Shown here in pieces: positions 1-64,000 of a stretch of 64,000 bases of DNA; position 1 is the first letter of the stretch, and the number at the start of each line of letters is the position of its first letter. The position numbers were made by a program, and so were the translations under genes. Source of the DNA: Fusarium oxysporum f. sp. lycopersici 4287 (lineage: Eukaryota; Ascomycota; Sordariomycetes; Hypocreales; Nectriaceae); contig NC_030997.1 of the NCBI RefSeq assembly GCF_000149955.1, positions 2,030,714 to 2,094,713 on the forward strand, given 5' to 3'. The notes beneath the pieces are model-generated. The model saw nothing but the letters and a program-made list of their open reading frames with translations. It ran no database searches and had not been told where the DNA came from.

Positions 1-807
1 GTGGCGAAGCATCCAAGCTCGAGTCAAACCTTGTGCACCAGCTTGAACTTTATTTATGTATCAGCTACCATCCATTTCTGTATGTAACGACAAATAATAC
101 CAACATCTACCAGCAAGTGAACAGCGACGCCATGGAGCCTTTTGCGGATGGTATAAGCCTCGGTTGATTGAAAACCTTGTTGTGGCACTCAACAAGAAAT
201 GCCATTGAGTCGACTGAGAAGCTGGTCAAGATCAGCAGGGAATTTTGTCAGAAGGTGGGTTTGGCCCAATTGGTTCGCTTGGCCACCTATGGATCAACGC
301 TCCATTGGTATATAAGGAGCACTGCCGACCCCCTTCTAGCATAGAATCAAGGCTCTTTTAACCCTCTCTTATGTGACTCTCTGCTGTGCGTGCCACAAAT
401 TTGCCATTAGCTGCAATTTCCACACAGACCAGGGCATAGGCTTTTTGGCCTAATTTCCTAGGCCCTAAGTAATGCAACAAAGTAGCATCGAATCTTGTTG
501 CACCAATACTACCTTGCTGTTTTGGTGGATATCAAGCATTTGGTAAGCATTCCAGCCCTGTATTAAGCATAAGAAAATTTAATTAAAACTTTGAATGCTT
601 AGATAGTTAAACAAATTTTTATCCCTTGTTTTCGCGCAACCTAAAGTGTCAAAACCTAGTGATCTCCATACCCGTGCCAGTCATAGAACAAAAGGAATGA
701 AACAGAAGAAAAGAAGACAAGATTACCCAAGCGAAACAAAAGTCAAACTACTTACCCTCCGAGTTGCGCTGTCGCTTCTCGAATGAAACCAATTAATTGA
801 CTTAACC

Positions 808-1782
808 CTAAACCTCTTGCCTTCTGCTCACCATGGTTCCCAACGAGTGGCCCTGCGGGTCACTCAATCCGACCTCGCTATCCGAATCGTCGAGGGATTT
901 TCTCGCGCTTTTCATGTACTTCGAAGGATGGAAGATGTTGAGACTAACGCTGGCAATGGTCATTGGAACGGCATCGAGGACAAGGACGTACACCTCTTTG
1001 GACTGGAGCTCTCCGTCATGCCCTTCAATGTACTCAATCATACGGAAGAGCGATCTGATAAGGATGAGGGCGCTTGCCACGTAGATTACCACTAAGGGTC
1101 TCTGCCAGATGAATGGTTGTGCTGTAGATTGCCTAGCAAATCGGAAGTGAAACAGCCCCGTTACAGCTATGAACAGATCAAAGAACAGGACCTGGACTAT
1201 TAAGCCGCCGATGATGATGTTCTCTCCTTTCGTTCTATCGTCTGGGGTATCAGCATTCACGAGCTTTCCACCACCTACAAATTTCTAGTCAATACGTATC
1301 GGCGATATGAGGAGTGAGACAGTAAACGCACCAATCCCTTGCAGAGCAATAGAGATCACATCGCCAAGCAGAAAGATCTTGGTCAACCAACTCGGCCTGA
1401 TCAGTGAAAACTGCTCCCCTTTCAATTGTAGGATGTAGCGCCCCAGGATCATGTAAATGGACGCTGCATAGCAAGTGGGTCCGAGAAGCAGGAGTAGAGT
1501 CTGTAGGACATAAGGACCAAACGTATAATCTGGTGCTTGCTCAGCGCCAATCGCACGGCCGATGAAGCCGACAGTTTCAACTGTGAGGAGTCGCTGTTAG
1601 TTGTTGGCAGAGGTGAGTGGTACAGGAGTAAACGTACAGATTGATCCAACTAAGAATGGTAAGAAGAACCATGTCCTTGTCTTGATGATTTGGAAGAGGT
1701 GAAGGGCAGATGAGAGTGCGAAGATGACGATGAAAATAATCGATGCGGGAAGAGAGGGTTCGTAGCGATAATAGTTCACCAT
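808..1782 (-). CDS. RTA1-like seven-helix membrane protein
   Basis: Three exons (1782-1638, 1580-1332, 1274-808) join in frame to 286 aa; both introns are 57 bp. The protein has about seven hydrophobic helices and the family's signatures: an N-terminal Y-x-Y-x-P-S segment, 'FETVGFIGRA' in helix 2 and 'LQGIGGG' after the third loop. This fits the fungal RTA1 family (lipid-translocating exporter/7-aminocholesterol resistance), plasma-membrane proteins linked to lipid stress and drug resistance. The length is normal for the family. The start is the first ATG, at the head of the conserved N terminus. The tail is short, charged and cytosolic. The downstream neighbour (DUF300) is unrelated, so no cluster is implied. 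Substrate unknown. Confidence 0.85.
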
Positions 1783-2929
1783 TTTAAGGTCCGGTGTTTA
1801 GTGATTGAAGAGCAATAGAAAATCACAAAGCAAGGCGAGACTTTTTTGGCTATTAATTCGATAATTCGTGTCTAGGCAACTGGTTGTGGGAAAAATGATT
1901 TCTTCACTCCCCAGTTTCGACATGTCGTTGACTATAAGTAGCCGAGCCGTTGATGGAGCATCAGGGATATTGATGTCATCAAGATTACCAGGCATCAATG
2001 AATTAATGGCTTAGACTTGCATAGGTGACGCGTTTCTCTAACATCGGAATGTGAAGTTGAAGTCGGGTCGGTCTGTTTGTATATACCGATGGTGGGCTTC
2101 GCCGTATCGACAGACCCCCAATTGGTCGTCTCCGTGTAAGGATCTGAGGCTCAAGAGCGCCTTGCCAGTGATCGGATCTCTCGGTAGCTTGATTGTAGCA
2201 GTCTCTAATCATCCTGCATGACAGCGCCATTGCTCTCCCCTGGCATGGTTTAACTTGACAGACACCAGCTTTGGGGATCCATAAAACTATTGACTGCGCC
2301 TTGCAATGGAAATTGGTTGAACTGGAAGGCGTTGCATGCCTCAGATTACGCGCCAAAATGGCGACGCCCTAAAGGGGCAGAGTTTAACAGAACACAACAT
2401 GAATACACCAATTCACATCAATGAACCGAATACACGTAATGTCTGACAGAAGCTCTACTTTGTCGGCATTTTCCAAGTCCGACAACACGGACCGAAGGTT
2501 TTCTGTATCAGCCCGCTTCCTATTGGTCAGGAATACGAGACCCTGGTCCTTCTTAGCTCATAAGCTTTGACAGGCTATCACGCTAATTTAGCCCACTACG
2601 GACAACGACCCTGTTCCAGATTTCTCCCCCGTGAACGTCAAACATCCTTTATTTGTTTTTCGTCTGGGGGGCCATCAGCCCCGAAAAGTCCCCTACTAGG
2701 GCACATGACGTGCTAAGCTAAACTATCTATAATCGCTGCCACGCAGGACCTCACCCAGATCATTTACAAGACCTCTTAGATCGGAGCCGTATATATACTC
2801 GAGCTATTTCCATGCTTAATACCCCCAACAGGCACCTCTCTACTCATAGCCAGCCCTGTAGTAATTTCTGATAAAGGTATATCCTAACATGCAGTACTCA
2901 CCTGCCGGTCATACCCATCTAGCAGTCAG

Positions 2930-3420
2930 AAAAAAAAAGAATTTCCCTATACATAATGCACTTCTTTAAACCTTAAAGGAAAACCATAATAAAAATAATA
3001 AAAATAAGTTTATCTCTAGAATTCATATTAAAATTAAATCTATTTTAATATTTTCTAGGCCTTTTAACCTTATGGCCTATGTAGGTATATATAACACATA
3101 ATCCTTGCTTCCCTGAATTTAACCTCTTATCCTCTTCTATCCCTCCCACCTCGATCACATCCTCAATAATATCCGCCCTTTTAATAGCTTTGTTTAGCTC
3201 TAATATAGTATCACTAGCTGCTAGAGCCTCTGCTAGTATTATAAATTTCTTATTAGGGTTTAGTATTGCTTTTTCCTTCTTGCCTCCGCGTAACCAGCTA
3301 ACTTCCTCCTTTACATTAGCTATTCTAGTACTAAGAGAGGTAATCTTTAACGTTTAGGCTTTAAACCCTTTTAATACTATAAAATAACGCCTTCTTATAA
3401 AGGGGCTCTTATTCTTCCTT
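2930..3420. other. AT-rich gene-free tract, probable RIP-degraded transposon relic
   Basis: This part of the 1,783-4,488 intergenic region is strongly AT- and TpA-rich with no sustained reading frame on either strand, as expected of repeat-induced point mutation. I see no terminal repeats. The rest of 1,783-4,488 has no convincing gene; short open frames at 2,003-2,356 and 4,035-4,296 lack ATG context or family similarity. Confidence 0.45.
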
Positions 3421-4488
3421 AGGTGTTGACACAACCGAGCCTATACGAAGCACCGCCCAAACGGAGTATCACCACTTGTTTCTTCCCGTGACTCGTCGGC
3501 ATTTCAAAATGCCCGATACGATAGTGGCGTCCAAATCTCCTCAGCGACTGATTTCAACATGGCCCAAGCCTGCAGCAAATATCTCCGATTTCAGTTGTCG
3601 ACGTCGTGATCGGCATTTCTGTGATGATTGATAGAGATGCGCCAAGTCCACTTTGAGACGGAGAATCCTGGCGTTTATCTCCGGTGAGTTCGATTTGTGC
3701 CTAGTAAATACCAGTCCGCACACTTCTTGTAAGAAGTAATCCACTTCTCGGTGCTGTCTTTCCACTTGAAACTATTTATACATCTGGTGAGTCCTGTGAT
3801 TCTGTTGAATACTCTTGAGCAAAGCCTCAACGATAATACTTTTCAAAGTGCAGACGTGCAACACGTTGAATGCTTGAGGTACTGGAAATGTTACGATATT
3901 GGAAATCCAGTATTATATTCTAAAGGTTATGAGAGGGCAATTTCTAAGAATTTGACGTATACTATCCTTGAACCATAATAGAACTAAAAACCTCGCCTAA
4001 ACTTTAAATATGTCCCGTTGAGCGGGATGTTGGACTATGAATCAGGCCCTGTACTCGTCATACAAGGATGTATCCATGATAGACAAGGGTCTCGTATTGA
4101 GAGCCAATCAACCCCCTCCCCCTCCAAATGTCGCTCGGGCTGCTTGGCCCAAGGCGAATGATACGACAATTCTAGCGGACCACACGGAAATTGTAGCAGA
4201 CAAATCATGTCGCAGATCTTCTCGAAACAGCTCATGACACGAGTTCATTTTCCGTGAGACTGAGCTTTGCCGCGCGGCAGTGCAAGTCTCAGCCAAGCCG
4301 GCGTTTCAAGTGATTATTTTGATTTCAACAATGTATATCCATAACCTGAGCTTGAAAACATATGTAAGCTTGGCCCAACAGCATTCTTACGTTTTAGACA
4401 TACTGTAATCAAACAACTTTATTGCCCCCACCTGTGCCTTACCAATTCTATTGACTCCCAATTATCCTCCAAGCGAATTCACCGAACC

Positions 4489-5954
4489 ATGGCGAAATGC
4501 AAAGAGCATCCTCTTGATGTTGATAGTGTGTCCCGATTCACCATAGCGCGAGGTCGACCCACTAACTTCTTTTAGTAGATGAACAGGACTTGAGCATCGG
4601 ACTAACGACTCATGGTCTTCTCATTCTTATCGCTGCTTTATCGTGTTTTGTGGCATGCCTAGTCTCGGCCTACCTGATCTACAAGCATGCACAAAGTTTC
4701 ACCAAGCCTTCGCAGCAGAGACAGTGAGTTCTAACGCATCACAAATTGCCTTACCATTACTGACTGACCAACCCCCCATAGAGTAATTCGAATACTCTTC
4801 ATGGTGCCTGTGTATTCCATTGCATGCGTCTGCAGTATACTCTTCTACCGACATCACATTTACATCGCCGCTACCTACGAGTTCTACGAATCGCTTGTTA
4901 TCGCCGCCTTCTTTCTACTTCTCTGTCAACTTCTGCACGTCAACATGACTTCTTTGCAGGCTGATCTTGCTGGACTTCAGCCAAAGCCCTGGATACCCCC
5001 TATTCGTTTAGTTGCCTATTGCTTTGGCAACAGGACAGGGAAGGCTTCAGATGGCCAAAGATGGTTCAACGTGAGTTTTGCATATTATTGTGTATATAAC
5101 TTTTGCCTTTTTGGAGCATACTAATTGCTCTCTGCTTAGACCATCTGCGTTGGTATACTGCAATTTTGCATTGTCAAGTTTCTTGGAGCGCTTGTCAAAT
5201 GCACCACTGAAGCTGCAGGTGTGTATTGTGAAGAGTCAAACAACGCTTCACATGCTAAGATCTGGGTATGAGCTCTTGAAACTATTTACTCATACTTATC
5301 ATGCTGACTCGCGGAGGTGATGGTGATTGAGATGATGTCCTTAGTTTCAGCCATGATGTGCCTGCTCCAGTTTTACAAGGAAATCCGTCACCGAATTGCT
5401 GAACATCAACCCATGTTAAAGTTTCTAGCTATCAAGCTAGTTATCATGGTGTTCTATATCCAATCAGTATGTCTGTCAAATTTGTTTGAGAATCAAAGGC
5501 ACCCTCTAGCGGAACAATACTGATACTTTATCCTTTGTAGTTTGTCTTCAGTTTTATCACTAAGCCTGGGGGACCTGTCAAGCCCAGCGAATACATATCC
5601 TACCCATCTTGGGCTGTCGGTATTCCAAATACGCTGCTCTGTATAGAGATGGCATTCGCGTCCATTCTCCACCTCTATGCCTTCCCGTATCGTCCATACC
5701 AAAACAGCCAGACTTGTGGTAACGAGGGTTCAGAAGCACTTGGACGAATGGATCAATCAGAAGGCGAGTATCAGGGGCTAAATACCGCAGACTCTCACTG
5801 CGACTCAATCTGGTCTGAGGGCACCAAGTGGTCTGCCAAACCTCAGACATCGGTCAGGGGTGCGGTGTTGCAAGCGCTCGAGTTCAAGGAGATTCTGCAG
5901 GGAATCGGGAAAGCTATAAAGTGGTTTTTTGTTTTGCGGAGGCGACAACGTTGA
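4489..5954 (+). CDS. DUF300 / OSTalpha-TMEM184-like membrane protein
   Basis: Six exons (4489-4525, 4576-4723, 4782-5070, 5140-5265, 5317-5466, 5541-5954) give a 387-aa frame. Recognisable family landmarks are 'QVIRILFMVPVYSI' before TM2, 'YEFYESLVIAAFF' in the next helix and a late 'KLVIMVFYIQS' helix. About seven TM segments are predicted, followed by a hydrophilic cytosolic tail. This is the solute-carrier organic-solute-transporter alpha/TMEM184/LAZ1 family (DUF300), membrane proteins of vacuole or plasma membrane with poorly known roles in fungi. Exon 1 is tiny (12 codons) and its donor (GTGTGT) is the least certain junction. The other junctions keep frame and reproduce the family motifs. 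Confidence 0.8.
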
Positions 5955-8446
5955 TTGTACGCACCATTAGTTCCCACACATTCGTCTATGGCACGTTACT
6001 TGCTATGAGCTGAGTGACAAGGTGTCGTGGACTTCACTTTTCTTGTGTCCGCAAAGTTAGATCTGTCATGCCGTCGAGAACTCTGCTTTGTTTCAGAAAG
6101 CTCGGTGGCAGTACCCCATGCCGCGCGGACTACATGGAATGGCTGGATACCCACAGTCTAGAAATGCACCACTATCGCCTACTTGCTATTCTATTTCCTC
6201 CGCGTGTTCGTGTTCGTACTTTGAGCAAATTTGAATGGACAACAGTGTTTCATTCCCGGGCTCAATCCTTACACGAATACGAATCTGCCTGCGACCTTGT
6301 TTAGCATTGGGCTGGGACATTTGACTCGTTGGCCTCAAGCACAGGGTGGGCACCGTCGCTGATTGAGAGGATGATGAACACTATCGCCTACAAAGTGTAA
6401 GATGTGGAAAATTAAAGCCAAACAGTTGTAGTCCCTTCCTGAACTTTCTAGAACCGAAACTCTTTTATACTGTGTTAGGGTTGGGTTTGTCTATTACAGG
6501 TGAGATTGAGCCCCACTATCGCATGTGATCCAGGCCCCACTTTCACATTATGTGTGATTCGTCTAAACTCTGGTGATGCAGACCACAGTCCCTATCGCAT
6601 ATGTGATCGAGTCCTACTCCTGTTAAATATCAGAGTCCCCTCTTGACTTCTTGATTCCTGTCAATCATCATAATTCTCATCCTCTTCTTGCCCACTTCCA
6701 ACATCATCACCATCACTGTTACTATCTTTACCGTCTTTATTGGAGTCAAAACACACCCTAAATAGGTCCTAGTTAGGGTTAAAAGTTATATATCTTTGGG
6801 GTCTCTATACTATAAACCCTAAAATCTTTATAAGCCTACTGGTAAACTTGCCATTTTTATATGCTGGATCTACCTAACCTAGGTTTAGGTGTCTATGCAC
6901 ACCTAAACCCCTTAAACCATTAAGCCTTCATATCTCCTCCATTTATACTCCTTTGACCCACTTCTTAGTATCTAATTATTTACAGCATTATAAATATCTC
7001 CCCTTTTAGTATTCCTCTCTTATGATTAGTTACCTCTTTAACCCTTGTATCTCCTCCCCTCCTCCTATTTAATATAATAACCCTTACCCTTATCTCTTCC
7101 GACCTGCTATTTCTTACCTGTTTATAATCCTATATCCTATAAAAGATAAAATAATAACAATAGTGAATAATAAATCCTATTAATCCTCTATTAATATTAC
7201 TATTAATAATAATTAAAATTAGACGCCCTCTGCCTTAGAAATCTAATATAGATTTCTGGCTATCTAAATGGCTTAAAACTACCTCTATTTACCCTTCTGA
7301 AGAACCCCGTCTACCTACCTCTCCCTCCCTCCTTCCCATCCCCGATAATACTCTATCACTACTATCACTATCCAAGCCTGTTAAGTCACCAAAGCCTTCC
7401 ATCTCAGAAAAGGGGCATACCGCTTAGTATCAACAGAAACCATTGCATCCCCGCCTGCGATGGGTTCTTCTAATGCAGTTTTCTAATCATCGTCGCAGAG
7501 AAGGGCTTCGTCGAGAGTGTTATTATCTCGCCCAAAGCTAGTGGGACTCTTAGTCTAACTCTTGATGTCGGAAGGTTTCATCTTGTTGGTCTGCTATCGG
7601 GCGTTTTCCATATTAGTGATCTTTGTTTGGTTGGTGAAGTAAGTGGGAATAGGCGAAGAAGGGATTGGATGTACTGAATTGAGGGATGAGGAAATGGCTA
7701 TCTGTAGGAGAATAGGAGGGATATTTATACCGAGGATTGAGGAGAGTTTATTTTGTGCTTGATGTTCTGAGAACAGCTTCGAAAGCGTTTTGAATGGGCG
7801 TTCAACGTGTGAACAGCTGAGCAACCTCGAGACGAGCGAAGCGATACTTGTGACCATGGGGTCAATAACAGATCCGACTGAGATGTTCAGAAAATACATT
7901 ATACGCCGCTAAACCAATTGTCGAGTTGCAATTTATGTACTGTTCTAGTGATTGTGCATTTATACTCGAATACGTAGTTATAGGTAAGTGTCGTTTTCGG
8001 CCACACTACATTGAACAAGGCCTTGGATATTGCTCCAACTTCATCTACGTTCACCATAAGTCAAATGACGGTTCATTCAGAGATCGAACACTTTAGGAGG
8101 TGTATTAAGTGCTTCATCCTGAGTACAACTGATAGATCCACGGAAGAGCGAATTTCTCGATAGCCAACAAAGTTAGGACAGGCTTTGTCAACGGGTTTAA
8201 AGTCCTTGAGGAACGGGCTTTTATCATGGTTATTTAGTTTTTCTATCCTACGAGTGAGTCAAAGATCCCGCTTGAACTCGTTCATTCGTCGGAAGGATAG
8301 TTCTTTGAATGTCAAAAGGAGGATGATGAGAGCGATACTTATTTGTCATTTCTGTACTTCCTATCATTCTGACCTCACCGAGAGTCACGATGAGTATTGC
8401 TCACTTGATCGAAATGACGATTCTATAAAAAGAGCAAAGTCATTAA
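5955..8446. other. Gene-free region with AT-rich RIP-like core
   Basis: No supported gene in about 2.5 kb. Bases about 6,740-7,260 are very AT/TpA-rich with many CCTAT-type tracts and no open frame, suggesting a mutated repeat. A diverged short direct repeat of the type CTATCGCAT-x-TGATC occurs near 6,516 and 6,594. Short open frames at 6,014-6,304, 7,594-7,899 and 8,185-8,457 match nothing I recognise. Confidence 0.4.
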
Positions 8447-9975
8447 CTATTTTCTAAGAAGCTCGGTACTAAGCAAAACAATCCTTCCAAATAGCCGTCT
8501 TACATGTCGAAAGAAAATGGCAGACGTGCTCGCGAACATACAGGACCCAGTAAAGATAATGACCCAGCGATATGACGACGGGATCAGAGACTCAGCAGCA
8601 GACGAGTGCTGTAGGGAGCTGCTGTTGTAAACCAGTAGACCACCAATAGGACCCGCAAGCACGTTGCCAACACCTTTGCCAAAGTTAAGCAGCCCAAAGA
8701 CAATGGGGGCAGCGGTCACGTCATCCGTGATAGTCGTGCTCATCCTCGCCCAGATAGCAGTGAAGCCGGCCCCAAAGAAACCATATAGGATGGTAAAACC
8801 GATCAGGACAGGAAAAGAGCCTGCCAGTCTCCACATAGTGAGAGTCGTGACGGCAGCGACGAGGGTAGAGCTACAAGCAAGAACATCAAGTGGTAGCTTC
8901 CGGTCTGAGAGATAGCCGAAGACAAATTGTCCTGCAACCTGGGATACGCTCATGACGGCGAGAAGTATAGGCCCAGATCTTTCGCCGAGGTCAAGGGACG
9001 TCGCGAAAGACGGGAGGTACAACGAGGGGAAGAAGTATCCAAAGCCCTGGAATAGGTTGGATACAGAGTATAGCCAGAAGAGAGGGCTTTTGAAGAAGGA
9101 CCAGTTCGTCTTGGGCGTGTTGACGTGCGCGGAAGGCGGTAAACGACCATCAAGGAATGGGATCAGAGGTCCTGTTAGAACAGCTAGGCCAACAGCAACA
9201 GCGCGGAGTGTTGTCTGATAGCCGTAAGTTGACAAGAGAGCCTGCACGACAAACGGCATTACAGCACCAGAAACACCAGACGCACCACAGAGTAATCCGT
9301 AAGCTATTCCGCGACGAGCTATCCAGTACTCATTGACCATCATGAGAATAGGGTAGTAAAGGATCAGAAACCCGATACCATAAGCGACACCTTGCGTGAG
9401 GATAAGAGTCTCGAGCGTGTTCGCAAAGGAACCAGCCACGAGTCCGCCGATACAAATAGGCCCTATTCAAACTTAATGTTAGTCGAGAAGTCATACTGAG
9501 ATTGACGACTTACAACCAACCCAGATCATTTGCCGTCGCCATCTTTGGTGTTTCTGGATAAATGGCATGATGAACGGGGCTCCTATATAGCCGAGGCCAG
9601 AGGCTATTGTGCCGACAACACCGATGTACGGACTGCTGGAAAAAGCTGGGATCCTCGAGTAGTAGTCCTGGAACACACCAAAGGACAAGGGAAACCCTAA
9701 ACACTGTCAATTGCGACTATTATATGAAGGAAGAGCGATGTACCCCATAGCAGAGTCTCAAATACGAACGCTGCGCCGAGGAGTCGCCACGCTGCAATGC
9801 CCCCATCTACAGGCGCTAGTTGAGATATCTCGTGCTCATTTTCAGTAGGTATCCCCATCTCGGGGGTTTGAATGGCATGTTCAGAGATTGTTACTCGCGA
9901 TGATGATGCTGGCCAGGCGCGGAGCTCGTGGGACTCGATTTGGCTGGATACTGCCAAGATCTCCGTGTTACTCAT
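8447..9975 (-). CDS. MFS transporter, MCH (monocarboxylate-porter-like) family
   Basis: Exons 9975-9744, 9696-9514 and 9462-8447 join to 476 aa. The protein has a roughly 75-residue acidic cytosolic N terminus, 'PVDGGIAAWRLLGAA' entering TM1, 'FGVFQDYY' after it and about twelve helices. This is the usual layout of the fungal MCH subfamily (Mch/Esbp6-like), plasma-membrane carriers of the major facilitator superfamily whose substrates are often organic acids or pigments but rarely known. The ATG at 9975 was chosen over upstream in-frame codons because the sequence becomes typical of the family there. Introns are 47 and 51 bp. It is on the same strand as the next MFS gene but 1.2 kb away. Confidence 0.85.
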
Positions 9976-11223
9976 TGCTATAGATGACCAAGAGATAGGA
10001 TAGATGGGATGAGCCGCAACCAGCAATGTCAGGAAGCAGCGCATATGTAGGGTAGCGGAAAGTGGATCTAAATGATTAGCCGAGGCTCACGCAACCAATA
10101 AGATAAGCACATGACATCATGATCGCGGGGCTAAGGAACCGAGGTTTACAGATGGAATGAATTTGTGAGAGTAGCAACAGGAGATTCCTTCAATACTGTG
10201 ATTATAAGGACTAGTAGTTTTACGTGATTTATGGCCCTGTTTAATTGGCAACTGGGAGAATTAACTGGATAGAGAGGGTGACGACCTGAAAGCTTGAATC
10301 ATTCCATGTCGAAAACTTGAAGAAATATATAATGCGAAATGAGTGCAAGAAAACTTTTCATATGCGAGAAAGATTGCGATGACCTATGTCATTGACATAC
10401 TGGTTCCGGAGGCTTTGTTGTGTTGCATACCCCTAGATTATCCTCATAGACAGTCTAACCGCTTTTCGGTCGAGCAGATTTAGACGATGAGTTGATGATA
10501 AGTCGTTCCTTCCAAGCAAATCACCTGTCATTTTCAAATTCATCGTCCTGACTCTCAACATGTTGCGTTGCAAGTTGATCAGGGCCAGGCTCATCGCGCT
10601 ACTTGGTGTTGACGTAGGATCTCACTCTGTCAGATGACAGCTTCATGGTCAAACATAGCCATTCAGACTCCGCTTCTACCGGATGTGCTTTTGATTGCCA
10701 TTGGCTCGAAGAAATGTGGAATCTATACCCCAGGGTCACTCGAGCCCTTTCATCTCTGCGTCATCTTTACCCTCAGTCCGGTGACATTTATTATGTAGCT
10801 ATTACGCGCAAGCCTAGCACCCCGATTAAAGAGTTTGAGCTGGCGAGGGCCTTTACGATGTTTTAATTTTCTATTCTGCAGATCATCATCGCCACCCGCA
10901 GAGATGGGTCATTATAGTCCTTGTTAATGTGAGCTTCGCCATCCGTAATACATGTGATATATTGTCATGCCTTGTCTCTCAGCCCCCAAGATGAGAGACT
11001 TGGATGATACCTCCGTTTTTCATCACCGCTTGTCAATGGAACGAGGAACCAATGAGACGACATTCATGCGGTAAGCAAGGATAATTCAGCAGGAGCGTAA
11101 GCCAGATCAAGAGGCCCCTTTCGATGTACCGAGCATACTATCTCTATCAATTTACCTTCTGCAGCACCATCTCCACCTCACCTCGTATGCTGCGGGGAAT
11201 CCTGTGACTTATACCAATCAGCT
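9976..11223. other. Intergenic region, nothing recognised
   Basis: About 1.25 kb between two MFS genes on the minus strand. I see no RNA gene, repeat or supported coding region; a 73-codon open frame at 10,645-10,866 shows no family signature. Confidence 0.4.
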
Positions 11224-12757
11224 TCAAGCAGCCTTCGCTTCTCTACTTTCTATGACTTGCACAATATTCCTCCCCTCCCCCTGGTCCGTGGTGTCTCGCT
11301 TCATGCGGTCCGCCCGCCAACCTGGTCCAAAGCGAGTCAACGCGATGAAAAAGGGAACAATAATCAAGAGAAAGCCTGCACAGATGGTGTATGTCCAACC
11401 AGGCTCAACTGCGTCGGTCAAAGGTTGGATAGCGGCAGTTATGGCAGCGCCCAGGCCGCAGCGTATCAAGTTGTTGGCCGCGCTTGCGGTAGCTGCGTCT
11501 TGCGGGAAGAGATCTACCATAAGAGCGTTCAGAGCTTGCGCCACGGCGGTGGAAGTATAGCCAATGACGAAGAGGAGCACCATGGGCCCAGCTAGATGGG
11601 TGGGTTTGTTAAGCGTCCATCCATACCCAACAAGACTCGCAATAGCGGCGGCGATGTGTGGCCATGTAACTTGTAGGCGGGCGTGCTCTACGGGCATATT
11701 TGGGTCGCGACGGGCGAGTTTAAGTGGGATGTTATGCTTAGCAGCTGTGTTCCGGTAGGCCCTGTCCATGAGTCGGCCTGTGATGACAGTACAGACAGCA
11801 CTACCAACACCAAAGGCCAGGAAGCAAAGTGATGTTTGCACCTCAGAAAGACCATACAGACTTTTCATAAGCGGCGGAAGCCCAGTATTGACGCCAGCAA
11901 TCACTATGTTGATGACGCCATTGCCCGCAAGGACCACCGCCCCCTCCTTATCCAGCATGACCTTCAAGATAGAGAAGGGGTTGGGAAAGGAAATAGGCTT
12001 CCGCTTCACAGAATCTCCCTGCTGCTGTCTGCTCTTCTGCGTGAAGAAGAAGTAGAACGGTTGACTGAGACTCGGCGGCACACGCGATCCATTGCCAACA
12101 AGCTTACGGTTAGTCTCGGGAAAGAAGAAGAGAAACAAGACTCCAAGCACGATGCATGCAATAGCCAGAAACCAAAAAATGGAATGCCACCCAAGATACC
12201 GAGTCAAGACGCCCCCTAGCACAGGTGCCAGAGCAGGACCAAGAACAGGAGCAACGGTAGCCCAGGCCATATAGGAACCCCGCTCAGCCGGCTCGACAAT
12301 ATCTGCAATAACACCACTGGCGAGAGGAATCAATCCACCAGCGCCAGCACTTTGAACACATCGCAGCGCAAGCAATCCAGCGTAAGTGTTCTGTAGTGCC
12401 AGGACAATATTGGCGATGAGAAAAATCGTGAAACACGCGATGTAAGCGAGGCGGCGGCCACTGGAGTCTGAGAAACTGCCGACAAAAGTGGGAGCGATGC
12501 CTTGGAGGATCTGGGTCAACATAAGCATACTGGGCGGGCGGGAGCCAATGACGGAGCCACTCTACCATAAAGGTTGTTACTGATAGGTTGACGTCTGTGA
12601 TAGATACGCCAAGATCGCTAGCTACGGTGGGTAGGGCGGGATAGTACATGCTAGTGGCCATGGTGCCGAGGAGTGCGAATAGCGACACAGATACTATCAT
12701 CAGGCGCTTCGACCAGAGACCGTAGACGGAGAAGACTTCGTCTTCCATGGCAGACAT
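11224..12757 (-). CDS. MFS multidrug transporter, DHA1 family
   Basis: Two exons (12757-12566 and 12510-11224) separated by a 55-bp intron give 492 aa with about twelve helices. Family motifs include 'YYPALPTVASDLGVS' after TM1, 'QGIAPTFVGSFSDSSGRR' (motif A region), 'RCVQSAGAGG' and the motif C-type stretch 'ATVAPVLGPALAPVLGG'. This is a drug:H+ antiporter-1 transporter at the plasma membrane, commonly involved in export of toxicants or metabolites. The splice joins 'TTFM' to 'ILQGIAP', restoring the normal continuity; the read-through frame would be a shifted artefact. I used the second Met (MSAMED) as start; an in-frame Met codon 13 codons upstream is not an ATG. Confidence 0.85.
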
Positions 12758-13740
12758 ACTGGTAAAGAAGTGAGTCACGTAAAGGAAGCCAAACAACGAG
12801 GGGACAAAACATGTGTAGCAGGTGAAGAAACTTCCCGAGCTTGGTACTTCATAAATTCCAGAGGTGAGAAAGAAAGGATCAGATCAGCAATGGAGGATCT
12901 GCAATTCCCGTGTAAGCGATGCCGTATATCCGTAAGCTCATCAGACTCGGGGCGTTTTGTTGATATAATTATCACCGGGCTAGCCTAATTTGGCAGCTCG
13001 CTTTACGGACAGTCATATCATATCATAAGCGCTTATCTGGCTCGTATTTCACAATGAGCTTTGCCTAAGTAACACAATATCTTTCTCTACCAGCTCCCTG
13101 TTGTAAAACATGAAAGGAATATTGGCTGCACCGTTTATAGCAAGGGTGATAGCGAAGTCTTGTTGTGTACTGCTCTGATGCAATGCCTGAGGCAAGTACA
13201 GCCACCTTGGATCAGTAGACAGATGTACTTCTGCCAGCCGCCAAGCTGAGCCCCACTAAGATCAAGGAGGAGAGCGAGGTTGAAGCTTTGTCCCGTCAAG
13301 GCCGAGAACAAAAGAAAACCCGTGATGCATAAGAATGACAGCCTCAAACAGTGATTACAGATAACATAAAACCTAGAACATAGAATAAAGCCTAGTAACG
13401 CAAGAAAACACGAATCTTATATGTTTTTAGGGACAAAGAGGCAATTAAGCTTAATATTGAGGAAGTTTCTATCGCGTATGATAAGTTACCGAGTAATAAG
13501 AACTAGGTTTTCTCCCTGTCGAACCGAAACAAACAGTGCGGTGAAATAATTTGAGAAACAGGCTCGATTATTGATTGTTCACCTATCCGTCCCTCAATGT
13601 TCTATAATAAGGTGACCTGTTCAATAATGGGAAATTGCAATCTACTCTGATGCCTTCAGCCTGTTCGATGGTTCAAATGTACATAATTTCCAAGGTCCCG
13701 TTGTTCTGTAACACTAATAACTGTATGAGGAATTGATCAC

Positions 13741-14668
13741 CATGCGCTTTGTGTTTCTTTATTGTATTGTATCTGTTCCGCGTGTCAACGAACGGCGACT
13801 GGACTACTGCGACCTGGCCTGCGGCCAGCCAATTCCGGATACTGCCCGCGAGGGACTGCAAAATCCATGGAACAAGATGAAAGTGAAGCCACGTATAGCA
13901 GGTCTACTTGAGCTCTACGAATTCCTGAGCAGAACCAAGAAGACCTTGGTAGAGACGCTCAAGGTGAAAGGGCTCAAGTGCCGTTGGCGTCCTTTCATAG
14001 ATGAAAGGCACACCCATTTAGGCGACGTTTGTGTTCGGAAGATGGATAATGACATTTTCCTTCGAATGATAAATGACAATCCATCCGTCATCTTCGAGTA
14101 ATACCGCAAAAAGGGAGAATCAGATGTACCCCGAGATCCTGCGATAATGGGCATCAACCCCGACTTCAGCGAAATTGAGAAATGCGGCGGTCGTGTTCTG
14201 GCTTGGTGTATCATCGGAACCACCGGTTGACATGACCGTCATGCGTATACTATTCCTGACTTTGAAGACGACGGCGGCTCTGGCTGTGGGGATTTGTATA
14301 AGTGGATGAAAGTGGACAGATTATTCGTCCCTTTGAAGTGTCGTTACAGGAACTTGTATTTGACTGATTCATTAGTCGAATTTCAAGTGTTCGTGTTGAT
14401 TGTCACGGATCTAGCACCGAGTTTGCTCACCTTGACGGGGTATGCTAATGTGTTGCTATACTTATGCTACCTCGAACTTACCGAGCCAAGGATGGGGAAC
14501 GATTGCAGAGCGTATCTTATGAAGCATTGTCCGGAAATAGGCAATGATGGTGTTCTGTTTTTTGAACATAAGTATAAAAGCGTGATGTTGGGCGCTTTAG
14601 GAAAGCCCGAGTCAGATTCAGTCGCCTCGAAACTCCCGATCCAGCCGCCAAACCAGAAAAGACTTTAA
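13741..14668 (+). pseudogene. Possible decayed gene of unknown family
   Basis: An ATG at 13,741 opens a 119-codon frame ending at 14,101 with low internal repetition and normal codon variety. After its stop the same frame remains open to about 14,230, and a second frame is open from 14,294 to 14,668. The pattern (one strand, consecutive frames, stops between) is what a broken gene looks like, but chance cannot be excluded and I recognise no domain. No splice pair joins the pieces convincingly. Confidence 0.2.
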
Positions 14669-16669
14669 TCAAGCTTAGCGTTATTTCGCATGGAGTTATC
14701 GTGGCCTCTTAAATTTCTAAAGCTGGACTCTAGGGGTACATCATAGACAGATATTGGGGAAGGTCACTGACCTGTCTTTCAATCTAGTCGATCTGTTTTA
14801 TCGCATTGCTCAGACCAAATCTCTTAAACAATTACAGCTCGTTCCACATACGAATACTTCAACATTTTCAGCTCTCGTGGGCAATGCACTTTTGGCAGGT
14901 AGGTATTTGGCAAGGGTGTCCACTCTGGAGTCAATGATTTACCCACGGGTAACTTGGGTTATTGGGATATAGGTTGTCTATGGTGGTTTATCTGCAGTTA
15001 TTCCGTGGGTATAGATTTGAAAAGATTAAGGTAAAAAGATTTCAGTTATTTAGGCGATTATTTTCGCTGGTGTATTTAGTATTAGCTTGATGAAATTAAA
15101 ATCTCTGAGTATCTTTTTTATACTTTGCAAGAGATGAGTCTTTGGCCCTGTGTCTATACTTGCTGTTTCTTAGTCTGTTTAAATTCAGAACCTGTAATAA
15201 GAAAAGGTCCATCCAGCAACACTCTTTTCCTCTTGATATGTAAAAAAGTCTACTTAACAAAAGAGAAATGTTCGAAGGCATATTATTCGCATGACTGGAT
15301 TACAGTTTCAGGAAAGCCCTCTCCGCGTTACGGGTCTGGAGTGATATAAACCGTGATAAAAGCTCACAACAGAGTAGAGATAGTGCCCAGGTGAGAGAGT
15401 ACGGCGTCGCTACTCGCAATGGTGATACAGGGAGTTGAACCATGAAGCATTGAAGATGGCGGGCGAGTAATCTTCAACGCCCAGTTTGCCGCCTTCTGTA
15501 AATCGGGGGCGGAAATAGCAAGTGCTTGGTCTACATCTTAGGCAAAACAGAGGCCAAGTTCAGTCACGTCTTCACCTTCGGGTATCATATCCGGCGTCAA
15601 GATGGACAACGGCTCCACCAGCTTCTTCTTAGCTGAGTGCCTGAACCTTCCATATGACAACGCGAATAATCTAGCTCAGGAGCGTCTTGTGACTCTGATA
15701 GAGCATTTCCAGCTTCTAGCCTTTCTGAACGGCGTAAATCCTCATGATGATCACGTCGCCGAAGTCGCGGGGATGATCACAGGCAGTACGCTCTGCACAT
15801 TCTTCGCGACACGTTGTCATTCGAGTTCGTGAGCTACCAGTATATCCGGCTGGCGCCGGATGATAAACCTGCTCTCACTGTATCCCATGAGTTACTTGGA
15901 CCTGGGGTCGCCGAAATAGATTTTGGGCTCTATCTTGCTGATTGCCATAGCGAGCTTTCTGCAAACTCAGTGGACTCAGCTCAACGGCATGGAGAAGTTA
16001 GCCCATTCGTTCATCCCCTTGTTCGTCAATGGATTATTCGCCCTGGTCTCTCTGTAAACGTGCATTTAACGCCGTCGGCATCATAAAGCCAAGTTCGTGC
16101 ACCTTGGAGGGCGAGACATTCAGGTTGAGGAGCATCTTCCGAGCCGAGCTTGTAACCGTAGAGAGCGCCGGACAGCCAAGGTAGCCAACAATTCAACCGG
16201 GGTTCCTATCGTGAACTGCACGCTCACCAACACGGACTTCAACAGGGACCAGGTGTGATCATTTCCCGATAACAAAGACAGCATGGAAGAGGAGCACAAC
16301 AGGCGTTCAAACGGAGAGCTCAAGCCGGCATTGAACGATGGAGATGCGACCAATATAGCAGGATAGATCATGACTCACGGCGTTATTTCAGGCCAGCATC
16401 ATTCCTATGCCATGTTGCGTGAGCTCACCATCATGCTTGTGCAGCTGCCCTGATGCCGGGCACGGGTTTTGGGCAGAAAAATTACTTGACTCTTGACTCA
16501 GCATAATCGGATCAATTATTTTTTGCATATTGTGTTATGTTAATGACTTAGAAATTTGGTTCCTGCATGGACATGGGCCCGAAAAAGAATCCTACGGCTG
16601 TTCAAGTGTCAAAAACCGTAGAAGCTCTGAAGATATACTACCGCCCAGATTACGAACCTTGAGCCGCCC

Positions 16670-16974
16670 NNNNNNNNNNNNNNNNNNNNNNNNNNNNNNN
16701 NNNNNNNNNNNNNNNNNNNNNNNNNNNNNNNNNNNNNNNNNNNNNNNNNNNNNNNNNNNNNNNNNNNNNNNNNNNNNNNNNNNNNNNNNNNNNNNNNNNN
16801 NNNNNNNNNNNNNNNNNNNNNNNNNNNNNNNNNNNNNNNNNNNNNNNNNNNNNNNNNNNNNNNNNNNNNNNNNNNNNNNNNNNNNNNNNNNNNNNNNNNN
16901 NNNNNNNNNNNNNNNNNNNNNNNNNNNNNNNNNNNNNNNNNNNNNNNNNNNNNNNNNNNNNNNNNNNNNNNNNN
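16670..16974. other. Assembly gap (305 N)
   Basis: Run of unknown bases between the decayed region and the secreted protein gene at 17,142. The true size may differ. Any reading frame drawn across it is meaningless. Confidence 0.99.
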
Positions 16975-17141
16975 CTGCTGAAGGACTTTATCCAGACTAC
17001 AGATTGGATTATCTGGGAATGGATGAAGCCTTCAGCTATTTAAACCCGGATGTCTTCTCCACTATCTCTATCATCAATACCTCTCAATCTAGACAACGAA
17101 ACTACTCTCCGAACAGTCACTCCTCTGCAATAACTACCAAA

Positions 17142-17645
17142 ATGCATACTTCAGCCCTCTTCTCCTCTCTGCTCGCCCTAGCATCCACCGCCCAGTCCCT
17201 CAAGTTCACCGGCCCAAGCACCTCATCACCTCTCGACTTATCAAAAGAAATCACCATCACCTGGAGCGAGAGCAACTCATCAGAGCATAAAACCCGGCCT
17301 ACTTTTGACTTGGAGTGGTTCTCTCAGCCCACTGACCTGAAAAGCTTCGGCTTCGAGATCGAGACCGGCGTGAACGTTTCCGCCGGACAATACAAGTTCA
17401 CGCCCAGCTCAAACACGATTAACACACTGCGACCGTTCGCCAACCAGCTTTCCGAGAACAAGACGTTCTTATTTAATGCAATCTTCCGAAATGAGAGCGA
17501 TGAGAGCGATGTGGTATACGAGGCTTCAAGTGGCAAATATGCTGTTGTTGGGTTGGATAAAGTAACGAATGCTGGAAAGGCAGTTGGACTTGAATGGGGA
17601 CTTTTGGCGTGCGGACTTGCGGCAGCGAGCTTTTTTATGATATAA
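17142..17645 (+). CDS. Secreted GPI-anchor-type cell-wall protein, Kre9/Knh1-like
   Basis: The 167-aa protein starts with a signal peptide (MHTSALFSSLLALASTAQS) followed by a beta-rich domain with 'LKFTGPS' and 'ITITWS', the opening pattern of fungal extracellular Kre9/Knh1-N-terminal-like (yeast cell wall synthesis, Ig-like) domains. It ends in a hydrophobic tail 'LACGLAAASFFMI' preceded by small residues, as expected of a GPI-anchor signal. Several N-x-S/T sites are present. It should be delivered to the cell surface or wall; a biochemical role is not established for most members. Intronless. The ATG lies in good context (CCAAAATGC) and is preceded by in-frame sequence without family likeness. 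Confidence 0.75.
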   Translation: MHTSALFSSLLALASTAQSLKFTGPSTSSPLDLSKEITITWSESNSSEHKTRPTFDLEWFSQPTDLKSFGFEIETGVNVSAGQYKFTPSSNTINTLRPFANQLSENKTFLFNAIFRNESDESDVVYEASSGKYAVVGLDKVTNAGKAVGLEWGLLACGLAAASFFMI

Positions 17646-18479
17646 GATATAGAATATGTACAACAAGGATACCTTGGATGAATTGAACAAATATTTCAAC
17701 AGTCCCGTACACGCCCGAAGACAACTCTAGATTTGGCAAAGGGTGTTCAGTCATCGCGATCGCGATGGTGACTTCGTCGCCATACTAAGCCTTCAAACCC
17801 CAGAGTCTTTGCCGTTATTACAAGCGAAGAAGGAGGTATAGTGATTGATTTGATCTGCATGTGAGCTCTATGTGAGCTCCTTGTTCGGGAAATGCATCGA
17901 GCCTCTATGACCTGACTCATTCGTCTCTCCAGGTTCTTGAACGGAGTAGTGTTTCTTGTTGTGATGGCTGTAGTTGGATTGTGACTGTGATGCCCAGGCA
18001 TGGACAGGGCCGACTCAGCGCTGTTTCATAGAGAAGAGAAGCGGAGAGGACAGCCTGCCTAATCACGCTTTCTTAAGGCAGTAGCAGAGGTGAAAGTATT
18101 AGAAGAGGCTGAACAGTATTCTCAGTTCCATGTCAAGTATTATGCATATACTACGAAATGGAGCAGACTGCGCCAAAACTATGCTGCCTTCTCTCACTTA
18201 TAATTTATCTCTTACAACCCTGGATTCCATTGCCTCAGCCTGCTTCAGCACTTATACATAGTTCTTGAATTGATCCTATTACCAATGGAGTCATATCATT
18301 CAAAGGGTCTTTTTATTCATCTATTATTCCTTCCACGCTTAGAACCAAGTATATATTGTTTCTCTCTGTTATCCGCACTCGCAACTCACAATAGTCGTTA
18401 ACATGTCGAGTAACCTTCCTAATAGCAATGATCTCCGAGTCAATTTGTTATAACATTTAACAGACACAAGCTATAGTAC

Positions 18480-19189
18480 CTAGGCTGCTAATTCGTGGAA
18501 GGTCCTCGGCTTGGTAGGGCGCGCATCTAACTCGACCAGTACACTATCCGGTCCAGCATTGGCTTCTGCCAGGGAAGGGTATATCATCTGGTTTTGCTTA
18601 AGAGACTTCTCATCGGCTGCGTTCTTCTCCAGGGTCTTCCTTGCAGCTCTCCTCCTGCGACGGAACCATCACCCAAAGCCTAACACAATGGCAACACCAA
18701 CGACCCTTCCCATAGTGCCACCAGCTATAGCTGCCACTGGTGTTTTCCGAGGTACATTAAGTGTGTATCTATAGTCTCCCCCATTACAGCAATTATAGTT
18801 ACGCGAGGAGCGACAACAGTATTTATTATCTTCGCACTTCGTTACGTAAATCCAACCGTTACTATCTTCTGATGTCCTAGTCAGCTAAAGCTACAATAGG
18901 GCTTTAAGATAGGTTACTTACCTATAGGACAGACTGATTGACAGCCAGACCAATCCTGGGACGTACAGGTACTTTGTATGATCGCTTCACTGTACAATGA
19001 GCATAGACCGTTTCTTAGGCACGCAGAATCAAGGTCAGGCCTATCGCAACAGGTATTAAAGGTCGTGCGGTTAGAGCCGCATGGCTTATACCTACTTGAT
19101 GCTTCCTCACCATTAGGCCAGTAGCACTTTATATCTACAGCCAGTATATAATATAAGAGAAAGAAATAAGATAACAGCACTAAAATTCA
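18480..19189 (-). pseudogene. Broken cysteine-rich single-pass membrane protein gene
   Basis: On the minus strand, exon 1 (about 19,189-18,931) encodes a hydrophobic leader then a Cys-rich ectodomain ('CYWPNGEEAS', 'FNTCCDRPD', 'SACLRNGLCS'). A roughly 55-bp intron with acceptor ACATCAG leads to 'EDSNGWIYVTKCEDNKYCC', a TM helix and a basic 'FRRRRRAARK' cytosolic tail ending at 18,480. This is a common fungal surface-protein layout. Two lesions are visible: a TGA in the codon just after 'VLGFG' at the end of the TM helix, and a leader whose ATG (19,189) is in a different frame from the ectodomain. I call it a pseudogene; sequencing error or an unseen intron could explain one lesion but hardly both. 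Confidence 0.6.
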
Positions 19190-20931
19190 TAGCAAATAAC
19201 AAGTAACTAGAATTAATAACACAACGATAGAGAGAGACCATTTAAGGAAGATAATACTCATAGCTTAGTAGTAAAGAAAGGCAAGATAAAACGGAAATTA
19301 ATCAGGGAATCAAGCTAGGTCAAGGCTATTCAATTCCTAGTCTTTATTAGTTTACATAACATCAAGAAAGAGTCGCCAAGTCTAGGACCTGGGGGCCATC
19401 ACTCATATTTCCCTTATATATTATCGCCGGACTTGTATTTAGCTAAAGTATAGGTAATTGGTTTAGCATAAACTTAACCAAGCATAGGAAGTTATCGATT
19501 TTATGGATGTGCTGGTGAACGTATTCTTTAAAACGTCGCCAAAGAGTCAGTGCTTTCCATCTCAAGTATCCAATATTTATCAAGAGGCTGCAGTATAGGA
19601 TCATCTTGTTTGCCTAACCCAGATGCCGGCAGCATGAATTAGGCGTGGTGCGCATTACAAAAGCCTTTGGGCTCTACTTCAAGTCCGCTCCAGCCATATT
19701 ATATCGCTCTCTTAGGTCTCTCAACCTCGTTTGTCAAGCGACCCATTTGTTGACACATTGTTGTTCATCACAGAGCTGACAGCTTTTCGGATAGCCCACT
19801 CCCCCGAGGAAAATATTCGCCCATTCTAGGTAATGACAAATGGAAGCAGTATGCAAGAAAGTACCCAAAATTACGACGTCAGGTCATTTCATTCTACCAA
19901 TAACACTTTCTCTGCAGAGCAAACCATCTCTGCCAATAGACTCACATTCCAATAGCCGCTTCAACCAGACCCCTGTTTAACCTTAGTCCCCCAGCACCAA
20001 TGCGCATTCTCAGCCAACCCACTCCCCTGCACACATCTCACTTCCGAAACCATCGATACTGAATCTCACGACACCGTTGCAACATATCCCACTGTCTTCT
20101 TAAAAAGAGATGCATTCTTCTATCCCTTTTCGGCCCTACCTCTCAAGTTTAGTCTAGGTCTGAAGCACCGCCCTTGGAGAATACGCTGCTTCTTCATGTT
20201 TCTCTACTACATATTAGAAGCATGCCCATCTTCAAGGTTCGAGACAATATGTCTAGTGATCCAATCTTAGATATTAATGGAGAGGCGTATTAAATTAAGA
20301 CAAAGTCCAGTAGAATGAGCTTTACTAGACTAATGCGATGTATTATAAAGGTAGCATAAAAGCATAATATAGTAGCAAAACTTACAACTACACCTATATA
20401 TATTAACCTCCTAGAGACACCAAACACTAGTGGTCTGCCTTTGAACAGCGTTCGGTGTCACTGGCGCTGGTCCTCAGGATGGTTGTACTGGCACTTTGGG
20501 TTGTTTTAGGTTCACGGGCTGATTCTTTAGTGGTGATAGACAGCTTCGTAAATTGCGGTAAAAGAAGCCGTGATGTGGTAGTGTCTGTTGTATTCTTTGG
20601 CTGGTCAGACTAATTTATGCTGCTAACCATGGCGGACTCTTTGCAAATACTCACAATCGGGATAATAACCATTGAACGCTGTGCTAAGGTTTCCAGCGTC
20701 TCAATATAGTCCACAAACGGAGTTCAGTAGGTACATACGACCATAGGTAGTGGAAAATACGGGATCCCGTCAAGTTCTTCCATTCCACAACAGTGTCGCA
20801 GCTTTCCAGGGTCGCAGCCTCTGATCTCGGAGACATGAATCCTCATTTTTCGGAGAGCTTGTCGCATTCAAGCGTCCAATCAGAGCAATACATATTTATA
20901 CTATCAAGGTCAAAGTGAGGCAATAGTAAAA
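19190..20931. other. Gene-free region left of the element
   Basis: About 1.7 kb without a supported gene. A short minus-strand frame near 20,440-20,560 encodes an S/T-rich stretch but has no start or family signal. The region is moderately AT-rich. Confidence 0.4.
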
Positions 20932-21031
20932 GAAGTTTCAAAACTTAATTAAAATATCTTTTTTATTTTTTTAAAAATAGTATTTTTATATATTAAAAAG
21001 ACTATATTTTAATTAAAATTTAAACTTTTTA
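20932..21031. repeat. AT-rich fold-back (inverted repeat, about 35-bp arms)
   Basis: The arms, about 20,932-20,966 and 20,991-21,031, share the core TTAATTAAAATAT-x-TCTTTTTA in opposite orientation and could fold into a hairpin. A weaker 10-bp inverted pair (GCTCTTAATT near 21,038 and its complement near 21,092) brackets the step from AT-rich to GC-richer DNA. This could be a MITE remnant or part of the boundary of the large element to the right. Confidence 0.4.
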
Positions 21032-21485
21032 TTAGGAGCTCTTAATTGTTACTTAGATATATGAAATTGCTAGGAGTACTAACTAAGCCGTAATTCAAGA
21101 GCCGCACTTTATCCGCCGCAACGACCAACTGGGGCCGATTGAGCTCCGTACCGTTTTGAATGAGACGGAGCCGGTCTTCGGGCCCCACCACCGTTTGCCC
21201 TCACTACATCCGGTAAGCTGAGCTTGCACCCCCGAGACTTTCGGGCGCTTAACCACGACACGCCCCTCCATAGCCGTTTGAGCCGGAATATGACTTAAAT
21301 TTAACACCAAATAAAACGCAATTTCTACTTCTAGGACTCTAATTATAATTCTTAGACTTTTGCCTCTTTCAGACATGGTCATCACCTGATCAACTCCTTT
21401 TTCGAATGCCGTTCCCTCTTTATTCTCCCAGCTCAATATTTTTACCGCTACTTATCAGTTTAATTACCCATCAAACGAGTTCGCA

Positions 21486-24137
21486 ATGTCTCAACTCTCA
21501 GCCCAACCAAGCCATGCCATTCACATACCTTCTGGAAGGGGCAAGTCTCGAATCGACCAAGTCGATAAGGACATTATTCAAGAGATTCGAAACAGAAACC
21601 TCAACACAACCTTAGATTCGAGTCAGTTCGTATCCGACAAAGTGAAAAGTTTGCGTCGCAGGGTTTGGGATGAATGGGTCGAGTAAGTTTCCACGCGACA
21701 TACTTAATAAAAGACTTAGTCTTACTCAGAATAGATATATCAAGTTCTCAAACATCGATAGCGACCAACTTTGGAAAGATCTTTGCGAGGGATCCACGAA
21801 AGCCATTCAAGAATTTCGATGCTTCCTTGAGTATTATATCGTCACATCGACAAAACTTGTGCCTTGTCTCGGCCCAGAAGAATATGAAAAGGAAAGAACC
21901 GTGAAAAGCGCTGGGACTATACAGGATGTTTGGTGTGCATTGGTTCATGTAGCTGATGAAGAGGTCTTAACAAATATCCGTCGGCAACATCCAGCTCATC
22001 GACAACTCTACATACTTAAATATCGTACTGATGCTGGTGGCCGTGGGCATGGGCCAGCGGCGGACGTTGGCAAAGTAAGGCATCCTCAGTATCAGTTTGT
22101 TGCTTCTGACTTACTGACAATCTGTGTTACCCAGCTCATCCCGAGACTAGCCACAGAACACGGGCTCAGCCGCACCCAGTTGTTCGAGAAAAAAGAGATG
22201 ACATTGGAAGACCAGCTGATGATCCTCAGAACCGTCTGGCAGCGAGCCAGATACATAACCTGTCAGCCTTGCCAGAGATTATCATTCTCTGCGATGTTGA
22301 TTATGGGAGGCATCGGTGGATGGCGATATGAAAGCCTAAAGCAATTGACGTACCGTGATATCGAACTTGGTTGGGTTAGAGATCCCCGAAACCCTCAAAA
22401 GGGGCAATGTGTTGCCACCATTCGTATACATCACGCCAAAAGGAAAAAAGATAAGATTGAGAGAGATCAGACATCCAGGTATGATGAATCACGAAAGACT
22501 GGTTAGAACGCCTACTGAAATCCATCAGCTTTACATTTGGTATTACTCTCGTTCCATTCAAGCCTGTTTGTCTCTTGACTCATATTGTCTCTATGGCATT
22601 CTTCAAGGATGCATTCTCGACCAACTTTACTACTCCTGAGGATATATTGTTTCCCAAGCCTGATAGTGAGGTCGACTATGTACCTTTATCGTGGAAGGAT
22701 GAAATTAAAGATGATCTTGTTTTTCAGCTTGGTTACAAGTTGTACTGGAAATTATGGCATCGCGTGCTCCTGGTGGGTGGACTACGTGAAAATCCAAAGC
22801 CCTACTCAGTTCGTGTTGGTGCTGGGAATCGCTTAGATGGTGCTTTGACATCAGCTATCCGAAGTTACGTTTTTGGCAACACAGATGCCGTGTTCCGCAA
22901 AAGTTACCTCCCAGCAGACATGCGAGATGACCTGATGGGTATATCATACGGCGAGGTTTCGGGAAAGAATGAAGCGACAGTCTCATTCCTTCACCAGACA
23001 TTTACGAAACGGGACGAATCAGCACCGGTCTATATCACGGAGGAAGAGTTCCAGTCCTTTGAAAACCGGAGGGATATCACGGAATGGCGCCGACAGCGAC
23101 TGTCTCTGCCTTGCAACAGCACCGAATCAAAGGCTATATTGGGAAAGATTCAACACGTGAAAAACGTTCTTGAAGAGAAATTGCTCGAAAGGAGACGAAA
23201 AGAGTACTTCAGAAAGGCCGACCAGCTTCGCAGCCTTGGACAGTCAACGTCACATTTACATCAAACTGCATTGATTTCCCCACGTTTCAGACAAAATCAA
23301 TCAAGCAGTAAGGCTGCAGAACAGCTGGCGCCTTGTTTTATTGCCGAAGATAGCAACTATGCTATCGCCAGCAAAATTGTTAGATATCTACGACAGACTC
23401 CTACCGATAACGACACCGCCGATAACGACACTGCTGATGACGACACTACTGATAACGACACTACCGATGCTGAGGCTAAAGCAGACCGGGCTCGCTCCAT
23501 ATGCTTTCTTTGCTTCAAGGACTTCTCAAATAGAACCAATCTGTCGGCGCATGTTCGGAACATTCATTTGAAAGACCTCGAGAAGCCGATTTCTTGTCTC
23601 GAGTGTAGACACCAAGGACAAGAGAAAACTGTTCCTGCTGGCTTCCCAGCCTGGAGCAGTCACACCGAGAGATATCACGGCTCCGAAAACTCGCCTATCC
23701 CAGCAAATAAGAGACCGGCTCTATGTTTGTTATGCAACAAGACCCTCACAATCGCAGGGTTCAGTAACCACCTCAAAAAAGCGCATGGCAGTAAATTTGC
23801 AGCCAAATTCCAGTGTCCTGCATGCATCGACCATTCTCTCCAGGAAACTATTGATGGTAAGGATGACTGGATCTCTCATGTCAAGGCTAAGCATGTTGGA
23901 TGTCGTATCGCTGGGGCGGTTTTGATTGGCGTGCCAGATAAGCCAGCCCAAAGGGATGACAATGACAGTTGCATGATAGGCATGAAACGAAAGTTAGAAG
24001 ATGAAGAGAAGACTGGCCAGAAGAGACTGAGAACCAATAGAAGTGTATTTGGGGTCGACCGCGGTGTTGAAGAAGAAGAGTTCTGGTGTACAGGACGTGA
24101 CGAGGACTATCTTGATGACATTCAAGATTTTGATTGA
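21486..24137 (+). CDS. Starship captain: DUF3435 tyrosine recombinase with C-terminal C2H2 fingers
   Basis: Exons 21486-21682, 21735-22478 and 22529-24137 (introns 52 and 50 bp) join in phase to 849 aa. The N-terminal helical region is followed by 'GGWRYESLKQLTYRDIEL' (first catalytic Arg, about R263), 'FGITLVPFKPVCLL', then 'PYSVRVGAGNRLDG' (about Y406/R409, the H/Y-x-x-R box) and 'FRKSYLP' (about Y440, candidate nucleophile). This is the order expected of DUF3435/Crypton-type YRs that cut and paste Starships. After about residue 560 a basic coiled region, an acidic D-N-D-T-A-D repeat and four C2H2 zinc fingers follow (about 639-800; the first is C-x2-C-x12-H-x4-H). The gene appears intact. 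The splice sites are my choice because only they keep frame through the motifs. It is the first gene of the block and points into it. Confidence 0.85.
23400..23475 (+). repeat. Coding minisatellite in captain (GATAACGACAC units)
   Basis: Five imperfect 15-base units based on GATAACGACACTGCC encode repeated D-N-D-T-A residues between the recombinase domain and the first zinc finger. They form a flexible acidic linker whose copy number is likely to vary between strains. Confidence 0.8.
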
Positions 24138-24246
24138 TTGGAAAGGTCAGAGATCTTAGCTTAGCTCTATGCAAAGTTTTGTCCTGAGCCAGCGCGACTT
24201 GATCAATGCCTGTATTAACGTAGTAATGGAATGATAATAATTGCCT

Positions 24247-25054
24247 CTAAATTTGCTGAAACGACTGCCAACCCTCGCGCCTCTTGTTTAACAGCATCTG
24301 TGCTTGGTGTCTGTGGCGAGGCTCGTGTTCCAAGCAGGTATGGCTCTCCCAAGTATGGCAATTGATTTCCATACTGCCACCACTAAAGTAATTCTTTACC
24401 TTCCAGTGCACCTTAACCTCGAGTTCGAAAGCTGCTCCTTTCATTTTCAGTTCCATATCTGAGATATCCACCATTTCCACGAAAATCTCTTCTGGATCCG
24501 GGGCCTCGAGGAGGCGGTTTAGCAAACCCGAAATGTTCAGGCTCTCCCAATTTTTGTATCCCCTATTCCTTCTCAAGGCGTTCTGATGGCAATCGGCTGG
24601 CTCCCCGAGATCCACCTCGTCGACAGATCTCATTCGACAAACTGGAACAAGATCTCTGCATTCGCGCCTGCATGTAGGGCAGTAAGGCCCTTTCTTTTTC
24701 TGCTCTTCGGACATCCCAGAGGTTATATGGGATTTTGCCAAACACTTTAAATGAAAGGTATGTCCCTCCGGGACAGAGGAATCATCGCTGACGCAAGTCA
24801 TGTACTGATCAGGGGAGCTGCCGAAGCAAATATTACAAACTTGCCAATCGTATTGACGCGTCATTCGTTCTCCCCGGTCATGATGCCTTTGAGCGCAGTC
24901 GTCACATACGAGCTAAGAAGGGTTAGAAGTAGCAATATCAGGCTGGCTGGAAACATACCCCATGGTAACCATGTGGTCGCCATTTCCATCCTTCCAGGCA
25001 AAGGGGCTTAATGCAATCCCAGCATCTACTTGCCGTATCAAAATAAACTGGCAT
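24247..25054 (-). CDS. RING-like zinc-binding protein, paralogue A
   Basis: Two exons (25054-24959, 24912-24247; 46-bp intron) give 253 aa. Exon 1 carries 'CWDC' and the exon 2 start carries 'VCDDC', a first zinc-type Cys quartet. Then 'MTRQYDWQVCNICFG', an internal Cys, 'GHTFHLKC' and 'YCPTCRREC' form a RING-like second cluster. The C-terminal half is a separate domain containing 'ELEVKVHWKVKNYF'. The gene at 26,093-26,840 is a clear paralogue with the same exon structure, transcribed divergently. A RING fold would suggest ubiquitin ligase or protein-interaction activity, but the spacing is atypical, so function is not established. It lies 110 bp from the captain's stop, convergent with it. 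Confidence 0.7.
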
Positions 25055-25168
25055 CTTTGCGCAAAGACTTGAATGAAAAATGAAGAATGAAGAATGAAGA
25101 TGGGGGCGAGGAAAGGCAGGGACGAGCTTGCTATAAATACCCAAGAGCTTGGTTGGAGACTTCCCAGA

Positions 25169-25222
25169 AGCACGTGTCATCAGCCAGCCCGCCTTCAGCT
25201 AACACAGCCCCTATATGCCAGA
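25169..25222 (+). repeat. Left arm of a 54-bp long-range inverted repeat
   Basis: Begins AGCACGTGTCATCAGCCAGC. A nearly identical copy in reverse orientation lies at 27,233-27,285, with about five differences. This arm lies just upstream of RING-like paralogue A. Confidence 0.85.
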
Positions 25223-25339
25223 AGTTAGTTCAAGTCTCGACGATACCCGCACTGCCAATAGTCCTCAGTTGCTTCTACTCAAGACAAGATCTCAAGGCAC
25301 TCACACCGCCCCAAGCTCATTATCCGAGAAGATGACACC

Positions 25340-25900
25340 ATGATAGGCCTCCAGGGAGGCTAACACGGCCTCATTTCTCATGATACAGGACCAACATGAC
25401 CCCAGTTCTTCCAGGTTGAGAGAGGCATGTGGTGCGCCTTCTACGGGCGGTTAGCGATGTCTAGAGAACTCCATTCGTGGAAGTCAAGTTTTGAAGGCCA
25501 GACATTGACCGTAATGGCTTCATGTGGCTTCGGCCAGCATGACCTTCTTCTGCATATGGGAAAGGTCAAGGCAGCAAGGCTCAGGAGGTAGCCAACTAGA
25601 AACTAGATCACCCCAAAGCTGCAAGAAGAAGCATGTGATGCATTATCTGCGGACGGGTAACGATATCTAGAGGACTTCATTCGTTGAATTGGAGCGTCCA
25701 GTGCCAGATACTGACCGCGGTGGCTTCATCCACATTCGGCCAACATGACCTCCTTTCCATATGAATGGTGGAGGTTGAGACAATGGGGTCTAGAAAGTGG
25801 CCAAGAAGACACAGGTCCCCCTACAACTCTAAGAACGGGGTATGAGGCGGGCGTTTAACTGCATTCGAGGGACTTCATTCGTAGGTTTCGAGCTTCGCAT
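25340..25900. repeat. Diverged ~205-bp tandem repeats between RING-like paralogues
   Basis: Two almost full-length units (about 25,441-25,645 and 25,646-25,848) share blocks such as CTAGAG-x-ACT-x-CATTCGT, GGCTTCAT, CGGCCA-x-CATGACC and CATATG in the same order. A partial unit precedes them (about 25,340-25,440) and another follows (from about 25,849). Identity is modest, so the duplication is old. No coding frame spans the units. They occupy the shared upstream region of the two divergent RING-like genes. Confidence 0.65.
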
Positions 25901-26092
25901 AACCTAATTGCTGCCTGTGTTGTCATAAGGTATGCTTCCCAATACTATGAGGCGAGGTGGACGAGGCTGATAGGTGGTCACCCAGTTTTGAGTACTTATA
26001 GGATGAGTCTGCCCCTATCTCGAACCTCAATCTCTTTAACCCCATTTCTCTACCAAACCCATCAACTCAATAACCACGTTTTTTACCTAACA

Positions 26093-26840
26093 ATGCCTAT
26101 TGTTCGCGGCATGCCGTTCAAGTGTTGGGATTGCCTTATCTTGCTGGTGGAAAGGGAATGGAGATGGCGACCAGAAGGCTACACAGGAGTATGTATTCCC
26201 CTTGGTCTTTCCTATCATAACTAATATCTTCTACAAGGTCGTTTGCGATCAATGTGCAGAACGTCATCACAGTGAGGGAAAGATAATGACTCGCCAGTAC
26301 GGTTGGCGAGAGTGCGGCCTTTGCCACCTTGGTGCCCCTGACCTCTATATGACCTGTGTCGCCGATCATTCCACCCCCTTGGGCCATAGCTTTCATCACG
26401 ACTGTTTCATCGAAGCCAGCAACAACTCGGGCGAAGCGAATGACAGCCTGGGCGAGAAGGGGCCTTTCTGCCCCAAATGCCAGAAAAGATGCAAAGAGCC
26501 GGTTCCGGTCGGGTCTATTCACATGGCTGAGCTGGTGGAGCTAGATCATGTGGAAGACCTGACATTGAACATCTGGGACTACCTGAAAGAGGCGCACGTG
26601 GATCCAGAATGCGTTACGCTGTCTATTGAGAGCGTTATGGATGTAGGTTGTATACCGTATTCATCACTGAAATATGGGAAGGTAGTGCGTATTAGCTGGC
26701 GAGTTTCTGTGAATGATGGCGAGGCTGGGTCGGGTGCCATTATCCCCCTTTGGGAGTCTTATTCATGTCTAAATGGTGAGCCAGAGCTCAGAGAGAAGGC
26801 AGATAGAAGGTTTGAGAGAATGCTTTGGTTCTTCGCATAG
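26093..26840 (+). CDS. RING-like zinc-binding protein, paralogue B
   Basis: Exons 26093-26188 and 26238-26840 (49-bp intron) give 232 aa. The intron is at the same codon position as in paralogue A, and exon 1 encodes exactly 32 codons in both. Shared signature segments are 'CWDC', 'W-x-WRP-x-GY', 'VCDQCAERHH', 'MTRQYGW', 'C-x2-C', 'GHSFHHDC' and 'FCPKCQKRC'. The C-terminal domain ('KVVRISWRVSVND', 'LWESYSCL') also corresponds to A. The two are therefore ancient tandem-inverted duplicates. Likely a zinc-stabilised intracellular protein; ligase activity is only a possibility. The start is the ATG at 26,093 because it matches A's start. Confidence 0.7.
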
Positions 26841-28136
26841 ATGGACTTGAAGTGGACATATCTACAATCATAACCCATATCACTTCTTAAACAGTTCGGT
26901 CTTCAGTTGCTCCTAGAAAACCTATCTCTTGTCACTTAACTCTCATTTTATCCCTACTATATGGCCATTCTTGCTATCTCCCTTGGCATATCGCTTAAAC
27001 GTAACAGACCGGGGCAGGGCCCTTAAAAGTGACCTGCTCGGTGCTCCATCTGCAACTTTCTTCAAGGATCCATCCACGTAGTTGGTACTTACATCCTCCC
27101 CCCTCAATACGGCCCAATGAGTGCCTTTGGTCCGCCATGATAATCTCGTACTTGGCTATTCGACAGTCGCCATTTGGGTTTGTCGTCAAGACGTTGGATG
27201 CAGATTGAACAGCAGGGTGATTCGTTTCGAGATTCGCATATAGGGGCTGTGTCGGCCGAAGGCGGGCTGGCTGATGACACGTGCTGAGATGGGCGAGGCT
27301 AGCTGTATAAGAACAAGCATTTGCCCTTCTCTCTTCAACCTTCTTCATCGCTCACCTCGTGTACATGGTTCTTCTATCCAACCCGCATCTTTCAACACCT
27401 CTCACAAGCGATTCAACTCTCACTAGCTAAGAACGGGACTCGTTGCCTCACCATCCACCATACACATGGAGGCCAAGGCTATCACGGTCGGTTTATATGG
27501 CCTTCAAAGCTGAATCTAGACGAATAGAGTACGTCAGCCAACTCCCAGTGGTCTAGCATCCAAGGGCGGTCTAGCTTTGGTGATATGATTGTCTGGACAT
27601 CGTAACCGCCCGGGAAGAGCCATACGAAACACCCATTTATACCGTCCGCAGCTGACCTGAGCGTTGTTGGCCATTTGATCGACCCTGAATGTGCTGTCTG
27701 GTCCAGTCACACAAGCATCGTGACCATGATGATGATACCGTGGAGACCGCCTTCCAAGGCACATAGCCATTCCTCTGGCCATCTCATCGACCTCAAGCGC
27801 TCTTCCTCTATCCAATGTTATCACGACTCTGGTGCTCCACGCCCCATTCAAAGGCAACCTGGCCAGGTCCGCGTCATGCAAAGATCGTTCCTCACGAATC
27901 ACATCCCCTTAACATCGCCAGCCGCCCGTAGACTTGCACATCAGACCGTTCCATGGACCCAACGTCTTACACGACACTTCATCTTCAAAATATGCCTTGC
28001 CATTACGTCAACTCCTGTTAGGTGACATTCAGGGGCATGTTGGGGAAATACTTAAGAAGTCAAATCCCCCCGCCTCGAATTACTCTCCTCACTTCCTTAC
28101 CTACCAACCCTCACAGCTTCTTAACAGAATATCATC
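26841..28136. other. Gene-poor interval containing the right inverted-repeat arm
   Basis: No complete gene is supported. A minus-strand segment around 27,100-27,150 ends in a good donor (GGAG/GTAAGT) after 'IMADQRHSLGRIEGG' and could be an exon of a decayed gene. Other open frames (27,534-27,902, 27,675-28,025) show no family signal. Confidence 0.35.
27233..27285 (-). repeat. Right arm of the long-range inverted repeat
   Basis: Reverse-complement partner of 25,169-25,222, with the arms about 2 kb apart and enclosing the tandem repeats and RING-like paralogue B. Sequence beyond the arms does not match, so the repeat is bounded to about 54 bp. Confidence 0.85.
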
Positions 28137-29417
28137 ATGAACACCAACACCCCTTTCACCGACTCAGCGATCTTTGAGATAGACAAGGAGAGCGCTGCAT
28201 GGCATATCGGCTTCATGTTGAGCGAACCCGGCTTCCCTCTACAACAAGCCCTCGACGCGTTCCAACTCGGACTATCTCTGAATGCGGACTCCGATCCATG
28301 TGAAGAGTCTTCCAAGATCTGGCATGTTCAGGATAATTACTGTCCATCTCCATCGCTGTCTAGCCCTGATGACGGAGTACTCACTCCTCAGAGTATGGAC
28401 GATGCACAACAAGATGTCGCGATACTCCTCAGGGATTGTGAAATTCTCCTGACAGAGCACCACTCTCCTCTCAATTCGGAATCAGAACAAGATGAGACAC
28501 TCGCTACTCAAACACTCAACAAACCACAAGCTGCCGTGGAGTATACTGCAGAGAGTATCGAGACTGAGCCTTGTTGGGAAACAGATGACTCAAGAAATGC
28601 CAGTGGACTCATTTCTCCAGGTCTTCGAATTATTCACAGACAAACGCCTAGTCCTGGAAGCCCTGCATCCACCGTTGAAGAGAGTCCAGCCTCATCCCCG
28701 GAGAAGAGCTCAACTCCACCATCCAGTCCTTCCATAATCTCGAATTCACCTACACAAGTTACAACAACTGATGCCTCTGATGCTCCTGCAAACGAAGGAG
28801 AAGGCAGAAATGGCCTAGTTATGGATCTGCAAACGAAAAGTCCAGGAAGTTCCGGATACTCCGCTATACAAGTTGTGATACCGTCTGAGCCTGCTCAGGC
28901 CCCTATCTACATCGATCTCACTGGGGAGGATGAGCCTTCCGACGGAGGCATCCCCGCCTCAAAGCCTGAAAGTGAGGGCCGACGGAAACGCAAGCATGGC
29001 CACGAGAGGGTGCATAGCGAGCAGCTGTCATCGTCCCAGGCTCGAAAGAGGCCAAGAACAGAAAGAAATCTCGAAGAGGATGAGCTTCGGTTGAGAGCAA
29101 AAGGAATAGCATGGGAAAGGGGGCATGAAAGAAGACACCAGACGGCTTATCTAGATGGCCATAAGTGGTCATCTGAGGAGTTTATGCAGGATCCAGAGTG
29201 CATCATCGGGATGGAGGTCATAGTCAATAATGGGAACCACCAAACGCTTTGGCTCTTCAAGACTGGACAAACAGACGGACAGGATAGAGTGTGGGAAGGC
29301 GATGATGCTTTCGGTACTTACAAAGTCTCGTTTGCAAGTAAGGATATTGAGTCTATGATAGGCAAGGATTATCGGACAGTCATTAAGAAGTATAAGTATA
29401 TAGAGATAGACATCTAG
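28137..29417 (+). CDS. Unknown nuclear-type protein with SUMO-interacting-like motif
   Basis: A single-exon 426-aa protein. Residues about 1-50 form a helical, hydrophobic-acidic segment. The middle is low-complexity, rich in Ser/Pro/Thr. At about 260-270 it has 'PIYIDLTGEDEP', a textbook SUMO-interacting-type motif (I-D-L-T followed by acids). Two basic clusters follow, 'GRRKRKHGH' and 'ARKRPR', compatible with nuclear import. The last about 90 residues form a conserved-looking globular domain with 'IIGMEVIVNNGNHQTLWLF' and 'WEGDDAFGTYKVSF'. I recognise no catalytic family. The start is the only good ATG (ATCATCATGAA). Its stop overlaps the stop of the convergent gene 29,414-29,852. Role inferred only as nuclear/SUMO-linked. 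Confidence 0.65.
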   Translation: MNTNTPFTDSAIFEIDKESAAWHIGFMLSEPGFPLQQALDAFQLGLSLNADSDPCEESSKIWHVQDNYCPSPSLSSPDDGVLTPQSMDDAQQDVAILLRDCEILLTEHHSPLNSESEQDETLATQTLNKPQAAVEYTAESIETEPCWETDDSRNASGLISPGLRIIHRQTPSPGSPASTVEESPASSPEKSSTPPSSPSIISNSPTQVTTTDASDAPANEGEGRNGLVMDLQTKSPGSSGYSAIQVVIPSEPAQAPIYIDLTGEDEPSDGGIPASKPESEGRRKRKHGHERVHSEQLSSSQARKRPRTERNLEEDELRLRAKGIAWERGHERRHQTAYLDGHKWSSEEFMQDPECIIGMEVIVNNGNHQTLWLFKTGQTDGQDRVWEGDDAFGTYKVSFASKDIESMIGKDYRTVIKKYKYIEIDI

Positions 29418-29852
29418 ACGCGGATTTCGTACTCCGCGAGCAGAATTGATAGCGCATCCAAACCAAAGCTCTCGCCCAATTCAACGTTCAAGAACGGCAC
29501 AAAGTCCAGCTCAATTCCATCATCCAACTCCGTAGATTCTATCCTTCATTAATAATGTCATGGGCGAGCTGATGCGATATGACGTACCACTTTCTGATAG
29601 AGACTGACTGTCTGACAGTTCAGGAAGGCTATCTGAGTCTGAGAATAGCTCCGATTCGTATGTCTGTGAAACCGGGGAGTCTGCCGAGCTGCTGCCGCCA
29701 TAAGTGGGCTCATAGTCGAGTAAAGCCTGTAGTGCTTCAGCGGATGCCGGATCGCTGTCCATGTTCATATAGCCAGGACTGAGAAAAGGCCAAAGGTCTT
29801 TTAAGACGCACAGCAAACCATCTGGAAGTTTGGAGCTTGAAATGGATTGCAT
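29414..29852 (-). CDS. Small acidic protein of unknown function
   Basis: Exons 29852-29588 and 29538-29414 (49-bp intron, phase kept) give 129 aa. The protein is strongly acidic and Ser-rich ('SDSDSLPELSDSQSLSES') with a C-terminal 'ELDFVPFLNVELGESFGLD' segment; acidic plus bulky hydrophobic residues resemble transcriptional activation domains. Its layout (short acidic protein, one intron) resembles the 38,463-39,032 gene. The terminal TAG lies on the complement of the convergent gene's stop, so the two coding regions overlap by four bases. No known family. Confidence 0.5.
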
Positions 29853-29937
29853 GGTGAGCCTTAGGTTACCAGTAGTGAGATGGCGCGGAGCGTGCTAAGA
29901 TGACCTTCGAAAGACACGAAGATCCTGTAACGCTTGA

Positions 29938-30684
29938 TGCTGGTAAGATTCAAGGGCGAAATGTATGATTTAGAATTGGTGGGGGGATATATGTACTGGT
30001 AAGTCAATTTTAGCACTTCCCTGTATACCGGTATGCCACTTTTAGCATTTACTTGTATACTGGTAAGGCACCTTTAACGCTTTCCTGTATACTAGTAAGC
30101 AGTATCTGAATAAGTACAGGTTACCAGGAACCCATAGGTCAAACGGCGGTACATACTGGTAAACCAGAGGATCACAATTAAATTTGACTAGTAAGCACAG
30201 TTGAGCTGGTACCAGTAACCGCAGCCTACTAGTTACTACCGTAACTACCGTTGCCGGTAGCAATCATATACTGGTAACCACACCACTACAGTTAGTAGTA
30301 GGTATCAGTTACCAGCAATACTAAAACTAGACTTACTGGTAGATACACGGACCCCACACGAATGTTACTAGTACCCGCCATAGGCAATTTACTGGTAAGA
30401 ATTTGTTACTGGTACAACGTTAGCCGGTATCACCCATAGGCGCCAAATAGACGCCTGCTTTGACTAGTAACAAAGAGCCCTGCAACGCAGAGTTGCTAGT
30501 ATCTGACCAAGGGTCAACTACAGGTGGCTAGTAAGAACGAAATTTAGCATTTGGGGCAATGACGCCGCATAAAAACATGAGACTAGTAACGCGATATTTA
30601 ATGGACTTGATTTAATTTATTTCCAGTAACAATATAAGGAGAGTTTATATCCGTCTTATCTCACTAACACCTCACTTACCGGTA
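29938..30684. repeat. Phased array of palindromic TACYRGTA motifs (32-bp period)
   Basis: Cores match the self-complementary consensus T-A-C-Y-R-G-T-A, allowing one mismatch. Starts at 29,994, 30,026, 30,058, 30,090, 30,122, 30,154 and 30,186 are spaced exactly 32 bp. Further cores lie at 30,210, 30,227, 30,252, 30,269, 30,310, 30,334, 30,366, 30,390, 30,407, 30,422, 30,462, 30,494, 30,526, 30,581, 30,621 and 30,677, many again 32 or 24 bp apart; an outlier is at 29,938. The first three 32-bp units also share spacer sequence (TTTTAGC, TGTA), while later spacers have diverged and only the core persists. No coding frame explains it. Confidence 0.85.
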
Positions 30685-30693
30685 TCTACAACC

Positions 30694-30875
30694 ATGCTTG
30701 TTACTTTTCTTTCCGTCGTCCTTATTATCGCCATGAGTACACACTGTATTGGATCTGGGATTGGCCAGATGTAAGGTCTGGGCCATCAAAGGAGATCTAT
30801 ACTAGTTGCATGGATGTTGAAGTTCTACCTGGTTATTGTGATGGAGATATCGCATTTGTGAAGGGCAAGACCTAA
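30694..30875 (+). pseudogene. Possible small secreted protein, frame broken
   Basis: An ATG ten bases after the last array core opens a signal-peptide-like stretch ('MLVTFLSVVLIIAMS') followed by Cys and Gly-rich residues, then a stop. A second frame continues with Cys-containing sequence ('YTSCMDVEVLPGYCDGD') to a stop near 30,875. One indel or a very short unseen intron would join them. No family recognised; this could be chance. Confidence 0.25.
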
Positions 30876-31263
30876 ACTTTGCTGTCATTAAGGAACAACT
30901 CTCTGTATTATAGTCACAGATGAGATAATTCGGGAGCAACAGAGGATGGGAGAAATTTTAAGAACAACTTCAAATGGGAAAGCGTTTGACCCCGAAAAAT
31001 CCCCCGCTCAATCACTAAAAACTGAGCCAATAACACGTGTGTATTACCCGCGGAGTACCGAGAAGGAGGCCGGTGAAATCTCCACTTTTTCCGTGGTGAC
31101 CGTCGCCGATCACCGGCAGGTGGGTCCTCTAAGGCCGACGACTCTGAGATCTTCAGTGAGGCATGAATTTTAACACCGTCGATTATCAGACTCTAAGTGG
31201 CATAAATACCTTCCGATATTTCTGGTCCATTGACTCTTACGTTCAACTACATTAGAGCTTACA

Positions 31264-32043
31264 ATGCACACAAACAACAATTACGAAGCTGCTGCCATCT
31301 TGTTTCCTCTTCTTAATCTCTCCCCCGAAATCGTGGGCATGGTTATAGAGGAGATTGACGACATGCAGACATTTATCTCTGTCTCTCAAACATGTTCATC
31401 TCTCCGGAGCATATGCCGCAATGAGAGGATTGTGAAAAACCTTTTCGCTTCCTGTCATGGCGGCCACAAACCAGAGCAGCAGGCCGCCAAGATCTATATC
31501 AACCTCAAATTTGCCGCCCGCTGTTCCTTTCTGGCACCAACTTCTGTTGAGAATGCTTTCAGGGAGGCATGGCCTGTATTTCGTGATTTGCAGATGGAAG
31601 AAGTACTTTATCCTGTCGCCATGGCTCTTGCCAACCACTATTTCTCTCTTGGACTTGCAAAAGAGGGAAAGCTCTTTTTGGAAAGGATTTGGAACTATCA
31701 TGAACCATATGAAGTCGAAATATCTCGCATGGTTTCCCCTGGGCTACTACCCATCGCAAAGCGTTTACGCCAGTTGGCTGGCAAAGGCTTGGCGCATCAA
31801 GTCATACAGTCAAGGATTTCTCTGCTTGAGCAGTTTGAGAAGACCAGGAAGCCATACTTCATGTCAGTGCGTAACCACAAAATCTCATGGCAACTGTGGA
31901 ATGAATGCCCCTTGGAGTCGGTCGCAGCATTTTTCCCGCCCACTCACGTGCGTTCAGCGAAGCTTTCATTTGCTGTGGAGGGAAGGACACTGTTGCAAGC
32001 ACCAGTTGGTTCTGAGCGGCAGAATGGCGTACTTAGAATGTAG
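31264..32043 (+). CDS. F-box-like protein
   Basis: The 259-aa single-exon protein has, at about residues 15-60, 'LLNLSPEIVGMVIEEIDDM' then 'SVSQTCSSLRSICRNERI'. This fits the fungal F-box pattern (L-x-PEI, helix, x-S-x-TC-x-x-LR). F-box proteins bridge substrates to SCF ubiquitin ligases through Skp1. The remainder is helical with no visible WD40 or LRR repeats, so the substrate-binding part is unknown. A TATA-like CATAAATAC lies about 60 bp upstream of the ATG. It is the first of several genes downstream of the palindrome array. Confidence 0.6.
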   Translation: MHTNNNYEAAAILFPLLNLSPEIVGMVIEEIDDMQTFISVSQTCSSLRSICRNERIVKNLFASCHGGHKPEQQAAKIYINLKFAARCSFLAPTSVENAFREAWPVFRDLQMEEVLYPVAMALANHYFSLGLAKEGKLFLERIWNYHEPYEVEISRMVSPGLLPIAKRLRQLAGKGLAHQVIQSRISLLEQFEKTRKPYFMSVRNHKISWQLWNECPLESVAAFFPPTHVRSAKLSFAVEGRTLLQAPVGSERQNGVLRM

Positions 32044-32211
32044 CATGTTATTTTTCATGTACGAGACAAATGCAATCGTTGAGAGCCTAAAGGGTATCAC
32101 CTGTCTGCCAGTTCTAATTTTAACATCAGACCGTGGGGTTGCGGCCGCAGCCTTTGCCTATAAAACCCCAAGGCAGCCCGCCATATCCATCATGCTGATC
32201 CAGTACTCAAC

Positions 32212-32888
32212 ATGTCGCAAGATATTCTACTCAACATTAGTGATCCTCAAGCCATGGGGGTGCACATGAAAACTCTGATTGACCTTTGGGTCGAGCATGG
32301 ATTGACGGACGGGCAATTTCTAGCCCTTGAATATGCTCAAAATGTAACCCAGGACTTGGACATTGAGTTCATCCAAGCTCTCGCGCACGAGAAACTCTGG
32401 TACGACACAGTTTACTCCAACATTTTCTTGCACTTGGAGAATTGGGAAGAGTTACCCGCTTGGCATGAGGTCTGCTTATTGAAGGGTTACTTTGATCGTT
32501 CCCCCAATTTTGCTCAATCTCTGAGTGCGTCAACGAAAAGATCTACCTTGATAATGATCAAGGCTTTCTCGCAGGTGGGTTAATATTCGAACCTTTCAAC
32601 GCCCCTTGTAAATTAATCCGAGGTTAGGACTTGTATATGAGCGAATGCAGCCTGTTTCCATTACATAGCCCAGGAAACCTTGTTCCTTACTTCTGGAAAA
32701 CCTCGAGATGGTACCAAGCAAAGTTCCATCAATACCAAGACAGGCAATTCTCGAAGCTCTATAGCCTCGAGCGCTCGGTTAGGGCCTCACTTGCATCAGG
32801 TGGATCGCTATACATCGTCGTGGCCGAAGATGTATACCCACCGGCTTGGAGTCAAGCCATGAGAGCCTGGGGAAATCCTGAAGAATAA
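32212..32888 (+). CDS. Orphan 'PAWHEVCLLK' family protein, copy 1
   Basis: Exons 32212-32574 and 32628-32888 (53-bp intron, phase 0) give 207 aa. The first exon is all-helical in character and contains the segment 'WEELPAWHEVCLLKGYF'. A paralogue at 35,241-36,085 (minus) has 'WEEIPAWHEVCLLKRLF', the same intron phase and the same 'WY-x2-F-x-Y' start of exon 2. A TATAAAA box lies about 54 bp upstream of the ATG, so this gene probably has its own promoter although only 168 bp follow the F-box gene. No catalytic motif or known family is recognised. Confidence 0.65.
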
Positions 32889-33006
32889 CTTGGTGAATGG
32901 GCTACTGCCTTACAGTCACCCCTCAGAAAGCATGTACTTGTAGAATGATGGATCAATGGAGAGAATTGGGTGTAGTACGATCTGTTCCTAGCCTCTAATG
33001 CCAAAA

Positions 33007-33357
33007 CTAGCCTTGTGTCTTCTCCTTGCTATTCCCCTCCTGCACATCGGCATTATCTTTGAAATCGGTGGAGTAGTCCCTCCAGGGAAGAGAGGGGCAC
33101 GTCGGAGTAACTGGCGCATCTGGCGAATGCAACTCGTCTGTATCCTGTGATCGAATTGTTAAAATTAGGGACTGGCCGCGGGGTGTATATCGTACGAGAT
33201 GTTTAAGTATGTCTGCCACGCCTTGGAGGAGACCTCTAGCCTTCGCGGATGCCTTTGCTATTTCGAAACGAATAGTAAGGAGGCTGTTATGTAGTTCCAG
33301 GAGTCCGTCCTGGAGAACAGCTAGTTCTTCGCTCATATTTTCGTTGATGTTGGCCAT
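33007..33357 (-). CDS. Small predicted coiled-coil protein
   Basis: A 116-aa single-exon frame starting MANINENMSEELAVLQDG. Residues about 5-60 have a heptad-like pattern of Leu/Ile ('LLELHNSLLTIRFEIAKAS'), and a polar, Pro-rich tail follows. It is one of several short coiled-coil or acidic proteins in this block (36,489; 38,463; 40,592). An upstream in-frame Met codon exists but the ATG at 33,357 sits at the start of the heptads. No known family; function unknown. Confidence 0.45.
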   Translation of the reverse strand: MANINENMSEELAVLQDGLLELHNSLLTIRFEIAKASAKARGLLQGVADILKHLVRYTPRGQSLILTIRSQDTDELHSPDAPVTPTCPSLPWRDYSTDFKDNADVQEGNSKEKTQG

Positions 33358-33829
33358 TGGGAAATATTGTAGAGATATTGCTTTGCTCACCTTGATATGA
33401 GCGTCGCATCGTTTCTACTTAAGCATAGTGAGGGCGATGTCTGCCTCCCCACCTTTGAGATCACAACCTCCGTCTCGGGACTCGTGCCAGCGCTTATGTT
33501 GGATCCTGATAGGATGCACGATCCGTGAAGTAGCTCCACACCGAAGGTAACGACAACCCCGCCCCGGCCCGGGGCATGAAGTTAGAGTGGGGCCATCGGC
33601 CGCAAAGAGACCACCCCCGAATTGTGATGTCTGCTTAAATTTAGCATCGCGGCAACTTTTCACTGAATCTATTTTAATTAGCATTAAAAGTAAGGCAGAT
33701 GGTATAATTTCACACCTTGTCAATTGCATATGACCTGTTTGTTTGCCGCCAGAATCACACCCACTAACTCCTATGCCCATCAGCTTCCAACTTTTTCTAT
33801 ACATTCGTAACCTCAGCATCCTTGCTAAC
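33358..33829. other. Intergenic region, nothing recognised
   Basis: About 470 bp between divergent genes. The open frames within it lack ATG starts or similarity. It presumably holds both promoters; no clear motif stands out. Confidence 0.4.
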
Positions 33830-35191
33830 ATGCCTCGTCAATCCCACCTTCAAAAAGCCATGAATAAACTCAACATCGATGATTCGATGGCGCTCATGAA
33901 TGCTTTTGCTGGAGATGCCACTGTTGCCCGATGCCATCGTGTTCGGACAAACCCTCTGAACTATTTGTCCAAGACCTTCAAATATGCTGTCACGCTTCTA
34001 TCTGTCATGTTTGACACTGGGTGTGTCATTAGTGGCTCTCGGGCCTTGGATTTCTTCGTGCCGGGGTCTGCAAACGGGGACTCCGATTGGGACTTTTATG
34101 TTCCAGGCTACAAGGAATCAGTGGCCGACATGATGAGTGTCTTGTCTCTATGCGGAGTCACCTGGGAGCTCAATGCCGATCTCATCGCCAGCGAGTTTCT
34201 GCGGCACGGACGAGTGGAGGTCCACTCCAACATCCTAGAGGTTTTCTCATCCTGGATCTCACCTGGAATAGAGCCAGGAATATTGAACGAGACGGTCCAT
34301 GAGATTGTCGTGGAATTTATAAGGATGAGAAATGGCCTCCCCCGTGCAGGTACATACATCATCTCACGGGATCACTGTAACGATATTCTTATTGAACCAA
34401 ACGTCGATGAAGGCTGTTATACCGAAGGGCTAAAAGGTTACGAAACTTCCTCAGGAGAACCATTCAGCATGATATGCGGCTCCATCCAAACATCGCAAGG
34501 CGTTCAGTCTGTGCAGCTTATCATAGGATGTCATTACCATGGCATCCGCAGCTGCTTGAGTTTCATCAAAGACTTTTATGCAAGTCATGTCCAGTGTTTC
34601 ATTGGAGGATGGTGCGCCGCTCATATGTACTACTATCACGCAAGCAGCCGGAATGCCACCGTATGGGGAGGCACGCGTAGTACCAAGGCGATCGAGAAGG
34701 CGCTCGAGAAGTACAGCAATCGGGGGTTTTCTTTTCATGATGCTGCATATACCGAGCCCACTATCCGTCGCTTTGACGATATGAAGTCGATGTTCTTGGA
34801 CTATGGAGATGTTCATAGGTCATTTTTACGCAAGTCTAACCTCGATATGTTCGATAAATGGATCACCGAACGGCGACAGAATGTTGAAGCTATTCATTGG
34901 GTGGAGTTTGGGAATGTGATCCAAGAGATACACAGCCCATTCGAGAGATGCTCTAGAGGCCGAACTTCGTATTCTGAGTCGAGGTACAAGCTACCGATGC
35001 GCCATCTACGACGCTTGGCCGACATCATCACTCTTAACACAGCCACTTCTGACAGGATGAGAACCAAGGAGTTCTTTAGCAGTGTAAGAAAGACTATTGC
35101 TGGAACCGATTGGCACATTGCGGATGTGGCCAATTCCGGATCTGTCTACAATGCACTTCACGATGCAAACCCATGGTCTTGGGCAATGTAA
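33830..35191 (+). CDS. Nucleotidyltransferase-fold protein of unknown substrate
   Basis: The 453-aa single-exon protein has 'GCVISGSRALDFF' (about 64-76) followed by 'SDWDFYV' (about 85-91). This is the pol-beta-type nucleotidyltransferase signature: Gly-Ser helix start, then D-x-D (about D86, D88) for metal binding. The distal third acidic residue is probably in the 'HGRVEVHS' or later strand, but I cannot place it. The rest contains 'QLIIGCHYHG' and a helical C-terminal half. Such NTase-like proteins are common but uncharacterised in ascomycete accessory regions; transfer of a nucleotide to RNA, protein or a small molecule is possible. I start at MPRQSH; another ATG 57 bases upstream is possible. 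It is flanked by the two PAWHEVCLLK paralogues. Confidence 0.6.
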   Translation: MPRQSHLQKAMNKLNIDDSMALMNAFAGDATVARCHRVRTNPLNYLSKTFKYAVTLLSVMFDTGCVISGSRALDFFVPGSANGDSDWDFYVPGYKESVADMMSVLSLCGVTWELNADLIASEFLRHGRVEVHSNILEVFSSWISPGIEPGILNETVHEIVVEFIRMRNGLPRAGTYIISRDHCNDILIEPNVDEGCYTEGLKGYETSSGEPFSMICGSIQTSQGVQSVQLIIGCHYHGIRSCLSFIKDFYASHVQCFIGGWCAAHMYYYHASSRNATVWGGTRSTKAIEKALEKYSNRGFSFHDAAYTEPTIRRFDDMKSMFLDYGDVHRSFLRKSNLDMFDKWITERRQNVEAIHWVEFGNVIQEIHSPFERCSRGRTSYSESRYKLPMRHLRRLADIITLNTATSDRMRTKEFFSSVRKTIAGTDWHIADVANSGSVYNALHDANPWSWAM

Positions 35192-35240
35192 AGCATATGT
35201 AAGTAGTTGAGGTTATTCCTTAGTATCTATAGATTGTAAT

Positions 35241-36085
35241 TCAAGACATTTCATCCAAGCATGCGACCCAATTACAGTTAAGACTCGACGCAGAAATGTT
35301 ACCCTTCTGATTCAACCTCATAACCCAGCTATTGATGACGTCTAACCACTCGCTGGGGTAGATACATTGACCACCAGGCGTCGTTTCCTCGTGTCCAAAC
35401 TCAACAGAAGATGCCACATGTTCCTCGACAAAATCGAGCAAAGGGTCACTGCAGAAATGGGTGATGGTTTTCAGTTTTCTTGCGAATATGTAACGTAGTG
35501 ATATTTCGCTCGTCCGGAGGCGCCGAGCCTCTCCATCTAGGTGCCTCTGGCTGTAGGCAGAGAATCTTTCTCGATACCAAAGGGGCTCTTGGTCGAGCCT
35601 GATGAGTTTGCCATCGTCATGTACCGGAGGATCATGCTTTGGGCGCTGATATTGTAGTAGTTAGTCACTAGTTACGTGTCTCTCAAAGTCTTTTTACTGA
35701 CCCTTGCTGCGTCGGCTGGCAGTATTTGTGTGATGATAATCAGGTTTCTCTTCAACAGTGGCTCGAAAGATCGAGCAAACACATGCTGGTCTGTAGAGGA
35801 TTGGAACAGGCGTTTCAGTAAGCAGACCTCATGCCAGGCGGGTATCTCTTCCCAGAACTCCAGTGAATTGATGATGCTAGGCATTTGTTGCAAAAATTCA
35901 TCGTCAGAAGGCATGAGGCTCTGAATAAAATGAGTATCGAGTGCCTCAGTCAACACCCCAACGCGGTAAAGAGTGTCAAACTGGTCAAACGATAACCCTT
36001 TCTCAAACCAGAGAGAGATCAAACCCTCCATCCAAATGCCAGAGACATTAGGATCAATTTCATCAAGAACAAAGTCAATAGTCAT
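35241..36085 (-). CDS. Orphan 'PAWHEVCLLK' family protein, copy 2
   Basis: Exons 36085-35703 or -35702 and 35645-35241, joined across a 56-bp intron (donor GTCAGT), give roughly 262 aa. The N-terminal half aligns with copy 1: 'GIWMEGLISLWFEKGLS' against 'GVHMKTLIDLWVEHGLT', then the shared 'PAWHEVCLLK'. This copy is longer at the C terminus ('CIYPSEWLDVINSWVM', where copy 1 has 'YPPAWSQAM'). The start is the ATG aligning with copy 1; the frame is open further upstream but without ATG. Function unknown. Convergent with the nucleotidyltransferase-like gene (49 bp between stops). Confidence 0.65.
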
Positions 36086-36488
36086 GGTAATGTAGAACAG
36101 ACGGATGGAAGATTCAGAGAGAGAGAGAGAGATTGGGCGCAGTAAGTCATCGATGTCAGGCAATTAATGCCTTGGAGTTAGATCGTATATTTTACGAGGC
36201 ACTTAACAACTTTGGAGGGTTGCTCATTTACCGACAGAGTGGTTCGCCCGTGTCGCCCACCACCACCGTTGCAGCGCTAAGAAGCACATGACTCGAAGTA
36301 TACGCGTGTCGAGCTATAAGCGACGAAGAACTCGTACTGTGTCGCGGGAGCTGGCCGAAAGTGGATTCACTGGCTCTCAATCTAAACCGAAACAAGAGTC
36401 TTCTAACCCCGCGGCTAAGTCCCATGCACTATTTGAGGCATGAGGAAGAAGCAATGCTTGAGTTTTGACAAAATCATCACAACTTATC

Positions 36489-36876
36489 ATGAGCCCATCC
36501 GACCCCTTCAGCCAAGACCCTCCTAACTCTTGCTCTTGCGCAGCATCGTCAATGCTGCCAGAAGAGCAACGACGCAGCGATCGCACAAGGATGGCACTTT
36601 TGGCATGCCAAAGCCGCCTCGCATTTCTGGAGGCTATGGTTGCAGATATGGAGTCGCAAAACGGTCAATTGCGCTTAGAGAATCAGCGCCTCATCTTGGT
36701 TCTACGTCACCTGGTGAGTACTAAATGTGACAGTTGCGCTTGAGTCCACTCTTAATTAGGTTGACGCACAGGTGCCTTGGGCTCGTATCGAAGCCCCCAC
36801 AACGGAGCAGCGGGAAGATGCCTCAGCCCTTCGGCTAGAAACCAATGACGGGGGAGCAAGCTCGGACGCGGAGTAG
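36489..36876 (+). CDS. Small coiled-coil protein
   Basis: Exons 36489-36713 and 36760-36876 (46-bp intron, donor GTGAGT, phase 0) give 113 aa. Residues about 35-75 form a strong heptad region ('FLEAMVADMESQNGQLRLEN') like a leucine zipper dimerisation segment; the basic stretch before it ('RRSDRTRMALLACQ') is short. The tail is acidic. It could be a truncated bZIP-like or scaffold protein, but no DNA-binding basic region of normal length is visible. Function unknown. Confidence 0.5.
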
Positions 36877-37215
36877 AGCCGCCGATTCCGCCATGGCCGC
36901 CTTACAAGGATGGAGTGGAACATGTGGACTGTGTGCTGCATCATGCAACCTTTTAAAATCACTTTCCGTATCTAGTTAGATGAATCCCGACGGTCTGGTT
37001 CACGCTAAGAATTGACAAATGACGGTTGACAAGCTCCATATTATTATTAGCTATAATCCATGCATGCATTTAAACCTGCAGCCAACAGAGTAGAATGCAA
37101 GATAACAACCAACAATCACATTCAATTCGATCTTTCAGAGCATTTTAATCCCTCAAAACAAGAAAAATGCCTTGCTCATGGATAACCCCTGGCATTTCGG
37201 AACCTCAGTAACCAA

Positions 37216-37899
37216 TCACAAATTATCATCGCTATCTGGGGTCATCCTGCGCTTTGATGCTGCATTGTTTCTGCGCTTCACTCCCCCGCTGTTCTTGTTT
37301 CGACGGGTCACGCCGCGTCGCTTTGTTGACTGAATGTAGTTACTGCCAAGGCTGGTTTCTTCTCCTTCGCAAAACAATTTGCGCTTGATACCCCTGCCCG
37401 TCTGCGGTGTGATGACAGGGGAGGGAAGCCTCAATGGTGACGGTGATCGGGTCGGCTCTTCATGGAGAGCAGTCATCTCGTGTTCTTTGATAGTCCTTTC
37501 CCACTCCATCTGAGCTTCAAGGGGCGAGCTCAAGGCATGGTGGATCTGATAGCTTGCGCTGTGCTCATTCAGGATCAGAATGAACTCATGTTGACCATTC
37601 GCCACCAGCTGAAGTTCCGTGTGAATACTTCTCCAGGGGAAGCAGGGCTCTCGAATCCCTGGTAGAAATGTCATGCTGACTGCTGGGAACTGCAGGGTAT
37701 CGACGATCTCCGGCTTTGGGTCAATGGACATATCACCCAGGGACAAGCGGAACCAATATCGAATGTTGCCATCATCATCTGAGAATGACTCATAGCGACT
37801 GATGATGTTTCCATGATGATCTTTGCAGTTGAGGGAGGCATAGATGCCCTGAATGCCGGTGAAGGCTGGGTCGGTAACTCGACAGGTAATAGATGCCAT
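37216..37899 (-). CDS. Unknown protein with transthyretin/HIUase-like N-terminal pattern and basic tail
   Basis: A 227-aa single-exon protein. The first about 125 residues ('ITCRVTDPAFTGIQGIYASL', 'SDDDGNIRYWF') resemble the opening of transthyretin/hydroxyisourate-hydrolase-like beta-sandwich domains (I-x-C-V-x-D, G-x-x-G/A, DG-x-I-R). The catalytic His/Arg/Ser set of HIUase cannot be recognised, so a non-enzymatic fold relative is more likely. The C-terminal 60 residues are highly basic ('KRRGVTRRNKNSGGVKRRNN'), suggesting nuclear or nucleic-acid association. The ATG at 37,899 heads the domain. Fold assignment is tentative. Confidence 0.5.
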   Translation of the reverse strand: MASITCRVTDPAFTGIQGIYASLNCKDHHGNIISRYESFSDDDGNIRYWFRLSLGDMSIDPKPEIVDTLQFPAVSMTFLPGIREPCFPWRSIHTELQLVANGQHEFILILNEHSASYQIHHALSSPLEAQMEWERTIKEHEMTALHEEPTRSPSPLRLPSPVITPQTGRGIKRKLFCEGEETSLGSNYIQSTKRRGVTRRNKNSGGVKRRNNAASKRRMTPDSDDNL

Positions 37900-38462
37900 G
37901 ATTGCTGAAGTCCAAAACTTTGCTTGATGATCGAGCTAACTGTCACAAGTATAGATGGCTATATAACCTCTTGACTACATTTAATACCTCAAAATAAGTA
38001 CCACTTTCTTAGTTGTTAATTTTAACAGTCTATGAGACCGAAACTTGGATTTTGTCCCACCTCATATTATTGGTACAATAAGCGCTCGGGCAGATTCTGG
38101 GATCCGGGAACCTCTCGATTCACCTGCCTATCTTATCTTGGATTACTGGATCTTCAACTTCTGCACAGACTCCAATTTTCAACGAATGTTCGCTCTACGA
38201 GAGATGCTATGAATAAGCCTAAAATGTTACATTCACCACTATAGGATGCTGTTGGTCTTATGCAACTAAGTGTATTAAATTGAATGCACACTGATTCCGC
38301 CCGCGGGTGGGTCCCAATGGACTTAGCCTCGCTGATCACACAATATACCCTTGTCTTAACCTTGCAGATTACCTATGCTCCCCGATGCTCTTTTTATCTA
38401 CTGTACATACACTACATGCTTAAAACCCCCTGTAACATGACATGACTCGCACGAACGCAGAA

Positions 38463-39032
38463 TCACGTGCTCTGCTCTGCCTCAGCATCGCCCTCAACAT
38501 ACCAGCCCAGCAAATGGTTGACCAATTCTCGGGAGAAAACCTTGAGGCTTTTACGCAAGTTGTCAATGGTTTCTCGGAAGTCTTCCGTTGCGCTTAGAAG
38601 CTTTGGCAAAGCTCGGTCAATGTTGAAACCAATTTGGTTGATTTGGCAATTGCCGGCTGACACTGCTCGCTCAAGATCTTCGATGCGAGTGGACAGGTTT
38701 TGGAGCAGTCTGATATGTCAGCACTTTCGAACCTTCTCACATCAAGAAACATACTTCTTTATCTCCTCCGCTTCCGTAGGTGGGTCTGCAAGTGGGACAT
38801 TGCTGCTTGAGTCTGGTGTCCTCAACCCTTGGTTGGCAGAAGGCAGCGTGGTGGCTGGGGCAACTGAGATGGTTGCAAAATCCTGTGGGTTGTCCAGAAG
38901 ACATTGGATGGTGTTATCATCAAAGTCGAGTTGGGTAAGGCTTGAGAAGTCTGCAGGATCAACAGCCTGCGAGAAGTCGTAGAGAAAGGTATCGTCGAAA
39001 GTGGTATCCATGATGAGAGAAGTGGTTGACAT
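38463..39032 (-). CDS. Acidic N-terminus plus coiled-coil protein
   Basis: Two exons (39032 to about 38754, then about 38708-38463) joined by an intron with donor GTATGT and acceptor CATATCAG give about 174 aa. The N-terminal half is acidic with aromatic/hydrophobic residues ('DTTFDDTFLYDFSQAVDPAD'), like an activation domain. The C-terminal half is amphipathic helical with heptads ('LLQNLSTRIEDLERAVS', 'DNLRKSLKVFSRELVNHL'). A TTTAAAG element lies about 35 bp upstream of the ATG. It resembles 29,414-29,852 in general layout. No DNA-binding domain is visible; unknown function, possibly a transcription co-factor. Confidence 0.5.
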
Positions 39033-39247
39033 GGAATGGAAAGACGATGGACAAGTTGGACACTCTTTTTAAAGTATCGAGAGGAAACGCCTGTTCATGA
39101 ATGCTACTATTAAGACACGAAAAACGATACTTAGCTTATTAAAATTAAAGAGAAGGGGATTAAAAATAGTAGACGCGCGCATATATAAACGCCGGACTCT
39201 AGGGCTTTCTCAAGTTCTCAGTCCTCTAAAAACTTCATTCAGGCAAA

Positions 39248-40311
39248 ATGTTTACAAAGATTCATTTCACAGTTGCAATCTTCCTGGTCCATGGCGCTTT
39301 AGCGCTTTCCATGGGTTACCCCTTGTGTATTACGGAGCCCGCCCTCTCTCTTGAAGCAGGGAAGTCATCCCTCTCCGCCAAGTAGGTCTCTTTGCCACGG
39401 CTCGCAAACACACACTAACCCTCGGACAGTGTCCACTCACCAATGGAACAACGTTGCGAGGCTACTCTGCACTTTTCTGATCCCTCGTTTCTTCCAATTC
39501 ACTATTCCTTTGATGACGAATTGGACTGTGATGGCAAACAAGTTCTAGCCTTCACAATCCCGAAAGGGTCACCCAACGGTGACGTTGACATTATCTGGTA
39601 AGTATTTGTAGTGTAGTGCTTGCGTAACGCCGGCGGCTAAGATACTCTAGGCAATGCACTGGTCTCGCCCCCAGCTGCAATCATGGTGTCATTTTCGGCG
39701 GGAGTGCGGACCTGTCTATCGCATCTGAGTCTACAGGGGATGTCGGCTGCCTCATGGAAACCGCTGTAACCAGAACTGCACCCATCACGATCACAAGGTC
39801 CTCGGCGACGTTTGTGGAGATGGCGCCAACCGTGGTTGTCACTTCTACGACGAGCTTTCTACGTAAGACGAAGGATCAAACCACATTCAGAACTCGCCGT
39901 ACCGGAACCAAGACGGAACCCGGTTTTGACAACTCGGAGACTAGCGGAGTACCATCTAGCGACATTGAATCCACAGCAACTGGCTTCAGTACAACAATTC
40001 CATCTAGCGATATCCAATCCACGGCAACTGGTCTCGGTACAACTACTAACGACAGTAAGGAACCTGCAACGACTAACGGCGTAAGCACGGGACCGGCAAG
40101 TACTGGCTCAGATACCTTCCCAACATCATCCCCTACATTGGCCCTCAAGGTACCCCAGGACGCAGCCGAGACAACTATCAAGCCTACAGATGATGGGGTC
40201 TTCATGAGCGATGCTACCAAGCCGACCATTCCTATTCTTCCTGCAGTCACTGCGTCGATCATCTCCACTCTCACAGTAATTCACACTGTGACCGCTAAAT
40301 GCACTAATTAG
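39248..40311 (+). CDS. Secreted Ser/Thr-rich protein with cysteine-bearing N-terminal domain
   Basis: Exons 39248-39381, 39430-39597 and 39651-40311 keep phase and give 320 aa. It starts with a signal peptide ('MFTKIHFTVAIFLVHGALA'), then a domain of about 120 residues with regularly spaced Cys ('YPLCITEP', 'EQRCEAT', 'ELDCDGK', 'WQCTGLAPSC', 'GDVGC'). A long Thr/Ser-rich region containing two imperfect copies of 'PSSDI-x-STATG' follows. It is presumably exported and O-glycosylated, as a wall protein or effector-like protein. The C terminus ('VTASIISTLTVIHTVTAK') is not a typical GPI signal. A further plus-strand frame immediately downstream could be a lost or alternative 3' end. Confidence 0.6.
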
Positions 40312-40591
40312 GCTGCTACCGCCGGCCCCACCCGGAACGTCCGGTGCCGTTACAGGGGTCGCTGTGGGGCTTACTCCGATGTTGCGCCCTCCAAACACCG
40401 GAATCGCCGGCGGCGGCAGTAGAGTTTAGGATGGGCTAATGGGTTGTCACCCGCATATCACATTTGTTTTGACCAATAGTTCAGTTTGCCGTGGGCCCTA
40501 GTTTTGAGTACCCGTAATATAAGAATAGCTATCAGATGAATTGATTTCTCTCATTGCACGAATACCCTTCCTTTCCCATATCGTTTCAGCT

Positions 40592-40858
40592 ATGTCAAAC
40601 AAAGGACTACCAGCTCTTCGCCCACCAGGCTCAGGCAACGGAAAATTGGCCCCTGTTTGCTCACCTATTTCTGCCGGCGGCAACCAAAGCCCCATTTACT
40701 GCCAAGCGTGTGCTGCTCACCGGGATGGGGAAGGGCTTAAAAAGATCGATGACAAGATTGACGCTGTGCTGCGCCAACTGGAGGACTTGAAACAGGACTT
40801 GATAGCTTCAACAACTTTAACAGTGGGGTCCAATTCTCGAAACAACTCAATACATTAA
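40592..40858 (+). CDS. Small Cys- and coiled-coil-containing protein
   Basis: An 88-aa frame from the ATG at 40,592: a Pro/Gly-rich N terminus, 'IYCQACAAH' (C-x2-C) and then 'LKKIDDKIDAVLRQLEDLKQ', a clear heptad helix. A splice to a further exon up to 40,998 is possible but would run antisense to coding sequence of the MADS-like gene, so I prefer the unspliced end. No known family. Low to moderate confidence because of size. Confidence 0.4.
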   Translation: MSNKGLPALRPPGSGNGKLAPVCSPISAGGNQSPIYCQACAAHRDGEGLKKIDDKIDAVLRQLEDLKQDLIASTTLTVGSNSRNNSIH

Positions 40859-40924
40859 CTAACTCTATCTAGGCTATGGGAAACAAAACAAGCAATTGCT
40901 GCACTGCTAAACCCTGCTCCTCAT

Positions 40925-41357
40925 TCAGCCCAGGAACGCCGCGTCCAATGTACAATTGGTCTGGTATTGATGTTCATGAAATGGATCAGCTGGAGTGACT
41001 GTAGGAGGTTGGATTTGCTCATCCTGAGGCTGGAGAATCACCGGAAGGGGATATATTGATTGCTGTCACTGGTCAGCCTTGTGTAGATTACGTGGAATTG
41101 TTGCATACCATTTCTGTTCTTGTTGGTGGGCGATACCCGTTTGAATATTGCCAGATCTTATTACTCCTCCTGTCACGAACGATGAAGAAGACATCGATAT
41201 CGTCACATTCCCTGTGAAGTTCCCTCACTTTCTTTATGAGTGTGGTTCGCCTCTTAGAAAACATGTTTGTCCGCTTTCGCCGCTCTTTTCTTATGGTTTC
41301 AATTGTAGTGGACAGCAGCTGCGGCTGCTCCGGGTATGATGTCTGTGGTTGATACAT
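40925..41357 (-). CDS. MADS-box-like small protein
   Basis: Exons 41357-41109 and 41062-40925 (46-bp intron, phase 0) give 128 aa. Residues about 25-70 ('KERRKRTNMFSKRRTTLIKK', 'VRELHRECDDIDVFFIV', then 'KIWQYSN') follow the MADS/SRF pattern: basic helix with R-x3-F-x-KRR-x2-L-KK-x-x-EL, hydrophobic strand and a terminal Y-S. A Gln/Pro-rich tail follows. MADS proteins bind DNA as dimers; this is only a minimal domain, with no MEF2 or SAM extension. A second degenerate MADS-like gene is at 52,112-52,705. The start is uncertain: another ATG lies about 30 bases upstream. Confidence 0.55.
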
Positions 41358-41571
41358 TGCGATGGTGCCTATGGGGTGGATTGCAGTCAGCAGCATCTGG
41401 ATCCAATATATAGGTTGATCCGTTAGATGCAATATTGAAATCTAGCCGCCTATATTTAAGTTCTTATTTCACATGAGTTATATTTAGCATTTTAAATCGC
41501 GGCTGCAGCGCTACCTATATAATATCGCGCGGTTTGCAGCTCCAATTGGAAAGAGTCCCTGCCCAATAACC

Positions 41572-42331
41572 ATGATTGGCTCAGCTGCATTGCAGGAGCC
41601 CGATATAGATCAACTGGCTCGCAGTGTTATGCGCCCTGATGCCCTGCATGTTTTTGCTAATAACATGGAGAAGGTTTATGAGTTCTGGAAGATGCTGCAT
41701 ACAATGACCAGCATACCAAATGATACCCCAGACACAAATGCATTCATCTTGAAAGCGTTCCAATTCATACAAAACACGATGGTTAGACAAGACTTGCCTC
41801 CTCAATTATGCCGACTTGTCCATGTGGCTTTGACTAACATGACTGCCAGGTTCGGCAGGGCTATTGCTGTCAACAGAAAGAGAGGGAGAGTCAGATCGCG
41901 TTCTGGGTACCGGAACGCTGCAATTGTCATGGACCTATTTCTCGAGGCACATGGTTTCATCGCAGACCGAGTTCACGCAAAGAAGCAGCTGAATAGACGC
42001 ATGCAGACAAGTCGATGGTGGACACACTTAGCAAGCGGCTGTCCACTTCTTCTAGTCGTATACTCGGATGCAGCTGAGAGCTTGATGTTAGTACCTCCCC
42101 CCGAAGATTTACAGTGGCTAACCTTCAAGTGCCAATCGAAAGGTATCAAACATGATTTTGGAGGCTCTCGGCTCGCGCCTGTTAGCATCGGGTGGGCCGT
42201 CGCTGATCCAGGCTTCACACAAGCTCCAAGCTCTTGCTGAGACTGATGTTCAGTCAGATACCTCAGAAGCGCATGCAGTCCTCAAGGAGGTCATTGGGAC
42301 TAAGACTATGCTTCTATCAGGCATGATCTAA
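41572..42331 (+). CDS. Orphan helical protein, copy 1 of a paralogue pair
   Basis: Exons 41572-42090 and 42143-42331 (52-bp intron) give 235 aa. It is all-helical in character. Residues about 120-175 contain 'IVMDLFLEAHGF', 'RRMQTSRWWTHLASGCPLLL' and 'VYSDAAESLM', which align with 'IAFDIYLTAQSV', 'RRAGRRWQELVGPSVFLL' and 'IYTDVAEKFV' of the gene at 63,185-63,971. The intron sits at nearly the same place in both. The unspliced reading gives a different tail; the spliced tail better matches the paralogue. No known domain. Confidence 0.55.
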
Positions 42332-42561
42332 GTAGGGTGAAGGTTGCGGTTGCGCTATTTGACAGCAAATACTTTTTCTTGTGCTCTATCTCTAGTTCAT
42401 GTTTGTAGTTAGTGTAGGCGTTGGTAATTACATGCGGCCACAAGAAGGTCGCATGTCCTGCAACGTATTTAAGGGACAGCGGTTCCCCTCAAATTCTCAG
42501 CTGGATATATTATCACACTAAGCAATATTCTCTTTACTCTTTCCCATTAACCACCAATACC

Positions 42562-43230
42562 ATGACTAAACTGCGCCTACCTTGGGGAGATGAGTCTCCT
42601 TATGATCTTTTGACCAATTCGAGAATGTCCTGGAAGATCATCTATCCCCGAAATACGATACCCTTCGATGCATTCAACTTTGAGGGATTCATTCGGTCCT
42701 CTAACAAAATCATGATCACGGAAAATGTTTCCCTGCTATGTTATGCAGCATTTCAACGACAGTATGATGCTCTCCAGTCACTTATCCAAGTTTCTGATAT
42801 GGGTGACTGGCGGTTCCGAAAAGAGCTTGACAAATCTCTGTTCTTCGCTCTCTGTGCTGGAGATAGACGGATGGCTCATATTCTATTGCATTGCGGAGCC
42901 GACCCGGGACGAAAGCATTCCTCTTGTGGTTTGCATGGCGCTGCAAGGCGGGGATTTCATGACGAGATCAAACTGTACATTCAAGACCATGATGCCTGCC
43001 CCAACACCAAAGACGAAATGTCTGCAACGCCCATCACGTATGCCATGATGCTTGAGGCTCCGCGTGATTGGGAAACGATTTATTATCTCTTCGAGCTAGG
43101 CGCCGACCCCAATATTGTTATTGACGGCTGGACTTATGCCCAATGGGCAAGAAAAATGGGAAAAGATTATCTGGCACTGCGCCTTGATGAAGCGGCCCGT
43201 CGGGATGAATTATTTCAAGTTGGTAGCTGA
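42562..43230 (+). CDS. Ankyrin-repeat protein
   Basis: The 222-aa single-exon protein has, from about residue 50, ankyrin-type helix pairs: 'LLCYAAFQRQYDALQSLI', 'SLFFALCAGDRRMAHILLHCGADPG', 'GLHGAARRGFHDEIKLYI', 'PITYAMMLEA' and 'IYYLFELGADPN'. Four to five repeats serve as a protein-interaction scaffold. There is no NACHT, kinase or membrane segment. The ATG at 42,562 follows a CCAATACC context; the frame upstream has no ATG. Partner unknown. Confidence 0.75.
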   Translation: MTKLRLPWGDESPYDLLTNSRMSWKIIYPRNTIPFDAFNFEGFIRSSNKIMITENVSLLCYAAFQRQYDALQSLIQVSDMGDWRFRKELDKSLFFALCAGDRRMAHILLHCGADPGRKHSSCGLHGAARRGFHDEIKLYIQDHDACPNTKDEMSATPITYAMMLEAPRDWETIYYLFELGADPNIVIDGWTYAQWARKMGKDYLALRLDEAARRDELFQVGS

Positions 43231-43382
43231 TCGTCTTGGTTATTCTGGTAGTCATTGGGGTCGCTTAAGCTATGAATTTTTTTATTATCCCATATGCACA
43301 GAAGTTGGCTAGATTTGGTATTTGGTTCATGTATATGCCGGTTGGTTCAGATAGGTCAATTGATTAAGATTAGATTGCCTTA

Positions 43383-45911
43383 CTATAGCTCCTCCTCCTC
43401 TACAGCAGGTGCTTCTAAACAAGCTTCAGGGCGCTGCGGTATTTCTAGCTCCCAAGTATCATCCACCCGCTCGCGCATATCATATACCTTCTCACCAGTA
43501 TTATCCTTTATACGCTTGTTTGGGACCATGTAACCCTCAACTTTCCTCCTTATCTCTATTTTGTTTGCCTTTACTGCTATTTTGCGTTTCAACGCCTCTT
43601 GCTGTTCCTGTGGCCGTGGCTGGGGTTGTGCCTGTTGTTGTTCCTGCTGTTGTGCCTGTGGTTGTGCCTGTTGTTGTGCCTGTAGTTGTGCCTGCTGTTG
43701 ACGCTGTAGTCTTAATGCCTCTTCCTGCTTCTGCTTCTGCTGCTTTTGTTGCCGCTGCTCTAATAAATTATCTATACCTGTTTCTGAGACTAGCGTGTCG
43801 TATCCATCAGCATTAGGTGCGGAGATGCGCTGACGTGATTCAGGCACCTCTAGTTCTGTCTCATGGGGGTTCAAATGCGGCTCAGCATGCGGCTCAAAAT
43901 GGGGCCCAGTATGCAGCTCAACGGGTGGCTTAGCAGGCGGCTGCTGGGGTCTTCCCTGCTGTGATATGTCAAATCCATCAACTTGAGGGGTAGAGATGCG
44001 TTGGGACGCTTCAGGTACATCTGGATTGTCCAAGGTCGTATCCATATCCTCCGGCACTGAAGGCATCGGGGTTTTACCGAAAATATTCTTGGGCTCTTTT
44101 CGTTTCTGTGCTTTAGGTTTAGCTATGGTTTTCTCTGGCTTTTTTGTCAATGGGTCATGTGTGGCTTTTCGTCTCCTAGTCTTTGGCCCCGATTGTTTTG
44201 CACTTGGTCGTTGATTGGTAGTGGCGGCGAGTGGTTCGCTTGTAAACGAAACTTCCCCCTCGGCCCAGTCCATGCTGGTTGTGGCATCAAAGACTGGCGC
44301 ATCTACCATAGGGTTTGAGTCCTCCGGCACAACTGTTTCAAAAACGGGGTTTCGCAATTCTTCGATGCTCAAGCCGGCATGGCTCTTATCCACATTGAGA
44401 TTGAACTGCCCGAAAAAAGCACATACGAAGTCGAACTGTATCAGTGCTGCGCTTGGTTCCTTCCCCTTCACGTTTGATGCCTCTAAGGCTAGCGTAGGAA
44501 GGAAGGATTTTGTACGTAACTCGCTGAACACACTGATTGTCGGCAGTCCTCCTCGCCAGACCTGCTCCGTGAGCATGATTATATCGGGGATTTCTCGCGG
44601 CACATCTTGATCTGGCAACGCAAGGCCCTTTTCGATTTTTTCGTTCCAGAAGCCTACCGATGACGCCATCTTGCAAAGATGCCTCCTGGACTTTGCATCT
44701 GCAAACGCGTTCATCCCAATGCCTTTTATATCCTGTAAGGGTGTTTCGGAGCTCAGCAGAGGGAAGGAACGAAGGGCTGCCAGCATAAGCTGTACGGATG
44801 CTCCTAGGGATTCCAAAGGTGTGTGCATTGATTGATATCGTCCCTCTGTGCATTCGACCACATTGAGAACTGGAAGTTGCTGTCCCCAGTCCTGTGCAAG
44901 ATTGCTGAGAAGGCTTTCTGGTGTTTTCAGTGGGGCTAGAGCAGGTGGTGCCTTTTCTGTCGGCCTTTTCACTTCAATATATCTCTCGAGTATCTTGGCG
45001 CCGATTGTGAGATAGCGCATATTTTCATGGAATGTCAAAATACTAGGAATAACGCCTTCGAAGGCTAATATATTCCGCAGCAATTTAGATCTGTCCTCTT
45101 CGCTCGATATATTACAGAACAATGTGCCGTTTTTCATCTTCTCTCGTATAGCTTCTTGGTCCTTCTTGCTCCATGCTGGAGCCATGAACTGGAGAAAACG
45201 AGCGGAGGAGGCGTCCAGACATTGTCGCAAACTTGGGTCGACACCATTGAAGACAACATCGTTCCAAACTCGGTATATATGTCTCCAGTATGTCATTATC
45301 TGCTCGTCGATGTGGGCTGCGAGATGTTTGGCCCAGTTGCCCAATTTGATATCATGCCAGAGACCAGGGAAGACGGCGACTTGACGCATGGCACTCCATA
45401 TCGCATCTCGATGGAAGACCATTGTCACGTGCTTGCGTTTCCCTGCAGATAAGCGCTCTAGCCACTTTTGGGCTACCGAAGGCTGCTGCTGATGCAACAG
45501 GAGCACTTGTCTGCAAATCTCCCCGTCGCTGTATCTCCCTGGGAGTTCTGGTGGAATACTATAGATCCGAACGATACATTCATGGCTTTGCCCGAGGAGT
45601 TCTTTTGCCTTTTTTAGGCAATGCTGCCCCAATAGACAGTCAATCTTGAATTGGGAGTTGGACAATGGTTCTTGTGTAAGCGATTGCTGTAATTGTTGCC
45701 GTGTGATGACTAATCTGTCCAGAATTTCGTCTAGTCTTTGTGGGGAAAGAATGCCTGTTATTGGCTGGTCACGATTGCCGAGGAATCGTTCAAAGTCGGA
45801 CACGGACGCGCCATCCGAGAAAGCTGCGGGGCACTCAGAGAAACCTTCAGAAGTGAGAAGGCCTAGAGGCACGCGCATCACCCCCGCCAGATAATCACTT
45901 AACGATGTCAT
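43383..45911 (-). CDS. DUF3723 protein (Starship accessory family)
   Basis: An intact 842-aa single-exon protein. It shows the DUF3723 landmarks in order: 'RYSDGEICRQVLLLHQQ', 'WLERLSAGKRKHVTMVF', 'AVFPGLWHDIKLGNWAKHLA', 'YWRHIYRVWNDVV' and 'SILTFHENMRYLTIGA'. A variable, charged, Pro-rich region and a glutamine-rich stretch (about 725-790) then end in a basic and acidic tail. DUF3723 genes are among the most frequent passengers of Starships, where their role is unknown. It lies 19 kb from the captain, on the opposite strand, divergent from the patatin-like gene with about 265 bp between starts. Confidence 0.85.
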   Translation of the reverse strand: MTSLSDYLAGVMRVPLGLLTSEGFSECPAAFSDGASVSDFERFLGNRDQPITGILSPQRLDEILDRLVITRQQLQQSLTQEPLSNSQFKIDCLLGQHCLKKAKELLGQSHECIVRIYSIPPELPGRYSDGEICRQVLLLHQQQPSVAQKWLERLSAGKRKHVTMVFHRDAIWSAMRQVAVFPGLWHDIKLGNWAKHLAAHIDEQIMTYWRHIYRVWNDVVFNGVDPSLRQCLDASSARFLQFMAPAWSKKDQEAIREKMKNGTLFCNISSEEDRSKLLRNILAFEGVIPSILTFHENMRYLTIGAKILERYIEVKRPTEKAPPALAPLKTPESLLSNLAQDWGQQLPVLNVVECTEGRYQSMHTPLESLGASVQLMLAALRSFPLLSSETPLQDIKGIGMNAFADAKSRRHLCKMASSVGFWNEKIEKGLALPDQDVPREIPDIIMLTEQVWRGGLPTISVFSELRTKSFLPTLALEASNVKGKEPSAALIQFDFVCAFFGQFNLNVDKSHAGLSIEELRNPVFETVVPEDSNPMVDAPVFDATTSMDWAEGEVSFTSEPLAATTNQRPSAKQSGPKTRRRKATHDPLTKKPEKTIAKPKAQKRKEPKNIFGKTPMPSVPEDMDTTLDNPDVPEASQRISTPQVDGFDISQQGRPQQPPAKPPVELHTGPHFEPHAEPHLNPHETELEVPESRQRISAPNADGYDTLVSETGIDNLLEQRQQKQQKQKQEEALRLQRQQQAQLQAQQQAQPQAQQQEQQQAQPQPRPQEQQEALKRKIAVKANKIEIRRKVEGYMVPNKRIKDNTGEKVYDMRERVDDTWELEIPQRPEACLEAPAVEEEEL

Positions 45912-46175
45912 CTCTTCAGATCTCGTAACGACGTACTCTAGGCGTCTAATCGAGTAACAGTTTGAGGCATTTGCTGTTATTTTGTAAATTTGCAGTCAAT
46001 GAATTTCAGGTGAGTCCAGATATTCAATTGAGGTCGAAATTTAGTGGCCTAAATACCAATTATAACATAGCTTAATTTGATACGAGGCTTGTATTAGTAG
46101 ACAGGTACAAGAGCCCGGGTGGGGACTTGTGCGCGTGCATGGAGAGAACTGGGTCCCCTAACCAAGCAAGGCATC

Positions 46176-48601
46176 ATGACACACATTGAACCTCTATTTG
46201 AACTTCAATCAAGCGCCCCTGGCATGCCAGGGCCGTATCTCGTGGAAAATCTAGCATCTTACCGTGTTCTCGACAAAATTGGTCAAAAGAAGCCCCGGAT
46301 GATGCTTGTACTCGGGGGGTCACGGAAGCGCCAGCACATTTTATCCGCATATTCGGTTTACGGTTACCCAAAGGAACATAGCGTTGGCATTGCGGATGTT
46401 GGCGACAATACTTTGGCGCTTGACGGGGAGCTGCACCTCCAAGAACACTATCATCTGCCACGATTCCAGGAAAAACGGCCGTTTGGGGGAGGATGCCATG
46501 CTCATATACTTGAGCAAGGATTTCCTCGTGAGGGGTCAATTGCTCACCAGATTTACGCAAATGTATTGTCACCGCTTAGCGACATTATTCTCATATTTGT
46601 CCCTGACTTTGGTCTCCAGAACGCCATTGAACTGCTTTGTTGCTGGATGGAGTCTGCTATGGGCGCCGGGTTTTACATCGCCTCTAGAGTCGTGCTTTTA
46701 CACGACTCAATTCCAGCAGACTTGGAGATCAAAAACCGGTTACTGGCGTCATTCGCTTCCAAGCTTCGTAAATCAGATCCTTTAAGGTCGTATACGAGCG
46801 CAGATACTCAGTCAATAATAAAGAATGCTTTTCACCTGACAAGCGTGTCCTTGGATGATTGCACGTGGCGGGCGCAGGTTGAAGCAGAATTGAATGCCGC
46901 CAGGGCTTGCCGAATGCAAGAGGGCATGGACTTTACAGCGCACCAAGTGAAGTACCTACTTCGAAGAGCTATCCGGCAGTACGCACAAGATCCGCTGTCA
47001 CCTCTTGATATAATACGTTCTTTAAAGCAACAGCACTCTCCAGATTCGAATTATTCGGATGCGATTCGCGACTTTCTGCAAATTCACCAACCTATAAGCG
47101 ATATGGAAGCTAGCATTGTCGCGTCAGCACTCAATCTTGATGCTCATCCTCCAGGAACGCCTTGTAAGTGGACCCGAGGTCCCTTCTCAGCGACACCGCT
47201 GACTGACACTAGGGTTTCCTCCAGAACGAATTTTCCAGAGCCTTTACCAAGGCCTTATTGAGGACTGTGGGTACGACTTGCACTGTAGTACCCTGTCTGA
47301 TCACGTGCGATACCATTTCGTGGATATTGTGATGAATTGTCGCGCCATGGGAGTTGATGCGTCGCAGGCTCACCTCGCACGTATTCAAGGCAGTCACTTG
47401 GTGGAGTCAAAGCAGCCCCTATATAGCTGCTCCTTCTGTATTCTCCAAAGGCCAAGCTGGACACTTGATTGTAAGCATATGCTTTGCAGACGTTGCATCA
47501 ATGCCCACGCAACGAGCGGCCAATCCTACCATCCGCAAGTTAAGTCATGTCCGCTGTGCCAGAGCCCCAACTCATCTCCATTCTTCATCAAACCCCCCAC
47601 GGCTTCTGCAATCGCACTCAATCTGAGGGGCACAAACCCGGTCAAAATCATTCAATTTCTCAAGGATTTGCGTCGCTCCGTAGGATTTCCGTTGCAGGAC
47701 TGTTTTGACATAGTTATTGGATCCGAGGCCGGCAAGTCAACATTCGGTTTCTCCAATATGCGTTCTAACGTTTCCTAGGTAATTTCTTCGTAATCACCGC
47801 TTTCTTAGAGGGTTGGGATCTGTCAGATTGCTTCTATCACTTGAAACATCTACGCCGCATGCGTCTTCGCCACAACAGTGCCAAGTTTGGAAAGAACTTG
47901 TCATGGGACCTCAACAAAACGCAATTATACAACAATAAAACCGTTTTACTTGACTTTGGGAAGAAGTCTCTATTCTACCAAGGCCAAAGCGCTATGTTAG
48001 TCAATCTTATTTCAGCTTGAGTTCATGTTAACAGAAAAACAGAAACGAATCCCAGGTATCGATACAATACAGCAATAGCCCCTATACCCAGCAGGCTCTC
48101 GACCATGTAGCTTACTCGCTTATTGCCTCTCTATTCTATATCAAACTTCACCCACTTCCAACATTCTACAAAAGCGAGGAGTTGTGTACTATCAAGATTT
48201 ACTGCCGCATTCCAGCTGGCCCGCTGCTTCTTAACCTTATCTACAAACTTTATAGGTCAAATACGTTGCTTTGCAGCAGCGAATCTCAAGTCAGGTCAAG
48301 AAAAGAGGCTCTGTGTGGCGACATGGATATAGAGCTATGCCAAGGTGGTTACTCGTTTGAGCGACACATGACGGTCAAGATCTCCTCCCCCAGTGACGTC
48401 ATTGATCTGTCGTTGGAGAATATGCGGGGAAGCTGGCCTATTAGCAAATGCCCCTACCAGATCGAGGATCTGATCCGGGATCAAAGTTTGGATTGTCCGA
48501 CTAACCCCCCTGATACATTACCTTTCGATGGAAACTCTCAGACTTGGGCAGATGCTGAGACGGAACTCAGCCAATTTCTAAATACATTAAGGGCATTGTA
48601 A
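46176..48601 (+). CDS. Patatin-like protein with RING-like insert and degenerate active site
   Basis: Four exons (46176-47163, 47213-47731, 47779-47995, 48043-48601) keep phase to 760 aa. The third junction is a GC-AG intron (donor GCAAGT, branch CTAAC). Layout: a long helical N-terminal domain, a RING-like cluster at about 393-440 ('CSFC', 'CKHMLCRRC', 'CPLC'), then the patatin domain ('PLQDCFDIVIGSEAG', 'FFVITAFLEGWDLSDCF', 'ALDHVAYSLIASLFY'). The GxSxG nucleophile motif reads G-S-E-A-G (Glu about 501 in place of Ser), and the glycine-rich DGGGxRG loop is replaced by 'LRGTNPV'. The family hydrolyses lipids; this copy is predicted inactive. Patatin-like genes recur in Starships. N-terminal exons upstream of 46,176 may be missing. 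Confidence 0.7.
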
Positions 48602-48678
48602 CACTGGAAAGAGTCATTATGTGAAACTTGCCCCCAACTATTAATCTCTATGTGTCGTATCGTGTCCTATGAGTTTGG

Positions 48679-49215
48679 CTATGCCTTGCCAGCACTCCCG
48701 CAAATATCTATCCACTTCTCAACCTGAGCTTGTAGTATCTCTATCCCTTCATCTACACACTACATCAAAGGTTTATGTGCATTCTCCTTCAAGTGGACAT
48801 GCCAGACCTCAAGAAGCAATTTATTGACATTGAGCTTCACAGTACCAGCTTTGATGCAGTCTTGCATAATCTGAGCAGTGAAGTCACTGGTCCCGTGGAG
48901 TGCTTAGCAAAGATAGATCCCCTAATTTAAACATAATATGCTTTTGTGATGACCCAATCAGCAACCTTGTTATTTGACGCCTATCTACTCGATATCAGAT
49001 GAAGCCTAAAATTCCTGTAGATGAGAACAAGATATTCCTTGGTGACCACCAAGCCAAGATTTAGGCCTCGTTTTGTATCCACGATGTGTGCAATGTTGCT
49101 GTTAGTGCCGTAAATACTCGTCGTAGGCACTTTTTGTTGCAGCGCTCAACCGATCCTGGAGTTTCTTTCAAATGTGATCTAAGTCTAGCAATGTCACAGG
49201 AAGACCTTAGTTTGT
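48679..49215 (-). pseudogene. Class II fructose/ketose-bisphosphate aldolase relic
   Basis: Minus-strand translation shows, in order: 'LPVTLLDLDH' followed by a stop; 'NIAHIVDTKRGLNLG' in another frame; then a long stretch 'ALHGTSDFTAQIMQDCIK', 'GTVKLNVNKLLLEVW', a TAG, and 'DICGSAGKA' then stop. These are the conserved DH, EN-I-A, HGxSD, K-x-N-V-N and C-terminal GSAGKA blocks of zinc-dependent class II aldolases in the correct order. At least three stops and frame shifts break it. The N-terminal part is not found. It is a dead metabolic gene trapped in the block. Confidence 0.65.
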
Positions 49216-49475
49216 CGACTTGCATGTATAGCAGCACTTTTCTTTCTAGAGTCTATTGCCTATAATCTGCCATGATTCTCCAGCGTTGACTGGCATTTTG
49301 TGCCCGAGGCTGTGTTTGCGCCGGCGGCCAAGTTCGAAGGGAGTCTGTGGCAGCTAATGCTACTAATCGAGGTCAGCAGGAGTGAAACAGGAAGGCCTAT
49401 GGTAACTATTTGAGCAAATATGAAGGAGAGGTCGATGCGAGTAGAAAGGAAGCTTTGACAAGAGAAGGAAATGGT

Positions 49476-49951
49476 TTACCTGTTTTCAGCTACTAAAGAT
49501 AGCTCGCATAGTATATCGCTGTGCTCTACCTGCCGAAGAACATCGCAGGCGCTGGTGTTTTGCCGCAGTAGGTCAAGGATGACATTCGCCTCATCTGGGT
49601 TTCGCGAGCGCAGCAAATCGACAACCTTTTGACATGCGGTCTTCTCGGATTTCAAATGCTCATATTGACGCCGCAGCTCGCGATCTCTACTCGTGGCGGT
49701 GTAATTGCAGCTTGAGCCCGCTCTGAAACAGCTTGAGCAGTAGGGCCGGCTCCCATCGCACTGAGCTAACAATTAAACAGGATCGGATGTGAAAGGTTTG
49801 CATGACTGACTCGAATCTTCCGCTTCCGGCAACTTTCGCAGGCAACTGAGACGCTGATTCTTGGGTAATGTGGGAGGACAATGCGGGGTGCAGGTGTTAA
49901 CGGTATTTGCGAGGCGGGGAGCAGAGGGCGCTGATGGCCCTGACCAGGCAT
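49476..49951 (-). CDS. Truncated Zn2Cys6 transcription factor
   Basis: Exons 49951-49811 and 49760-49476 (50-bp intron) give 141 aa. The binuclear zinc cluster is complete once spliced: 'ACESCRKRKIRCDGSRPYC' continuing 'SSCFRAGSSC', C-x2-C-x6-C-x5-C-x2-C-x6-C. A coiled linker follows ('ELRRQYEHLKSEKTACQKVV'). Such factors bind CGG-type half-sites as dimers. The usual 400-700 residue fungal transcription-factor domain is missing; a GT donor near the stop (49,476) could lead to one more short exon but nothing large downstream. Either a mini-factor able to compete for sites or a 3'-truncated gene. Confidence 0.6.
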
Positions 49952-51499
49952 TGTTAATATTGAGATGAGAATAGTTTGTGAATGTATATTAGCGACTCCA
50001 TACCCTGAAAGGAATTTGTTATGGAGTGTAAGAGTAAAATTACATCCAGACTCGAGATAGGTCTGACTCGGCTTGGAGGACTTGATATAGCAGTTGAAAT
50101 GCTCGTGGTGAGGGGACTGTACGACGCTTTGGAACTTTCCATTGGCCCGATGTCGTTTTTCCATGATGAAAAGGGTCATGAACCGTGTCTACGACTGCAT
50201 ATCGGCTCCAGTATTTCATGCCCAGGGCGCTAGTTTTCGAACACATCTCAAAACGCCAGCCAATGACCGTCTGAGTCGGTTAAGGCTCCGTCGAAGCTGA
50301 TTGGAGGCCTGACTAGTCAGATCGTAAAACGATCGTCATCATGGCCGCATCCTAAAACCGTGGCGGGAACCTGGCACTAGGACTGCAGGACGGGATTACA
50401 CGGCGGGCTTCGTGTTAGGTAGGTACTAAGACAGTTAAGTGAAGTTGATATTACTGGAGCAGATGTCTCGGGACGACTCCGCGAATACCTTGGCGTTATC
50501 TCTTTGAGCGGCATAAGACTACAGCAGGTTACTCGCCCCAATTTGCTTACTAACCCCGCTAGTACCTGCAGGGTACGTGAAGTTCTCGTCAGACAGCTGT
50601 ATGATTTTTCACCACCAAATTCATCAAAATCCTCACACAAGTAATCCCTAGCCTATCGTAATTGAAACGATGAGCTCTTCAAAGTACAAGGGCAGCCTCG
50701 GCCGGGTAAAAAAAAAAAAAAAAAAAAAAGGACAAAAGGAGGTTATCTACAGCCTATTTCGGGAAATGCACGAGGCCGGCAGAGCAGGTACGGTTGCAAA
50801 GTATGTGATGTAGCGATTTGTAACAATGCTGACTGCTGGTACTTCTACCACAGGCCAATTTAGGTGTGTGCGGAGGTACCGGTCGTCGCGCACATTTTGA
50901 TTGGCCCTATACCCCAGTCGTGACCACCTTGTAGTCTTATGCCGCTCAAAGAGATAAGTAGGTTCAGGGATCGCCCAATGTATCTTCAGTGAACTCTCAT
51001 TAAGAACAGCAGAAGTTTCTCTTTTGTTTCTCGAATAGGATAATAAACTATTTACAAACCCTATTAAGCTGTTCTCTCTCCTCAACAACTATGTCTTTCA
51101 ATTAATCCAACCACAGGGCTGTATTTGCCTTCGTACCATTTGAACCTCGCACTTACATAAGATCCAGATATACCCTGAGAGAGACAACTGGCCTGCTCTA
51201 TGAAGATATATATATATTGTTTCCTGTTCTGTGATTTGATAGATCCTTTTGTTGATTCTATTTGTTGTAGATCTTGAAAAATCGAATGTCGAGTGGCGGA
51301 TTAGCCACAACAGGTTGATCAACAATCCGGGGCGAATTTCATGCTGAATCCTTGTATATCGTCAGTCTTACACAAACGGTAATAATTACTCTCTCATCAC
51401 CGATGCTCTCCCGCTTCTTTTGGACTCTCCAAGTACTCTTGTCTATAAACCCACATACACAAGATCCCTCCACAAAATGTAATCATGGCGTCACTATCA
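49952..51499. other. Gene-free interval
   Basis: About 1.5 kb with only short unsupported open frames. It contains a 22-base poly-A run at 50,708-50,729. Confidence 0.4.
50708..50729 (+). repeat. Poly-A tract (22 A)
   Basis: A pure A run in otherwise balanced sequence. It could be a simple repeat or the tail of a retroposed insertion; no reverse-transcriptase-like sequence is recognisable upstream. Confidence 0.9.
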
Positions 51500-51925
51500 C
51501 TACACTGCGCTTTTGCCTCGTTTTTCATAAGCCTTACGACCTTCCTCCTTCAGCCGGGAGTCGTCCGGTCGAGTGAGATAAACCTGTGGCATGAGCAGAA
51601 ACGATAGCACGAATGCAAGGCTTGCGACATCTGCACCGATAAGAAATATTATCCGGAATCCTTGTCTATATGCTGGGATGAGAACTGAGCGGATTCTTTC
51701 AGCCTCGCTTGGTGAAACTGTGTCTAGAAATGTCTGAGGGTTACCGAGCAATTTTTTTGAGTCGTGTTTGTCTAGGTTCAGAGACGACAAAGAGCCTGCC
51801 AGCACGTTGTTACTAGGGTGATATCAGTAGATGTTGTTGAGGATGTCTTGGTAGCTTGACATACAGGACTGTACCGCATACTGCAAGACCCAAGGTCGCC
51901 ACCATTCCAGCAATAATAATAAAGC
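51500..51925 (-). pseudogene. C-terminal fragment of an MFS multidrug transporter
   Basis: Minus-strand pieces 'MVATLGLAVCGTVL' (about 51,925-51,875) and, after an intron-like interval, 'LAGSLSSLNL' to 'RQGFRIIFLIGADVASLAFVLSFLLMPQVYLTRPDDSRL' correspond to the last helices and cytosolic tail of a DHA14-type major facilitator. The first ten or more helices are absent upstream. A 5'-truncated relic, probably non-functional. Confidence 0.55.
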
Positions 51926-52111
51926 AATCATGCGATCTATTGACTTACCAACAAGCTTACTGTGTTTTCTACCTGGTATATCACGCCTTGTGTTGTGTTG
52001 CGTTGAAAACCCTTTAATCCTACATGTGTGGACATATTATATTTGAATAACAGATCTCCGTTAAGTTTTACTCTAAACTATTTTTACATGAACATATTCC
52101 TACATAAATGA

Positions 52112-52705
52112 TCAATTCCCATCAAAACAAGTATCAAATGACATCATTGCTAGTCTTAACCCTTTAGAAATTGGCCTGGACTGATACGGTGAGCCTTTTC
52201 GGACTTTCTTTGGTGATGGCGACGGTGTTGGTGATGATGGCGGTGATGAGGGTGGGCAAGATGTTTGTCCAGATGATTCTCGGCTTGACTCTGGAGATTG
52301 TGGGAAATAGAGACCTGGTGAATTTGATGAATTTGATGAATTTGAGTTGAAGGAGGTAGGAGTGCTTGCCCGTGAAGACGGAGACTTTTCTCCTTGGGCT
52401 GTTGTGCTTGGTGTGTCGGCCCTTTCAGTGACGGTATCAATATCATCAGGGCCACGAATCTCATGCGCCGGGATTGGAAGCTTGGAAAATTCCTGAAGAA
52501 GCTTAGGACGCGATTCGTAGCCTTTGATACGACCATCTGGCCTTTTGATGAAAATGAGGATATCACCGCCGTAGTAGTGGTGCCAGGTATTGGTTTTCTT
52601 AAACAGCCCATTCTCCCTATTACGCATTCCTGCCTCAGCGTTGCGATTTTTCTTGAGGCGTTGACGGCGGGGAGAGCCTGACTGTACTTTTGGCGTTGGT
52701 GACAT
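52112..52705 (-). CDS. Degenerate MADS-box-like protein
   Basis: A 197-aa single-exon protein. Residues about 10-65 ('RRQRLKKNRNAEAG', 'RENGLFKKTNTWHHYYG', 'DILIFIKRPDGRIKGYES') keep the MADS outline: a basic helix, G-L-x-KK, a D-I-x-x-x-I strand and a Y-x-S ending. The rest is Ser/Pro-rich low complexity with an N-S-S-N repeat and a basic tail. The minimal domain with a disordered tail parallels the 40,925-41,357 gene. DNA binding is inferred from similarity only. The ATG at 52,705 is well placed. Confidence 0.5.
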   Translation of the reverse strand: MSPTPKVQSGSPRRQRLKKNRNAEAGMRNRENGLFKKTNTWHHYYGGDILIFIKRPDGRIKGYESRPKLLQEFSKLPIPAHEIRGPDDIDTVTERADTPSTTAQGEKSPSSRASTPTSFNSNSSNSSNSPGLYFPQSPESSRESSGQTSCPPSSPPSSPTPSPSPKKVRKGSPYQSRPISKGLRLAMMSFDTCFDGN

Positions 52706-53172
52706 TGTGAGGATGTAAGTTATGGTAATGAATGTCGAGATGCTATGTTAGCCTCTGGGCTGCCATGTATTAAATAAATGAACGATATTAAGAAGCTTCA
52801 GGGACAATAGGCGCTTACAATCCAAAAATAAAATCAATACGCGCGCAAAAGCATCATTTGCCGCCGAGCACCACAATTAGAACCACTTGTCCAGGAACCC
52901 GATGCGTAGTAGCGGTACCCTCCGATAGCCCCGTCCATAAGCCCCACCCAGCACCGTATTCTGATTGCCGCGCCGTGCCGGAGCTCCACTGAAATCCGGT
53001 TCGCCCGACGACAATCGGTCTGCCTGAGCGGCTACACTTAGGCTGCAGGCGCTTCGCACTTCGAATTTGATTTAAACACTTAAATTTCGCATGTCCCTGT
53101 TCGGAGTAGACACATACTTACCGCTCGAAACACCCAGCTTTGCACTTCATTCTCCAAATCATTGCTGAAAGA

Positions 53173-55149
53173 ATGGACAGCAGCTTGTGGTATCTAATCG
53201 CCCTGGCTGGGATATTTTTCCTGTCTCTCATTCTCTGGCTGTTAAGCTCCATCATACCGAACCTTCACAATCGTTTCATGCGGCATGTCGCCTACCCTCT
53301 CTTCCTCCGACGACGTCGTGCTTGGGACAGCATTACTCGGCTACAAGCATGTCTCATTTTCTTTTTCTTTGCGGCCAACCTCGTTGTCATTTTTGCGCCC
53401 TTCAATGGTGTTGACTGGCGACAAATTGAGAGAAGGGCAGCCTTTACCGCAGGTGTAAATGCAATTCCCCTTTGTCTTGGAGGACGAATGGGACCTGTTG
53501 TCCAGATGCTGAACATTCATCGGACTTCCTATCTTTTGTTCCACCATTGGGTTGGTAGAATTGCTGTTCTCGAGGCTGTGTCTCACGCCATAATCGTTCT
53601 CCTACATCGCCCCAAGACAGGAACGCTCGTTACCTCTGGATGGGTTGTAAGTGTTCTGTCCTCGTCCCACTATTTCCCGCTTTCTAACGCTTTTAGGCAT
53701 TTGCTGGTTTCCTGGGCTCGCTTGTGTTGTCTTTTTGGCTACCTAGACACTTCCTCGGCCGCTGGTTCTTGCTGAGTCACAGAGCAATCGCTCTCACTGG
53801 CGTTGGTGCTTTGTTCTGGCACGCCTTGGCTGTCTCACAAATCAGGTCACAGATACTCGTCGGTATTTGTTGTACCATCTGGCTTCTGTCGACGTTCTAC
53901 AGGTTGCAGAAACTTCTTTTTCGGCGGCTGTCTGGCGAAGTAGTCGAGAAGTTGGCGGGAAGGAATGCAACCAGGCTCGATATCTCGCTACGGTATCCGG
54001 TCCATATAGAGCCGGGAAGTTACTTCAACATTTTCTTCCCTGGAAGGATCAGTTCTTATAATCTTTTGTACAGTCACCAAGCTGTGGCATTCTGGCATCC
54101 ACCAGATGATGTTGACCCCGAGGGCAAGTCATCGAACGTCAGCTTCCTTCTGTCACACTGTACGGCAAATGTGGCAGCGTTATCTGTTCTTCAAACTGGG
54201 CAACGTATCCTACTTGATGGTCCCTTTGGCCAACGACTTGAACCGCATTCCTATGAGAATGTTATACTTCTAGCCAAGGGGATGGGAATTGCCGGCATTC
54301 TCCCGTTAGCTCTGGGTCTAGCGGAAAGGCGACAACACGACAATCGTATCAGAGCTGAGCTGCAGAGGTTAACACAGAGGTCTCAGAGCCTCTTAAGGGA
54401 GGAAGGGTCTGCTGATCTCGATAACCGTGCGACCATTGCCCGAGAAAGGGCGGAGGTAGCCAAGCAAAGGATTGCGCTATCAAGAAAACCACTTTTCCGC
54501 GATGCAACTAAGAAAATCGATCTCTTCTGGTCGTTGGAGAGCAACTCTCAGATGGATTTGGTGGCGGATCAGCTCAGATCACTTCAACAGCTGGATCCTG
54601 ACAATGTGAGTCTCTGAAAAAGCTATTACTGACAATACTAATGCGTAGATAGAGTTTCTTGGTTGTGTGGTGTGGCTATCCTTATCCTCGGACAGGCGAA
54701 GCACCATTTCAGCCCATCTCAACATTCTGGATGTGCCTTGAGCCATCTCCTCAACGAAAAGCTTTTGACGAACTTATTATTGGTAAGATCGGAGAGGAGC
54801 GCAAGAAGCTTCAAGGACGTATGATGGTTTCAAGTAGGTTTCTGCCTGCTTATTTATTTCACGTTCTAACTATGCAGCATGCGGCAATGGCGACTTCACT
54901 TCTAGAGTTCGAGAAGGAACAATTCGTAGCATTGAAGATATGAGTATCACATTTGTAGAGACAGAATATCGACCAGCAGGAATAGAGACTGTGCCAATCA
55001 ATGAGGCGTTTGGACATGAACTGTTGAGGGAACGGGAGAGAAGAAAGAGAAAGCAGAGGACTTCACAGGACACTGAGATGAGGAACCTAACGGACAGAGT
55101 GTCCTACGCAAGCGCATACTCAGAAGAATTCAGTACCGTTCGGCTATAG
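53173..55149 (+). CDS. Ferric reductase (FRE) family transmembrane protein
   Basis: Exons 53173-53646, 53697-54605, 54653-54833 and 54878-55149 keep phase to 611 aa. The six-helix ferric-reductase core carries two histidine pairs with H-x13-H spacing (about H124/H138 in 'HHWVGRIAVLEAVSH' and H186/H200 in 'SHRAIALTGVGALFWH'), the bis-heme ligands. An FAD-binding barrel ('ISLRYPVHIEPGSYFNIF') and an NAD-type domain with 'SFLVVWCGYP' and 'TCGNGDFTSRVR' follow. A charged helical insert (about residues 370-440) splits the NAD part, as in Nox/FRE-like relatives. It would move electrons from NADPH across the plasma membrane to iron or another acceptor. FRE genes are recurrent Starship cargo. The gene looks intact. 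Confidence 0.8.
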
Positions 55150-55503
55150 ATCATAAGTCATATTTTCAAAATGAATCTTCGTATTAGAGCCATTATCATT
55201 TTCAAACACCGCTTGTCGCTGGATTTAGTGCGCCTCTGTTGGGGAGATCAATTATGAGAGTCGTGCGTTACGAATAGCTTTTAGAAAGTCGAAACGAATT
55301 TGATACGACGCGCGCCTTGCCACCGTACTGGTGTTAATTTAAGTATCTCTCTTTTAAGCTAAGCGATTAAATATGATACTCATTCACAGATTAAATTTAG
55401 ATAATTGTACGTCTTATCACCAGTCGAGACGCCGCCTTAATTTAACCATTGGATTATAAAGTACTTTCACTCCTGCCTTTCACCTGAACCAAATCAACCA
55501 AAC

Positions 55504-55506
<3 letters not shown>
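55150..55506. other. Intergenic region, nothing recognised
   Basis: AT-rich interval between the ferric reductase stop and the CA repeat; no open frame or motif stands out. Confidence 0.4.

Positions 55507-55544
<38 letters not shown>
55507..55544 (+). repeat. (CA)19 microsatellite in 5' leader
   Basis: A pure dinucleotide repeat ending 19 bp before the ATG of the following gene. It is therefore within its promoter or 5' UTR and could alter expression by length change. Confidence 0.95.
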
Positions 55545-55545
<1 letters not shown>

Positions 55546-55563
55546 CCAAATCAGAAACTCAGT

Positions 55564-57324
55564 ATGACCAACTCAATTGGCCTCGTCGGAAGTCTCGGGG
55601 CGAAACTTGCACATGACAAGGTTAAAAAAAGGTTGAGCAATATCGGTGTTGATGTTGTGAAAAAGGAAGACGAGGAGGTACCGAAGTACGTGGTGGCGGC
55701 AAACGCTTCCAATATACCCGAAAAATGGAGTAGCGCAACTCAGATGCCCAAACAATGGCTTCAAGCTATGATGGACATTACGCCTATTCGTGATCTAGTT
55801 TGGATCGATCCAGAAGAGTGGAAGGTGAAGAATAAGCAGGGAGGGGGGGAGGAGGAGGCAGAGGAAGGAGATGGAGGAGGGGAGGAAGAGAAGGGAGAGG
55901 AACCCAGGGGAAGGAAGCGAAACTCGGAAGCTTTAGCAGCTGAGGCGAAGGCCGAGGCCGAGCAGAAAAAGGAGGAAGCAAAGAAGAAGGAGGAGGAGGC
56001 TAGGAAGCAGAAGCAGGCTGCTGAAGATGCAGCCAAAGCCAAAGCCCAAGCAGATGCTAAAGCCAAAGCTGAAGCAGATGCCAAAGCTCAAGCAGATGCC
56101 AAAGCTCAAGCAGATGCCAAAGCCAAAGCAGATGCAGATGCTAAAGCCAAAGCAGATGCAGATGCTAAAGCCAAAGCAGATGCCAAAGCCAAAGCTCAAG
56201 CAGATGCAGATGCTAAAGCCAAAGCAGATGCAGATGCTAAAGCCAAAGCAGATGCAGATGCTAAAGCCAAAGCAGATGCAGATGCTAAAGCCAAAGCAGA
56301 TGCAGATGCTAAAGCCAAAGCAGATGCAGATGCTAAAGCAGATGCAGATCCCAAAGCAGATGCAGATCCCGAAGCAGATGCAGATCCCAAAGCCAATGGT
56401 GACAAGCCCGCCGAAGCACCTGCAGTGAAGCAAGAATCGGCCGAGCCTGACTTGAGATCAGTTTCACCCTTCGGCGGTTCCTCTACATCAGCCTCGTCTG
56501 CAACCTCCTCCGGAGCCTCTGGTTCAGCCTCACCTAAGCCATCGGGTCCCACGGAGAGCAAGTCTCCATCACCTTCACCAACCACCCGGGGCCTCAGCCC
56601 TGAAGCTGAAGATGCAGAAAAGCGAGCCCAAGATGCCATTTCTAGGGCTGAAGACGCTCAAACGGATCTTGTAAGAGCTCAGAGAGCTGCAACTGAAGCG
56701 GTGGAAATTGCCAGAACTCTTGGAGCCGCCGTCACATATATACCTGACTTACAGCCAGATGACCCCTTTTCATTCGTTATTCCGGCGAGCATGCGACAGG
56801 AAAAGAAAGCGGCAATGGGGAGAATTAAGTATAATACCGATAAGGGCTACTTCTTAGTATCGGAACCATGGCAGTTTGGTTATCATAGGACATATATGTT
56901 CTCAGGCTCGCGCTATCCTGCTAACAAGAAGGCATTCAGGGACAATAAGGGGAAAACACTGATCGCAGAGACTGAAGATGGGGGCGAGGATGATGAAGTT
57001 GATAAGGTCTGGAGGATTTTGATCGAGGATGTTGCGGTCTTGAAAAAGGCAGGGAGGATCTACCGCGTCCTCATCACCTGGCGGGATGAGAAAGACCCAA
57101 AGAGCGAACTTCCAAAGCTCTACAATATAACCAGCATGAGGCAGAGATTCGGACAAGCCACAAACCAGCGACTCGCCTTAGAGCAGGCGTTTCGGGGACA
57201 GGAGCCGGATTGGGATTTACCAAAAGCGACTAAAAACAATCAAAACGCCAAGGCAGAGTTCATCCGCAAGCATATGGGTGCCTTAGAACGAGCACGATCG
57301 TGTTCGCCACAGGTAGAGGAGTGA
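55564..57324 (+). CDS. Orphan protein with long AKADADAK repeat
   Basis: A 586-aa single-exon protein. The N-terminal 90 residues are globular ('MTNSIGLVGSLGAKLAHDKV', 'MPKQWLQAMMDITPI'). A Glu/Lys/Arg-rich coiled region is followed by about 110 residues of the repeat 'AKADADAKAKADAD' (about 155-270), predicted a single long charged helix. Then come a Ser/Pro-rich linker, an Ala/Glu heptad helix and a globular C-terminal domain ('PDDPFSFVIPASMRQEKKAA', 'VWRILIEDVAVLKKAGRIYR'). No family recognised. The repeat should vary in length between strains. Antisense frames over the repeat are by-products of its composition. Confidence 0.65.
   Translation: MTNSIGLVGSLGAKLAHDKVKKRLSNIGVDVVKKEDEEVPKYVVAANASNIPEKWSSATQMPKQWLQAMMDITPIRDLVWIDPEEWKVKNKQGGGEEEAEEGDGGGEEEKGEEPRGRKRNSEALAAEAKAEAEQKKEEAKKKEEEARKQKQAAEDAAKAKAQADAKAKAEADAKAQADAKAQADAKAKADADAKAKADADAKAKADAKAKAQADADAKAKADADAKAKADADAKAKADADAKAKADADAKAKADADAKADADPKADADPEADADPKANGDKPAEAPAVKQESAEPDLRSVSPFGGSSTSASSATSSGASGSASPKPSGPTESKSPSPSPTTRGLSPEAEDAEKRAQDAISRAEDAQTDLVRAQRAATEAVEIARTLGAAVTYIPDLQPDDPFSFVIPASMRQEKKAAMGRIKYNTDKGYFLVSEPWQFGYHRTYMFSGSRYPANKKAFRDNKGKTLIAETEDGGEDDEVDKVWRILIEDVAVLKKAGRIYRVLITWRDEKDPKSELPKLYNITSMRQRFGQATNQRLALEQAFRGQEPDWDLPKATKNNQNAKAEFIRKHMGALERARSCSPQVEE
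56028..56390 (+). repeat. 18-bp coding minisatellite (GATGCTAAAGCCAAAGCA)
   Basis: Units of 12-18 bases built from GCTAAAGCCAAAGCAGATGCA repeat without frame change for about 360 bp. The later units are almost identical, indicating recent expansion, while the flanking units are diverged. Confidence 0.9.
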
Positions 57325-57667
57325 TATTGCTGGGAAGATTATTATTACTGTCGTTATCGATTTTCTGATTATGATGCTAGCTAGTTAATTGACTAATTGC
57401 TTTAAAACTCTTCATCCCCTTCCTCCCCTTGTCCCCCTATCACCCACTTCACGCCCTTCACCCAATTCATCCGCTTCACCCTCTTGATCCACTTCAACCC
57501 CTCTAGCCACATCACCCACTCCATCTATATTTCATCTCCTTACTATACACTTTGCCCTTCACGCTCCTGAAACTCTTCATAGCCTTCAAAAATCCCCTAC
57601 TTCATCTCCCTTGAACCCTCCTTACTCTTGACACCTTTCGTATATTCATAACCTTGAATATGAGTAT

Positions 57668-58131
57668 NNNNNNNNNNNNNNNNNNNNNNNNNNNNNNNNN
57701 NNNNNNNNNNNNNNNNNNNNNNNNNNNNNNNNNNNNNNNNNNNNNNNNNNNNNNNNNNNNNNNNNNNNNNNNNNNNNNNNNNNNNNNNNNNNNNNNNNNN
57801 NNNNNNNNNNNNNNNNNNNNNNNNNNNNNNNNNNNNNNNNNNNNNNNNNNNNNNNNNNNNNNNNNNNNNNNNNNNNNNNNNNNNNNNNNNNNNNNNNNNN
57901 NNNNNNNNNNNNNNNNNNNNNNNNNNNNNNNNNNNNNNNNNNNNNNNNNNNNNNNNNNNNNNNNNNNNNNNNNNNNNNNNNNNNNNNNNNNNNNNNNNNN
58001 NNNNNNNNNNNNNNNNNNNNNNNNNNNNNNNNNNNNNNNNNNNNNNNNNNNNNNNNNNNNNNNNNNNNNNNNNNNNNNNNNNNNNNNNNNNNNNNNNNNN
58101 NNNNNNNNNNNNNNNNNNNNNNNNNNNNNNN
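57668..58131. other. Assembly gap (464 N)
   Basis: Unknown bases truncating the 3' part of the minus-strand gene to the right. The 57,400-57,600 flank contains a Pro/Thr-type pyrimidine-rich imperfect repeat (CACCC-x-TTCA motifs), which may have hindered assembly. Confidence 0.99.
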
Positions 58132-59376
58132 CTGCGATACGTTTCTGTGCCCCACGTTGTGAGGAAAAGGCTTGTTATACACGCCATCGCCATAATATCG
58201 ACTACCATTTGCGATGGGTTTGATGTCGACATAAGGCTTTCGCCGAACTTGGCGAGGAAATAATGTGCATGTGGTCTCAGTAGATTTCTTAGTTCGTCGT
58301 TCTGTGGCGAATGTATATGGGTCCATATAGCAAAGAGCCTTTCTCCATTTTCATATAAGTTAAGAGAATTGCATGAGTCGAATACTATTTTCGTAAATGT
58401 TGTGAAGCCTGTCAATTCTGACGTAGGAACCAAGTCCAGCCGCACAAAAAAAGGCATCCCCTTAAAAATACATTAGGAACATCTTCATGGGTGCCAATTA
58501 TAGCTGAACGTACCGCTATCGCCAACATGTGGACATGTTCGAGCTGATGAGCCAATTTTTGAATAAACTCCATATTGACATAATGCCCCGAGAGTGCTCG
58601 ACACCGAGGTAGTGTTTCAAGCACGGCTGCTATGTTGACATTCCCAATCGGCTCCACCGCATGGTCCTGGCTCATGAGCTCAGGTACAATACGTTCGACG
58701 GATCCCAGGGTCTTTTGTATTTCCACGTGGGACACACCACCTGACTTGACGATAAGCCAATGCACCGTGGCTAGGAAGTCCAAGCGTGGCTTATCAGACC
58801 ACATCTCTCTTGTTAATTTGGTATGGAGCTGCTCGAGGACTTGTTCGGTGGTCATGGCCATCACCTGCCTGCTCAAGATGCCGTCAGGCTTAATGCCGGC
58901 GAGAGAAAGAAACAAGATCATTGAGATAAATGTCTCTGCGTCGGAGGGTGCCTAGTTGACTGTCAGTGTTGCAAAGTGGCTGGCTGGACGGTGATACAAA
59001 CAGGTAGATCGTTGATGAGAACAGCATACTCAATCCACGGTCTATAGTAGATATAGCGTCGCCTATAATATGTTGCCAAGTCTGGACCGTATTCCCTGAT
59101 TCCCTTTATAGCTTGGGTCAGGAAGACCTTGAAAGCATCACGACGAGCATGCTCAAGTCCGTGCTGCACTACTATTTCATGGCTGATAGGCAGCTGGGTA
59201 ACCGGGGTGTTCTCTATACTCTGAATGGAACGCTGATTGTTATCGGGTGTATATGACGGAGCTGCAACCTCAAAGTATCCAGAATGCATGCTAAGACCAA
59301 CGAAGTGTCCGGGAATATGATAAAGATCTTCTTGTGAGACATGGATGCATCGCCATGTGATGCTGCGTTGAGTCAT
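58132..59376 (-). CDS. Unknown helical protein, 3' end lost in gap
   Basis: The start is the ATG at 59,376 (MTQRSITWRC). Exon 1 ends near 59,000 after 'YAVLINDLP' (donor GTTTGT), and a second exon from about 58,954 continues 'APSDAETFISMILFL', then 'LHTKLTREMWSDKPRLDFLA' to about 58,480. A third segment in another frame ('LTGFTTFTKIVFDSCNSLN', 'HAHYFLAKFGESLM') runs into the N gap. It looks like a mostly helical cytosolic protein of 350 aa or more. The exon 2-3 junction is not resolved. No domain recognised; not obviously related to its neighbours. Confidence 0.45.
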
Positions 59377-59772
59377 GTTTGTGTCGCGGAGTGAGAAGTA
59401 AAGAGTGTAAGGATGTTGGGATACAGAGGAGGGAGTGCCTGTTTTATAGTTGGTGACTCGAGTTCGAGAAGGCAGCCCAACTCCTTCTCGACCAGAACGG
59501 TGGCCATGAGCCGTCGAGCATATCCATCTCACAAAAGTCAGAAGGTAGAAAATAGTTCCTTGTTCATCTGACTTCGTGTTGAAATGTCACAGAGGGTTGA
59601 AAAAGATAGTAAATTATATTCAAATTCAGATCTACAATTTACCGCGGTTCATATCCGTGAAACAATATCATAATAGCAAACTATCGTCGATCCATAAATG
59701 CGTAAATACGGTTTGGTATAGGGTTGCCATGATCTCGGACTGCTGACTAACCAAAGGGGACATCCCCCTTGG

Positions 59773-62719
59773 TTAGTCAGCAGCAATGGACCCCACCACG
59801 CCCCAGAGCGATTGGCTATCAAGATTTTCCTGCTCCCATTCGAAAAAAACAGGTACGTCGTAAGCAACCATATTTTCCAGAACCTTTCCGGCTTCACACA
59901 AACGCCTCGAGTCATCACAGTCAATAAGTTGATGAAGCGTTTTCAGTTGTCCTTTATCAAGTTGCTTCCAATCTTGCACAGAAATACTAAATGGAGGGCC
60001 AGAATTAAGAGGAATGAATGGCAACAGTCCATGGAAATGACCACAGACTTCATTCCACATTCTGCCCTCACGCAAGCTATTTGTCAACTCGTTGCCTTCA
60101 ATCTCGAGCCGGTGAGCAAGATCGGCCTTTTCCTTTTTCCCTAGTCGTGACAGCGACCGTTCGGATTTCCAATCATCCACTAGACGCGCCATGAGCGCTC
60201 GAGAGTGGCGAAGCTGGAACTTGCCAAGTGCGGTCTTGGCAGAGGCGTTTTTCAAATAAAGAGCACATTGCTTCAATGGATCGCCTTGTTTCGATATGAT
60301 TATGTGCTCGTTGCGATTCCTCCATGCACTGACAAGTCCTTTGAACTGTTCAACGGCAGGGATGCTCAAAATTGCTGCCGCCATCTTCATGACATACTGC
60401 TCATCCAGACTTGGCTTAGACGGAAGGTTGAAAAAGGGGGCTTCTGATCGAATGATTCTGAGCGTTTTGTTGAACGTTTCCGAACAGTCTGCATAACCTC
60501 GTGTATTCCTCGCCCCGGCTTCAAGTGGCTCTGGAGGAGCTTTTCTCTTATGCCTCTTGGTGCTCACTGTTGCCTCGTTCATTCCGGGGGCTAGCACGTC
60601 AGGGTCCACCCATTTGACGTGGAAACCCGGCCGCCCATAGAGTCCTTTGAGCCCACACTCATTACAGACCTCAAGCGGATTGTTGACGTCCCTGAAATTT
60701 GGCGTTATACCAGGGGAAAGGTAATTAATCGATATAGCCAAGGAATCTTCAAGGTTGAGTACTTGATGATATTGATCAGGTTTAGTTTCGATGAGGTCTC
60801 CTGGCCGCTGGATTATAAGTTCAAATCGGATGCCGACAGCTTCGAGTTGTTTGGGTTTAAAGAAGATGTTCAGGTGGCGGACGAATTGTGGACAGGGCTT
60901 GCATTTGTACTTGGCGTGAACCCATTTCTCGAATTTCTCAGTATCCTCTGTAAGAATACGCAGAAAGAGCTTTACTCCCAAGAATCCGACGTTGACAGAT
61001 CCAAATTTATCATCCTCTTTATGCATTGCTGTTATTGATCCCTTCTTTCCGAGATGCGTGTAGGGCTCGTTGACGTGGGTGAGTTCTTTGATATCAAGTT
61101 GCTCGCCAGAATACAAAGGACACGAGGACCAGATGATGGATCTCATAATCCCGCAGAAGTAGGATACCTCTTTCTCAGGGGCTTCGAGGAATTGTTCTAG
61201 CTCCCGAGATGCTTGTCTTGTGGTCATGGAGCTTCCCCCCTCTTCAAAGTCCGGCCACTCAAACTCTCGCCCATTTATTGGGTCGTCTCGAGAAACAATG
61301 ATGCCGTTTTCATCCTTCTTTTCAAACCTGTTGAACTGCACATCAGGATCGCCTTCTGGCCTGAGTTGGTCTTTAATGTTGAAATGCGATGCCTTCTCCG
61401 TTATCCAAGGCAATCTGGCCTTGTTCGCGTAGTTAGGCGTTTCTGATAGTTCATCGAGGGTCTTCGGCATGTTCTTGCCAAGTTGATTTTGGACGAGAGT
61501 TGGTGTATCTTTGGGTTCAATAAAATAGCGTTCGTAATAGGATTCGTCCGCTAGACCGTGCGGAATCGAGGTGTTGTTCTCTGAAATTGGGGGTTTGTCT
61601 ATGTGCTCGCCCATGCTTGTAGAATCTGGTGTTGTAAAGCGTGTTTGAATGCTATCGGTTCTAGATGCAGTACTGCTTGTTGGAGACAAGGTTCCGCTCG
61701 TGTCGCTGTGTTGCGACGACCACTCACTGTTCCTCCCGACTCCTGAGTCACTCGACGGCCTGGCTAGACCCGGAGTCGCTGGGCGGCTGTCATCGGCACG
61801 CGCGACTGCAGCAGGGATGGCTGTTTGCTGCGTGACTTCAGGCTCGGCGTCAGCCATCGGCGTATCTTCTTGTTGGACGGGGCATTCGGCAGTGGCTGAC
61901 TGCGTCGAGTTCTCGTTTGCTGATGCATCGTCGAGGTTCGGCAGGGCAGAGTGATCCCTGCTGAGCTGAGTTTGCACTTCGGCGGGCTCATCATCTACCT
62001 GATCCTCCTTGCCATGATCATGCAACAACTGGCCCACGGTCGCATTATTGATGTTCGTCTGCTCCTCTTCCGTCTCCGTTGAAATAATGGGTTGGATTGG
62101 ACGATGGCGAGAGACAGCGTGGGCATGACTGTCTCGGTTGCTAGCCTCGACAATAGCTGGCTCATCATCAACCCTAGGCATGCTCTCCATAGATGCATCT
62201 CCAGTATAATGAGCTTCCCGACAAGCAGTGTCTTGGGGTTGCCCGTTGGCCATTGCTGCAGAAACTGATACGTGAATTGTCGTATCCACTCGAGTGTCAT
62301 CCATGCTATCATCTGAAGCCTCGCTGGCTTCGACGTCTGTGGTTCCATTTTCTGATGTGTTAGGCTGTGCATGTTGCGCCCAACGTAGATGCGCGCGCAG
62401 GAGATGGCCATGGCATTTCTTGCTGGCGAATACTGAAGCTACCAGCATCTTCTGATTGAGTGCTCATCTCCATATCAGTCGTGACCCGATCTATTGTCTG
62501 TAGATTGGGCCTGGCAGCAATGCTCGAGTGCAGCGTCTGTATTCTTTCTGTCCAGTCTTTCAATTTTGGTAAGACGGTCTGCAACACGTCTTCAAGCTGC
62601 CTCCCGGACCGCGTATTGACTGGGATCGATATTTTTTCGAGTTCGGTTTGCAATGAATTGAAGTCTGATTTGAGCTGCTCCAGTCCCGCGAGCGCGACGT
62701 CATCATTTGTGGTGGGCAT
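59773..62719 (-). CDS. JmjC-domain protein
   Basis: Exons 62719-62443 and 62351-59773 (91-bp intron, phase kept) give 951 aa. The N-terminal helical segment and about 250 acidic, Ser/Thr-rich residues precede the JmjC domain (about 470-650): 'THLGKKGSITAMHKEDDKFG' with H-x-E (about H536, E538), 'LGVKLFLRI', 'QRPGDLIETKPDQYHQVLN' with the distal His (about 621) and 'AISINYL'. The iron-binding H-x-E...H triad is therefore complete, so the 2-oxoglutarate-dependent oxygenase may be active, for example as a histone demethylase or protein hydroxylase. A C-x2-C motif ('EVCNECGLKG') and a helical C-terminal region follow. No PHD, Tudor or JmjN is seen. A nuclear role is inferred. Confidence 0.75.
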
Positions 62720-63184
62720 GGTAGGGGCGAAAGCGTCAGTGTAAAGATGTGATGTTGTGGATGGCAGGACCCAGTGGATATGACGGGGGGCGCCGTACTA
62801 CTTATGTACCCATTGCTTAGCGCTATGAGATCCGAGCGCCTGGGGGAGGCTTCTGACCCTTTGGACGCACCATGCAGGCACGGCCCGGGTTTGGCTCCAT
62901 ACATATTACGTCACTGGCTGTGCCACAACTTTGTGGCTGATGTGGAGCTGGAGGTATAACGCACATACCTGGTGGTCGCATCATCAGGAGTACCTTGATC
63001 ATATTCTTATCTGATATGGCAGAAAAATATATTTGATATCGAGAATCTTGTTGAATCAGACTAGTCTATCACATCCTATACGCCCAACAGTCCCATAAAT
63101 GGTACACAAAATGCCCTAATCTGAATCCGAAGGTAGTTGCAACGAACATCCCGCTAACAATTAAACCCCTTGCACAAACAGTTT

Positions 63185-63971
63185 TTACATAAGCGCATGC
63201 TGTCTCATGTAATTCTCAATCTGATCCATCCACGCGTCGTCACACGGTAGACCAGATCTTAGTCTGTCCTCAGCTATCGTAGAAAGATAAGCACACGCCT
63301 TCAAGAGGTTTGTGGGGATGCTGTCCAGGGCTACAGACGCCATCACCTTGAACGTCTCTTTGTCTACCCTAAGGTGATCTTTACTGTCCAGTTTGTCAGC
63401 CATAAACCAACCAAGACAAATGGAGAAACGCATACACAAATTTCTCAGCCACGTCGGTGTAGATCGCTAATAAGAACACTGACGGCCCTACAAGCTCTTG
63501 CCAGCGTCTTCCGGCTCGCCTGTGCTCCGACATCTTACTCCTCGTCTGCAGAGCTTCGGGACCCACGCTCTGCGCCGTTAGATAGATATCAAATGCAATG
63601 CTAGCGGTAACACGGCCGCTCTCGGACGGGATTAAGCCAGCCTGCCTATCTGTTTTGACTCTACCCTCCAGTGTATCAAGGAACCTCGAAAATTGCACGT
63701 AGCCGGATCCAGGTGGTAGTGATGTTCTTTCTTTGCCAGCTATCGCGCCATTCAGAGCGTCGACCGCTGAAGTTATGTCGAGGTCGGCCACGGGAGTATC
63801 TGGCGGAATCCTGGTCTGGCGAACAAGGGAGTCCCAGGCCGTTAGGGTTTGCCTCCAGGTTTGACTGAAACAATCCACCGGATCGTCCTTGATGAACCTA
63901 GGAGAAATCGAGATAACTTGCTCCAACGACTTCTTTTTTCTGGGCTTCTTCTTTGCGCGAGTGCGACTACC
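63185..63971 (-). CDS. Orphan helical protein, copy 2 of pair (5' end outside window)
   Basis: Two exons are visible (63971-63436 and 63383-63185, 52-bp intron). The acceptor 'CATCATTTCAG' at about 63,972 implies that earlier exons lie beyond the window, so the gene is partial. The visible part is about 245 aa. It begins with a very basic patch ('RTRAKKKPRKKKS', nuclear-signal-like), then helices, and contains 'RRAGRRWQELVGPSVFLLA' and 'IYTDVAEKFV', aligning with the gene at 41,572-42,331. Its C-terminal exon ('VALDSIPTNLLKACAYLSTI') also matches the spliced tail of copy 1. Unknown family. It is 466 bp downstream of the JmjC start on the same strand. Confidence 0.55.
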
Positions 63972-64000
63972 TGAAATGATGTTCAACAAACATATTAGCA

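Follow-up and report, generated by a model that had tools for sequence, protein, structure and literature searches.

The window analysed here, a 64,000-nucleotide stretch of the Fusarium oxysporum f. sp. lycopersici 4287 genome placed on the 2.23-Mb contig C12, contains the 5' part of a 5S rRNA gene, a DUF3435 tyrosine recombinase (captain) gene and a series of cargo genes (Table 1). These cargo genes belong to an element that runs from C12:2051485 to C12:2144125 (20,772 to 113,412 when the window numbering is continued rightward), so that its right end lies 49.4 kb beyond the window. The sequence evidence set out below makes it very probable that these 92,641 bp are a complete Starship interrupting a 5S rRNA gene.

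Table 1. Features of the putative Starship and of its target gene (window positions unless a contig is named)
Feature	Position	Strand	Basis or remark
5S rRNA gene, 5' part (nt 1-39)	20733..20771	+	Matches 5S genes elsewhere in this genome at 100%
Direct repeat CCCGTC (6 bp, 5S nt 34-39), left copy	20766..20771	+	Overlap of the 5S halves
Probable Starship, part within the window	20772..64000	+	Both ends adjoin halves of one 5S gene
Left terminus AAGTTCTTC	20772..20780	+	Imperfect inverted repeat of the right terminus
Captain, DUF3435 tyrosine recombinase, 829 aa, four exons	21486..24137	+	PF11917, exon model
Ankyrin-repeat cargo ORF	42418..43227	+	PF12796, 45.6 bits
DUF3723 gene, 842-aa open frame	43383..45911	-	PF12520, 194.9 bits
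Degenerate RING plus patatin-like remnant	46101..47775	+	Patatin part truncated, nucleophile motif GSEAG
Zn(2)-Cys(6) transcription-factor-like fragment	49479..50188	-	PF00172 below cut-off, two frames
Ferric reductase-like gene	53173..54614	+	Possible intron 53647-53696
JmjC-domain gene, 891-aa open frame	59773..62448	-	PF02373, 61.0 bits
Direct repeat CCCGTC, right copy	C12:2144126-2144131		Overlap of the 5S halves
5S rRNA gene, 3' part (nt 34-119)	starts G000:C12:2144126, outside the window		Match to the 5S query

The boundaries were located with a 124-nt 5S query. Its positions 1-40 (one upstream base plus nt 1-39 of the gene) match window positions 20732-20771 with 100% identity, and its positions 35-124 match 113413-113502, again with 100% identity. 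The two halves overlap by CCCGTC, a direct repeat of exactly 6 bp whose flanking bases differ between the two copies. Joining the flanks in silico restores the whole 124-nt query and thus, in this genome, an intact 5S gene. The earlier note had proposed an undegraded Starship with its right end past 64 kb and had suggested 20.9-21.5 kb as the place to seek a target-site duplication; both ends, the repeat and the interrupted gene were all found, the repeat lying just to the left of the range expected. Six of the 5S genes matched in the same genome were confirmed with Rfam RF00001. The Rfam search of window positions 15000-64000 gave no match at E 0.1, presumably because the one third of the gene present there is not long enough, and a tRNA search of the window found none. 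Terminal inverted repeats are present in most Starships; here six of the nine terminal positions match when the two ends are compared by eye.

The captain is the first gene of the element, starting 714 bp inside the left end and pointing inward, an orientation that the earlier note had described. Its exon model (21486-21682, 21735-22074, 22135-22478 and 22529-24137, from the ATG to the end of the stop codon) encodes 829 residues with no stop interrupting them, and the two large open frames match PF11917 with 24.9 bits (cut-off 25.8) and 58.9 bits. Aligned with the F. oxysporum protein P0001, the model is identical at 825 of 834 positions, five gaps being counted among them (99%). The three catalytic boxes that the note had recognised are borne out as GGWR (R243), PYSVR (Y386 and R389) and FRKSY (Y420), and these residues are the same in all 12 relatives aligned, which were taken from 17 matches. 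The C-terminus holds a zinc-finger-like region with weak zf-BED and zf-Di19 matches. TFIIIA-like fingers were considered and found no support: the captain profile gave weak matches to CTCF-type zinc-finger chains, and no TFIIIA chain was among the matches listed. A captain tree, computed from database relatives, agrees with the grouping of the Fusarium lineages. In F. mundagurra and F. albosuccineum, relatives of the captain and of the DUF3723 protein lie on contigs of equal size (250,065 and 89,103, respectively).

That the captain stands alone in an accessory region of the ordinary sort, next to a 5S gene split by an unrelated rearrangement, is an extremely improbable reading of this arrangement: it is at odds with the exact 5S halves and their 6-bp repeat and with a captain that lies 714 bp from one of them and is directed inward, and it is contradicted by the recurrence of these termini at further 5S genes, above all by a right end on contig C14. 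This right end is 87% identical over at least 3 kb, up to the very 5S nucleotide at which the element ends here, and the flank beyond is different. Two left ends likewise abut 5S halves, one on C13 with terminus CAGTTCTT (76% identity over 108 bp, the 5S part included) and one on C10 with terminus AAGTTCTT, for which the evidence is the 8 bp beyond the 5S half. Because related ends recur in these other 5S genes, we regard the boundaries of the element as real and its target as the 5S gene.

A scan for the right-junction pattern returned two matches against no control match, and a scan for the left-junction pattern (at most three mismatches) four matches against one. The weakest of these four, on C6, was rejected, having three mismatches and not being a 5S sequence. 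In a census of 5S loci, three of 47 left cores had no adjacent right core, and these are the loci at this element, C13 and C10; among 36 exact right cores, two had no left core, and both adjoin this right end. The exception in the census is C1:505550, a right part of 5S that breaks off close to this point and is preceded by sequence other than that of this element. Of the five 5S loci that the census found cut here, four can be assigned to one putative element family, C10 by 8 bp only. Such a link could account for part of the truncated 5S pseudogenes; a 2017 paper (PMC5555474), citing a 2005 study, gives their share of the 5S copies of filamentous fungi as 18-83%.

A second complete copy did not turn up in this genome, where the captain-side end matched only itself and right-end fragments at other places are partial and 65-90% alike. 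No clear captain was found beside the left ends on C13 and C10 within the 3.6 kb and 1.1 kb inspected. When 19.9 kb of the element served as a DNA query, weak matches on C15 and C71 were all that came back; this search overlooked the self match and is therefore not counted as evidence of absence. A viral-contig scan yielded 70 pattern stretches and no relative.

The cargo over the whole element comprises DUF3723, JmjC and asparaginase genes, two NLRs, a patatin-like gene in degenerate form and a weakly matched ferric reductase. Among the recurrent accessory families of Starships, DUF3723 and the two NLRs are strongly represented, the ferric reductase falls just below the cut-off and the patatin-like family is present as a remnant only. 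DUF3723 had been predicted for this block and is confirmed by its Pfam match, with at least 33 relatives across Fusarium among the matches listed. The two other predicted families were recovered in part. The ferric reductase-like gene matches both PF01794 (24.6 bits, cut-off 28) and PF08030 (21.8 bits, cut-off 22.2), in each case just below the threshold; a GTAAGT..TTTTAG intron, one of several possible in the intron scan, joins its two reading frames. Two loci of this genome that combine RING and patatin-like parts align with the patatin-like remnant at 25-26%, but the remnant is degenerate, its GGG and GTS-type motifs being replaced, and the Pfam patatin profile gave no match on it. The two cargo genes for which relatives were sought, DUF3723 and JmjC, both have them across Fusarium, which qualifies the earlier note's expectation of new content among the orphan cargo. 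The JmjC protein is 100% identical to F. oxysporum P0051 over 97%, and a F. langsethiae copy is among its five nearest rows, nearer than the copies of the fujikuroi complex. The JmjC and DUF3723 trees hint at movement between Fusarium lineages, with paralogy as the alternative. No paper linking JmjC to Starships and their captains turned up in the literature searched.

The same inventory bears on the reading of a dead or domesticated Starship that keeps intact ends but can no longer move. The degenerate patatin-like gene, the Zn(2)-Cys(6) gene split across frames and the failure to find a second full copy in this genome all speak for such a state. It is nevertheless unlikely in our judgement, given an open captain with a 99% counterpart in a different F. 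oxysporum, 5S halves free of mutation and the outcome of the RIP scan, in which no 2-kb window within the element satisfies both criteria and one satisfies a single criterion.

The right tip of the probable Starship copies part of the gene that it interrupts, which hints at how the element finds its target. Here 13 bp corresponding to 5S nt 48-60 (CATAGTCAAGCCA) stand in inverted orientation, exactly mirrored about the 6-bp direct repeat. This part of the gene falls in the A-box region of the internal promoter. At the right junction 16 of 21 bp of the mirror arms are symmetric, a value reached at 2 of 200,308 positions. The site formed in the excised circle is weakly symmetric (10/21, reached by 2.3% of positions). 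Mirror symmetry was considered for the left end as well and rejected, the left junction scoring 6/21, a value that 43% of positions reach.

We tentatively favour the view, at somewhat below an even chance, that this 13-bp arm could be a recombinase half-site common to element and target. Apart from this reading, the captain, as a tyrosine recombinase, presumably cuts the 5S gene at nt 34-39 and inserts the element at that point, the role generally ascribed to other captains. On the half-site reading it would recognise nt 48-60 as one half-site, the mirrored copy at the right tip would let the excised element and the target present the same arm to it, and the right junction would become a two-armed site upon insertion. 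As 5S genes are scattered through the genome and hardly vary in this region, dozens of genomic sites would be on offer. That the arm is instead a coincidence or a by-product, for instance a 5S scrap captured in inverted orientation in an older insertion and without a role in recognition, is a serious possibility, though again short of even. The symmetry is confined to the right junction, and of the 25 5S genes extracted, 14 have the 13-mer in full and 11 do not (a 26th locus was left out of this count). The 13-mer is retained in the C14 right end, but the two right ends are homologous, so that the arm has a single origin and is, evolutionarily, one observation. A chance origin has to accommodate 13 contiguous bp centred exactly on the direct repeat, with only two positions as symmetric in the scan, and their persistence in two copies that differ by 13% elsewhere, although 13 unchanged bp are by themselves not improbable at 87% identity.

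With exact ends, a target and an intact recombinase, the element is a ready substrate for studying how a captain finds its site, and the mirrored arm makes the half-site idea testable with a single oligonucleotide. Truncated 5S pseudogenes have long been known in filamentous ascomycetes. A bolder extension, which we consider doubtful, is that 5S-targeting Starships generally might carry at one tip an inverted copy of the 5S internal-promoter region, mirrored about the crossover to give a shared half-site, and that their insertion and decay might be a main source of these pseudogenes.

Targeting of 5S genes has already been reported for the Osiris Starships. These members of the Enterprise family in Aspergillus fumigatus are captain-bearing, as is the element here, and insert into 5S genes, fragmenting them (PMC12153272). 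In the available part of that report, mean Starship lengths are tabulated as 38-138 kb, target motifs are treated as predictions still needing experimental proof, and direct repeats are generally longer than 6 bp with 5S targeting, whereas they are exactly 6 bp here; no mention of a mirrored 5S arm such as the present one was found in it (PMC12153272). Within Fusarium, the 80-kb HTR 4 Starship of F. xylarioides shares with this element a 5'-terminal DUF3435 captain, target-site duplications on both flanks and a link to F. oxysporum (PMC11620798). Its captain differs by 2.7% from the nearest F. oxysporum copy, in contrast to a captain fragment of F. xylarioides that is 77% like the captain described here. 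The terms '5S rDNA' and '5S rRNA' are absent from the main text of the HTR 4 paper (PMC11620798), as from that of two other Starship papers (PMC12289983, PMC12506042).

A paper that deals with Voyager (PMC10128009) likewise mentions Starships as reported to insert in 5S genes, and Voyager and the element described here both carry DUF3435 and DUF3723. When compared by eye, the Voyager target motif AGAATACAGGGC (PMC10128009) shares 9 of its 12 letters with nt 22-33 of one 5S type of this genome, L057. This stretch lies just 5' of the crossover observed here. Voyager itself reportedly inserts in a 5S gene.

The element has two well-defined ends, and both lie in one 5S rRNA gene. The window is G000:C12:2030714-2094713. 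A repeat of 43 bp that precedes the captain (a DUF3435 tyrosine recombinase gene) by 0.7 kb is the start of this 5S gene, and the remainder of the gene was encountered 92.6 kb further right when the contig was examined up to its end with the window numbering extended. In a 124-nt 5S query, positions 1-40 align at 100% with 20732-20771, and positions 35-124 likewise at 100% with 113413-113502, so that the right end indeed lies beyond 64 kb, as the earlier note had proposed. The two parts overlap in CCCGTC (nt 34-39 in 5S numbering), and joining the flanks of the 92,641-bp element in silico regains the exact 124-nt query. We are highly confident that this is a complete Starship inserted in a 5S gene.

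The Voyager Starship reportedly inserts in 5S genes. Osiris Starships of A. fumigatus likewise use 5S genes, which are thereby fragmented, as their insertion site (portions consulted of PMC12153272), and 5S genes are reported as Starship insertion sites, with a Voyager target motif, in the portions consulted of PMC10128009. Because of these reports, 5S-inserted Starships are already known as a kind; what is added here is a complete member at a Fusarium locus, its exact address and its mirrored tip. A F. xylarioides Starship, in contrast to the element, is described without a 5S target in the corresponding portions of PMC11620798.

Related ends were found elsewhere in the genome (61.2 Mb, 71 contigs). 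Contig C14 carries an 87% match to the final 1.5 kb of the element (C14:989284-990824); the match stops at the corresponding nucleotide of another 5S gene, whose flank differs. Both copies have the NLR and kinase region in common, with up to 95% identity; the remainder of the 10-kb C14 stretch showed no similarity to the element. None of the best DUF3435 candidates listed lies on C14, and no left end turned up there with up to 3 mismatches allowed. Since the kinase-like region (L035:4578-5827, in the stretch extracted from the C14 copy, versus 96133-97378) is 95% alike and the ends 87%, the two copies look mosaic in sequence. Left ends inside a 5S half occur on C13 (76% over 108 bp, 5S part included) and C10 (only 8 bp past the 5S half). 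There are five more right-end matches, all of them partial: one, at 90%, falls within the element itself, and the other four, at 65-80%, are spread over C68, C14 and C13.

A census of 5S cores, allowing up to 1 mismatch on the left and up to 3 on the right, returned 47 left and 60 right cores, 44 of them paired. The three unpaired left cores are those of the element, C13 and C10. Among the 16 unpaired right cores, two adjoin a right end of the element type (C12, the contig of the window, and C14), three belong to full-length 5S matches and ten prove, by sequence, to be other types of 5S gene that have the left side. The last (C1:505550-505573, in extracted stretch L070) is a shortened 5S right part cut near the Starship crossover, with upstream sequence unrelated to the element and no clear captain in 3.9 kb. 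Counting cuts at the crossover point only, with part of the paired sites read over full length, there are 57 uncut sites versus 5 cut loci, 4 of which bear ends of the element.

The right junction reads TGGCTTGACTATG, 8 bp, CCCGTC, 8 bp, CATAGTCAAGCCA, its two 13-bp arms being mirror images about the direct repeat; the left arm is element sequence, whereas nt 48-60 of the 5S gene form the right one. Symmetry extends to 16 of 21 positions, a score reached at 2 of 200,308 positions of a 202.7-kb stretch, the right junction being one; the left junction agrees at 6 of 21. The 13-bp arm would be a recombinase half-site, present in the element as well as in its target, a tentative reading that we place just short of an even chance and that rests on one origin, because the C14 end is homologous to that of the element. 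No mention of a mirrored 5S arm was found in the main-text portions searched of the Starship and 5S literature, and the arm may well be in print elsewhere.

PF11917 matches the captain in two large frames, one of which scores 24.9 bits, slightly below the cut-off of 25.8, and the other 58.9 bits. A four-exon model gives an open frame of 829 aa, sharing 825 of 834 aligned positions with the F. oxysporum protein P0001; identity of the captain to a protein annotated as F. oxysporum f. sp. vasinfectum is 99%. R243, Y386, R389 and Y420 occupy catalytic columns invariant in all 12 aligned relatives, out of 17 database matches. The captain first recognized from sequence is thus real and open. The closest named proteins among these 17 are all from Fusarium, and the captain tree agrees with what we take to be the grouping of the host lineages. 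Relatives number at least 33 for DUF3723 and at least 18 for JmjC, only candidates sharing most words being scored. Contigs of matching length suggest that relatives of the captain and of DUF3723 lie together both in F. mundagurra and in F. albosuccineum, each time on a single contig, as do DUF3723 and JmjC relatives in F. beomiforme.

Most open frames above 150 aa across the whole element were compared with Pfam. Of the three accessory families named in the earlier note, DUF3723 was upheld by a strong match, the ferric reductase gene was seen but scores just below the cut-offs, and the patatin-like gene survives as a remnant with altered motifs. The JmjC product matches a F. oxysporum protein at 100% identity over 97%, and this match and that of the captain suggest that the host is a strain of the F. 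oxysporum complex. The two NLRs share 93% protein identity in their PNP parts and 73% on the ankyrin side. Most remaining scanned frames had no Pfam match at E 0.01, and no 2-kb window within the element satisfied both RIP criteria.

Captain and cargo features of the element (window numbering)
Feature	Position	Strand	Remark
Captain	21486-24137	+	DUF3435
Cysteine-rich ORF	24250-24912	-	no Pfam match at E 0.01
Cysteine-rich ORF	26091-26837	+	no Pfam match at E 0.01
627-codon open frame	55441-57321		long KADADAKA-type low-complexity repeat; no Pfam match at E 0.01
Gene block	57600-59586	-	57668-58131 reads N
Ankyrin ORF	inside window		Pfam scan
F-box-like ORF	inside window		just below Pfam cut-off
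RING-patatin remnant	inside window		GGG and GTS-type motifs of patatin part replaced
Zn2Cys6 fragment	inside window		Pfam scan
JmjC gene	inside window		Pfam scan
L-asparaginase	79,823-80,785		right of window
Gene block	82464-84400	-	
2EXR	91,514-92,254		right of window
Weakly kinase-like ORF	94,624-96,822		right of window; PF00069 23.1 bits, cut-off 31.7
PNP-NACHT-ankyrin NLR, first	98,043-102,593		right of window
PNP-NACHT-ankyrin NLR, second	108,067-112,387		right of window

The paralogous cysteine-rich ORFs adjoining the captain are RING-like by eye and 34% identical, and the two gene blocks are weakly paralogous. Elsewhere in the same genome, two DUF3435 loci on different contigs (G000:C15:2195867-2197375 and G000:C71:426653-428161) have identical scores and open frames; the C15 loci tested showed no tblastn similarity to the captain at 1e-3. 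Four further copies (C3:1097628, C3:1356650, C6:3104592 and C6:3363209) have identical scores and the same internal stops (one TGA, three TAG), as would fit a dead captain copied by segmental duplication.
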